Assembly (NCBI RefSeq): GCF_964355755.1
Contig: NC_092677.1
Location: 18,880,101-18,944,100 of the forward strand
Direction: 5' to 3'
DNA: 64,000 nucleotides
Origin: Antedon mediterranea
Taxonomy: Eukaryota; Echinodermata; Crinoidea; Comatulida; Antedonidae
The translations under genes were made by a program, and so were the position numbers. The first letter of the stretch is position 1. Each line of letters starts with the position of its first letter. Positions 1-64,000 of this stretch are shown here, one piece after another. Under the pieces are notes generated by a model. It saw only the letters and a program-made list of their open reading frames with translations. It did no database searches and was not told where the DNA came from.

Positions 1-489
1 TGAATAAACAACAAAAAGCTTGCAGTTTGAAGTGCGAGTGTATCAATACTTATAGAGGGCGCTATCACATTGTATGGAAGGTCACTTCAGATGACATGCA
101 AAAATCACAATTTTCCTTTGTTTTTCATATTTATTTCACTTATTTTTTATCAAAATGACTTGTTATATATGTGATACATAATAATACAATGTAATACAGA
201 TAATTAATACCATATTCGTACATTTAAAATTCACTTTTTAATACGAACGCAAATGTCGACAATGGCGTGTCATTCACTTATGCCCCATGACGTCATTTTT
301 CGATGAAAACAAACCACGACGAAAGGAAGCAAAAACTGCGTATAAAAACTTCATTTTCTCTACAAATCCCAACTTTTACGCGACGCAACATCAATAAATG
401 ATCTTTACCATAATGTTTAGAACCTACGGTGAGAATCTCGTTGACTACTAACGTTATGCAATGGTGAAGGTGATATTTTACTGGACTAT
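1..489. other. Intergenic flank, no gene seen
   Basis: AT-rich sequence outside the left inverted-repeat arm. It contains a TGACGTCA-type palindrome near 288-296 but no reading frame with recognisable protein similarity. Its counterpart outside the right arm is not alike, so the repeat boundary lies near 487-490. Confidence 0.5.
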
Positions 490-1214
490 TGAGCATTTGA
501 CTCTTGTGTGAACCTGTAACACAAATCATTCTTCAAAATCTAAAGAAAGAACCTCACACGTCTTTTTTGTGAGTGATACACTATGGATATGCCCACGGAA
601 ATAATATGTGGACATTGCAAACAATCATAGGCCTACAGTAACAAACATAGAATGGCTTAATAAGCATAACATTCAGACTTGCTTGTTTTCTAGTGGATTT
701 TTATTTACTTTAGCATGTAGAATAAAACTATTAACAGTGGCTATATTAATAATTATACTGATTATCCTTGATGTTATCGCGTCTAATAATAAAATATTTT
801 GTTGTTGATAAGCCCAATTTTTCAGCCTTGATTTTACATTTTGAACGAAAGTATTTATTTGTTGATAAGCCCAATTTAGCAGTCTTAATAATGACCCTTC
901 CACAGTGCATTTTACATGATATTGACCGAGGGTTTTTACGCCTCTATAGCCACTGATCAATACCATAATTAATGTACTTTTTTAAATGAATATTGAAATG
1001 TTTCAACATACCCAATTCAAAAAAACGGTCCGTTTTCGAGTTCAATCTTTTGATTAGAGAGGTTGGAGTTTCATTTTGAACGAAAGTATTTATTTGATTG
1101 ATAAGCCAAATTTCTAGTCCTAATGATTTGAGATTCAACGGGTTTTGCTTTCAATTGTATAATAATATAATTATATATATATATATATATATAAATATAA
1201 TATTAAGTATAATT

Positions 1215-1391
1215 ATGAATTCACCAACACTTTCAGGCCCGGGCCCGAGTTTGTGTAGACCAGACTTCCATGCACAGCCACATGTTAAGGAATATGAATC
1301 TCTTTATGATTTTAATATGGTTCGAAATGATATTACACAACAACAATTAGACAGCAACTGTGCAAGAGTCCAACTAATAAAATCGGAATGA
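1215..1391 (+). other. 58-codon open frame conserved in both repeat arms
   Basis: An ATG-initiated frame starting MNSPTLSGPGPS and ending QLIKSE. The copy in the right arm (56949 down to 56773) is the same length, keeps the same stop, and differs at two residues (R/Q and Q/R). I recognise no domain. It may be a transposon-borne peptide, an exon fragment, or chance; two young copies would stay open anyway. Confidence 0.3.
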
Positions 1392-1416
1392 TCAATTAAT
1401 TGAACATTTACAGCAT

Positions 1417-1779
1417 AAGGCCCATACACTAGGACAATAACGATTGACGATAAATAGACAAATGTGCATTTTTAATACATAAACCAAAAGAAATATAAAC
1501 AATTCCTTTGATGAAAATTATATTTTCACACGTCCAATCAAATGACGTCATGATTAGTAAGACCAATAATATCGTGACAATACAGCGATTTCATTGTTTT
1601 TATTTATCATGACGTCATTTGATTGGAATTTGAAAAACATTATTTTTATCAAAGACGGCATAAATGATTATCCTATAGGTCTAGAACGAAAACCTTTCTA
1701 ATTTCTTTTGGTTTATGTAAAAGAAATGCATGCTTATATATTATCGTCCGTCGTTATCGTCATAGTGTAATTGGGCCTT
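1417..1779. mobile_element. MITE with central hairpin (left-arm copy)
   Basis: The ends are imperfect terminal inverted repeats: AAGGCCCATACACTAGGA on the left and the inverse of TAGTGTAATTGGGCCTT on the right, flanked by TA. Nested inside are inverted ATAAACCAAAAGAAAT blocks and a near-perfect inverted pair around CCAATCAAATGACGTCATGA (about 1532 and 1610). There is no coding capacity, so this is a non-autonomous DNA transposon. The same element sits at the equivalent place in the right arm, so it was present before the arms duplicated. Confidence 0.7.
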
Positions 1780-2690
1780 TATACAAAAAAAAAATAAATT
1801 GATTACGAAGTTACATGCCATTTTCACCTATCACCAAAAAACTAACCTTTTCAACACTAATTAAATGTTACGAAGCCAATTTATATTATATATTTCATTA
1901 AAACTGAACTTTACGGTAAATGAAGAGTAAGTATCAGTTAATATGAATAATATAACTAGTAGGTCTATGAACTTGCGTCCAGACACAGAACTGTAACATT
2001 ACTATCATAAATGTTGAAACCACTTATAAAACCTTTTTTTAAAGAAAATATAATTGTGCTAGGAGAAGGTTAATAAACAAATAGATAATGTACAAACCTT
2101 TTTCTGGATTAATTAATGGAGCAGGCGTTCCTAATAACCTGCTGCTGCTACCTAGACTGATTGTTCACCTTCTGACGATAATTGATTGGACCTACCCCCC
2201 CCCCCCCCCCCCCCACGGCATCTGATAACCAAAAAAAAATTTACCAGGACTGTTTCAATGATTTAATATCTGACGGCGTATTATTATAACATTGGCCTAG
2301 ATTGACAGTCATAAAAAAGAAAGTCATTGTAAATACTTCCCTTTATGTTGACAGAGCCAAAATAAAGTTTTGACCATTATCGAATGATTATTTGACAGTG
2401 ACTTATTATAATACCGGCCTGGTTGACCGCAAAAACGAAGTTATTATTTATTGATCAAGATTTTACAGATTTCCGTCTACATCTCAATAATACGGTATTA
2501 TCAGCAAAGGCTTTCATATAGACTCTCTTCTCCCAGACGTTTTTTGGGTCCAGCAGCTACCTATAAATTATAGTCGAGTTTCCAAATTCACAAAACTGTC
2601 AGCCTTAGATACTAAAGCTACCGCTATGAAACAGCTTATTAATGAATGTGTCCTCCTGGGACATAGCTGGCTAGAGCCGCGGCGCGAAAA

Positions 2691-5135
2691 TATTACACTA
2701 TAGGCAATAAAGGCAACGCTCTACAGTAAATATTTATTATTATTTTATAAGCTGTTTAGTGATCAAAATAAAAGTGAATACAAAAAATTTAGTTTACTTT
2801 CTCAGAGTTTGCAAGTGGGATTGTCTACACTGGCATTTTCCCTGACTGATTAGCTTGGAGAAATTCTCTTGAAAAAGACTCTGCTGCATTCTCGCTCAGT
2901 CTTTGACCAATTGACCTAATTTACTTTACACTATTCAATACTATGATTGATAGAGTAAAGGGGTACCTGTACTACTTAATATTTTGATAGAATGATAATC
3001 AACTGTATTCTGGTCAACTTGTTTATTCACTTCATTGTGATAGGTCGCAAATTGCAAAAATAATTACAACATTTTAAAAACATCTCGGTAGCAAATTACC
3101 TGCTATACCATCAGGATACTTGAATTATTTTGTAATGATTAAAAGTTTGCTTAAATTTAGTAGCAATACTGTTTTCTTCACCAACATTTGTTGTACCCAA
3201 TAACAGGAAGTTGTTATTGCCACATCAATCTAATATATCTTATCTTATTATTATCCACAAATAATAGTTTATATTGTTTAGCATGTTTTTATAAAAGAGT
3301 TTGTACATCCATTCAATTTATTTACGCTTGCACAAAATGATTAACCAATCCAAATAAAATATCTTTTATTTTTATTATTTGTATGAAATGAAAGCGATTT
3401 AGAATAGTAACAGGAAAAAGCAATGCAGACCTGTTAGGTTTAGGATAATGATAATCTTTAAATACATCCCTTACTGAATAGTGAAGCAAACTGCGTAAAA
3501 TGTTGTTCTATATTTAAGTACGTTTACAAAATGTATGTATTCTTATTCATACTCTGTTGAAGAAATTTTTAACCAGACTGAGATTTCACCACTCACCATG
3601 GACAGCAGCTTTTTTTCAAAAATCTAAATTCTTTATATGTTGGAATTGTATGATCCGAAAAACAAGGCAAAGAAAATCAATTTCCATCATAAGTACAATT
3701 GAACTCAAATGTGTTGATAATCTTGATGGGATTGCTCGTGGTGCACCAGTACAGTATTGCTTATTATATCTGCTTGCGTTATATCGTCCCAATTATAATC
3801 TTTAAAATACCTGCAGAATCGGACAAATTCAGTTAAGACCCTCGTTCTTGCTTTTATTTCAACAAAACTACTTTAATTCTCTTCTTTATCAATTCTCTTC
3901 TTTACTGTATATCAGTTGTTCTCTTTTCTTCACCGGCTAAAAAAACACAAAATATTGCTGCCCTATATAAGCAGCAAGATCTATCTGCTATTAATTAAAT
4001 ACATTACTGTTTTGAGGATGTAAGTATGAAACAAATTAAATTTTATTTCAGAACAGTGTCTATGATGTACAGAAAAAAAAAATAATCTTAAACTAAACTA
4101 TAGTACTGTGCGTATTACGGGGTAGGGGAAATTACTCCCTAAAGTCGTATGGACCCACATACCCCAACATTCCAGTAAACAAAAATTTCTAATTTCCCAT
4201 AACGTAAATCGTACAGCCGACGACAAACTTACCCACTAATCAACAATTCTTTGTCTATACACACAATTCGGCAAAATTATTTACCATAGAGGAAGAATTT
4301 GATCATAGAAAAATGGTGAATTACAACAGAAAATATTGTTATTGAATAGGTCTTAAAACTACAGTACTGTCTGCATACATCTCATGCACTCTTCTTCCAG
4401 ACATGCTTTAGCGTTTGAGCCCAGTTTACAAATTTCCATTTTTTCAGCCATACATTACAGTAGTAAACTATAGCTTCCGCGTGATACAGTTACCTAATAC
4501 TTTCGTTCCCTTGAATATAACTTCCTAAAGGTGCAGTGCGAAAAACACACAGAAATTCTGGTCTACAGTTCTTACCATTATACAGTACACCATGTATTAA
4601 AATCTGATTTTAGATACAGTAGTACCATGCAGTGCATCTTGATACTTGACGTTAAATTTGTAATTAATATCAGAGAAAAAAAAATCTTTATTAAGGAAAT
4701 ATTTTAAATACTGTATGGAAAAGTACAAAAATATATTGATTGTTAAATAACGTGCGCGTCTCAATACAGTCCGCTACAGTTTGTCAGTTGTGTGCTATGA
4801 TGCCAATTGGACTCCTTTCCAGCCACTGGATGGTTTCATGTGTAGTTTAGGAGACCAGTTGTTAGGAATGACTGACATTGTTTCGTGCAGTGTTCATCGT
4901 TTTATCCTGTTTCCTTTATGCTAATTGATTCTTTAATTTTACGTTTAAGCCAACATTGTTCTTTAGCCCGTTTCTCACAAAGTGTGTGCAGGGAATTTGC
5001 GAGAATGAAAGCTGCTGTATCCCCGCCTACTGTAATGTGATGTCTTGTGCAGTCAAGTGTATCCAATGTTTTTCAGAAAGCGCGAATGAGAAGAGATGCT
5101 GATTAATGTATAGAACAAATCGATCAGGAGCCGTA
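2691..5135. other. Intergenic, no gene seen
   Basis: AT-rich sequence with short open frames lacking recognisable similarity or splice context (for example 3557-3805). No RNA gene or clear repeat was identified. Confidence 0.4.
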
Positions 5136-5330
5136 TGCTTCCATTGTTTTATAATAATAATAATAGTTCATTTATATATAGCGCATATAAGCAAGCTCTT
5201 AATGCACTACAGTACAGCTAAAAATGACTGCAACGAACCCACGTTCCAGCTACGTGGTTATGAGGTATTGGTTTTGATCGCAATCCTACGAACTGCATTG
5301 TTTTTTGATCGCGATCCTACATGAGCCATT
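5136..5330 (-). repeat. SINE/LINE 3'-end fragment with TTA tail
   Basis: Read on the minus strand the segment ends in GCGCTATATATAAATGAAC followed by a TTATTATTATT run, the style of a common metazoan LINE/SINE 3' tail. A small direct duplication around TTTGATCGC(A/G)ATCCTAC lies at its other end (about 5272 and 5305). There is no coding potential. The family assignment is by resemblance only. Confidence 0.45.
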
Positions 5331-7500
5331 TTTTTTGCCACGTGTCTATTGTAATGTGTTGCAAACAACATTATCAATGAATTAAGGGGAACAATGATTA
5401 TATAAAAGTTGCACCCAATATTTTTATTTAGCTAGCTAGGCCTAGACTCTAGCAATTAATGTTTAACAAAAACAACGAAGCCTTGTACTGTATTCTTTGT
5501 TGCACTGGTAACCAGTGAAGATCAGCAAGCACTCGGGAGATTTTATCGTATTTTATGTGTTAAGCGGGCAGCCGCATTTTGTAGGCGTTGCAGAATCTTG
5601 ATTTTTCAGAAAACGTTAAAAGTGACAATATGGTGCATAACAATAACATATAAACAAATAATCTCTAGAATTGAATTCTCCATAATTGCTATACTAAGAA
5701 ATAAATGACGCCCTAAACAAATAGTATTTTGACAGTCACTTTCATTAGCGGGATATTCATCGACCCTTTTTCACTGGAAGAAGCATTCCACAATGTGTGT
5801 TGCTGTATGGTTTTTGTGTTGTCGTCAACATCTTATGTTCTTTTATTCTTGTCTTGAGTGCCCTACTCGTAAACCATTTCACAATGGGATGGTTGCCAAC
5901 CTTCTCATGTCTTCCTCTACAGAAGGTGTGGGAGTTCGAACTTTTTCTAAGTTACTTTGTTTGTACCTTTCTAATTGTCCATGACTTGTAGTTTACACTG
6001 TTTGAGTGAAGTTGTATTGTCTTGGTTTCGCTCTGTTTGTCTGAATTGTTTGAGATTATATTGTTACATCTGTGTAGAAGTGTGCATGACTTTCCTGAAG
6101 ATTTTAGTGTCGCTGTACTTACAGGCATAGGCAATACTACAGCATACATCGATATCGAACTGAGGCTAAGAAAAAGATGTAGATTACATAACGATAATTC
6201 CCAAAGACGCAACACAACCTTTACTTACACTACACCTAAACAAAATCGACGACATTAATTTTACTTTACAAAGACAGATCCACAGCAGATAACTGTATCC
6301 AATTCCTGGATTCACTCGTATGATTGATGAAAAAGGAAATATCAACAATAGTTTTCAGGAAAGCCACACACACAACAAATGAAATATTCTCACTATTTTT
6401 AGACAAATAGTATACAAAAATTCATCATCACCTACAGTACTTTCTATTCTAAAATAAACTTTTATTTGAATAATCCATCTTCAATTATTTTCCAAGGTTA
6501 GACTGGGAAGCTAGCTATTTACAAATACAGCACGCCAACACTGATGCGGAGTAGAACAGATTTAAACGGCACGCATTACAAGTCGACCGGCAACTGGAAC
6601 CCATCTTGGCTAATTCTGGTTTTTTTTCCAATGAGTCTTGTAGAGATGTTCCCATTAATTAATCTAAATCATACAATTTAAAGCTAATTTAAATGCCTTT
6701 TTTGGTCTTTAAATTACTATATTTCTCCAAAAATGTACTTACATCCCGAAACAAGTCATAACATTCAATCTTCGCGGCGGAAGTACAAAATAGGTGGCGC
6801 TGTATTTCAAAAGCAATAGTATATAAAAAATATTTTTCAAACGCGAAAAGATTTGTTTTTTCGTACACGACCAAAAGTACAATTGAACAACCATTCAATA
6901 GTGCATACTATTGCAAACAATATGACCCATAATCATCCAATCAAATGACAGGAATTTATTTAGGTGTTATTTAAAACAAATAATAAATGCCGCATAATGT
7001 CTATCAAACCAGTCAAGTATACAGTTGCAGTATCAAAGCAGTAGACGCATTTGAATTTTTGTGAGTGAATCGTAAATTAAAGTAATGTCTAAAATTTTAC
7101 AATAGACAAATTAAAGAGAGGACGTGCAACACATCGATAATCTGATTGACTATGCACTGCTGTCGACCATCTCCTATCATGGTTCTTTAAATGATTCAAT
7201 TAGTATTATCCTAAATAAAATAAGCACACCGAAACAGAGCACAATTCTTGCAGATGGCGTACTATTTAATATTGCAGCTTGTACTGAATGATATCGATAT
7301 TACCGCAAGAAGCTTTTGTAAATGTCGTCAATATATTAATATTGGTACAGTGTGTATTTAGCTATTTTGCAAATTAAAAATGGAAATTCTTGTGTAAACT
7401 TTCATACAAGTATAAATGTATGGGCATCTGAGACAGCTTCGTAAGACCAATGAGTGTTCAACACACGACCTAAAAACTATGTTCAACGGTATCTCAAGAT
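5331..7500. other. Intergenic, no gene seen
   Basis: AT-rich sequence with overlapping short open frames at 5793-6258 that show no domain and no plausible splice structure. No conserved feature was recognised. Confidence 0.4.
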
Positions 7501-7553
7501 GTCTTGTCTGGATTCAACTCTGACAGCACCGACGAGTCAAATCCAGACAAGAC
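7501..7553. repeat. Short hairpin, 20-bp arms
   Basis: GTCTTGTCTGGATTCAACTC at 7501-7520 is the inverse of the segment at 7534-7553 with two mismatches, leaving a 13-base loop. Weaker inverted similarity continues outward (GAGACAGC near 7430 and GCTGTCTGAGG near 7580), so it may be the core of a degraded MITE. Confidence 0.5.
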
Positions 7554-9619
7554 GAATCGTTAGGCGTTAACGTGTAATGCTGTCTGAGGTGGCCTTTAGT
7601 AAAGTGTGCAGTTCGATCTCTTGATTGATGATTATATAGGGTAAAATATATAATAGATAAAGACTGTTGATGGAAATTAATTATCTTGTGGTTAGATTAG
7701 ATGAGGTATTTTGTTCAGATATTTTGTTAAATAAGTGATTTTATTAATTTGTTTAATAGCACAGTTCTATACACACATAGAATATTTTAAAACATGGTTT
7801 ATTGACAAGGTAAATATTTTTCTGAACACAGAAATTTTATTTTCTGATGGATATGTAATTTGTTAGTAAGGTTATATTGTTATTGTTCTGCAATGCATAA
7901 ACCATAAGCTGTAAGTACTGTAACTACACCCCTTTTTTTCAGTCGATAAATACCACTGTCTGTTCACGAAGTTATTTAAAATAAAATCCAGGAGACATAC
8001 TATGGATTTTTAATAACACTAAAAACTTTGAAGAAATAACTGGCTTAAAAAATATTATGCTGAGTATGTTATGCAAGTAATATTGCTACCTATAGTATTA
8101 TAATTATGTTTGTATAGTTGGAACAAAGGGCTTTCTTTCCAAGAGTGCTCCCTCTTGCGCAGTAGCGATTTAAACATATTTGCTGTAATGTAATAACTGT
8201 CAATAATTATTATTATTTTGACCTTTTTAACCCGAACATTTTTAGCTGAGAGCACATTTTACATATCTCTAAAATTGTTGAGCGGATATAGTCGTAGTTG
8301 GTGTCGCAATACTCGAAAGACCCACATTTCTTTTTCCGTGAATGTGAAACTCTATTTTGACCATTGGTAAAGAAAATGGCCTTATCAATATCTCAGTGAC
8401 CACTGGTCAGAAAGTTATAATTTTAGTCTCAGTATATATTTATTTGCTCTAATAGAACAGAAATACACAAACATTTTTGCGTGGATCGCATTTTATATTT
8501 CAATCACTACAGTAATGAATATTCTCATCCTCATGCTCTCTCTCACTCGAACAACTGCTAAAAGACTCAATATGACCACTGGTCAAGAAAATGGTCATAC
8601 AAATAGTTAGCAACCAGGTCAAAAAGTGATGGTTTTGGTCTCAAATTAATAGGAAGGAATGGTTTATATTTACTTTGAAGACAAAATAACAAGTTATGAA
8701 AAAGTGAAACTTTTTCAGGTATCACATGATAATTTGAAACATGTTGCCTGCGGTACACTATGGTACTCCATGCTAAAAAGTAGGGGTTTTTTTGGAAGCC
8801 TGATAAACCAACCAATTCTGATTAATTGTATTAAATTTTAAATACACTGAGCTAGTGGATGCTGGTTTTCAAAAGAAGGTCGGGGTGGGACTGAGGTAAG
8901 AAAATGGACCTTTACTAGAATAGTATCAATTGTTATTACTGTATAATGTTATTGATTTGTACTGTATATTCGTAAAAAAAAGATCAGACACATGGGACAT
9001 TTTAAAGTACCAAAATACAACCAGATTTAATTCCTCACTATGTCAAATTATAGGTTATTCATTGATTTAAATTATAAGATAATTGATTTTTTTAAAGACA
9101 TATTGATTGATTTTGTCAGAGTTATTTATAATAATAATATGAAAAATAGGATCTTGGTAATGCAAATGCAATATTGAGCCATTTATACACTTGAATAAAA
9201 CAACCCGATCAAAGATCCCTTTACATATATGTCATTAAACCACCCTTATAAATCATAAGTATGATAGAGGTATATTAACATTGTTTTAGCTAAGATGCAC
9301 ATAGCCTGTCACTTTTGTCGTTCTCATATAACTCGATTTCAAGTTGAAAAGTGAATGAAATATGATGAATTTACTAAAGAAAGGTTGTAAAACAGAAATT
9401 GTGGAAAAAGAGTGCGCATTATCGATATACTGTATATATACTATAACACTTACAATTGCCTGAAACATATTCTAATTTCATCGAAAATAAATGCGTTATA
9501 TGCGCTACGTACGTAATTATATTGCCATATGATGATATATGACCTGAAATTTATGAGTACCAAATTTGGTTTAATTATGACACCTGCGTTCGAATTGTAA
9601 AAAAATATACCTCGGAAAA
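7554..9619. other. Intergenic, diverged 75-bp duplication
   Basis: Two diverged direct copies of about 75 bp lie at about 8353-8430 and 8568-8642, both containing GACCACTGGTCA-like and AGAAAATGG blocks and ending TTTTAGTCTC or TTTTGGTCTC. Nothing else recognisable was seen and no gene is supported. Confidence 0.4.
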
Positions 9620-10040
9620 ACTTAATGAATGATCAAGACCCATTTCCTCGCAAATTAAAAGATGTTTTTAACGATTGTAACCTAATTCAACATATAATAC
9701 TTTCCAACTCACAATAAGGCTAACCTACTGGATTTGATATCACTAAAGTTTCTACATTCAATTGTAACATCAAGGATTGTGGTTTCATTTTCAGTGATCA
9801 CTCCGTGATATATTTTTTGGTGCCTGTCACTTCTTGCCTTGACTATTGCAACTCTTTTCTTTGCCCTACCGAAATCTTTGAAACGATTTCAACGTCTGCA
9901 GAACACTGCTGCATGCATTCTAACATCTTCTTGATCTTCTTCACTCCTACACCCCTCTTGCTTGTCTTCATTCGGCTGATCAAAACCTACTGATTGTTCT
10001 TAGAATAAACACCAAATCCTATCTGCTGCTTCTCTTTAGG
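9620..10040 (+). pseudogene. LINE remnant (endonuclease joined to RT C-terminus)
   Basis: The first part encodes FNDCNLIQHI and then, in a shifted frame, DCGFIFSDHSVI, matching the C-terminal part of an APE-type endonuclease with its SDH motif. Immediately downstream comes SCLDYCNSFL and, after another frame change, KRFQRLQNTAACILT, typical of the C-terminal part of LINE reverse transcriptases. The catalytic reverse transcriptase core is missing between them, and stops and frameshifts interrupt it. This is a dead, internally deleted copy. Confidence 0.55.
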
Positions 10041-10149
10041 ATTTTCTCCTTCGACATTACTAAATCAATATCAATCTATTGCTATATTTTTTTATTACAC
10101 CTTATTTATAGAGGGGGGACCCTAAACAGCATCTGACAATCAAGGGGCC

Positions 10150-10360
10150 CCTCTTGATGAGTGATAGTGGCTGTGTGTATATTAGTACACTGGGGTAACC
10201 CCCTACTCGTCTTAAAAGATGTACTCTGGACCTACGGTTTAGTCCTTATCCAAAAAGACCACTACCAGAACCATGGAGCAAGTGAGGTTCGAACCCTTGC
10301 CGATGTTATTATGGCAAGGTCTTACAGTTCTACTGTCTTAACCGCTTGGCCACTCACCTC
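10150..10360 (-). repeat. tRNA-derived SINE (class II tRNA head)
   Basis: On the minus strand, from about 10357 to 10276, a tRNA-like head is visible. It has an A-box (TGGCCAAGCGGTTAAGAC, 10352-10335), a strong variable-arm stem CTTGCC/GGCAAG, and a B-box (GGGTTCGAACCTC, 10296-10284). The long variable arm points to a tRNA-Ser or tRNA-Leu ancestor. The anticodon stem does not pair, so it is not a functional tRNA. The unrelated body continues to about 10150. Confidence 0.65.
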
Positions 10361-11010
10361 AAAATACCTGCGCTATACAGTACAAAAACCTAAATTAGTA
10401 TTATTATTATGAAGACATGTGCACATGCGTCATTATTTTGCAATTAAAGTTATTCAAAATGAATGAAATCTACTACATAAGGTATGAAAAACAAAAAATA
10501 ATTGCAAAAACCATTTTTCTATCCTATTTACGAGCTGTAAAAGTTGCCTGAAATTTAGTCAAACTGATTAGAAATTATTTTTGCACATATAAAATTTTCA
10601 AATGCGCCATTGCCATGCCATTTTTACTCCATAAAAAGTTGACCCATGATATGAATTATAATTTTATTAAGTTTCATGAAAGAATATTTGTTGGTTCTAA
10701 GTTTATGATCAGTTATAGAAATTCATAAAATCGTGTGTAACTATACTCTACAATTTAAATGTCAATATATTGACAAAGTTTATTCACAATTATTAGAGAT
10801 AGGCTGTCTACAAAAATCGTGGAAAGAAAGAAGAATAACAAAGAAGAGGATGAAAAAAAAAGATCCTGACAATTAAAAGGGTTATCCGCAACAAAAGTTG
10901 TCAAATGTTCAAATAATGTATAACAATTTGATGTAGCAAAATAAAAGTGCGACATCATACAAAATATTTTCTACATAATCAAGTAATAAATAAGTAAATA
11001 ACTCTGTCTT
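10361..11010. other. Intergenic, no gene seen
   Basis: AT-rich sequence without recognisable coding or structural features. Confidence 0.4.
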
Positions 11011-11145
11011 AAAGCTTGGTTCACACTAGGACACAATGCAAAAACATTAAGTGCTACTCAAGCTAGTTGACCAATCACAAGTAATGTATAATCTGCACTG
11101 TCGCTTGTCAACCTTCCGTGCGTCCTAGTGGGAACCAAGTTTAAA
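11011..11145. mobile_element. Short MITE with TTAA(A) flanks
   Basis: About 21-bp terminal inverted repeats face each other: GCTTGGTTCACACTAGGAC on the left, and GTCCTAGTGGGAACCAAG on the right. TTAAA abuts both ends, suggesting a TTAA-type target-site duplication as in piggyBac-like elements. The 130-bp element has no coding capacity. Confidence 0.65.
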
Positions 11146-12412
11146 CGATTTTCCCATGTTGGTTGTAATTCTAGGTAAAAGTAAGTTTCCTCTTGCTTTT
11201 TGCCTTATACTATAATAATCATATTGTAAACACAATAATCATTAAATGAATGTTCAGTAGTAAATTACTGATAATCAAGTCATACATAAAGAGACCAAGG
11301 AGAGACCAGTTTATATAGTGTTAAAATGTCTAAAATCGTAAATTAACTAAAAGGGGGCAAAGAATGAATACTAAATGTCGTATATCTAACTGCCATATTT
11401 TGTGCTACATAAATACTTCTGAAAATTGATTATGGCATTATGAAATTAAGTGCTGAATTCTGTATACCGTAAAAGAAGCCCATGGCCTTCTTGTTTTACC
11501 TTTTGCAACTAAATGACTGCTGTAAATTTTTGAATTGCTACTACAATTTTTTCTTTCACCTACCTGTGATTCTGAATGAAAAAATGATCCTGAATGTGTA
11601 AATAACTATAGACCCATTTTTATCCGCTTTTTTTACAAAATTACTGAAAATAGAGAAGTGTAGACGATGGTAAATTGTAGATAACAGTCCGATGAATAGT
11701 ATAATTTTGTTATAAATATATTATTATTAATCTGACGTTTTATTGAGGAGGTTTTGGGTGTTTATTCAAATAAACACCATCCTAATTGGTATAATTAATA
11801 CATTATGGTCTAATCATTTTTAAAAATATATCAACTGAATTTTGTTATAATGATGGTTACCGGAGGTTGTTGGGACAACCCAGATTTGTTAGTGCAAGGA
11901 ATTTGTTTGAGGATTTCGACTTAACGATTTCTTACAAGAATAATGAAAAGCGAAAACAGAATGTTAATTTGTATATATAAATATTTGTTGATGGATTTTA
12001 ACATGTACTACAAATGGAGAGTGATATTATATACCAATAGATAAAAGTTTTAGTCCTTTCTTCTTCATCTTTTTTTTGTAATGTATTATACCATGGACAA
12101 TTGTCTGAAATAAAAGTTGAATTGAATTTGAAAACTACTGTGCCTTCACACGCACGGTCCGAAAATTTAAAAAAATTAAATGGCTATCACCACCAATGGC
12201 CAACTTAGTTAAAACCAGGAAGTTTCAAGGTCATGACTCACCGTAAACCTGGAAATTATTTCTACCGCGTACGGTTGAAAATCTACCGATGAGATCAGAA
12301 ATTTTGTTTTAAAACACTTTATAATATCTTCCTAAGATAGACATATGGAACAATATCGTAATAGTGCGAACTAATGTAATCAAATCTACATCTCGCGGTA
12401 CATCCGAGATAG
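11146..12412. other. Intergenic, no gene seen
   Basis: AT-rich sequence; no open frame with similarity and no obvious repeat. Confidence 0.4.
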
Positions 12413-12628
12413 ATGAGGTTTATATTTAAGGCGGAGATTTGTTCTGAAGTTTTTCCATTGTGCTCGCCTATGTCCGAATTAAGCATAAATTATATAGAGA
12501 AGCTTGTGCATTCCAGACTTTATAATTATTTTGTAAATAAAAATATATTAAGTAATAGCCAATATGGGTTTAGGAAAACTAGTCTAGCAATGCTTGACTT
12601 ACTAAGTAACATAAATACATCTTTTTGA
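12413..12628 (+). pseudogene. Reverse transcriptase fragment of a LINE
   Basis: The frame contains EKLVHSRLYNYFVNKNILSN followed directly by SQYGFRKTSLAMLDLL. This is the finger/palm segment that in non-LTR reverse transcriptases follows the RPIS motif (E-K-x-V...RL...Q-x-GFR). Only this piece remains; neither the upstream RPIS block nor the downstream FADD motif is present. It is a truncated, inactive copy unrelated in position to any host exon. Confidence 0.6.
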
Positions 12629-13304
12629 AAGGGGGAGGGGCGGGAAATCACGATATTTTGAAACTTTCACACTATGGTGTCAGAGGTCCTCCATTAGAAT
12701 GTTTAACAAATTATTTAAAAAATTGATATTTTTTGGGCTGATTGTTTTTGTGCAAATGTTGTTATTCTTTCTTTAATAACTTTATAACTTCAATTTGTAA
12801 TATTGTATCTGTCCTGGGTCATCTTGAGACAAGTTCTTTGTCTTGTCTTAATCCTAACCTTTAAAATTTAAACAATATATTATCATTATTACTATTATTA
12901 TCAAATATTTAATTACTTTCCTTGTACTTTTTTTTGTCGTCTAATTGGTTTAATAAATGTTACCAAACATTAATTTTGAGACATTCCCTGTCAATTTTAC
13001 ATATTATTTGCCGACAAAGCAGACAAGAAGTAGATACAAGATGCAATAAAAAAAAAATTGGAACAGTTTTTGAAAACAATATTAAACTGTAAAACAAATA
13101 CTGTATATGATACAAACTCAGCTTACATTTTTAGTCATACCATTACCCTCTTAACCATGTGTTTGTATTGTTTATTTCGGTTCCTTTGAGATTCAAATAA
13201 AAAAATTGACAAAAGCCCATTCTATCCTGAAAATAATCCCATTGAGATCACTTTTGCAAACCAAAGAGATTTTTCGAGGTTTTACAGTATTCTGTATCAT
13301 GCTT
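12629..13304. other. Intergenic, no gene seen
   Basis: AT-rich and low-complexity tracts only. Confidence 0.4.
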
Positions 13305-13543
13305 AAAAAAAGTATGTACATTCAGTGTAACATTGGAAAAATTATGGAATCTAATTTTAACATGATGACGTCATCAAAATAAAACATAAAAACAATTTCA
13401 GAAAATAATTGTATATTATTGTATTTATATAATATACAATTATTTTCTGAAATTGTTTTTATGTTTTATTTTGATGACGTCATCATGTTAAAATTAGATC
13501 CCATAATTTTTCCTATGTTACACTGAATGTACATACTTTTTTT
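13305..13543. repeat. 239-bp near-perfect palindrome
   Basis: Two arms of about 115 bp mirror each other around a short AT spacer near 13424. The arms start AAAAAAAGTATGTACATTC on the left and end as its inverse on the right, with only a few mismatches. Each arm contains GATGACGTCATC. The structure is that of a snap-back MITE whose two halves are almost entirely terminal inverted repeat. There is no coding capacity. It lies about 1.5 kb upstream of the RBM12B start codon. Confidence 0.85.
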
Positions 13544-14186
13544 ACGCAAGAGTTGAATCCAGTTCAACTCTAGCAATAGCGCAACGCTAAAACGTAAGAA
13601 CTGACCAATCATCTTGGCGATACAGCACATGACGTCACGTAATTGATGATGAAAAAAATTCTGCTGACTACATTTATTTTTGCGCGGTTAAAGCTAGACC
13701 TAGACTTGCCAAAGTGACTATAAAGTGATGTTCCAGAAAGTAGGTGTGGGGATATTAGGTAGGTCTAAGTATTCTGCCTAGTCCAAAATGCTATTAGGCC
13801 TAGGATAGGCCTACTGAAAACGAAGAACCATCAGTATAGAGATAGTATGCATAGACCCACGTCTCCTACAGAGGCAGCGGAATCCTCTATTCATTTGTTC
13901 GCGTTACGACAACGTCGTGAGTTTTCAACTTTAACGTTCAACGCTAGAAATCAAATGTTCGCGGTATCGTTATCATTTCAACTTGATTGTTTTTAAACGA
14001 TCATCATTGAACTAACTATTTCGATGATATCGCTGACTAAACGTCGACAGGAAAACCGGCTAAAAAGTAAAAGCAATCAAAAGTTATTTATTTACTGGCA
14101 ATAAACGTACAAATAAAGTACGGGAAAAAGGTGATTCATACTAATATGAGACTTGCCTGACTTTAAACAGTTTTAAATTTATTATA
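13544..14186. other. Presumed RBM12B upstream region
   Basis: CpG-containing sequence is denser at about 13890-14060 than in the surrounding DNA, as expected of a promoter-proximal region. The RBM12B coding exon is preceded by a splice acceptor, so a non-coding first exon should lie upstream, but I cannot place it. Confidence 0.3.
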
Positions 14187-14692
14187 TTAATAGGGAGGTT
14201 TCGCAATGTAATGAATACGAAAACGAATACGTCTTGCACACGTATTCGTTTCTGAAGCCAGTAAAAATATGTTTCGCATGGCAACGAAATATTGAGGGCG
14301 TCGTCCAAAATATGACTGCGCTAAATTTGAGCGAAGCGCAGGTACGTGTTGCTTGGCTGCCTAGGCCTAGCGTAACATCAAAGCTAGTAAGGACTTTAAA
14401 AAAACTGCTATTTATCAAAATTGACCTGGCATTTTAGTAAATTACTTTAGTAAATTACTTTCAATAAATCTATAATTATATTATAATCATGAATCATTCC
14501 TGATTCAAATGCAAAATGTGCAAAATAGATCAAAAACTATACTCGTTTTGTAGTTACGAATATGACTGGTGATATTCGTCAACACGAATACGCTTTACGA
14601 ATATGAAATGGGGGTCAGCGCAAAAGTTTCACAAATGTGTGATGTATTCGTTTGGGTTATCGTATTCGTAAGGTTTTCGAAACCTCCTTAAT
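14187..14692. mobile_element. Non-autonomous DNA transposon, TTAAT duplication
   Basis: The element proper, 14192-14687, begins AGGGAGGTTTCG and ends CGAAACCTCC, and subterminal blocks rich in ACGAATACG occur in inverted orientation at both ends. It is flanked on both sides by TTAAT, a probable target-site duplication. It has no transposase. A strong splice-donor-like CAG|GTACGT lies inside at 14341. Confidence 0.7.
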
Positions 14693-15013
14693 GTCAAATG
14701 AACGCTAGAATATCTATCCTTAATCATGTTTGTGGTTCTAAAATATTGTAAATTATTACTTCTGCCACTCAAAACTATTATTAAAATTTCAAATCGAGCA
14801 GAGACACAGGTGTGTTGGTGGGAGTGGGGGTGTATATTGGAAAGTGATATATACAGGAGTAATGAGGTGCCGAAGCCAAATTAAATATAAATGTTAGCTA
14901 AACTATTGTTGCTGATAGTGCTTTAACTCTTTTGAGTTTTTCATCATTCATATAAAAGCTTATGTCTTAAATGTTTTATTTTGCATACATATTTACTCAT
15001 TGTAGGTTAAAAA
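14693..15013 (+). other. RBM12B 5' leader and splice acceptor
   Basis: A pyrimidine-containing tract ends in CTCATTGTAG at 15005, so the exon carrying the start codon probably begins at 15006, eight bases before the ATG. An intron in the 5' leader just before a long coding exon is the arrangement known for vertebrate RBM12 genes. Confidence 0.55.
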
Positions 15014-18000
15014 ATGGCAATCATTCTACGGCTTCAAGGACTACCATGGTCTGCCACTGCATCAGATATACGACAGTACTTTGTAGGTCTTAGCATCCCT
15101 GATGGCGGAGTACATATAGTTGGTGGGGAAGACGGTGATGTCTTTATTGCCTTTGCAAGTGATGAAGATGCTCGTCAAGCCATGAGGCGACAAAAGGAGC
15201 CACTAATGGGTGTTCGTGTCATGATTCTGCTCAGTAGCAAATCGGAAATGCAGGAGGTGATTGCAAAAAGCCGACAGGCTCAAGGAAGAGATCCATTCCA
15301 TAGTGACTCAAATGCATCCAAAGAAAGTTCTGCGACCATAGATACGTCTTCTGCAATGAAACTTGATGCTTCTGCACAATCTGGCTTTGATAGAAGAGAT
15401 ATAAATTTTGCTTCACCAATGTCACCAGATCCATCGCAGGGAGGACGACCAATTGCAGCTGATAATTTCCAAGATCGCAGTAGAATTCCTGATCAAGAAG
15501 CTCGAGATAGGAAAGTTGTCACCTCATACAATGATCCTTATAATCAATCAAGAACAATAGCTCCAGAAAATGGTTCATTTGGTCATACCGAAAACAGGCC
15601 AAGAGATCATGACCGAAGAACTCCTCAAACATCATGGCAACGTGATGCAAGAGAAGGCACTTCATCTAATTTTAATGATCCACACCAACCTTTTTGCCGT
15701 GATCCACCTCGTGGTGCTGACAGCCTTCTTGGTGATGTTCCAGGACATCAAGTTGTATCACAGTCTCTAAGAGAACCTCAGTCTGACCATAATTGGCCAA
15801 AGAATGATGTACGATCAAGACACCCATTTAAACCTGATAACAGTAGTGAAAATCCAATGGATGGACGATCATTCAGTCATCGGGAGACAGAAGACTTTGG
15901 ACAAAGGCATGGCAGACCAGCTCATCCACAAGATCCATTTGAAGGTGCTGGTAGAGATTTTATTCATGGGAAATATGCAGAAGAGCCAGGAAGAGACATT
16001 CGTGCCCCAGGAGATTTTGGTCATTCAAAAGGAGTACCACTTGCTGAAGAATCACGTTTACCACATGATGTTGCTTATAAACGTGAGCTTGAGGAATCAC
16101 TGTGTGTGTATCTGCAAGGTTTGCCATTTACTATAAAAGAACATGAAGTTGTTGATTTTTTTCGTGGTTTACGCATTGCTCGAAATGGTATCGGTATTGT
16201 TTTAGACCCACAGGGAAGACCAGTTGGAGATGGTTTTGTAAAATTTGTTTCTAAAAGAGATACTGTTGATGCATTAAAAAGACATAAAAACTACATTGGC
16301 AACTGCTTTGTGGAAGTAATACCATGTTCAGAAGGTGAATATCAGACAATGAAAAAGCCTTTGTCTGTTCAGTCTATAGATAGGCATGTACCTGATGGAC
16401 ATCATAGGAGAAGTGGAGAACCATTTCGAAAAGGTGATGGTCACGGTCTACCTTCTCTTCTTGGAATACCAACTCAAGAACCCTTCACTCCTCAAGATAG
16501 AGATCATCGAAGGGATATGCCCTTTGGTAGAAGAGATGGCCAAGATACTTTTCACCCAAGAAACAAAGGACCTACTGGTCCCAACTTTCACAGAGATCAG
16601 AAAGGGACAATGAGAGACGATTTCAACAGGGAAGGTATAATTGCAGAGGGTAGTAGAGACCACTTCAATCCAAATCGTAGAGGTAGTTTTGAATCTGGTA
16701 GCAGAGATGTGTTGACTCCTGGTGATAGAGAAGGTTTTAATCCAGGAAACAGAGAAGAATATTTTCAGGGAAACCGAGACAGATTTCATCCAGGCAGCAG
16801 AGAAGGATTTCATCAGGGCAACAGAGAAGGATTTAATCCAGGCAATGGGGAAGGATTTACGAAGAGAGACTTTAATTCAGGCAGAAGAGAAGAATTTAAT
16901 AGAGACAGAGACCATTTTACTTCCAACAGAGACACAAATTTGAGAGATTCTTTTGGCCCTCTTGATAGACGTCGTGATGAAAGAGGTCTTGGTGGCCAAC
17001 TTGATAGAGGTCTTGGCGGCCCTCTTGATAGAGGTCTTGGCGGCCCTCTTGATAACAGCCTTGGTATAACTCTCGGAGAATCTTCCCACAGAGATCCTAG
17101 TGGAAATTTTGATATAGGACCTGGTGGACCTCTCAATAGAGGACCTGGTGGACCTCCTAATAGAGGACCTGGTGGACCTTTCATTAGAGATGGGCCACTT
17201 CTAAGATTAGGAGGCGATGAAAGTTTAATGGATGCTGAAATGCCAGATGATATGTATGGAGCAAGTGGCCGGCCAACCATAAGTGGACCTTACTCTAAAG
17301 ATAGATTCAACCATGATGAATTTAATCGAAACCCAGGTGAATTTCATAATAGACATCAAGGACCATTTGAGAGAGAGCCAGGGCGAAATATTGGTCATCA
17401 AGCTAGAGCACATGATGGTAAATATGAATGGGAACGAGATGGACCAAGTTCACTGCAAAGAGAACGTGGACGGCCACCAGGAAATGTTGACAAGCAACAT
17501 AGACGACCAGATATGTCCTTTAATAGAGATAGACCACGGACAGAGAATCAATTTGAAAGAGAATTTAAAAGTGGTTATGATGCACAGTCAGACAGAGATA
17601 GAAGGCGCACTGACAGACAAAGTGAGAAACAAAGAGGCCGATCTGATGACCAAGTTTCAATGGATAAAAGTAGGCAAACACACAAAGACAAAAGTGAACC
17701 AGATGCTCAATCAACATCATTAGATTTAAGAATCAAATCATCAGAAAATTCGAGAGACCAAAGTAGAGAAAGAGATAGAAGTACTTCTGGCCGAGAATCT
17801 TCAAGAGAAAAACGGGGATCTGACAGGATTAGGTCAAAAGACATAAAAGATAAATCTAGTTCTGGTGATGAGAGAACAAAAGATAGAATAACAAACAGAG
17901 ATAAAAATATTGTAAATGGACCTTACACAACACGTAGTGATCATGATAGAGAACGAAAAAGGTCGCCATCCAAATCATCTCGTTCACAGCGTGATAGATC

Positions 18001-19616
18001 TCGTTCTCCAATTCGTAGTCAGTGTGTCGAATTGAAAGGTATACCACCAGATTGTCAAGCTGAAGACATTTACCAGTTTTTCAAAGGATTATCAGTTGCT
18101 TCAGAAGGGGTCTTTATTCCATATGATAGTAAAACTGGAAAAGCTGTTGGGCAATGTTATGTTAAGTTTGCTTCAGAGAAAGATGCCCAAAGTGCATGCA
18201 AAATAATTGGTAATAAAATTGGTCATAATGTTATAGAAATCACCAGTATTCTGAAAGAAATCATGGAAGTTAGAGTTAAAGAATATAAGAAACGATTAAT
18301 GGATGGCACCACTGAATCTTCACCTAAAGGTACAACTGATCCAGAGCAGCAAACCCCAATAGAGGAAGCAAGCAAACCTGAACTGATTTTTAGGGTAAGG
18401 TTGGAGAATGTTCCATATACATGCTCTGTAGAAGAAATTTACCAGTTCCTTCCTGACTGCCAGATTGCACGAAGAGGCATTAATTTTGTTCGACATTTAG
18501 ATGGAATAAATATGGGTAAACCCAATGGAAGTGTGATTGTGGAGTTTGTAAATGAAGCTGATATTAGTAGATCACTTGCAAAAAATGGAAATACGATAAG
18601 GGGGAGAAATGTAAAAATAGTAAAAATATATGAGGATGTTCCTACTCAAATTTTACTTCAAAGGCCAAACAATAGAGACTATGATGATAGAATGAGCAAT
18701 TCATCAAGAAATGTCCCATTATTACCGAGATTTGGAGGAAGCGGAGGACCAGGTATGCGACCACCAGGATTATCTTCATTTGGGAAGCCTAGGCTCGATT
18801 TTTTGCAGTCCGGGCCCAGGCAGGTCTTTGGTAATCCTCATATGCATGGTGAAGAAAACAATGGTCCTGCGCCAAACATTCAGAAACTTGGTGATAATAA
18901 CTGTGTCATTGGAATTACCAATTTGCCGTTAGATGTTGCCATTCCACACATTCTCAAATTTTTCCAGAATTTCTCACCCATTACAAACTCTGTCAGACTA
19001 CATTTCAACAATGCTGGTATGCCAACTGGAGATGCTTTAATTGCATTCCCAACACCAATGCTAGCTAACAATGCTGTGGAAGACCTACATGGCACTATGC
19101 TTGGAGGAAGAACAATAGGCCTTAAAATGACACAGGTAATTGTTTTATATCTAGTTATATAATTAATTTGTACATGGCTCAGACAATTTTGGGTACAGTA
19201 TAAATATGGTTGCCCACTCATTTGTTCAATTCAATTTATTATGATAAAAATGCAAATAACTACAACAGGCAGTCTTTCTCCGCTGGCTGAAAATAAGTGG
19301 TCTTAAAGACCTGCATTATACAAAAATAAATGTGGAAATATACCATCCAAGTATAATCCCATGCTACTCAAGTATAGTCCCACCTCATAATGTAGGTTAT
19401 ATTTGGATTGGATACTAGACTAAATCCATTAATAATGTAACCCAAGTGTCCACTGCAGTACAGAGCAGAAAAGGAATAGTATAACTAGTTATAAGTTCTT
19501 TTAAGCTAGCGCATGAAACATTTTTCCAATTTTGCATTATGGTTGTTATAAATTACTAAATGTAGTACTTAAATGCTAAATAATAAATCTTTCAGCCCCC
19601 ACCTGGTGTGATGTAA
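15014..19616 (+). CDS. RBM12B: RBM12B-like multi-RRM RNA-binding protein
   Basis: Coding exons are 15014-19135 and 19596-19616. The donor ACACAG|GTAATT joins TTTCAG|CCCCCA in phase 0, giving 1380 aa ending KMTQPPPGVM. RRM1 at residues 1-75 has the family signature IPDGGVHIVGGEDGDVFIAF. Further RRMs lie at about 363-440 (LQGLPFTIKE), 1004-1080, 1125-1205 and 1297-1374. The 560 residues between RRM2 and RRM3 are an Arg/Asp/Gly/Asn-rich, presumably disordered linker with internal repeats. The family acts in the nucleus on RNA; precise targets are unknown. Five RRMs, the Arg/Asp-rich linker and adjacency to CIBAR1 favour RBM12B over RBM12, but an unduplicated ancestor of both is equally possible. 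If the last intron is retained, the protein ends in eight other residues (VIVLYLVI). Confidence 0.92.
16640..17190 (+). repeat. Coding repeats in the RBM12B linker
   Basis: Two repeat types sit in frame. The first is a degenerate 8-9 residue unit of the form (G)(N/S)REGFNPGN, repeated at about 16720-16860. The second is a short Gly/Leu/Pro unit (LGGPLDRG and GPGGPLNRG) at about 16985-17180. They look like recent slippage products within a disordered linker and produce spurious open frames on the opposite strand. Confidence 0.75.
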
Positions 19617-19754
19617 GAAGGTGACTCATTATTCTACCAACAACACCTTCAAACTGATATGCAGCTGTTTTATCTGTTTAAACGGAACTTGCAAGACTTT
19701 TCACAAGATCAATCAATACAGTTATATAATTACATAAAATTTCTTTTTGAACAA

Positions 19755-19948
19755 CCAAAAATAGTATAAGCGAACTTACAGTACGTTTCGAAACCTATCA
19801 GGTTTCATTCTCAACTGGCGTTTCATCGTCTAGCATTGTTAATCCCATGACGTCATGGGATTAACAATGCTAGACGATGAAACGCCAGTTGAGAATGAAA
19901 CCTGATAGGTTTCGAAACGTACTGTAAGTTCGCTTATACTATTTTTGG
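19755..19948. repeat. Perfect 194-bp palindrome in RBM12B 3' region
   Basis: Bases 19755-19851 are the exact reverse complement of 19852-19948, with no spacer. The centre is CCATGACGTCATGG and the outer ends are CCAAAAATAG and CTATTTTTGG. It starts 138 bases after the RBM12B stop codon and ends about 94 bases before the first AATAAA, so it probably lies in the mature 3' UTR, where it would fold into a 97-bp hairpin. It has no coding capacity. It is probably a MITE of the snap-back type, recent enough to have no mismatch. Confidence 0.92.
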
Positions 19949-20041
19949 AAGCTGAATGTGTAAGGATTTGTGTAGAAGTCTTCACTCTATTGTAGTCTTG
20001 ATGCAGTAACAAAATTTACCTTACTTCATTACATTCATTTT

Positions 20042-20047
20042 AATAAA
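20042..20047 (+). terminator. Candidate RBM12B poly(A) signal
   Basis: This is the first canonical AATAAA I see beyond the palindrome, about 425 bases after the RBM12B stop codon. A T-rich element follows at about 20066. Another AATAAA-like hexamer occurs near 20160, so the true site is uncertain. Confidence 0.45.
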
Positions 20048-23000
20048 GCACCTGTTTAATGTAAGGTTTTTTATTAAACAAATGTTAAACGTCTGTTTTT
20101 AATTTCAAACCATGAATTCCAACATCGTACATTTTTAATTCTTCTTACATAAATACTGTAAATAAATGTCTTTCATCTTCTTCAAGGTATTTGGTGATGA
20201 AGGTTTGTACAAATATGATACAAAATACACACTATACTGCATACTGTACTATACATCTTTCAGCATACAAGTCTAGTGTCGTCAATAATAAAATATTTTA
20301 CAAATCGTGATGCAAAACAGAAATATCTCCACAAATGTTCTCTCATCAAATCATAAAAGTAACGTTATTTTGTAAATTTCAACAAGTTCAAATTGATTGT
20401 CTTGAAATACATAGTTATTGAAATTTGTATTCAAGGATTCATAAACAAGATAAAAATAGTTACACGCAAGTAAATCCCAACAACAATACAATATTAAAAT
20501 ATGTAAAAACAGTAAAAGGTTAAAATAACAGGACTTGATCAAAATTAATTAAACAGTTCAGTTTATTTGTTCAAGTTTAATACATTCTGCTACTTTTTGT
20601 TACTTTTGCGTATTGGAAGAATATTTTTTTTAATGTACAAAATAATTTTTTTTATGTCATATTTGTTTGTATTATTTTACCTGATTACAAATGCCATTGT
20701 GCATTATCTTGTTTCTGATTATGCTATATAAGTGAATCAACCCCAATAATGCTGACACTATTATGTGTTCAGTATGATATTTGCCAAGCATTTATTTTTT
20801 ACTCATTGCGAAAAGAAGTGAGAGTAAAATTACATTATATTGTAAAATACATTGAAAAGAGGAATTACATTATAAGATAAAAAGAATTACCAACTGATCT
20901 TACAATGGATACTGTACATAACTATATTAATAAGACGTCTGCTTGAAAAGAATAGAGCATAATGTTTGATGAGTGTCATCTGTGATTAATTGATCAATTA
21001 TCAGTCATTGTGACTGTACTTTATTTTGGTGTGCTGCCTAAAAAATAATTAGGAAAAATAAAGTGTACAAAATGTTAATATTGCCGATATTTGTTAATGT
21101 ATAGTTAATTTTATTTTGTCAATTTTAGTTTTTCCAATGTATGACCTATGACCTATATATGATGGAAGTGTACCTTCACCATCTGTATGCGTGTAAAAGA
21201 TTACATTCAGTTAGTACGTGAATGACCGTAGTCACTATTATTTATTTTAATGTGCTACCTAAAAATAAAGTAAAATGTATATAATGTTAATATCTCGGAT
21301 ACATTGATTTTTATTGATTGTAGTTTTTCTTCCCATAATGTTGAATTTTAAGCACACATGCAACATAAAATGGATAAAGTGTATATTTAAAAATTCAAAA
21401 AAAGGAGTTTAGTTATTGGTTTAAAAAAAAGATCAGAAAGAAAATACATTATGTATTTGAAGAAATCTTTTATTTTAAGGACTGTAAAATAAGCAGCATA
21501 GCTTTTTAAACTTTATTCTAATATAATATTTGCATAGAACAGTACAATACACAAAGAAAATAAGCTAAAGAATGAAATTAGAAAAAGTTGTTTTTAAAAT
21601 ACTAAAGCATTATGAGTTTTCCTGCCAAATGCAGTATGTAGCCTACAAGAAAACGTTTACATTTTTTTTAAAGCAAAATGAGTGATTCTAAAAAGGTTTT
21701 TTGTGTTACGTTGTGTGGTCAATAAATGAACATTTACTAGTAGTATCTGCTTTGTATGTCTGTCCATCCTATAATAAGTATTGGCCATTCATGCATACTC
21801 CATTAGGCTGGGGGTGCGCACTAGGCCTGACATTTTAAAAGTACAAGTGCAATTTATGAAGACCTTCAGCTCTAATTTTCAAAATGTTCTTAGCTCAGCC
21901 CAAACCATAAAACTGGTCCAAGACACTTACGAATTTCGTTTCATATTCGTATAATAAATGCATTTTCCAGGGACCTAACAGCTCTATTTTTCAAATTTTC
22001 TTAGCTCTGTCCTGGAGACTTATAATATTGTTTCATATATCAATGTATAAGTGCAATTTCTGGGCATCTAGCACAAAGAAGGTAGTGTTAGTCCCGCGTT
22101 TACAATGTTTGCAGCACCCGCAGTGTTCATGTAACAAAACATATCTTGCTAAAATATTACTATGTTGTCAATTTATTTTAAAATGCCTTTGTCACATTTG
22201 AATTGGAGGATCAACATATTGCATTTTATAGGACACATGTAAGTAATACAGTATAATTATTAAACTGCAGTAAAGTTAAATACAGTACACAGAAGAAGAA
22301 CTACAAAGACCCATGACTTAGGTAAGCATATTAACCCAACTACAACTCTACCTATAAATAGGTTTCCACCGCCCCAGCACAAAATTCCTACTCACCTGCT
22401 TATAGTAAGTACCTTCAAAACATGCCACTGTCAAATTAACAAAAACATTTACATATAATTTTGATTTAATACTGTACAGAAGATGAAAATAAAACTAGTA
22501 TCTAAAAATAGTAACAACACTACAACAATTCTAGCATGCACACTTCACATTGTTAAACAAAGTAGGGCTGAAGCTAAAGCAAACTACTGTAGTCTCCAAC
22601 CAAAATGAAAATACTGTATATACAAATTTATACTCTACATTTTATTCTATGTTCAAATGATTAAACTTTTTTCAATAAATAGTGTGAAAAATAATTGGAA
22701 TACTATATTTTATGATTAAAAATGTTCTAAATACATTTTAAAAGGTTATTGGTCCAAGGTGATAAATTCAAAATGAATCCTGATTGATACAATTTAAAAG
22801 CATTTGTTTTACAACATATCAAGCAAACATTTACAGTGTACTGTACTGTAGGCAAGGTGAACTACTTTTCAATAAATACATTTCAACAAGGTGATAAGAT
22901 CCCTGCATTTACATTACAAATTTCAATAAAAAACCATTTTACAGCGTTACAATTTCATGGATCATTTGAAAGGTTAATTAATAATTAATTAAATATCTTA

Positions 23001-23266
23001 ATCCGTAAATAAAATGTTATGTAAAACAAATTTGAAATAAAATTAAATAAATTTTTTTACAATAAAATGTAAGGTTAGAGTTATTGGAATCCCTTTAATG
23101 TAATTCCTATAACAGTTGTTTATTATTATTATTAAACAAGACATGGAGACATTTTCATAAGCAATATCAAGGTTTCTTTTAAATCAAGGTATTTGTTATG
23201 AAGCAAATAATTAACATATTAGAATACTCCTAAATAATTGATCAGTTTTAATTTTTAATAATCTAT
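20048..23266. other. Convergent intergenic region RBM12B/CIBAR1
   Basis: AT-rich DNA between the 3' ends of two convergent genes. A diverged tandem duplication of about 110-130 bp is visible at 21000-21133 and 21225-21332; both copies share a GTGCT(G/A)CCTAAAAA block, an AATGTTAATAT block and an AGTTTTTC block. No further gene was recognised. Confidence 0.4.
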
Positions 23267-23630
23267 CTTGATGTATTGTCCCCCTAAAAAATAATTATTA
23301 AACATTTTTCTGTTGAATATGCCATTTTAATGTCACATAATAGTAATCGACTTGGACCAAAAATTAGATTGAAAAAAAAATTTAATTTAAATTTATCTGA
23401 AAAAACTGTAATTTAAAGCAAAAAATAGTCAAATTGGCTGCCATATCCAATGGATTTTTGATTGAATTTAACCATTTATTTTGTCATTTTATAAAGAGAA
23501 AACATTATTTTTTTAGGGTGTTTTTTTCTATGGAAGTGATTAACTTTATTAAAACTACAAAATAACCTATTCAAAATCTGATTTAATTAATCTTCATTTT
23601 TCATGTTTTTGGGGGACAATACATCTTTAA
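23267..23630. mobile_element. MITE, GTATTGTCCCCC family, copy 2
   Basis: Terminal inverted repeats GATGTATTGTCCCCC and GGGGGACAATACATC bound about 364 bp. The internal sequence closely matches the copy at 27802-28140 in the same orientation (shared CCAATGGATTTTTG and AACCATTTATTTTGTCATTT). It begins 84 bases past the CIBAR1 stop codon, inside its presumed 3' UTR. Confidence 0.8.
23545..23550 (-). terminator. Candidate CIBAR1 poly(A) signal within a MITE
   Basis: TTTATT on the plus strand is AATAAA on the minus strand. It is the first such hexamer downstream of the CIBAR1 stop (23715-23717), about 165 bases away, and it lies inside the MITE at 23267-23630. Other candidates follow further downstream. 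Confidence 0.35.
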
Positions 23631-23714
23631 ATTAAAATAGTTATATCTGACTGATACTTAATTTGTCACTAAATATAATCATCCCTAAGATCATCATGTA
23701 TTTTTGTCATTGCT

Positions 23715-26700
23715 CTAATACTCATCATCCTCATCATCGTAATCATCGTCTTCCTCATCTTCATCATCATCATCATCCTCCCAATTTTGTACGGTTGTCT
23801 TTTCCTGTTGACTTTTACTTGTTTTCTTCTTACCCATAGTAGAGGTCTTAGATTGGCCAGTGGAATTCAGAGATGCTTTTGAGCCAAGGTGAGAATTATT
23901 GAGACCATTGCGACTGCCACTCTCTGAACCTCCTAATGGTCGTAAACTGTTTCTGAATTCCTAAAATTAAAAAAATAATAATATATTAAATATACTCCCC
24001 ATCATTACTCAACACAGAAAGGATGGCAAGCTGGTCTAAACGCCTTCAAACAGAATGTAATACTACGGCCACCAGTCAGTTTCCTGTGTGAAAGAGGTTT
24101 TAATAGACACAAGAGTTTTTTTTTAGTTTGGAAGTGTGAAGTGAAGGACTAGTACATCTGGTGAAACACTTCTTCTCTCGTAAGATGGCACGTAATTATA
24201 ATCGTCCCAGCTATACAAGACAGACTGAAATTATTTTTATTTGTGTGATTATGATTTAGTAAATAAAGCTTCTAGCCATTGAGTTTGCTTACCTCTAGAT
24301 CATCATCATCACTTATTGAGTTAATACTCTGCCAAGCATTGGTGTACACTTCAAGACATTTTGAATGGAATAACATCTCCACTGTTAAAAACTCATGTAA
24401 AATTGTCTAAAATATAAGACAAAAATGAATAAATAAATCATACACCTTCATAATAATGTAGAGCTAGTTAGCAGGTTTGAAAAATATTTTAAATGAACAT
24501 GGATACATTATCTATCAACATGGTTTTCATTTTAGTTGGATTAATTTAAAAGACTCAATATTTTCAAAAAACACTCTTACATTCTAAAACAGCTTAAAAA
24601 TGTGTCTAGACTTTAAAGGGGGTTAGGAATAATGAATACATTGTATATATTTAAAGACCCATTCCTTACAATTTTTTACCTTTTGTAAAAACAATGAATA
24701 TATATTACTTTCAAAACATTAAACCAGGTCATTCCATTTTGCATGCCCATTTAGTTGGTAAACAGAAGAAATAAACTTTGTATAATAGCTACTTCAGTCA
24801 TTTCACATTTATTCAATTAATGAAAACTTAAACAATGTAAACAATATAAACAAATAAAGATTTCATTAATTTGGATCAGACTTAGAGGGCAAGGCCTGTC
24901 TCAGAAAGACCCAACAAAACATAAAACAAAATAAAAATGTATACAAATTAGGTAAACTAAAAGTGGCATAATAATAATAATAATACATTTATGAATGATA
25001 ATTTTCCAAATAATTAAACTTAATTTGATGTCTGAATATTTTTGCATTTTCACATTTTTTAGATTCTCTTTTAAGTTATTCCATAATTTAGGTCCATGAA
25101 CTGTAATAAAAAATTGGCTTTTGCTAAGTCTTACAAAAGGAACATACATAGGCCTAGCCTCACATTTCTACTATATTGTTTGTCTTTATTACTATTTTTT
25201 TTCTTTTTTGGTTTTAACTATTCGTACTTTCTTTTTAAATACCTTATTCATTTGTTTTATTGTTATTGATTGAGTGATTTTAATTTATCCTGTTATCCTG
25301 TTTTAATATTATTTATACTTTAGTATTTTGGCTTATACATAGTACTGTGCTTTAGATTTTTACTATCTACCCAATAATTTGTTATTATTTTTTAACTGTA
25401 TTCATATTTGTTTTGTTTACTACACTTAAACATTTTTTGAACATCTTTTTACAATAATTTCTGAACTGAAATTATTATTATAAAGTTTTGTTTTTTATTT
25501 GCATATCTTTCAAAAATCATTATATACCTTTATATCTTGCATCTTCTTCTTTTCAAATGAGTCCATCTGCTCCTCCAAGGCACGGTTTGACCTGGATGCA
25601 TCAACAGTTGCTTTTTGCAGTTTGGATTCGGCCTAAATAATAGGTCATGGAGTTTAGTTTAAATTATCTCAGACCTCTAAATGCTGACAATTGCAGGAGT
25701 CATGCTCCTGTGAAAGCTCACCGATATTCAATGTATACATTTATCACTTAGACTCCACTATTAATATTGAATTTGTTAGGAAAAAATGTATTTCCCCAAC
25801 CCAATTCCCCAATCCATTTCTTACAGATACCTAAGGTTGTTTTTAATAGCACTCCATCTAGTTTTTTAATTTTTTTAAATACTTTTAGCACCCCATGCTT
25901 TCACAATTTCTCCCGATATTCCACATTTTTGCAGGTTGTGACTTCTGTTATATACTCATTTAAAATACATTTTGTGCTAGTCCAAGAACATCCAGTTTTG
26001 GTATAGCTGAGTGTAATCTACTTTACATGAAAACAAATATCAGTAATAGTATTTGAAAAAAATGTTAATGTAAAAATGTCCCTTTTATTGATCTAAAAAC
26101 CCCACCCAAAAAAATAGATAGTATGTAACCATTAATGAATGTCAATATTCTATTCATTTGCATACAGTGTAGTTCAGCGAAAGTTGCGTTAAAATTTAAA
26201 ATGTACTTTGTTTTAATCTCGCCTCAAGAATTCCACATTATAGGAAACCATAAAAAGTTTAACTTACATCACAACTGTTCATTACTGTTTTTTACAGTAC
26301 ATACTTACAATACCTGTACTAGATATACTGTACTTGAGTTTTTAAAAATACATTTACCTGTGACTGAATAAGTGATGTTAAGGTCAACATGCAGAAAATG
26401 AGCAAGGCTGTACACATTACTATCTATTACTATCACTATCACCCAATATTCTACTACTAACCTGTAAATTTGTATATCTTTAAAATTTAATTTGTCTTGC
26501 ACTAACACCTTCAGATGATGGAGGAAGATCTGGTTGCTTCCTCCACATTGAGAAAAAGATACACATTTGAATATGTTGGCCCTTACGATGCACTATTCAC
26601 AAAGCCTGGGCCATATAAGGGAATAAGGTACGCATTGGAATGTGTAGGCCTTTACGATGCACTATTTACAAAGCCTGGGCCATATAAGAAGGGAATAAGG

Positions 26701-29352
26701 TACGCATTGGAATGTGTAGGCCTTTACGATGCACTATTCACAAAGCCTGGGCCATATAAGAAGGGAAGGTACGCATTGGAATGTGTAGGCCTTTACGATG
26801 CACTATTCACAAAGCCTGGGCAATATATGAAGGGAATAAGGTATGCATTGGAATGTGTAGGCCTTTACGATGCACTATTTACAAAGCCTGGGCCATATAT
26901 GAAGGGATTGAGGTATGCATTGGAATGTGTTGGCCCTTACGATGCACTATTCACAAAGCCTGAGCCATATATGAAGGGATTAAGGTATGCATTGGGATGT
27001 GTTGGCCCTTACGATGCACTATTCACAAAGCGTGGGCCCTGTATGAAGGGATTAAGGTATGCATTGGAATGTGTTGGCCTTTACGATGCACTATTCACAA
27101 AGCGTGGGGCCATATAAGAAGGGAATAAGGTACGCATTGGAATGTGTAGGCCTTTACGATGCACTATTCACAAAGCGTGGGGCCATATAAGAAGGGAATA
27201 AGGTACGCATTGGAATGTGTTGGCCCTTACGATGCACTATTTACAAAGCCTGGGGCCATATAAGAAGGGAATAAGGTACGCATTGGAATGTGTTGGCCCT
27301 TATGATGCACTATTCACAAAGCCTGGGGCCATATAAGAAGGGATTAAGGTATGCATTGGGATGTGTTGGCCCTTACGATGCACTATTCACAAAGCGTGGG
27401 CCATATATGAAGGGAATAAGGTATGCATTGGGATGTGTTGGCCCTTATGAAGCACTATTCACAAAGCGTGGGCCATATATGAAGGGAATAAGGTATGCAT
27501 TGGGATGTGTTGGCCCTTACGATGCACTATTGACAAAGCGTGGGCCCTGTATGAAGGGAATAAGGTATGCATTGGAATGTGTTGGCCTTTACGATGCACT
27601 ATTCACAAAGCGTGGGGCCATATAATAAGGGAATAAGGTACGCATTGGAATGTGTTGGCCCTTAAGCCATCCTGCAGCCTTTAAAAAATGTTTTTTAAAA
27701 AATTGGGTAAAGTAAAAATGATCAAAATATTAGAAAAAAATTGTATAAATAATGGTTATATGGAGCATGGCATTAAAACGGATCCAGTTTTAAAAAAACA
27801 CTTAAAGATGTATTGTCCCCCTGAAAAATAATTTTGTTTGTTGAATATGCCATTTTGTTGTCACATAATAGTTATTGACATCTACCAAAAATTGGATCAA
27901 AAAAAAATTTATTTACCTGAAAAAAATGGAATTTAAACCAAAAAGTTGTCAAATTGGCTCTACCAGCCAATGGATTTTTGGTTGAATTTAACCATTTATT
28001 TTGTCATTTTACAAGTAAAAACATTATTTTTTTCAGTTTTTTTTTTTCCTACGGAAGTGATTCACTTTATTAAAACTACAAAATAACCTCATTTAATTAA
28101 TCTTCATTTTTCATGTTTTTGGGGGACAATACATCTTTAAAAATGGTGCATGATTATAAGGATACAATTTGTTGCCTGTCACCTGGTTTCTTCTGTCGCA
28201 CTTTCTCTAGTTTCTTCTGTTCATTCAGTTCTTTATCCCGTGCAGAAAAGGATGTTTTAAGATCATCCTATCAAAATAAATATTATATTAATAAATATTA
28301 TACAGTCAATATTTAATTTTATTTATTTAATATTATCTACTCAAACTAGTACCTGTCATAAAACTAAAATAAAGAGAATATTTTATCTAGTTAACATAGT
28401 GGGCACCGCATATGGAGTACAAGCTACATTGTGTTCATAATATGCACAGTGAGCTGTAGACTGTATACAGTTGTTCTCTTTACTCATGAATCTAATTTGC
28501 CATATAGTAAGTTAATATGTATATTTTGCAATATTCAACAGTTTTTAAAAATTTAACTCGCGTTTAAAATTATAAATATGCCAGGAGTTATTAGATTGGC
28601 AGCATAAACATTCAATTTAATTTAAAAGACATGTATTTTCCTCCATAGCAATACAATACAAAATACAGAAATGATAAGGAACCAAGGTGAAAATAGAGCA
28701 GTCAATTTTAACATTAATTTGTTTTATAACACACCTACTTTTATTCAATTTACAAGGCCGGGAAGCTAGGCCATTAAAAAGGCAGTGATCCTACTTGGAA
28801 AGGTAAAGTTGTAGAAAAGTTTGGTTCATGAGGGAAAATCAGAAATGTTACTACCTTTGCATGTTTGCAGGCAGTTCCATAAAGGCTTAATGGTTGAACC
28901 ACTTTGTATTCAAGTCGTTCAACCATAGCATGCCTGTAATCTTGGACAGCAGACAATTGTTCAGCGAAGCCTGTCATACCAGCTTTTGTCGTCTGCATTT
29001 CGTTTTCTGCATACTGCAAAATTGTTTTGGATATGTCGTCACCAGCATCACGTAGCTTAGCAACCTTCCGTGAATATGTTGACATGTTTTGACAGAGAGT
29101 TGAGAAGTTTTTTTCTACATTGATGATGCGTTGCTGTGCAAATTTTGACTGATTCTCTCTGCAATTGGAGTTCAGTTTTATTTAGAATCATCAAAAATAT
29201 ATAAATAAAAACAATTACTTTACTTGTGTCTTAGACAATCATGGAGGAAATATATATTTCCTTCATGTGAGACAATCAACAACAGAATAACAATTTCAAA
29301 TACAAAATACTTATTTTTACCTTGCTCTGAGATCTGATCCTCTTTGTGTCAT
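23715..29352 (-). CDS. CIBAR1: CIBAR1/FAM92A, CBY1-interacting BAR-domain protein
   Basis: Six coding exons were assembled on the minus strand: 29352-29321, 29158-28855, 28267-28166, 25632-25528, 24406-24293 and 23960-23715. They total 903 nt including the stop, 300 aa, and all phases close. The protein starts MTQRGSDLRARENQ. Diagnostic stretches are QDYRHAMVERLEYKVVQPL, DDLKTSFSARDKEL, TVDASRSNRALEEQ and EFLTVEMLFHSKCLEVY, aligned in order with vertebrate FAM92A. Residues 10-215 form the coiled-coil BAR domain. The tail is Lys/Ser-rich, then a run of Asp/Glu ending DDEDDEY. In the family the protein binds Chibby and curves membranes at the basal body, supporting ciliogenesis. The third exon uses a weak donor (ATT|GTATCC). 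Convergent with RBM12B. Confidence 0.93.
24870..25160 (-). pseudogene. LINE 3' end inside a CIBAR1 intron
   Basis: The minus strand encodes VPFVRLSKSQFFITVHGPKL followed by WNNLKENLKN, the conserved C-terminal block of many LINE ORF2 proteins (GPKLWN-L). A TTATTATTATTATT run follows, as a simple-repeat 3' tail. Only the 3' end remains, as after 5'-truncated retrotransposition. It is in the same orientation as the host gene. Confidence 0.6.
26572..27663 (+). repeat. 72-bp minisatellite, 15 copies, in a CIBAR1 intron
   Basis: Fifteen tandem units of about 72 bp share GATGCACTATTCACAAAGC, a G-rich GGGCCATATAAGAAGGGA-type block, and GCATTGGAATGTGT. Most units are 72 bp and keep an open plus-strand frame with a 24-residue repeat (YDALFTKPGP, then YALECVG). 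A few lose 3 bases or gain one G (GGGG in place of GGG), which breaks the frame. The open frames at 26515-27117 and 27290-27625 are by-products of this repeat and antisense to the host gene. Variants TAGGCC and TTGGCC cluster in neighbouring units. Confidence 0.9.
27802..28140. mobile_element. MITE, GTATTGTCCCCC family, copy 1
   Basis: Bounded by AAAGATGTATTGTCCCCC and GGGGGACAATACATCTTT. It lies in the CIBAR1 intron and ends only 25 bases from the donor side of the 28166-28267 exon. It is the sister of the copy at 23267-23630. There is no coding capacity. Confidence 0.8.
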
Positions 29353-30530
29353 CTTGAGTAAATAGGCTATAGGTCTAGGCCTATGTATTTTTGATTGTTT
29401 TCTAAATTTAAAAAAGGTAACCAAATCTTTTAATTTATATTTGAAATACTGCAGTCGACGGTGGCGACCTATAGGGCTAGGCCTACTACTACTAGCCCTA
29501 GGCTACTACTCTATCTACACAGTATAGGCCTAGGCCTACGTCGTTTGTCAGAAATTATATTTTTACTAATGTGTTGATTCATTTTTTGAATTGCAAGATA
29601 AAACTAATCAATGGCTAGGCCTAGGCCACACGAATCTGGCATCTTTTACCATGATTGTTACGCGCAGCTCAGGTCGTATTTACAGAAGATGCTAACTACT
29701 AGGCTAGGCCTAACTAAAAGCCTACGACTATTTACTACTATTTTAGGCCTAATAAGGCGAGCTATAGTTAGAGGATAGATGATAGATAGGCCTAGTGCCT
29801 AAACTAATAGGCATACAATAGTATACTGTATCAACCCGTTATAACTTTACTTTAATAGACATCTTTATACACGAAAACTTACCAAATTACGGTAAAGAAT
29901 GTTACCGAAACTGTTGCTTTTTGTATTTGTTTGGGGTTTTTTTTCGTCTTTGCGCCCTCTACAGATTTAGAAAAGTTGGATTGGTACGGTACGTTCGATC
30001 CCCTAGCTCCATCCATGTTATTGGGGTTTGGTTAAAGATAATTTCTTGTCGTATTCGATTGGGACTTTTACCCTTCAGTATAGTTTTTCCGTTAATTACT
30101 CATTTAACGGATCGGAGTATTTTGAGCGTTGAGATTTTTCTTAACGAAAAAACCTGCGTTGTTAACGTTTTCTATTCGAATGATTATTTATTGAGTAACT
30201 TCCATCTGGAATCAGTAGACATGTTTAAATGTGTACTATCCCCCAAATAAAACCTTGAAGGTCATTTCTAAATACTTAATGAAGAATGACTCTTAGCTAT
30301 AATAAGCTTTTGTAAATAAATAATGATTTCGCTTATAGAAGGAAACAAATAAACCGTTTTTGTTGTTGGTAAATATAGATTTTTTTTTTTGAAAATTGTT
30401 ATTGAAATTATAACCTAATAATTTTTTTTTCAGGGGGACAACATATTTTATAAGTGGATAAAAATATTGTCTGACAAATATAAATCCTCTAAATGTGGCG
30501 TTAGTTGTGTGATTAATTAATAGTATGAAT
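29353..30530 (-). promoter_or_regulatory. CIBAR1 5' region, first intron and promoter
   Basis: The stretch upstream of the CIBAR1 start codon is unusually dense in TAGGCCTA-type palindromes (29370-29830). On the minus strand a good donor (TTTG|GTAAGT) lies at 29883/29882, so a non-coding first exon may run upstream of it (about 29883-30000). The plus-strand 109-codon frame at 29921-30250 has no similarity and falls within this presumed promoter. A pair of inverted (T/C)CCCC blocks at about 30240 and 30435 resembles a degraded member of the GTCCCCC MITE family. Confidence 0.4.
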
Positions 30531-30539
30531 AATCGGCGG

Positions 30540-30610
30540 TATAAATACGGAGAAAGATTGATTTTCGGCGTACATTAGCGTGTAGGGAGACCAGCTTTGG
30601 AACAATTCAG
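30540..30610 (+). promoter_or_regulatory. Candidate TATA promoter and short first exon
   Basis: TATAAATA at 30540-30547 is followed about 60 bases later by ACAATTCAG|GTATGAGT, a good splice donor at 30610. This is the layout of a core promoter with a short non-coding first exon, oriented toward ESRP, whose coding starts at 40376. No matching transcript can be shown from sequence; a chance combination is possible. Confidence 0.3.
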
Positions 30611-33509
30611 GTATGAGTTATAAATAAAGTACAAACGAATTTAGCTGATCGATACTGTCATTATTTTGTACTTGTCGCGTCGGAAGCTAGACCGACATTA
30701 TACCATATATGGCATTTAGTTACCCGTTTTTCTCTAAAGCTGGTCGCAACGCAAACATAGGCGTAACGCGTAATAACGAGTTAGTTTACCAATACAAACA
30801 ACAGTTCGGATGATCCATCGCGTTGTGATTGGTTAAATTACCTGCGATGCACTTACGTCCCCATGTGAGAAACTCTCATGCGCAATACCGTAGGCCTACT
30901 GTTTATTAAGAAAGCTGTTTGTTTTGCCCGGCGTGTATTCCGTGAGATAATCGGGAGAGGCTATTCAATGATCAACAGACAAATGGGATTTTGAAAAATG
31001 TACCGTTACGTTAAATCAATTGTTTAGGGTACTGTGATTACATATAGGATTTTGCATCACTAATAATCCATGATTATAACTTCAGAATAGCACTGAGGTT
31101 AACCTATTACCGTACTGATATCTTTTTGAAAGAGGACCGATTTATTAGTCAACTCAAGGTAATCCTAACGGGTTCTGATTAAAAACCACGTCCTTTCAAT
31201 ATGTATGCATTTTTGTATTCATGGGATGGTTTAGGCTTAGCTTCGTTTTCTTTTCATCAGATAACTTAATGACATAGGGTAGGTGAACTAAAAATAATCG
31301 AATTGGAACGGCCTCCTACGCAAGTTTTTAAGACCGGTGGATAGAACTTATTTTGTGAATTTGGTCTAGTTTTGTAGGTGGATTAGGGACAAGTCAAGGT
31401 CAGGGAGTGGAGTTAAAAATCTTACTTTTGTATAATTTGCCTTTAATTGTTCAAAGAGAAGTTCAAAAAGCCATGGAAAACATGTTTATTCCAATAAACC
31501 AATAAACACGCGATCAATTTGAGGATAATCTTTTTATTTTATATAAGTGTAATTCAATATCAAATATTGTGATATATTAAAAACTTTTTACTGTTAACAT
31601 ATTTTTTCAAGATTAGTATACATGTGCGAGTCGATTATACACAAAATGATGTTTATGCACAATAAAAGAACATGTCTACCAAATTAATCATAATTGTTTC
31701 TTTTTAATTCTAAAATAGTAGCTTTTATTGGGAATGTTTGAAATGAACTTAAATGAATCGGTTTATTTATAATTAGCTTTTCTTTTTAAATGATCTGACA
31801 TAACAAAATTCTATGATATAGGGCCTAAGGTCGGGGGAAACTTTCTTGCGCTGGAAAAAAAACATCTTGTTTCGAATAAGTCGATCTTATTTTTAAACTT
31901 AATTTAAGCGGCAACCGTTAGGCATACGTCAGTTTGTTTTCATTTAGGCCTATCATAGGTTTTATCCATTCACAAAGGGTAAAGATACCAAATAGAACAG
32001 TTTTGTAACTGTACAAGATGTGCCGCCTGATTTAACCTCTTGTTCTATAAGATAGGAGGGCCTGAGTTCCCAAAAGGTCGAAAACATTCAAACGAAGATT
32101 TGTTTTCTCTAATTGTTGATGCGTAACGAAAGGTATGGGAAGTTCTATGTTCCTTTACGCTTTAACTAATACCAATTAGTTTAATTTAGTAAGATAAACT
32201 TGTTATGAATCATATCATATCAACAAAATAACGAATGTGGAATGAACCGTCTTCTGATGTCTTGTAAAATGTCTGTAAACAACTTTACTGTTTTGTTGTC
32301 TTCCACCTGAACCAATTTGAGATATTTTCTTAGCGCGGATGCTGTGGCATCAATTTCATCAGCTCAAGATGGTGCAGGCATACCAATCGGCTAGATTGCT
32401 TATTGTTTTTGGAAGAAACTTAGGCTAACATTCATAGTTGAATTCACAAATTATAGGCTTAGATATTTTGTTTTGATTGCTAATAATACTAGTAAACTCG
32501 TAATTCAATAGTATTTGTAGGCTTTTTTTGTAGCAGTATAAACGTGGCAAAATCCCGGTAATTAAATTGGCTAATTACGTTAATGAACGTCATTATGGCG
32601 CTGATCATTGCATTTGTACTTATAATATATAGTTTACTTTAGTTTTGTATTGTTGAATTCATCACGGATCGTACATGACCTGGGTGTACTACTCAAACAA
32701 CACCATTAACTTCACAATTTCATCTTTATTTTATTTATTAAAAAATCCAATGCTGCGGTTAAATACATTAATTGACTATAATAGTTAATACACAAACACG
32801 CGAAGATGAGTTATAGATAGAATTAATGGCTATGTTCCAGTTGATTGAATTTAACAATAAAGACTTATCTTACTTTAGACAAACCTTTAGAAAATCTGGC
32901 GCCTCACTGTCTGCTATCAGGTAAACAATTTCTATACTTTTCGTTCTATTTTGACTATAGTTATTTTCTTCTTGTGAAATTACTTACAATAGTTTCTGGC
33001 TTATTGTGAGTAAATCTCAGTTCCTTTAAAAATCGCATTCAATGAACCAGAACTAGATGTTTTAAAAAGCCAAGCCTAAAAGGTATTCTCCATTGAATTA
33101 TTTTAAAGGATTTGTGGAGGTAAAAAGAGACAGCAAAAATCATTGATTTGTGAAGGTTAACTAATCTATACGAAATCAAGATAGGGCCTACATCTAAACA
33201 AAACCTTTTGAGATATGATGCGTATTACACATACGCAGCTCAAAACGTTATCAGGGAGAGTGAAATGATTATCATTTCTCTCTCTCCTAAAGTTGTCTTT
33301 CAATAAAAGTGAATGAAATGAAATTCATTTCGATTAGTGTGGTACCGCCCAATGGTTTAGAAGTCAGGTTAACGGCTTGAGTATAGTCGAGGCCCGTGAA
33401 GAATGTAAATGTATCAGCTTATCTTTCAAAACATTTTCCAACTTGATTCCTTGCCATATAAAACTATAATTCCGATTATTACCATTATTATATGCATACA
33501 AGTTATGAT
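30611..33509. other. Intergenic or 5' intronic, no gene seen
   Basis: AT-rich sequence with no recognised coding exon. If the promoter at 30540 belongs to ESRP, this is its first intron. Confidence 0.35.
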
Positions 33510-33660
33510 ACATGATAGTGCAGATTGATTGATTGATTCTTTTATTTTTCACAAACATTCATAAAAATATAAATAAAAGATTAAGTACAATAAAGTGTGA
33601 AAAACAGGATAACCACAAGCAAGCAAAGCTTTTAATCTGTGGCACCCTAACTTAAAATAT
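33510..33660 (-). repeat. LINE 3' end with AATC tail
   Basis: On the minus strand it reads GGGTGCCACAGATTAAAAGC, then a short T-rich stretch ending GTTTGTGAAAAATAAAAGA, then AATCAATCAATCAATC. This is a 3' UTR and tetranucleotide tail in the manner of CR1/L2-type LINEs. No coding sequence remains. Confidence 0.45.
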
Positions 33661-33723
33661 AAATTTACAAATATATTACAAAAATGTTTTCATGTAGTAA
33701 ATAAATGAAGGAAAATACAACGT

Positions 33724-33725
<2 letters not shown>

Positions 33726-33762
<37 letters not shown>
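33726..33762. repeat. TA dinucleotide microsatellite
   Basis: An uninterrupted TA run of about 18 units. Confidence 0.9.
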
Positions 33763-33767
<5 letters not shown>

Positions 33768-35400
33768 CAGTCTCAGAATATATACGAAAATGTAATTAAT
33801 TAAGTTAAAGTTAGACATATTTTACAAATGTAGTTTTCGCAAAGATATATTGTTTTTTTATAACTATTAATGCATTTATTTAGTAATAGTTTTTTAAATA
33901 TTGATATGGTTCCAGAAATTGAACGAAGTGTTACGTCATCGATCGTATGCAAGTAGCATAAAATACTGTATACAATATCTTAGCAACCATAGGCCCACAT
34001 AAGTCTTGATCATAAAGTCATTCTTTTCGACACAACATCATCAGCAATATAAATAGCATAGGTATTGTCATCATCTATATCATCATAATTATTATAATTA
34101 TAATCAGGTCAGGTTATTTGTCATGTCATCTTTAATATTAATTTAATCAATCCAAGAAGTTATAAATACCCAGTTATAGAGGCATATTATTCAATTGATA
34201 TGAAGAAGCAACTTAATGATTCTATAATGTTTTGTATTATTATTTCTGAGGAAACTACGTCAATATATTCTACTTTATGTATGAACAACTACGCTTGAGA
34301 ACGAAACGATAATGAATAAAGTACAGTATCCATGATAATCATACACGATGGAAACACTGTTAAATACAAACAATTCCAGATGACACAGACCATGATGAAT
34401 AACAATAGCGTTAGCGATGATTTTATTTATCATACTCAATGTTACTTGGAGGCCTACCTAGGTTTGTGGGAAGAATACTATCATGCTACGTTTTTCTGTT
34501 TACTATTTTTCTTTTGGATACCCGTGTGGATGTTTGCCACAGTTTCAAAAGTGTAACTTCCAAATACAAGTAGTGACGTCACGCTACGAATTGTTGATGA
34601 GGACTGTGACATCTGTCGTTTGTCATTATACGGGTATGCATTGCTGATGTGCGACAGATCTGGCTAATAAGAATTAAATTTAAGCAGTTAGGCCTAGACC
34701 TATACATGTATAAAGGCTAGCCCGAAAGAAACAACAAATGCAAAAAAAAATTACAAAGATCTCATTTTGAAAATCAATTTGATGATTTGGCTATTTCTGG
34801 TAGAATTCTATATTATATATTTTTTTGTATCAAGGAAGAGTGATATTATAACTTTAACTGCAATTTTAAAAATGACTACTTTAAATGATATTAAATTAAA
34901 TGTTAGTATATGTTTTATCTCTTCCCGTTAAATCGGATATAGAGCCGGCCCTAAATGGGGGAAATGAAAACGAACATGTACTAAAAAAGGCTTGGTACAA
35001 AGTTACTATTCATTTTCATTTATGATTTCCCAAATCTTACCAAGAATAGTTAGGTCCTAATTTAAGGATATATATTGCTAGACATTGATGACGATAAGAC
35101 GGAGTAACAGCAATCGTGCTGTGGAAACAGTTTGGCCAGGATCGTGAGGCATGACGGGATCTCATCACGGTTGGCACAGCTGCCCGTACGCGTATCAAGA
35201 AAAAGGTCGAAGTGCAGTAGTGTATTTCAGACGAGGGTAGTCTTTATTGCCGAAGCTTTTATTCGAGGCAAAGGTCATCATTTGGAAGAAGGAGGGTCAA
35301 TAGCATACGTTTATAATATGTACAGTACTTCATTTCGTCATATTTCCTCGATATTTGATCAAACACATAATTTATAAATAATAACAATTGATAGAAAAGA
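33763..35400. other. Intergenic or intronic, no gene seen
   Basis: AT-rich sequence. Short open frames at 34332-34556 and 35132-35377 show no recognisable domain and no family resemblance. Confidence 0.35.
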
Positions 35401-35880
35401 TTCAAGATTCAAGATTCAAGAAATTTTATTTGTCCATAAAATGGAAATTCACTTTGCTTGGTAGATTAAAACAACAGTATTGCAACAATTTAAAAACGTG
35501 CAGTATTATAACAGATTAAAAATACAAGATAAAAAGTTAAAAATACTGTTAAAAATGTAAAACTATTAAAAATTGCATTAACGTCTTACATTAGAATTAA
35601 AAATATGAATGCTATTTACAACGAAGGATTTTCTAGTTCTACAATGATTTGCTCTTGGAGGTCGTAGCCTAATGCCTGATCTATTTAAGTTATAACAGTA
35701 ATGTAACGGATGAGTGGGGTCTTTCATAATATTGTTAACTTTTTTTAGAATACTCTTTTCATAGATAAATGAACAAGGCGTTAGATCAGCTTTAATAATA
35801 CGTTGTGCAATTTTACGTGGTCTCTCAATATTTTTCTTATCATTTTCAGTAAAGTTACCGCAATTCATGATTATGTTATT
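35401..35880 (-). pseudogene. 5'-truncated LINE, ORF2 C-terminus and tail
   Basis: The minus-strand frame (35868-35578) starts MNCGNFTENDKKNIERPRKI and runs through DPTHPLHYCYNLNRSGIRLR to RTRKSFVVNSIHIFN, the conserved end of many LINE ORF2 proteins (HPL...LPSGRR...R...SF.P). A short 3' UTR leads to three copies of a TTGAATC heptamer at 35401-35421, a simple-repeat tail. The copy is truncated upstream of about 35880, leaving no catalytic domain. Confidence 0.65.
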
Positions 35881-38800
35881 TTGAAATGTATTTATTATAT
35901 TATTTGAAATTCACACGTTAGATATTGGTCTACAATGCTAATCATATTCAAATCATAATCATAAATGTAACTATACAAAATTTCTTTAATGAAAATAAAC
36001 TATCATAATAAAAGTAATATTGTAAGTCTAGAAAACAATAATTTTCTTCATAAAAGCTGATTTATGATCAACAATGTGTAGGCCTACAATCCTGTGTTTG
36101 TTAATTCCATGTGTTATAGTCAGCCTTCCGGCCCTATGAATAGAATGAATATCTTTACCACACTGAATTCACTTTTAACCGCGATTACTTCCGACAATCC
36201 AAAGGATGTTCCTTCCATAAATTCTTCTAAACATCTTAAAATTAAGTCGGAATCAAGCAGATATCAAAATAAGCTTAAAGTATTTTATACATGAATAGGT
36301 ACTTGACCCTCTGTTTACAATGCATGCAGTATGTTAAGTAGTTCAGGTAAAACTTGTGTAATTTCGTTTTTCCATATGTTCCAACATTTAAGACATTCAC
36401 TGGTGTAAACAATGTGTTGTTTTTCATATTCTACCATGTGTATTGAAGATTCAATGTCATGTACCAACATGATACACCGCTTACATTCTATCATGGTGCA
36501 TTTCTCATCATCTTTATGTTCAAATCCAAACAGATTTTAAATAATTTTATATTACCGTAGGCCTATATATACAGCATTATAACTCGTCTATAAAAACAGT
36601 ATGGTAATTATTTTTGGAGGAACAATATCTCATCGTCGCATAAATCAAGGAAAAATAAAATCGATAGTGAGATTCGAACCGGAAACATGCTAAATATAAG
36701 TACGTGAACTATGACACATTTCGGCTTTCTTAATTCATGGTACCTCCATGGTTGATGTTAGTCAACTTTTATCCATTTTCCTTGTTAGGTTAGGATTACC
36801 GTAGGCCTCATCCATGAAGTCTGTAAGTGTAACCCTAAATTGGCTAATCACATAAGTCAGTGAAACGAATTCACATTATTTTAGTTGGTTAAATCATGGA
36901 GCTATAGCTCCATGGTTAAATGGTAAACCGTATCCAAACCCATGCACAAAAATGAAGTAAACCATCACCAATAATGTACGGTAAGTTTGTAGGCCTAACA
37001 CTCTGAGAAATAACAAACCTCAACTTTCTATTAAATTACAATAATAGGAAGAATTTCGACTTATTAATACAATTGTTTACAAATAGATTACCGTATTGGG
37101 CCTAATTTAAATAGATTAAAATCGTTGTTAAAATAAATGTGTGAAATGTATTACTGATCTACAGTATTTCAGAATGGATGAGAATTGCCAGAGATTAAAT
37201 ATTGACTTTAATAATTCAAAGTTTTGGATCAAGCCTATGAATGGCACGCTAATATTTGCATTATAGTATAAATTTGTAATGTATAACAAGGCGATTATTA
37301 AATGCAAACATTAGCATAAAAAATTAAACCATCTCTCTATAATGGTTCACACAATATGGATAGTAAATACTCAAAAGAAACCAGCAACCGTGATTATACT
37401 GACATATTCAAAATGATGTATTATTAAATTCTACAAATTCTGAATTTTAGTTTAATTATTGAATACTGAGAGTGTTGTTATTTTTTATTTATTGACGACC
37501 AGGTATCTAGACGTAATTATTGCGAACAATGCAATATTTTAAGAGTTATTTTCTAAGGTAAATGTGAAACGATTTTGAGGTGGGAGTGATCCAACTAGAT
37601 TCTTGTTACATTCCTTTTCATGTTTGGTTAAAAAGCTATTAACGATGATTCGCAAATCTAACCTGGATGACAACAACAAAAGGTGAGATTCGGTTCAGCA
37701 ATCGCCCCTTGCACATTTCATGAAAAGCATCTGACATTAGTGTGAACAAAACGTGGATTAGTCTGATGAATGGACAACTGAACAGGCAGACCGCTTTCTT
37801 TCCCAGATTATCAGTGAAGCAGTGCACTATTGTCCAAAACCATTCAACAACAACACAAAACACAAAAGACCCATAAAACGAAATATTTTGATACCACTGA
37901 ACTCAAGGAATTTCTATCGTAGCGAAAATAACTGATTACTATTAGGCCTGTGCTTTTGTAAAATTAAAAATGGCGTATTATTATGATTCATCATCACTAC
38001 AAATAGTAAATCTATATTTTATGACGCAGAAAAATCTTGCCTAGTATTTCTAATGAATTAGAAAGAAAACAGCTTGCTGAACTGATACAAACAAAAAACA
38101 TAATTTATTATTATGTCATTTGTGATGAAACATGAATAATTGTGTTAATAGTTTTATCTATCTCTATCGGTACTAGGCCCCCAAATAATAACGATTATTA
38201 TTATTGGTTTGTAACTATTTTATAGTAGGCCTATATGATTGTTCAGGCATAGAGAAACCGATAGCCTAAACTACCCGGTGACAAATTAATTAATTGTTGA
38301 AATCTGTGAGATAAAAGCGGCCCCGACCGAGATTCGAACTCAAAATCTGTTTGAAATGCAGAAAATGGTTTAAATTTAAATTCGATTGAAATTTTTTATT
38401 ATTATAACTGTATTAATAATTGCTTTATTATTAATAATCTACATATTTAGATATTTGGGTTTTTTTTCTTGTTTTTTTTATCTTAATCTTACTGGATTGT
38501 AAGACCTACAATATATATCTTCTTCACAATAATCTCTTTTACAGTCTAATACAATTAATTACTTGTATTAGTTCTAAAGGAACCAATATATACCAACGAT
38601 TTCCTCATAACTTTCCATTGTATATACAGTATTTCATTTCTATCAGTTTAAAACAAGCAAGGACAATTATTTCTGAATGAACCAAGAATTGACCAATTCC
38701 CTGAAATTGACGACGGAATAACAATGTGTTACAAACTTGTTTAATTGATGCATGCTATTAACGCTTAGTTTTTAATTAATTAATCAATCAATTAGAATAA

Positions 38801-40375
38801 AGGTTTGATATCTATACAATCGCAATTACCTTTGTTTGTCAAATTAATTAAAGATACATTTATTTTTTATGATATTTCTGTTTTGATGTATTTTACTAGA
38901 TATCTAAAATCAATTCTTAATATTAAAATATGCAAATTATAAAATCAGTGTTTGATTCGCATTCGATTTATTACCTGATCGTTAAATTTATATCATAAAT
39001 TTAAATTATAATCCTATGAGCCGCTTTTACCTATAGGCCTAATACTGTAACTGTTCATTGATATTTGCATACGTTATCAATTTCTTTGTCATATTTAATG
39101 AGAAACAACCATATGGTGATTCCCTTTCATTATAATGATTCTTAAATAAACATAGAAAATGGTGGCTGTTGTTGTATCAGTAATTGACCAGTTTTTAGAG
39201 CCCAATCGCAACAAAAAACCTAAATAAATGTGGTTTAGGTGTCGGTCGTAACTGACTGGGTTTAACTCGTACCTTGTGCTGCTGAAATTGCCAATCTTCC
39301 GGTAAACATTAAAAATATACTGTTGGCCAGAACCCATGGGCCTACTATTTTAAGTCATGATACTGCATTATTAATTATTAGTATTAAATGCACCCATGGA
39401 GATTTAATAAGTATAGACTAACCAAACCAATAATAGTGCTGAATGATGTTAGAATAAAGAATTTCTTATATCTAAAAATATGTTAAACTTGTTGAATTAT
39501 GTGTGTGTATGAACACATGCATTACGTTACATTGTACCTCAATTTGATATACTGTATAAATAATACAGTATACCGTGGGGACACACTGTAGCATGTTTCT
39601 GTATATGACGTGGGTGTAAATTGTGAACCATGACAATACCTTCATTTCCCATCACCAAAGTAACACCATATTATTAAATTATAAAACAATCTTTTTATTT
39701 GAAATCATACTGTGTTATGCCATCACCATTATTTATTGCCATCCACCACCATAACCATGAATATACCAGTACTTTACCGTTAAATTAAACTTGAGTTTTT
39801 CCTTCCTATTTCAATAGGCCCTACTCGGTATATCGCAACAGCCTTCATAATTGAACAAAAATCTCCATTCACCAAAATCAAAAATAACTTAATAAGTAAG
39901 TTAATATTGAATTTGGTGTAAAAAAGATATAAATTAGGAGAGAATTTTATGCCAGAAAGTTGCCTGTTGGTTGTCGTTAAGCTCCATTGGCTGTACCAAC
40001 GCCCTTCGTTTCACATACGTGTGATTTCTAATAGACGATATGATAATAATGTCGAACAATATGTTTTGCTTCGCTTGTTCACACTCTATTCAGGACTTAA
40101 GTCTCACCTATTGTTATGCATACCACACTCATTGCGCACGCCCCGCTCTATTCAAACCAATGCCACGTAAAGACCCCTTCCACCAATAACTGCATTACTA
40201 ATACAGATAATACACACGCACGACAGTCAGGGTAATATTTGTTCAGAAGTTGTGGATTTGAGAAGAGCAACAGTGTTTAAGTGCTGTGAGCGCACACTAT
40301 AGATAGACGGGGTCCCTTTACTATAGGGTAGTATTTTTAGTTTTGTGGTGTTTCTTGTTTTACTTTTTTCTCACA
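35881..40375. other. ESRP upstream region, no other gene seen
   Basis: AT-rich DNA with scattered TAGGCCTA palindromes. Isolated B-box-like GATTCGAAC strings near 36672 and 38331 may be remnants of tRNA-derived SINEs. The 73-codon frame at 39949-40170 shows no convincing similarity. A possible acceptor (GTATTTTTAG) at 40340 precedes the ESRP start codon by 35 bases and would fit a spliced 5' leader. Confidence 0.35.
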
Positions 40376-43300
40376 ATGGCATCTCCTTTTAACTATCTGG
40401 TGGCATTTTTCTGTACAACTGCTGGTCAGAGAGGGGCACTTCTTGGTTCCGATGAAGAAGAGATAATTTTATTTGTTTGGGTGGTGGTTGATGTCGAGAC
40501 TAATAAGGTAGGTCAATGATCTTTTAATGATTCATTCGAGCAGTTTAAGTCAATAAAACTTAATTAATAATCAAAGCTTGTTATTTATAACCTTCGTGTA
40601 ATATTGAAGGGGGAATCCCCGTTATTACATTATTTAGCTTGTCGATTATTCTAATAAGTATTTCTATTCTCATTTGAAATTACTTTAGTATGTATTTATT
40701 AAGTACGATATATTTCTCTAATGTATTGGATTTATGTATTCAATTGAAAAAAATGTTTGTTTTTGTTTAGTAGTAAATACAAATCATTGACAATCATTTC
40801 CATATAATTTTTTCTATGAAAATGATAACTCCATTAGCTAATAACTAGACTCCCAATCAAAAATAGATGTTTTCTTACTTATGTGTGCATATGAGTCAGT
40901 GTCCACAATTGCATTAGGCCTATTAGTAATAAAACATGATAGTTTAAACCCTAGACAATAGTATAATATTAGTATTATTAATTAGTATCGTAATTTGTAA
41001 AATGTTATTTTCTGGACCATACTGAATACAATCTAATAATATTGCATTATTTTCTTTTTAGGTCATTGCCTTCCAAAAATCATATGTAGGACCAGAATCG
41101 GGTGAAGCTCCGGAAGAACTATGCAAAAACTTAGGTGTACATGTGGACATGGTAAAGGGGGCTGCACGATTGAATGTTGTTCTACAACAGGTAAGATGAG
41201 AGATATGTTTCTTAAAATCAATACTGAAGAACACAGAAGCATTAAGTGGTAATTACTCACCATACCTAGTTCTATCAGTCATTAATTTATTTGGTCAAAA
41301 TCAATTCTGGTATTTTTATTTTGTATCTATTTTGAATTTGAGTAGGAAGAATCGTATTTAGATTTTAAATTTACACCTCGAGGCCTATACTGTACTAGTA
41401 TTTCAATTATACTCAGTGGTTTTGGATGAGTTAATATTATGCGTTTACAAATAACAAATTGTGTTTATCGCTAGCTGTTAGGTATTATATGCAAGTACAA
41501 TTATGCAGTGTCTACAATTCGATTAGTGCAAAGGATGGCAACAGGTTGTAGTTTATCATGGGAACAGAACAGGCTGTGCTATTTGGTACTGTTGCTTTAT
41601 TCAGCTAGCGTGAAAATCGTTGTCATTGCCATTATCTGCTATTCAAAACAATTTGTTAATCCCAGGCTTAGCTCGTCTTTACCAATTTGTTATCCATACT
41701 GGGAATTATTTATTTTCTCATGTAAATTATATAATATTGTTCAGTCATTTTTATCTAGGAACCTAGATTCGTTGTTGCCATGTTATCCCTCCTACGATTT
41801 CAGTATTCTGCGGGTCAAATTCTTTGATATGTATATGGTTGATTTCCGTTTTATTTGAGTTTAAATAAATCAAAATATATCTATCTCAAATAGATGACTT
41901 TATTAATAACTCTTCCTTATTAATAACATTTTCCTTGTATCTCAATAAGCTATTTAAATTTTAACCAACCACAATAACAGTAACATTAAATATGTAATAT
42001 ACTATACCTTATTGGTTTTGGCATTGTTATGATGGTGAATACCTCACGGATCTCTTTTGTCCCTCCTGTTGTTGTTGTCCAATCTACCTGTTACTTACAT
42101 TTGACCTTTTTAGGCCTACCTTTCCGAACGATGGCATTGTCTGTGGTTTTCTTATTTAGAAATAAGGAAATCATAGATTTAAACGAATATTTTCATCACA
42201 ATGATATATAACAATAATATTAAAACGTAATTTCCTGTATATTATTTAACAAATAATATGTCTGAGACAAATAGATGGACCACGTGTAGGTTGTGGTTTT
42301 AATAGCATAGGCCTAAACCACAAGCAATTTTAGGCCTACTTGTCTTTTTTTTTATTAGATAGCAATATCAATATCATTTATGTATTTATGATAAGCATGT
42401 TTTTAATTGTAAATTATAGCTGTTATGGAACTACAAAAAGATATAGAATTGTTGTCATTTTGACTTCATTGAGATCTTAACCAAATAAGAACCATCTTTC
42501 ATTTTTTTGTTTCAGTTTCGAATAAAATACTAGGCATATAGTATCACATTATGACATCATCATGACGTTTACAATGGACCGTAGGCCTACTTAAATGTTA
42601 TTGCTTGTTCAACATCTACCGTTGTCGGTAGTGATTTTGATGAAACTATAAAAATAGAAATTGTAATCATGTTTTCTTTAAATCCTATTTATAGTTTGAC
42701 CAGTTTTTAAGAACAGAACTTAACATAGATGAAGGAGCAACATTATGTTTAGTAACAGACGGCCAACTTCATCTCAGGCAATGTCTTCATCCACAAGCAT
42801 CAAATAAAGATCTCCAGTTGCAACCATACTTCAGCAGATTCTTCGACCTCAGGAAAGAATTTAGAAAAGTTTACCAGCAGGCTGGCATCATTAGCAACGT
42901 CAAAGACATGGCTGACCGTATCCTTAATCTGTTTACAAAATCGAATCTGATAATTCGGTCTGTAATTAACATGCTATAGTACTGAATAGGCCTATGGTAT
43001 AGCTCGAGAAAATTAAAATAATTGTTTGGTTTTTTTTTTATGCATAGACGATTCCAGCCTACATGATTGTTTAGCACACACGACCAACAGTAGCAGGCAT
43101 AATTAATAGGTCATGAACATAATGTTTAGACAATTTCTAGTTTAGAGAATGGACCTATACATTAGACACCCATGGTCAGAGTATTTTGGCAATAAGTTAA
43201 ATTAAGTTGAAAAAAATTATTTCTATAAATTTTATAACATGGTTTTATAAACTATTATATTATTGAAGCTTTAAGTTGGCCTACATTCAACAGAATACTT

Positions 43301-46300
43301 TTGTAGAACATGACTTGATGTTTACTAACTACACGGCCTAAGCTAAGCACGGCCTAAGCTTGGATTGCGTGGTTAAACGCCTCATTGAGTTCATTGATTT
43401 GAAAAGCTTGTCAACTGTAACTCTTTTGAAAAGCACAGCTTTTTATTCTTTACAATCGAAATGCGATTCAGTAGACCTTAACACGGCCTATCGTTGCATT
43501 GATTTCGCGTTTCGATTTACTGTTTGCTCCCATGCTCTTTCCCATGGTCGAAGAAGAAAGGAGTATATTTTTGTGAAAATTGTGTTTTTGATAGCCGCTA
43601 TCATAAACCTTGGTCCAAAAGTAGTGTGAATAATCATCCTCGTCTTCGTCATCATCATCATCATTATTATCGTCATCACCATCTCAGTAATCACCATCAT
43701 CTTCGTCATCATCATCATCATCCTCATAGTGAAATAAAAAATTGTAATATTAGTTTCATCTTTAATATCCTTAATTATTAATTTTCATTAATTTTTATTT
43801 TATTCTCCTCGTGTGAATTTGACCAAAATCCAGGAACTCAAACCAAACAAGTAAAATAATTTTAATTTCTAAACGACACAAAACAACATATTATGCAAAA
43901 AGATTAATTAATTAAAAACAATGCAAATAAAACATATCACGTCCACCAGTATTTATACTATGGAAGAAAAGAATAGTATGGCAAATTTCAGCTGTAACTG
44001 TGATAAATCATTAATTATTATAATAATACTAATATTATTATTGGGTTATTATAACTGTGATATGCATATAACAAAAGGACATTTACATGAATGCATTGTA
44101 TCACAATAATAGCTGATATTTTTATTAGTGATTCTTCTCATAATCAATACTTACAAACGCTATTCAGCTTGAGATTTACTGAGATCATTTATTCTTTTCC
44201 TTCTAATTATTATTTACAACGTGGAATTATCCAGGTCTACTGTAACATTTCTAAAATGCTCTTTTCTAGAAGTCATACATTTTAAGAACAATCCTTTTGT
44301 AAATATCTGTAACAAATCGGTACACATACCTACAATTGCAGTTGTTGAACTCATTATAAGTATCATCATAATATAATAAAATATGCAACATATTCTTGCT
44401 TTTGTGTACCAAGGTCAAAGTGTGACCTTTCCGATACAATACAAAAATATTCATTATGCATTTTTTTTAATGGAGGATGCTAAGTTTCCATATTCTACTC
44501 AAATGTATTGTCTAGTTCAGTTAACTTTCAGCAAACAATGCCTTTGTACTGTTTGAAATGAAAGTGTACACGCTGTATTTGAACAGTCGTCCCACTGCGC
44601 GCTCAATATGGATTGAAAGGGGTTCCCTGCACTTCAATAACTAATAATAGCTTCTGGCTTCTGACCTGACTACTGTTGACTGTGGAAACCATTACCATTT
44701 AAACAAGTTCCAATTTCTTATAGTTGCGATACGATGGTTCTGGTCCATGGCCTAACTGTACACTATAAATTCATACTTTCAAGACGATCACACTAGATGA
44801 TCATTTCCAGTAGCAATTTTATGTATGCCTAATGTAATTTGACTAATTTAATTTTTGTAAAATTGTTTTATGGTAAAATCCTAATTACTCATGTTGTCCA
44901 GGATTATTCCTGTGAATTACAAGCCAGTACTTTTTCTCTATTTAAAAGTTTCTAATTATATATCAAGTAGTTGGTTTAAGAGAATCCTCTTGGACTTGCT
45001 AATCTTGCATGACAATAACGTGCAACCCTACCAGAATGTTAGCTTGGATTAAGCTCTAATCCTAGTAAGAAGTTCGCGTTCGGATTCACCACTTAATTTT
45101 AAAGATTTATTTCTACCATCGTGTGAAATTTTAAAACCAGATTCATGTTTTCAATTGCATAACTGTAACAATGGCACGGCGGCATGTAACTCTTTCATTG
45201 ATTTATCCAAATCGGATTTCAAATCATTACAGGTCATATGTGAAGTTATCTTAGACGGATCAACATAACATTGATAAAGGAATGTAGAACATGTTAAGCA
45301 ATAGTAACCTTTGCAGGTAATATTTGTATAGGCCTATAGTATATACACAAACAAGTATGAAATGCAAAAAAAAAAAAGTTTCCATAAACCAAACGAAATC
45401 TTCTGAGATAGATAAAATTATAACATTGACAATTAAATTAACAATGATAAATCAGATTTAATTATTTAAAAAAAAGTTACAAAATTGAACTAGCAAAAGG
45501 TTAATTTTTAGTTTTAACTAAATTACGCTAATAGATGAGTACTGATAATGGGCAGACCATGGACCTATAAATTACTAATTTATCGGTCCATGGGCGCATG
45601 TAGAATGTAAAAATCACTGCTAACACAGTCATTCAATTGCTTTAAAAATCAAATGAAAATCCTGTTTTTTTCATAGTCAATTTAATTCACTTTTTCACAG
45701 TCAATAGAACTTAATTAGTAGGATTTTACAATGAGAGATCTTGTTGTAATCTTCCCATTGTTGGACCTAGATAGAGGTTTGTTTGTTCGGCAATTGTGAA
45801 TGTTTAATGCCTGGCCTTACACTTTTAAATCGCTATATCTTTCAAAAATTGTCCAAGGCTATGGGTTTGTTTTCTTTAAAGTAGTTGTTAGATAGGTCAA
45901 GAAGTTAAATAAATGTATGTTTAGTCGAGGACTTCGTCTTGTCTAAAATAATGTTTAGGCCTAAATCCCTTATTTAAACGGATACTTGTGCACATTGCTA
46001 TTTTATATGTTATTAAATTGTATTCACAATATAAAGTGCATTTGAATTAACCGAATTGGTCAGATATGAACATAGACACGGGTAAATTAAATTTCATGGA
46101 ACTCGGTTCGGATGAGTGTCAAACAATGGGCACAATTGTTCAGAAACTGATCGCAGACGGTAAGTTATGTTTGTGGGATTTTTTTTATGGATACGTCCAA
46201 CTTTCATTTCTTCACAAGTCATTGCACACAATAATTTTTAAATATACATGTTTTATATTGAACAATTTATCAAGTTCATATTCGATTTTGCTGCAAATTG

Positions 46301-49300
46301 TATATTTTTAATTGTTTATTATTTTATTTATTTTTATTTAATTTCAGGTCACCTCTTTACGGAACCTGAAATTGTACAAGAAAGATACGAACCAGGAACA
46401 TAGTAAGTGTGTACAGTATTGCATTGTTTAGCGGGAAAACAATTTTTTCTACAAAAAACAGTGTTGGCTTTTATTCCATCGGCCAATACTGATGATTCGT
46501 CAAAAGTTCGTGGTCAATCATTGGTCAAGTAGCAGTGAAGTGCGCATGACCTTGTTTCAGCTTTACCACTAATGTCTGCTATTGAACTGAGACCTAATAA
46601 TAATAATATAATGACCGTTCGGACATCCAGTTACAAAAACCATTGATTTGTTAATTAATGATTGTTGGTAATAATCTAATATACTTTTTAAACAGTGATA
46701 AAGCGTACCATGTCCCGGATGAACAAGTCGTAAAAGCACGAGGGTTACCATGGCAAGCTTCAGATCGTGACGTATTTAAATTCTTCAAAGGTCTTAACGT
46801 TGCAAAGTGAGTACCATGTTCCACACTCACTTTTATATTATATTATATTATATTATATTATATTATATTATATTATATTATATTATATTATATTATTTAC
46901 TCTATTATATCGTTTATATTATATCGTTTATATTATATTATATTATTATTTACTCTATTATATCGTTTTATATATATTATTTACTATATTATATTACATT
47001 ATATTATATTTTATTATCAATATATTACATTCAATTAAATATTTTTTTATTTTATCACAATATATTATATCATATCAATTAAAAAATAGAAATAAAAAAA
47101 TATGTATTACATTAAATTTTATATTATTATAATTTATATATAGTATGTTTTTTCTATTTTTTATCACAGAGGTGGTATTGCATTGTGTTTAAACTTACAC
47201 GGCAGAAGAAATGGAGAAGTGATGGTGAGGTTTGCTAACAGTGAGCAGAAGGACCTCGCTTTACAACGTCACAGACACAATCTTGGCAAGCGTTACGTCG
47301 AGGTAATAAAACAATACAGCATTATACAATGTTACAACTGATGGATGAACTGTTCTTTTTCTACCCTTGTAGGCCTACTACATACAAATATTAACACAGT
47401 GCCTATGTGTAATAAGAAAGCCCAATGAAATGCAAAATTTCCAGATATATTTGTTAAATTATTTATAGATGAACCAGGGAGTTGATCTTCATAAAAATGA
47501 AGAACACACGAGCCTGTCACGAGGGGCATAATAAATAATTATGAACGATAATAAAATCTAATTTACAATCAAAATATAAGTTTTAAATATTGTTTTAATA
47601 CAATAACAACATGTTCAACACAGAGCCATGAAGTCGACTATACATTTGGCAACACGTGTGCTAAATATTGATATATGATTGGCTATGAAAAAGTTTATGT
47701 TAGTGATTAACATAATGTTGATATTTTTGCAGGTATTCCGTGCACAGGGAGAAGAGTTTATTAAAGTAGCAGCAGGTACGTACAGGCAGCTTAAATTTGC
47801 ATATGCATATAATATCAATTTTGCTGGTATAGATAGATATTAAAATAAAAGAATTTACGCCACGAGCATCCATTTTCAGTCGCTGCTGCCACAAATAACA
47901 ACCTCAAGCCGTCGTAATTTTAAGAATACTATTTAATTTGGAGTAAATCAAGATGAAACGAGCTAGACAAAACCCCCTGAATATTCTTGGTAGGCTTCAA
48001 TTCTGGTTTACATATTCTAATTGAAGATTTACTAAGAAGAAATGGTTGTACTGTACTGTACTTTAAAGTATTGTCGACAACACACTGTTTGAGACAGGGA
48101 GTAGGTTTGAGACGTATTCTATTGTTCACCAAAACTCGCCTTCAATGTGCATCTGGTTGTTTCTATTGTTACCTAATCTTTTGTTTTATTTTTTATATAG
48201 GAACATCGAGAGAGGCTGCATTATTTCTGTCACGAGATGACGGGCATATTATTGTACGCATGCGTGGATTACCATTCACTGCAACAGCCAAAGAAGTGGT
48301 AAGTTTAATTTGTCTTTATTTTATTCTTTGTAATGATATTCAGTGACGTATTCATAGAGAGCGGGTGCTTAAATACGTCCTACGGAAAGTGAACGTGGAT
48401 GTTACAGTTATTCTGCACTATATGTTCATTTTGCAAAACTATTCTTGGATTCCCTAGCTTTCCAAAGTAAATCTACCTTCCATCCATCAAAAACTTTGAA
48501 TGCGTCACTGATGTTTCATATATTTATAACTTATACTAATATTTATTTTCATAAAAAAAAGAAACGTTAAGCTGAATGTAGTTGTTAACACAGCGTCGTC
48601 TAAAAAACTGAAATTATATTCCAGACAAGCATGATGTTTGCTGACGGACCACTGAACTATGGTTGTGCTCTGAGCACTTGAATTATTGTATGTAAGTATG
48701 CCATTAGGCATACGTGCTAATTTAACCCGGGGAAGGTGTTGAGCATGTGGAATTTGTAGGGGAATCTAAAAATATGCGGGAATTACAGTGCAAAGCCACC
48801 ATCGAACACTTATATCCTTCACACACACACAAACACATAATATTCATTATAATTTAATATAGTTAAATAATAATAGTAAATATGGCTTAAATCCTGTCGG
48901 TAGAGTGGGTTTGATGTGTATATTTTCTAGCGGTTAGTGGAATTTATTTTGATAGGATTTTGTTTGTGGTGTTTGAAAATTTTGGTCTACTAAAAAATAA
49001 AAGATTAGTCTTGTAATTTTGCAATTATTCCTCGACACACCTGATTTATGATACTGTTTTTTTATTGGTGGTTTGTACCTTCCATGGTAACAAAAGTACT
49101 TTTCGAATCGCATGTACCCTTATTTAGAAAGTGATGACGTGGTGGTTTTTTGTTGTTCTTAGGCCTGGATATTCAGGCATGACACAAAGGACAATATATT
49201 ATAGTTGCGGGTATAAACTGGTCTTTGATGGGGACAAAACAATAATGGAAGCCTTTGTTAGGTCTTTGGTTAACTTTGGTGATGGGGAAAGAGAAGGGTA

Positions 49301-52133
49301 CTGGTAGCTTTACTCGGTGCGGTGTATACCCATTATTGACCGTGCTGAAATATTAACAGTACAGAAACAAAGATTCAATTAAGGAGCAAAATTACAATAA
49401 TTGGTTTTATTTTGTGGGTATAGAAAGATATTTGGTAACTTATTTGAATTACAAAATCATTAGCTCCGTTTCACTATAATCAAGATCTGTAGTGAAGTTA
49501 ATTTTATATTGACGTCATACTTTTTCCCTATTTTAAAGCAATATTATTAGATAGGTCACATGATCACAGTATCACCTTCAGTATAAACTGCACAGTTCCA
49601 CGGTTTATTTCTCTCATTTAAAGAAAATTACTAAACTTAATTTTACCAGGTTGACTTCTTTGGACCACAAATCCCAGTTGCCGGTGGCGAGGACGGAATT
49701 CTATTTGTGAAGCAAAGAAATGGAAAAGTGACAGGAGATGCATTTGTGTTATTCTCTTCTGAAGAAATAGCCGGCAAAGCGCTCGACAAACATAAGGACT
49801 ATCTCGGAAGTCGATATATAGAGATTTTCCGAAGCACAACGGCGGAGGTTCAACAAGTGTTGTCTAGGCTACATTCAGAACCATTGGTCCCCGAAGGACC
49901 CCCACTACCACAGATACATCCTTCCATCATACCTCATCATATGATACATCCAGTGGCCCTCCCTCCCCCTCCACCACAGATTATTCCAGCACCAATGCCT
50001 CCAGCATCTCAAGTTATTAGTACAGGATGTGCACGAGATTGTATACGAATGCGTGGTCTGCCATTCACTGCTACTGTTGAGGATATCATGAGGTTTCTTG
50101 GAGAGTTTCAGCATTTTATAAAACCACAAGGTGTTCACATGGTTTACAACATGCAGGTAATTATTAGATAATCATTGATCATCCTTTATTAATTAAGAAA
50201 ATTTGTTAATTATGATAATTGATTAAATACGGTAACATTTTATTTTTTTACAATTACAGGGGAAACCAAACGGAGAAGCATTCATTCAAATGGTGTCTGC
50301 AGAGAAGGCTTACATTTCCGCCAGTATGTGCCACATGAAATACATCGGAGATCGATACATTGAAGTGTTCCAATGTTCCGCAGACGAAATGAATTACATG
50401 CTATGGGGAGGAGTGAAAAACAAACATCCTCAGATGTCTCCACCAGGTAGGTTACGATTCAATTCGCTTGTACTTAAACATTTTATAGATAACCCAAGCA
50501 GAACAGTAAATTTAAATATTTTAGTCATTAAATGTATTTATTATCATTTTAGCTGGTACTTTGCCGCCAACCACGTTACAAATTAATGGTACACCAGCTG
50601 GTCTTCCACATCATCCCGCAATATTCCAAAGTATGCCAGTGCCACATCCTGGGGCCAGACACACGGCTAACCCGTACATTCAAGCACCATTATATTACGT
50701 ACCAGCACCTGCTTCAACCATGTCACCGGCGGTGAATCATCTCTACTACCCTCCCCAGGCTCACAATCCAGCCACTCTGATGAGGGTTCGAGGGATGCCT
50801 ACAATGGGAGCCACTATCCCTCCTGATATGGCAAACTACTTTCAAACGTCTATTGGGGTAAGTGATTTTGTGTTTTTTTTTTCGTATGTCAGTGATTTCA
50901 CAAAACCACATTAATTGCGCGTTTTTGTAGAAGTTTTTCAGTGTTAAACACAATGAGCTAGGACCGATTTGTTAATTCGTGGGATTACTGAAGTAAATGT
51001 GCTGCAGTCGTCATTATATTCTGATACGTGTTTTTGATTAAACTTTGTGCTTGTTATCTTGACCAAAAGGCTGCTGGTTACGGGGTTGACTGGCAATAAT
51101 TTCAGCCGTCAGTTTTCGTGGTCAGTTACTGTTGAAAGTAGTATAACATTCGGTGAGTTTTGTAACGTTTATGAAGATTTTCTGGCATGAAATTTGGTCG
51201 TGTTCCGGTGTATAGAAAATATTTCAATTGGTTGTACTGTATGCACTTTGGGAGTTCATTCTTTCAAGTCATTTTTACACGTTTCATAACATTAATACAG
51301 TTCAAGTTGAATGCATTACATAGTGAATTGATATTCAACACGTTTCATGTGGGACAATTTAAAATATACTGCACTCTAATAATAAGTGAATTTAAACCGT
51401 CTTTTACACAATAGAGCGGACATTCATTCAATAAAGTAATATCCGCTGATATATCAATCTTCATTCATTTTCATTAAAAAGTAATGTATGCATGTACGTC
51501 GTAGGCCTACGTGATATGGGGTTGTTTGTTTGATTATAAATCCAGGAGTGTATTGTATTGATGCACTTGGAAGTACGTAATGTGTACAACATCCATAAAA
51601 CACAATACACTCCTGGATTTATATATAATCAAAGAAACAAAATCTAAATACATTATTATAATATTATTCCGATGAACGCGTTGCGCATTTAATGTTTTTT
51701 TTGTTGGTTAATTGGAATCAATTTAACAACTTTCTATGTATGTTCATCAGAAAGGGAAGTCTTTAAGTGGAAAGTGTAATTTTTTTTTAAACACACATGG
51801 GTGCTGTTTAATCGACGATTTTAATCATGGAATGCAGGCATGCCGGGAATGATGACTTAAAAATCATATCTAAAGGGAAATGTTCGTACCAATTTTTGTA
51901 TAGAGGTATAGTGTAAAAGTGTAAAGTCATTCTTTCTTTAAAAAACAACTTGATATTTTATTTATTTATTTATTTAGATGCCACATGAGAACATCCAAAC
52001 TGTTCCAATGAGTGGAGAGACATTACTTCAATACACAACTGCTGCACATGATCTAAAAACTCAAACCGTAGGCCTACACCCAGATGGCCGTAAAATAACA
52101 AAGGTAGACGGAACAGGCATGTACCTATCATAA
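40376..52133 (+). CDS. ESRP1: ESRP, epithelial splicing regulatory protein
   Basis: Thirteen coding exons: 40376-40507, 41062-41190, 42695-42917, 46064-46159, 46348-46402, 46696-46806, 47170-47302, 47733-47775, 48201-48298, 49650-50156, 50260-50446, 50553-50857 and 51978-52133. They total 2175 nt, 724 aa plus stop, with all phases consistent. Residues 1-160 are the ESRP N-terminal RNase H/DnaQ-like fold ([27 protein letters not shown]). Quasi-RRMs lie at about 222-297 (ARGLPWQ), 324-410 ([17 protein letters not shown]) and 469-550 ([21 protein letters not shown]). A Pro-rich tail with a weak fourth RRM-like start (VRGMPTMG) follows. The protein binds GU-rich RNA in the nucleus and drives epithelial-type exon choice. 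Length matches vertebrate ESRP1/2, and an invertebrate copy would predate their split. The exon 3 donor (GACC|GTATCC) is weak but is the only one that keeps frame and alignment. Confidence 0.93.
43632..43732. repeat. ATC trinucleotide-rich tract in ESRP intron 3
   Basis: Imperfect CATCATCATC repeats with CGTC and CACC variants. They create His-rich plus-strand and Met-rich minus-strand open frames that are not genes. Confidence 0.8.
46832..47020. repeat. ATATT pentanucleotide tract in ESRP intron 6
   Basis: A clean run of TATTA pentamers occupies about 46834-46895, and degenerate TATATTATT sequence continues to about 47020. It begins about 25 bases after the exon 6 donor and produces overlapping Tyr/Ile-rich spurious frames. 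Confidence 0.85.
51521..51643. mobile_element. Short inverted-repeat element in ESRP intron 12
   Basis: AAATCCAGGAGTGTATTGT near 51538 is matched by its inverse, ACAATACACTCCTGGATTT, near 51602. The pairing extends outward through GTTTGATTAT and ATAATCAAAG with a small indel. The loop is about 45 bases. The structure is MITE-like with no coding capacity. Confidence 0.65.
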
Positions 52134-52463
52134 ATCATGAAAGGAAAAGCGCAATAGAAGTTAGTACGGTGTACCTGTAATATTAACTATTATAATGTTA
52201 TTAATTATGACAACATCCAATGTTGAATATTATAATTATATTTGAACAAAATTTTAGAGTAATATATATTATATATTACAAACATTCTTGTAATTAGATA
52301 TTTATATATATATTCGTAATGTATATATTTAAGTCATTTTGGCAACCACAGCGGCCTTAATTATGTTTAAGAATTTAAGTTTGTATTTGTAATAACCGGC
52401 TTTGTAAATGTTTGATAATTGTCTTCCATTTCAAGCCAAACAACGATCATCGTCTTCCAAGTG

Positions 52464-52469
52464 AATAAA
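52464..52469 (+). terminator. Candidate ESRP poly(A) signal
   Basis: AATAAA about 330 bases past the ESRP stop codon. The downstream region is AT-rich and other hexamer variants occur, so the end of the transcript is uncertain. Confidence 0.4.
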
Positions 52470-55356
52470 TATAATGTACTATTTATTTACCATGATGTTT
52501 AGTTTATAGAATATTTTTATACCTTCCGAATAATATAAAATTTGTAAAATTAAGTAATGAATAAGTTTCATTTACTATTTTTCCAACTCGTTCTTCCAGA
52601 ATTGTTACTTCCTTTTGTAGTCAAAATGATTCTACTTTAAACTATACAACTCGTTGATAATAGTTATATTATGTAAAATAAGTAAACCAAAATATTAATT
52701 TAAAAATCATAACATTGAACAAAACTAGTTCACACTGGCAACTTATAAACTCGATTCAAAATACAAAGATGCGAAAGATGAAAGCAGGTAAATAAAATCA
52801 ACAAACCAATACAGTTACAACGAAGTTGTAAACTTTAAAAAGTTACTTTAGAATCAAGCAAGAAAACAATATAAAATTTGTTATGGTAGCTAAAAGTAAA
52901 TCATAATTTGTCCACAATTCACGTGTGCTTCCATTTGACTACTGTGCCTTTAACATCTTTTTTTAAAGATTATATTATCAAAGTAACTACAGTTTTTTTA
53001 ATTCAGTAATGATAAAGACTAGTAAGCCACAATTTGCCTTTTATTAACATTAGGATTTTTTTTGTAAATTGATCTAAAAATGCATTTTAAAATGTGTATA
53101 TAAATTATATTACGTATACTAAGTGCTAATAGTACATACTAATAGTTAACTGTAGACAACTAAAAAGAAATATTGTAGTTTTGAAATTGTAAATTTGTAG
53201 CTTTCATTTAATTTGCATTACTTGTATATATTTTACAAATTGTTTTAATGTATGTTTTAAGATTATAAACAAAGTTGTGCATGATGTATTATTCAGTGTA
53301 GCACTGTGCCTATGCAACTTCTAACATATATTGTATAATGCATTATTTTATTTTAGCATTAGAAATAATATATACAATAACATAGATTCTTTAGAAATTT
53401 ACTAAAATGCCAATTAGAAAGATACTCCTAGTTTTTTGTTATTAATTATTTACTTTTTTGCAGGCATTTTTCTTTTATATCACATTTAAACTATATGTTA
53501 TTATTATACTATGCTGACATTAAGTGCAATACAAGTTTTAGAATGTCACTTGTTCTGCGCATGAAAAGAAAGTTGTACCCATAGCAATGATCAGGTAAAA
53601 ATATAGATACTGAAGCATAGTAAATGTGTTTTTATTATGATGAAGCATGCAATTTTTTATATTATTTATAGATATTCAAACAAATTTTATAATTATGACT
53701 AGCTGCTAAAACAGTTTGTGATCACTGCTGGTTGCGTACAAGCTAAACAATAGTAAAACCATAGAGAAAATACAATATATTTTCTCCATGGTATTTCTTC
53801 GTGGTGTATAATACCAATAACAATGTTACATAGCTAATAAGCTTACATACATACATTTTCTCATCAAATGTGAGTTTTGATGATATTAACTAACTAATGA
53901 GACCAGTGATGGGCAAATATTAAACAAAATTATACCTTACAGTGTTGTCAGTGAATAAAAACCTTTGCCGTTTTAACATTATTAATTTATATATTTAAAT
54001 ATTATGTCATTTAGTATTTGAAGCATTAACTTTTTGTACTGCAAACCAATTATTATTAAATATAATATCTGTATTGTAAGCATTATGTAACTCAATGTAT
54101 CTAACATTAAGTATGGCATTGAAATAAAGCTTAAACATGTGACATACGGTGTTTGTTTACAATTTAATAGTTTACAACATATCACACATTATTTCACGCT
54201 ATAAATTACGTCATTGTTTGCCAACGTTATTATTCATAACACATCTCTCTGGCGGAGAACTAACCACAAAGATGAATCTAGGAAGAGATACTTTTACATG
54301 AACATTCACAGAACAAATTCTAAACTACCACTAAATTACCCAACCATCTCAACCGTAATTCGAACTCGGAAGCTTCTGCTTGATTCGTACCAGTAAAAGT
54401 AACGACAACTATATTTTTAATAATTAATTTTATAATACTATATGCATTACGTCACAGAGGTACGAGTGAATTACACTGTCGAGTGTAAATTAATTTTTGA
54501 GAAAAGTAATTGGTCAGATGTTTTTCCCTACTCTGAAGTAATTTGTACTTTATTTTACTTTACCACTAGCCTTTGACGCAAAGCTACTCCACAGTAGTTT
54601 ACAACCTTGTTGGTGTCGTAACCGCTGCTTACTTGGGCTCGAATCTAACCACTAGCCATCAGCGAAAGCTCGGTGGTATAGAGGCATGATCGCTCTAACA
54701 CTTGTATCTATACTGTATTCATATGTAGGCCTACATGTAATTAGGCTCATCACAGAAAAATTATGAATTCCTCCATGGTGGGCTTATATACAGTAAATTA
54801 ACACTTATATTATAAACTGTGGGACAGTAACACAAGTTTTACAAAAGTTTACTTGGATAGACAAAAATCAACGTTTTATAATAATTAGTTACTATACTGA
54901 TCAATACACTGGAAACTTGCAGACTTTTATAAATTCAATCAACTGTACAACATTGACAATCCTAAATACGATGATACAATGGAACAGTGTTTCATTAATG
55001 ATTTACAAATATATTATTAACTGGTATCAAAAACGTCACTATTCTTTTCAATATTTAACTGTGAAATTAAAATGCTTTGATCCTTTGATTGCAAATTAAA
55101 AAATCCAAAAGAAATAAATTATGTGAGCACTCAGTAATACTAATTAAATACTGGACGTTATGCAAATTAAACAGGCTACAGGATAGTCGACCACAATCGC
55201 CAATAACATTGATTTATAGAAGCACGCCAACAGGTAGATTCGCTACCGACCGTTTGCGCGGTTTCATCTTGAATGACGCCCTCATTCGATAGCCTTTTAA
55301 TCGAGAGGTAATTTTTTTTAATTATTTGATAAGTCATAATTCAGCAAATATTTGAT
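52470..55356. other. Intergenic region after ESRP
   Basis: AT-rich DNA, possibly including a long ESRP 3' UTR. Degenerate tRNA-like strings (GGCTCGAATC near 54629 and GCTCGGTGGTATAGAGGC near 54668) hint at decayed SINEs. No gene was recognised. Confidence 0.35.
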
Positions 55357-55607
55357 TTACGAACTTTTCATATAGTTCATGACCATCTCCGTAGCAAGAT
55401 GGATGTTGCGTGCAAAAATCAGACGGATCAGATTTCGCTCGGCGGCGTGCATCGCGGAAAAACTTTTTGTGTTTGCCTTTTTGGGCTTTTTTTCGCGCCG
55501 CGGCTCTAGCCAGCTATGTCCCAGGAGGACACATTCATTAATAAGCTGTTTCATAGCGGTAGCTTTAGTATCTAAGGCTGACAGTTTTGTGAATTTGGAA
55601 ACTCGAC
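55357..55607 (-). other. Open frame across the inner edge of the right arm
   Basis: About 83 open codons on the minus strand run from a stop near 55608 to one at 55357. The frame includes MKQLINECVLLGHSWLEPRR, then a Lys-rich stretch and HAAERNLIRLIFARNIHLA. The first part lies in the repeat arm and is also open in the left arm, where the frame diverges after PRRE and stops. It is composed like a real protein, but I recognise no family. It could be an exon caught by the duplication or part of a transposon. Confidence 0.25.
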
Positions 55608-56385
55608 TATAATTTATAGGTAGCTGCTGGACCCAAAAAACGTCTGGGAGAAGAGAGTCTATATGAAAGCCTTTGCTGATAATACAGTATTATTGAGATG
55701 TAGACGGAAATCTGTAAAATCTTGATCAATAAATTAATAACTTCGTTTTTGCTGTCAACCAGGCCGGTATTATAATACGTCACTGTCAAATAATCATTCG
55801 ATAATGGTCAAAACTTTATTTTGGCTCTGTCAACATAAAGGGAGGTATTTACAATGACTTTCTTTGACTGTCAATCTAGGCCAGTGTTATAATAATACGC
55901 CGTCAGATATTAAATCATTGAAACAGTCCTCGTAAATTTTTTGTTGGTACGGTTATCAGATGCCGTGGGGGGTCCAATCAATTATCGTCAGAAGGTGAAC
56001 AATCAGTCTAGGTAGCAGCAGCAGATTATTAGGAGCGCCTGCTCCATTAATTAATCCAGAAAAAGGTTTGTACATTATCTATTTGTTTATTAGCCTTCTC
56101 CTAACACAATTATATTTTCTTTAAAAAAAAGGTTTTATAAGTGGTTTCAACATTTATGATAGTAAATGTCACAGTTCTGTGTCTGGACGCAAGTTCATAG
56201 ACCTACTAGTTATATTATTCATATTAACTGATACTTACTCTTTATTTACCGTAAAGTTCAGTTTTAATGAAATATATAATATAAATTGGCTTCGTAACAA
56301 TTAATTAGTTTTGAAAAGGTTAGTTTTTTGGTGATAGATGAAAATGACATGTAACTTCGTAATCAATTTATTTTTTTTTGTATAA

Positions 56386-56747
56386 AAGCCCAATTACACT
56401 ATGACGATAACGACGGACGATAAATATATAGCATGCATTTTTTTTACATAAACCAAAAGAAATTAGAAAGGTTTTCGTTCTAGACCTATAGGATAATCAT
56501 TTATGCTGTCTTTGATAAAAATAATGTTTTTCAAATTCCAATCAAATGACGTCATGATAAATAAAAACAATAAAATCGCTGTATTGTCACGATATTATTT
56601 GTCTTACTAATCATGACGTCATTTGATTGGACGTGTGAAAATATAATTTTCATCAAAGGAATTGTTTATATTTCTTTTTGTTTATGTATTAAAAATGCAC
56701 ATTTGTCTATTTATCGTCGATCGTTATCGTCCTAGTGTATGGGCCTT
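56386..56747. mobile_element. MITE with central hairpin (right-arm copy)
   Basis: Same element as at 1417-1779, inverted with the arm: AAGCCCAATTACACTATGAC at one end and CCTAGTGTATGGGCCTT at the other, with the CAAATGACGTCATGA inverted pair inside. Confidence 0.7.
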
Positions 56748-56772
56748 ATGCTGTAAATGTTCAATTAATTGA

Positions 56773-56949
56773 TCATTCCGATTTTATTAGTTGGACTCTT
56801 GCACAGTTGCTGTCTAATCGTTGTTGTGTAATATCATTTTGAACCATATTAAAATCATAAAGAGATTCATATTCCTTAACATGTGGCTGTGCATGGAAGT
56901 CTGGTCGACACAAACTTGGCCCCGGGCCTGAAAGTGTTGGTGAATTCAT
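56773..56949 (-). other. 58-codon open frame, right-arm copy
   Basis: Counterpart of the frame at 1215-1391 with two residue differences and the same start and stop. No domain was recognised. Confidence 0.3.
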
Positions 56950-56957
56950 AATTATAC

Positions 56958-56998
<41 letters not shown>

Positions 56999-57695
56999 AT
57001 TATATTATTATACAATTGAAAGCAAAACCCGTTGAATCTCAAATCATTAGGACTGGAAATTCGGCTTATCAATCAAATAAATACTTTCGTTCAAAATGAA
57101 ACTCCAACCTCTCTAATCAAAAGATTGAACTCGAAAACGGACCGTTTTTTTTAATTGGGTATGTTGAAACATTTCTATATTCATTTAAAAAAGTACATTA
57201 ATTATGGTATTGATCAGTGGCTATAGAGGCGTAAAAACCCTCGGTCAATATCATGTAAAATGCACTGTGGAAGGGTCATTATTAAGACTGCAAAATTGGG
57301 CTTATCAACAAATAAATAGGCCTACTTTCGTTCAAAATTTAAAATCAAGGCTGAAAAATTGGGCTTATCAACAACAAAATATTTTATTATTAGACGCGAT
57401 AACATCAAGGATAATCAGTATAATTAATATAGCCACTGTTACTAGTTTTATTCTACATGCTAAAGTAGATAAAAATCCACTAGAAAACAGTCTGAATGTT
57501 ATGCTTATTAGCCATGTTATGTTTGTTACTATAGGCCTATGATTGTTTGTAATGTCCACATATTATTTCCGTGGGCATATCCATAGTGTATCACTCACAA
57601 AAAAGACGTGTGAGGTTCTTTCTTTAGATTTTGAAGAATGATTTGTGTTACAGGTTGACACAAGAGTCAAATGCTCAAGATATTGGCTAACGCCA

Positions 57696-58210
57696 TGGGA
57701 CCCTTGGCTTATCAATTAATAATAAATACAGTACTACTTTCGTTCAATTGAAATCGGAATCTGACCGTTTCATTAAATTGGGTGTGATTAGGCCTAAACA
57801 TATAATAATTTATTAAAAAGGTACAATAAAAACAAATGCATCAGAGGCGTAAAGAACCCACGGTCAATATCATGTAAAATGTATATGGTATAAGCACTGT
57901 GGAAGGGGTCATTATTATTAAACTGGAAAATTCGGCTTATCAACAAATAAATACTTTCGTTTAAAATGTAAAATAAGACTGCAAAATTGGGCTTATCAAC
58001 AAATAAATGCTTTCGTTCAAAATGTAAAATAAGACTGCACAATTGGGCTTATCAACAAATAAAATACTTTTTTTTTCAAAATGTAAAATTAAGACTGGAA
58101 AATTGGGCTTATAAACAAATAAATACTTTTTTTCAAAATGTAAAATTAAGACTGGAAAATTGGGCTTATAAACAAATAAATACTTCCGTTCAAAATGTAA
58201 GAAAACATTT
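57696..58210 (+). repeat. Tandem ~56-bp units next to the right arm
   Basis: About five head-to-tail units at 57918-58200 share GACTG(C/G)AAAATTGGGCTTAT, then CAACAAATAAATACTTTCGT and CAAAATGTAAAAT. Degenerate copies also occur at 57696 and, inside the arm, at 57044, 57281 and 57345. The left arm has only three copies (about 800-900 and 1065-1125). The repeated motif is thus subterminal to the arm and amplified on one side only. Confidence 0.8.
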
Positions 58211-58225
58211 TTTAAATTTAATCCT

Positions 58226-58380
58226 TAAGCTCTGTCTATACTATCAAACTAAATATGATGTGCCCATATTATATAGAAATGACGATGTAATATCACTACG
58301 ATAATCGGGCATATCACTACCATATTTGGGCACATCACACTTTTTTTGTTAAACTAGTTGGGACAGTGTAGACACAGAAC
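58226..58380. mobile_element. Short MITE
   Basis: Terminal inverted repeats: GCTCTGTCTATACTATC near 58229 pairs with GACAGTGTAGACACAGA near 58361. An inner inverted pair, GATGTGCCCATAT and ATTTGGGCACATC, is also present. About 155 bp; non-coding. Confidence 0.65.
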
Positions 58381-59510
58381 TATGTGATCGAAACATAAGT
58401 CGGAATTGGACTGACGCGATTGATTTAATTGGGTATTTTTATTAATGTAATAATGTAATGATTCATTAAAAACTATAATACCGATACGCGTTTGGTATTG
58501 ATCAATGGTGCAAAAAACCCTGAGAAATAATGTAATAACGCGATTTGGTGATAGCTTAGCAATAATACAACCCATATACTATTATTATAAATACCTTACA
58601 AATCCATTCATATAACTTTTCATCGCGAACCGAAAATGTATAAATGTTATTCTACAGACAGTAATTATATATTCAAAAGCCATATTATTATTATTATCAA
58701 TACCTAAATGCGATAGTAATAACCACATACATTATTCCCAATACAAGTTTGTGCGTTTAATTCTAGAAAGAAACGACTGTGCTGACAGGCCAATGACATA
58801 AATCACAAGTAAAGTCCCAATTGTTCACTTGCGTTTTGATTGGCCGACCTATTATATTAGATTAATGAAGACTGTTCTTACAACTGTCCAGTCAAAAAGT
58901 TACGCGGCGTTTTTTGTAAGAAATATTTCTTGTTTATTATGGCTTTGTATGGTTTCTGTGTAGTGCGCCCTCTATATCGTCACACAAATAATGTTTCGGA
59001 AACATCTCACGTTAACTCCTCACTTTTACGGCGGTTATAATGATTGATCTTTTTCGGTTATTTAGCATCTGAATTGAGATGTAATGAAAGAATTTCTATT
59101 TTTTAAAAGGTAATCTGCCTTTGAATAAAAGATGGATCGCAATTGAATAGTAAATCTATATTATATTATTTTAATTTTAAAATAATACTCTTTTGTTGTT
59201 GTTTTGTTGTTGATATTATGATTTGGAAATGGCGAAATTTGTAAACAATCTCAGACTTCAGCATAGACTCTGAAGGTACCATTGAACATCATATCTAACT
59301 AGTGCGTTGAGTACCTTCCGTCCTCTAAACCACCTGATCATATTATATCAAAACAATAAAATACAATTAGCCAGAGAATTTAGAGGCCCATTGCGTTCAA
59401 CTGTAGTGTTAGTTTGAGGTTTGTTATTTAGCAAATCCTATGAATTTCTAACTTTTGGCTTTCTTGTAAAAATAATAAGCTTTTTGATTATTTATTTCAT
59501 TTGTATTTCT
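58381..59510. other. Intergenic, no gene seen
   Basis: AT-rich DNA with no recognisable coding or structural feature. Confidence 0.4.
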
Positions 59511-61508
59511 ATTGGCACCCATCCACTGATAGCCACAGCATTGTCATTGACACCCAGCCACTGATACCCACATCATTGTGATTGACACCCAGCCACTGAT
59601 ACCCACAGCATTGTCATTGACACACAGCCACTGATACCCACAGCATTGTGATTGACACCCAGCCACTGATACCCACATCATTGTGATTGACACCCAGCCA
59701 CTGATACCCACATCATTGTGATTGACACCCAGCCACTGATACCCACAGCATTGTCATTGACACCCAGCCACTGATACCCACATCATTGTGATTGACACCC
59801 AGCCACTGATACCCACATCATTGAGATTGACACCCAGCCACTGATACCCACAGCATTGTCATTGACACCCAGCCACTGATACCTACATCATTGTGATTGA
59901 CACCCAGCCACTGATACCCACATCATTGTGATTGACACCCAGCCACTGATACCCACAGCATTGTCATTGACACACAGCCACTGATACCCACATCATTGTT
60001 ATTGACACCCAGCAACTGATACACACATCATTGAGATTGACACCCAGCCACTAATACCCACATCATTGTGATTGGCACCCAGCCACTGATACCCACATCA
60101 CTGTGATTGACACCCAGCCACTGATGCCCACATCATTGTGATTGACACCCAGCCACTGATACCCACAGCATTGTGATTGACACCCAGCAACTGATACCCA
60201 CAACATTGTGATTGACACCCAGCCACTGATACTCACATCATTGTGATTGGCATCCAGCCACTGATACCCACATCATTGTTATTGACACCCATCCACTGAT
60301 ACCCACATCATTGTGATTGACACCCAGCCACTGATACCCACATCATTGTGATTGACACCCAGCCACTGATACCCACATCATTGTGATTGACACCCAGCCA
60401 CTGATACCCACATCATTGTGATTGACACCCAGCCACTGATACCCACAGCATTGTGATTGACACCCAGCCACTGATACCCACATCATTGTGATTGACACCC
60501 AGCCACTGATACCCACAGCATTGTGATTGACACCCAGCCACTGATACCCACATCATTGTGATTGACACCCAGCCACTGATACCCACATCATTTTGATTGA
60601 CACCCAGCCACTGATACCCACATCATTGTGATTGACACTCAGCCACTGATACCCACATCATTGTGATTGACACCCAGCCACTGATACCCACATCATTGTG
60701 ATTAACACCCAGCCACTGATACCCACATCATTGTGATTGACACCCAGCCACTGATACCCACATCATTGTGATTGACACCCAGCCACTGATACCCACATCA
60801 TTGTGATTGACACCCAGCCACTGATACCCACAGCATTGTGATTGACACCCAGCCACTGATACCCACATCATTGTGATTGACACCCAGCCACTGATACCCA
60901 CATCATTGTGATTGACACCCAGCCACTGATACCCACATCATTGTGATTGACACCCAGCCACTGATACCCACATCATTGTGATTGACACCCATCCACTGAT
61001 ACCCACATCATTGTGATTGACACCCAGCCACGGATACCCACAGCATTGTCATTGACACCCAGCCACTGATACCCACAGCATTGTGATTGACACCCAGCCA
61101 CTGATACCCACAGCATTGTGATTGACACCCAGCCACTGATACCCACATCATTGTGAATGACACCCAGCCACTGATACCCACATCATTGTGATTGACACCC
61201 AGCCACTGATACCCACATCATTGTGATTGACACCCAGCCACTGATACCCACATCATTGTGATTGACACCCAGCCACTGATACCCACATCATTGTGATTGA
61301 CACCCAGCCACTGATACCCACAGCATTGTGATTGAAACCCAGCCACTGATACCCACATCACTGTGATTGACACCCAGCCACTGATACCCACATCATTGTG
61401 ATTGACACCCAGCCACTGATACCCACAGCATTGTGATTGACACCCAGCCACTGATACCCACAGCATTGTCATTGACACCCAGCCACTGATACCCACAGCA
61501 TTGTCATT
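59511..61508 (+). repeat. 35-bp satellite array, 57 copies
   Basis: Fifty-seven head-to-tail units of ATTGACACCCAG followed by CCACTGATACCCACATCATT and GTG. The phase is kept from the first unit (59511) to the last (61471 onward), so there is no net insertion or deletion. Two variant classes alternate: CATCATTGTG and CAGCATTGT(C/G). The GTC form occurs only near both ends (before about 59970 and after about 61040). Occasional point changes occur (ATCC, CAACTGATAC, CACTGTG). Three units make 105 bp, so Gly/Val/Ser-rich open frames appear on the minus strand; these are by-products. Confidence 0.95.
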
Positions 61509-61561
61509 TTTCAGTATTTATTATTATGCAAACATGTTGAGGAAAGGTAGCATAATTGACG

Positions 61562-62275
61562 ATGAAGATTGAGTCCCTTACACAAGTCATACAGAAGATG
61601 GAAAAATCAGTGGTTAAAGAAGAAACAAATATTGAAAAGATAATTGAAAACAAGGTTAAAAGCTTCTTTGAAAGCAAAGCTGACAAAGAGAATAGACAAT
61701 CAAATCTGATTTTCCACAATGTTCCCGAAACGGAAAATGATGATGAGGGTCAAGGTCACAAGGATGATGGAAATCAAATCAAGAAAGTGCTTTTGGAGCT
61801 CAAGGTACCTGATGTATCAATACTCGATCTAACTCGTCTTGGAAGAAAAAACCACGAGGGAAAACCAAGGTTGATCAAAGTTAAGCTGGCGTCATCAGAA
61901 AATAAACAAAAGGTATTAAAATTAGCAAGGAATTTACGTAGCAGTGTCAGTGAGGTTCTCTCCAATGTGTACATTTCGCCTGATCTAAATTATGAGGAAA
62001 GGAAAAGAGGCAGGGAGCTACGAGAAGAGCTAAAAATAAAAAGAAAAGATGGGCAGAAATGGAAGATAGAGAAAAACAAAGTTGTTCTAGTCACAACCAA
62101 GAAGGATAACAATATTATGAAAGAAACTCCTGTAAAGGGTGCTGTACCTAAAGAAATAATGGTAGGAAGCAAATCGTTTACTGATTCAGAAGACAGTGAG
62201 GAGGATGAGATATATGTGGAACGTCAACCTCATCAGCCCTTTCGGAGAACGAAAGGAACAGATGAGAGACGTTAG
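61562..62275 (+). CDS. LINE ORF1 protein (RNA-binding chaperone type)
   Basis: 237 residues from the ATG at 61562; upstream in-frame codons exist but lack a better ATG. Residues 1-45 form a Lys/Glu-rich heptad region likely to be a coiled coil. From 46 on, RQSNLIFHNVPE, LDLTRLGRK, KPRLIKVKL and VYISPDL follow the order of an RRM-like fold as in L1/CR1-type ORF1 proteins. A basic segment and an acidic Ser/Glu tail (DSEDSEEDE) close it. The family coats the element's RNA and acts as a nucleic-acid chaperone. No zinc knuckle was seen. Confidence 0.75.
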   Translation: MKIESLTQVIQKMEKSVVKEETNIEKIIENKVKSFFESKADKENRQSNLIFHNVPETENDDEGQGHKDDGNQIKKVLLELKVPDVSILDLTRLGRKNHEGKPRLIKVKLASSENKQKVLKLARNLRSSVSEVLSNVYISPDLNYEERKRGRELREELKIKRKDGQKWKIEKNKVVLVTTKKDNNIMKETPVKGAVPKEIMVGSKSFTDSEDSEEDEIYVERQPHQPFRRTKGTDERR

Positions 62276-64000
62276 AAAACATGCAGAAGCTATAGAAAAT
62301 GTAAATATTGTAAATAGAGAGTCTTTAAATGTTTATTACACAAATGCACAAAGTATTGTAAAAAAGATGGATGAACTCAAAATGGATATTGAACTCTACA
62401 AGCCACACATTATTGGAATTACTGAAACGTGGGGCAAGCAAACAGTAACAGACGGTATACTTTCTATTCCTGATTACGACCTTTTCCGAAGGGATCATGA
62501 TGGCGAAACCTCAGCAGGAGGAGTAATGTTGCTCTGTCACAAATCATTGCAGGCCACTTCATGCTATGTGCTAAATGAGAATCAGTTCAACGAAAGTATT
62601 TGGTGCAAAATCAAGTTAACATTATATGAAACAATATTGATTGGAGTATGTTACCGAAGCTGTGTCAGTAGCTCAAGACAAAACAACAGAGCCCTCAATA
62701 TACTAATCGAGGAATCCATGAAGCAGAATGTAACTCATAGACTGTTAATGGGAGACTTTAATTATCCCCAGATCAAGTGGGAGGAATATAGAGTGGAAGC
62801 TGAAGGCATAAAGGGAGATGATGCTGAGAGTTTCTACGAAACAAGCCAAGACTTATTTCTACATCAGCATGTAATTGAGACGACAAGACACAAAGAAGGA
62901 CAAAGGCCATCAATGCTTGACCTGGTATTGACAAATGATGAAAGTGCAGTTGAAGAGATACAACATTGTAGCCCACTTGGGAAAAGTGATCATGATGTAT
63001 TGTTTTTTGAGTATACCTGTTCAAGAAATCCTATTGGAAGTGATGAGAAAAAACAAAAGAATTACGCAAAAGGTGATTATGAGAAACTAAATGATTCATT
63101 TGGGAAATTAAATTGGGATGCTCTGCTTGATGATAAAAGTTGTAACCAGGCATGGGAAACATTTATGGAAATCTACAATGCAGAAACTGAAAAATATATA
63201 CCTAAGAGGTCAATGAGAAAGAACATGAAACCTGTATGGCTGAAAGCTAGAATAAAAAAGAGTATAAAGAAGAAACACAAATTATACAAAAAGTACAGAC
63301 AGACAAACCAGTACAAGGACTACCTTGAGTACAAGAAACAGAGGAATGTCGCAAGTGCAAACGTGAGAAAGGCACGTATAGAACATGAGCAAAAGTTAAT
63401 GAAGAACTTTAAGAAAAATCCTAAGCCAGTATACAAGTACATTAGGGAACAACAAAAAGTAAAAGAAGGTATAACTAATCTCGTAAAAGAAGATGGAAGT
63501 TTGACCGAAAATGACCAGGAAGCAGTTGAAATGTTGAGCAAATTTTTTCAATCTGTATATACCCATGAACCAGATGGTGACCTACCCCAGTTTGATAGCA
63601 GGAACAGCGACAACATTCTTGAAAATATTGTATTTTCGGTAGAAGATGTTCAGAAAAAATTAAATCAACAGCAACCAAACAAAGCTCCTGGTCCAGATGG
63701 TGTCCATCCTATGGTTCTGAACCAATGTGCCAGTTCTCTAGCTCATCCACTTACTATCATTTTCAAGCTCTCACTTGAGACAGGTAAATTACCAAAAGAT
63801 TGGAAGACTGCAAATGTCACACCAATTTTCAAGAAAGGATCCAAGAAGAAAGCTGAAAATTATCGGCCCATCAGCCTAACATCAATACCATGTAAAGTTT
63901 TTGAATCAATCATCAAAGACAATGTGCTTGGCTTTGTTAAAGGAAGTAGAATGCTGTCTAGGTGTCAACATGGATTCCTAAGTGGTAGGTCTTGTCTAAC
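62262..64000 (+). CDS. LINE ORF2, endonuclease and reverse transcriptase (partial)
   Basis: The ATG at 62262 lies inside the end of ORF1, and the frame then stays open for 579 codons to the window edge. The APE-type endonuclease shows TNAQS (res 28-31), ITETW with the catalytic Glu (about 55), GDFNYP (164-169) and SDHD (242-245). A basic connector follows. The reverse transcriptase begins with APGPDGVHP (475-483), TPIFKKG and YRPISLTS (534-541). The catalytic FADD box is beyond the window. ORF2 nicks target DNA and primes reverse transcription there. The absence of stops suggests a recently active copy. Confidence 0.85.
   Translation, partial: MRDVRKHAEAIENVNIVNRESLNVYYTNAQSIVKKMDELKMDIELYKPHIIGITETWGKQTVTDGILSIPDYDLFRRDHDGETSAGGVMLLCHKSLQATSCYVLNENQFNESIWCKIKLTLYETILIGVCYRSCVSSSRQNNRALNILIEESMKQNVTHRLLMGDFNYPQIKWEEYRVEAEGIKGDDAESFYETSQDLFLHQHVIETTRHKEGQRPSMLDLVLTNDESAVEEIQHCSPLGKSDHDVLFFEYTCSRNPIGSDEKKQKNYAKGDYEKLNDSFGKLNWDALLDDKSCNQAWETFMEIYNAETEKYIPKRSMRKNMKPVWLKARIKKSIKKKHKLYKKYRQTNQYKDYLEYKKQRNVASANVRKARIEHEQKLMKNFKKNPKPVYKYIREQQKVKEGITNLVKEDGSLTENDQEAVEMLSKFFQSVYTHEPDGDLPQFDSRNSDNILENIVFSVEDVQKKLNQQQPNKAPGPDGVHPMVLNQCASSLAHPLTIIFKLSLETGKLPKDWKTANVTPIFKKGSKKKAENYRPISLTSIPCKVFESIIKDNVLGFVKGSRMLSRCQHGFLSGRSCL

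Follow-up and report, generated by a model that had tools for sequence, protein, structure and literature searches.

Three genes that lie close together in the crinoid Antedon mediterranea, an RBM12/RBM12B-family gene, CIBAR and ESRP, raise the question of whether their linkage is older than the vertebrate genome duplications. The window, that is, the whole stretch of 64,000 nucleotides analysed, corresponds to C8:18880101-18944100 and contained full-length coding models for all three genes. These models were built by hand from splice sites, and the codon scan and the family searches were concordant. The features of the window were:

15014..19616, + strand, RBM12/RBM12B-family gene; coding exon 15014-19135 and predicted last exon 19596-19616; five RRM-like regions
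19617..23714, no strand, intergenic stretch of 4.1 kb, with RBM12 and CIBAR tail to tail on either side
23715..29352, - strand, CIBAR (FAM92) gene; six exons, running from 29352 to 23715; relative of CIBAR1/CIBAR2
29353..40375, no strand, head-to-head interval between CIBAR and ESRP, 11 kb from start codon to start codon
40376..52133, + strand, ESRP gene; thirteen exons; N-terminal nuclease-like domain and three RRMs

The interval 15014-52133 opens with the start codon of RBM12 and closes with the stop codon of ESRP. No further convincing gene was found inside it by a crude codon-usage scan, the CIBAR-ESRP interval included. In the gene models, RBM12 and CIBAR pointed towards each other and were followed by ESRP in forward orientation. 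The stop codons of RBM12 and CIBAR were separated by 4.1 kb, and the start codons of CIBAR and ESRP by 11.0 kb. An earlier note on this DNA had placed the three genes within 37 kb, with an RBM12B-type gene and CIBAR tail to tail, and the full coding models agreed with it on both points. AATAAA and ATTAAA words were numerous on both strands of 19617..23714, so transcript ends were not readable from this stretch.

Identity and copy number of the three genes

The RBM12-like protein comprised 1380 aa in the model that includes the predicted 21-nt last exon (19596-19616). The Pfam family RRM_1 matched three stretches (E=1.5e-33). Among solved structures, hnRNP H and RBM12 were the closest relatives, and the structure matches covered five RRM-like regions in total. 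These were related to hnRNP F (residues 3-86), to hnRNP H and RBM12 (approximately 360-445) and, in the C-terminal part, to the fly-type chain AT27789p (1005-1082), hnRNP H (1126-1206) and RBM12 (1297-1370). At window positions 16727-17189, the coding exon carried 24-bp in-frame repeats encoding a repeated 8-residue motif. They overlapped residues 538-642, the part of the protein that matched low-complexity DNA elsewhere in the genome.

A second RBM12-type gene was not found in a genome search with the coding exon (E <= 1e-5; 34 of 59 candidates scored). One of the 20 matches was the gene itself, and the other 19 were weak and confined to the low-complexity middle (query 538-642). This search was insensitive to distant paralogues, and one could be missed because not even the ESRP or hnRNP H motifs were recovered among the matches. 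In human, we take RBM12 to be located on 20q and RBM12B on 8q. Most simply, with no second copy found, the window gene would be the single relative of both. The name RBM12B, used for it in the earlier note, was not confirmed as stated and is too narrow, because one gene was found here versus two in human.

The CIBAR protein had 300 aa and contained the FAM92 BAR domain (Pfam FAM92). Residues 8-219 matched the human CIBAR1 chain 8ceg with E=8.5e-60. CIBAR was present as a single copy, as the Pfam FAM92 model gave three matches in the genome, all of them exons of this gene. A CIBAR relative was not present among 15 pattern matches in prokaryote genomes, which might have represented contaminating animal contigs. 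One CIBAR intron held a minisatellite (window 26552-27664) of 72-bp units in 15.5 copies, whose opposite strand was open over 203 codons. The ESRP protein had 724 aa. Its residues 2-306 matched the ESRP1 chain 7wrn (E=5.7e-86), and RRM matches were obtained with the ESRP1 structures 7vki at 309-425 and 2rvj at 468-564. The layout was that of the ESRP family, with the nuclease-like domain at the N-terminus and the ESRP RRMs after it. ESRP was also single copy, its largest exon finding one genomic place (E <= 1e-4).

Repeats, mobile elements and miR-2012-like hairpins

The palindrome TAGGCCTA occurred 37 times in the window versus 0.44 expected occurrences, for example within 29376-29794. In 294 kb (C8:18790101-19084100) it occurred 126 times versus 2.6 expected and ranked first in frequency among the 256 palindromic octamers. 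A common flanking sequence was not found in these 294 kb, and the literature matches listed for the palindrome held no evidently related title. At 59511-61508, a minisatellite made of 57 copies of a 35-bp unit, with 95% likeness between them, was located immediately before a non-LTR-type retroelement at 61556-64000. In this element, an upstream ORF preceded an endonuclease, after which a reverse transcriptase began; the match to the latter was below the cut-off. By eye, reverse-transcriptase-like sequence continued beyond the window end, to the right of ESRP. Codon scans for other genes in the window yielded nothing but the retroelement at 61.5-64 kb, and the minus-strand stretch 55337-55513 matched no Pfam family at E values up to 0.1. 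A short peptide-like stretch recurred at window positions 1224-1292 (+) and 56872-56940 (-) and at C8:18997465-18997560; it is probably a dispersed repeat.

A 22-nt mature miR-2012 sequence, searched with up to two mismatches, identified two precursor-like sites at C7:27617213-27617941. They were 0.7 kb apart with one mismatch each, and the reversed control gave 0 matches. Both sites folded into long hairpins. MIR-2012 is called 'supposedly xenambulacrarian-specific' in PMC11521371, where it is reported as not confirmed in Xenoturbella. The hairpins fit an invertebrate deuterostome and make an ambulacrarian host, echinoderm or hemichordate, likely. Vertebrate contamination, or a window of vertebrate origin, was rejected on the single copies that the searches recovered where vertebrates have two and on the presence of these two hairpins in the genome.

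Comparison with human 8q22.1

A human deletion table gives the order RUNX1T1, TRIQK, FAM92A1, RBM12B, TMEM67, PDP1, CDH17, GEM, RAD54B, FSBP, KIAA1429 for 8q21.3-q22.1, in which FAM92A1 stands for CIBAR1 and KIAA1429 for VIRMA (PMC6570965). The RBM12-CIBAR adjacency is common to both lineages: the genes are adjacent here and are consecutive entries in that human table (PMC6570965), as the earlier note had stated for CIBAR1 and RBM12B. TMEM67, the human neighbour of RBM12B on the other side, was located 8.6 Mb away on C8. We take human FAM92A1 and RBM12B to be convergent at 8q22.1, which would match the orientation here, and ESRP1 to lie just beyond VIRMA on 8q. The common micro-order is limited to the RBM12-CIBAR pair. 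ESRP is shared at the chromosome scale and not as gene order; its position immediately next to CIBAR is not shared with human. With TMEM67 8.6 Mb distant, the rearrangement went beyond the local scale, and the suggestion that ESRP had changed sides by local rearrangement was not supported as stated; it was a guess, as two arrangements cannot tell which one is derived. A paper describing the RBM12-CIBAR pair was not found by a search whose reach ended short of supplements and most subscription journals. The string 'synten' was absent from the main text of the Esrp evolution paper PMC5703972.

Distribution of linked families over the genome

C8 comprised 28.58 of 354.43 Mb, or 8.06% of the assembly of 18 contigs. 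Six families expected from human 8q, 16q and 20q were picked by their human positions. CBFA2T and TMEM67 were run first; VIR_N, AC39, Dpy19 and two controls were fixed beforehand, and Ndr joined the set once the flanks were known. The best genome matches were:

NHR2/CBFA2T, C8:9.93 Mb
Meckelin/TMEM67, C8:10.26 Mb
VIR_N/VIRMA, C8:9.55 Mb
AC39/ATP6V0D, C8:18.962-18.968 Mb, 18 kb beyond the window end
Ndr/NDRG, C8:14.09 Mb; a second, weaker match on C4
Dpy19/DPY19, C1 and C7, not C8; the exception

Five of the six families had their best place on C8, and the chance of at least five of six at 8.06% each is 1.9e-5. One human DPY19 member presumably adjoins ESRP1. The location of DPY19 off C8 counts against an old linkage, weakly, because the family has several members. 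The control SART-1 mapped to C10 and the control Sec39 gave no match; the control is thin because just one of the two families gave a place. That the RBM12-CIBAR-ESRP linkage predates the vertebrate genome duplications, as first proposed for this locus, is very likely in view of the five families on C8, in a comparison that covers this genome and human.

The flanks were covered by codon-use scans over 90 kb on the left side and 140 kb on the right. Within 100 kb, ESRP was followed on the right by ATP6V0D, two copies of AHCY, and G-alpha-s; the AHCY copies and G-alpha-s were located 29-94 kb beyond the window end, on C8. The tandem AHCY copies (C8:18973805-18981477 and C8:19004534-19008135) were approximately 31 kb apart. 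They were supported by Pfam matches on three exons of the first copy and one of the second, with more exons recognised by eye. An LTR-type element between them was recognisable by eye through ORFs resembling polymerase and integrase, and C8:19.020-19.025 Mb also resembled a mobile element by eye. Two exons of G-alpha-s were identified by test; Pfam gave nothing for these short exons. A putative further G-alpha-s exon near 19.08 Mb was recognised by eye and had no Pfam match. The left flank contained TUBGCP2 and a kelch/BTB gene with a BACK domain, its kelch motif being below the cut-off.

We take human AHCY and GNAS to be located on 20q, ATP6V0D1 and ATP6V0D2 on 16q and 8q, respectively, and TUBGCP2 on 10q. 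Relatives of 8q, 16q and 20q genes were therewith assembled within approximately 145 kb, between the start of RBM12 and the G-alpha-s exons that were tested. Such a mixture is as expected if those arms were copied from a single old chromosome. TUBGCP2 is the exception and counts against this reading, as does the kelch/BTB gene, which is unassigned.

The 8q22.1 families formed two clusters. VIRMA, CBFA2T and TMEM67 fell within 0.716 Mb (C8:9.55-10.26). The second cluster, at C8:18.89-18.97, held RBM12, CIBAR, ESRP and ATP6V0D in 75 kb, with AHCY and G-alpha-s coming next. For the first cluster, the chance that three points placed uniformly on C8 fall within 0.716 Mb is 0.0018, a value for a cluster that was spotted post hoc. 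Tentatively, and with the odds against it, human 8q22.1 might keep a sub-chromosome neighbourhood of the deuterostome ancestor that is present here in two pieces 8.6 Mb apart. One break of a single ancestral block, guessed at 1-2 Mb, would yield both clusters. If true, the region resisted the shuffling of its chromosome, and 8q22.1 would be a place to seek the reason.

Origin of the linkage

The window is best explained as an intact piece of a linkage group older than the vertebrate genome duplications, with the convergent RBM12-CIBAR pair kept in both lineages (probability approximately 0.87). From the gene models, the copy numbers within search reach, the orientation and the co-location on C8, a duplication history and an ancestral order may be reconstructed. 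The pre-duplication chromosome would have carried RBM12, CIBAR and ESRP together with CBFA2T, TMEM67, VIRMA, ATP6V0D and NDRG, and probably AHCY and G-alpha-s. The crinoid would still carry this group on one chromosome. In vertebrates, the chromosome would have been copied, and unequal loss would have spread the copies over human 8q, 16q and 20q. Most of the gene order within the chromosome would have been shuffled, but neither lineage would have separated the convergent genes RBM12 and CIBAR. Plain inheritance is the most likely cause of their persistence as a pair, given that the two have no evident common promoter or pathway.

Hemichordate chromosomes are described as derived from 24 deuterostome linkage groups (PMC11175523), and amphioxus as having kept linkage with scrambled gene order (PMC7269912). 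Kept pairs are not the rule, because two hemichordate genomes are presented in a legend of PMC11175523 as lacking apparent micro-order conservation. The old linkage is well supported and agrees with the expectation from this literature; the convergent RBM12-CIBAR pair is the special part. This same background gives weight to the idea that RBM12 and CIBAR became neighbours on two separate occasions by chance in a shuffled common chromosome, the ancestral state being chromosome-scale linkage alone. Old linkage groups retain little of their internal order (PMC7269912), apparent micro-order conservation is lacking in the two hemichordates (PMC11175523), and TMEM67, VIRMA and CBFA2T are 8.6-9.4 Mb off here. 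Under random order, however, the chance for a particular gene to occupy either neighbouring position is approximately 0.0023 before orientation is considered. This value was calculated from nine named genes in 294 kb, or approximately 875 on C8, and is weakened by a small factor through the post-hoc choice of the pair. The pair agrees in adjacency and presumably in orientation as well. A twofold chance origin is therefore regarded as improbable.

Persistence by selection would mean that breaks are disfavoured by a regulatory block or by a 3' region common to the two convergent genes. RBM12 and CIBAR converge in this genome and presumably also in human, and a common 3' region may be under selection. 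In PMC8851819, micro-order conservation across animals is also linked with regulatory blocks or co-expression. The gaps of 4.1 kb and 11.0 kb were nevertheless judged not unusual at this gene density, and a block held by selection appears unlikely overall. The left-flank genes TUBGCP2 and kelch/BTB, which are not from the expected human regions, would suit a chimeric assembly joining unrelated loci. Yet the window and the surrounding 244 kb (window included) contained zero N, and genes of the expected group continued rightward within 100 kb and far leftward at 9.5-14.1 Mb. A misjoin bringing three genes of one human region into 37 kb is itself unlikely, and a chimera is given hardly any weight. 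An inherited piece of an old linkage group remains the preferred reading of the window.

For the base of the deuterostomes, the locus provides a gene-order character that can be checked, a convergent RBM12-CIBAR pair beside ESRP and ATP6V0D, with vertebrate copies in 8q, 16q and 20q. Characters of this kind are useful for placing chromosome fusions and for assigning RBM12/RBM12B, CIBAR1/2 and ESRP1/2 to the genome doublings as duplicates. The existing picture of chromosome evolution is unaltered; the case is of an ordinary kind, linkage-group conservation with one conserved neighbour pair.

Relation to known systems

The closest known systems are the bilaterian, deuterostome and chordate ancestral linkage groups as described in PMC7269912 and PMC11175523. 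As in those groups, invertebrate linkage is kept in vertebrates, order is shuffled and copies are spread by the vertebrate duplications; relative to these descriptions there is no difference in kind. The animal gene pairs and blocks with conserved micro-order (PMC8851819) are similar in that the unrelated neighbours RBM12 and CIBAR keep their adjacency between an invertebrate deuterostome and human. Orientation would likewise be the same for RBM12-CIBAR. The vertebrate CNGB paralogon is a further close system; human CNGB1 and CNGB3 are presumably located on 16q and 8q, respectively. The account of the CNGB paralogon in PMC9803222 places CNGB1 and CNGB3 in one duplicated-region group, B or linkage group 10; ESRP, ATP6V0D, NDRG and E2F are not mentioned in its main text. 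The C8 group may be the group to which the CNGB paralogon belongs.
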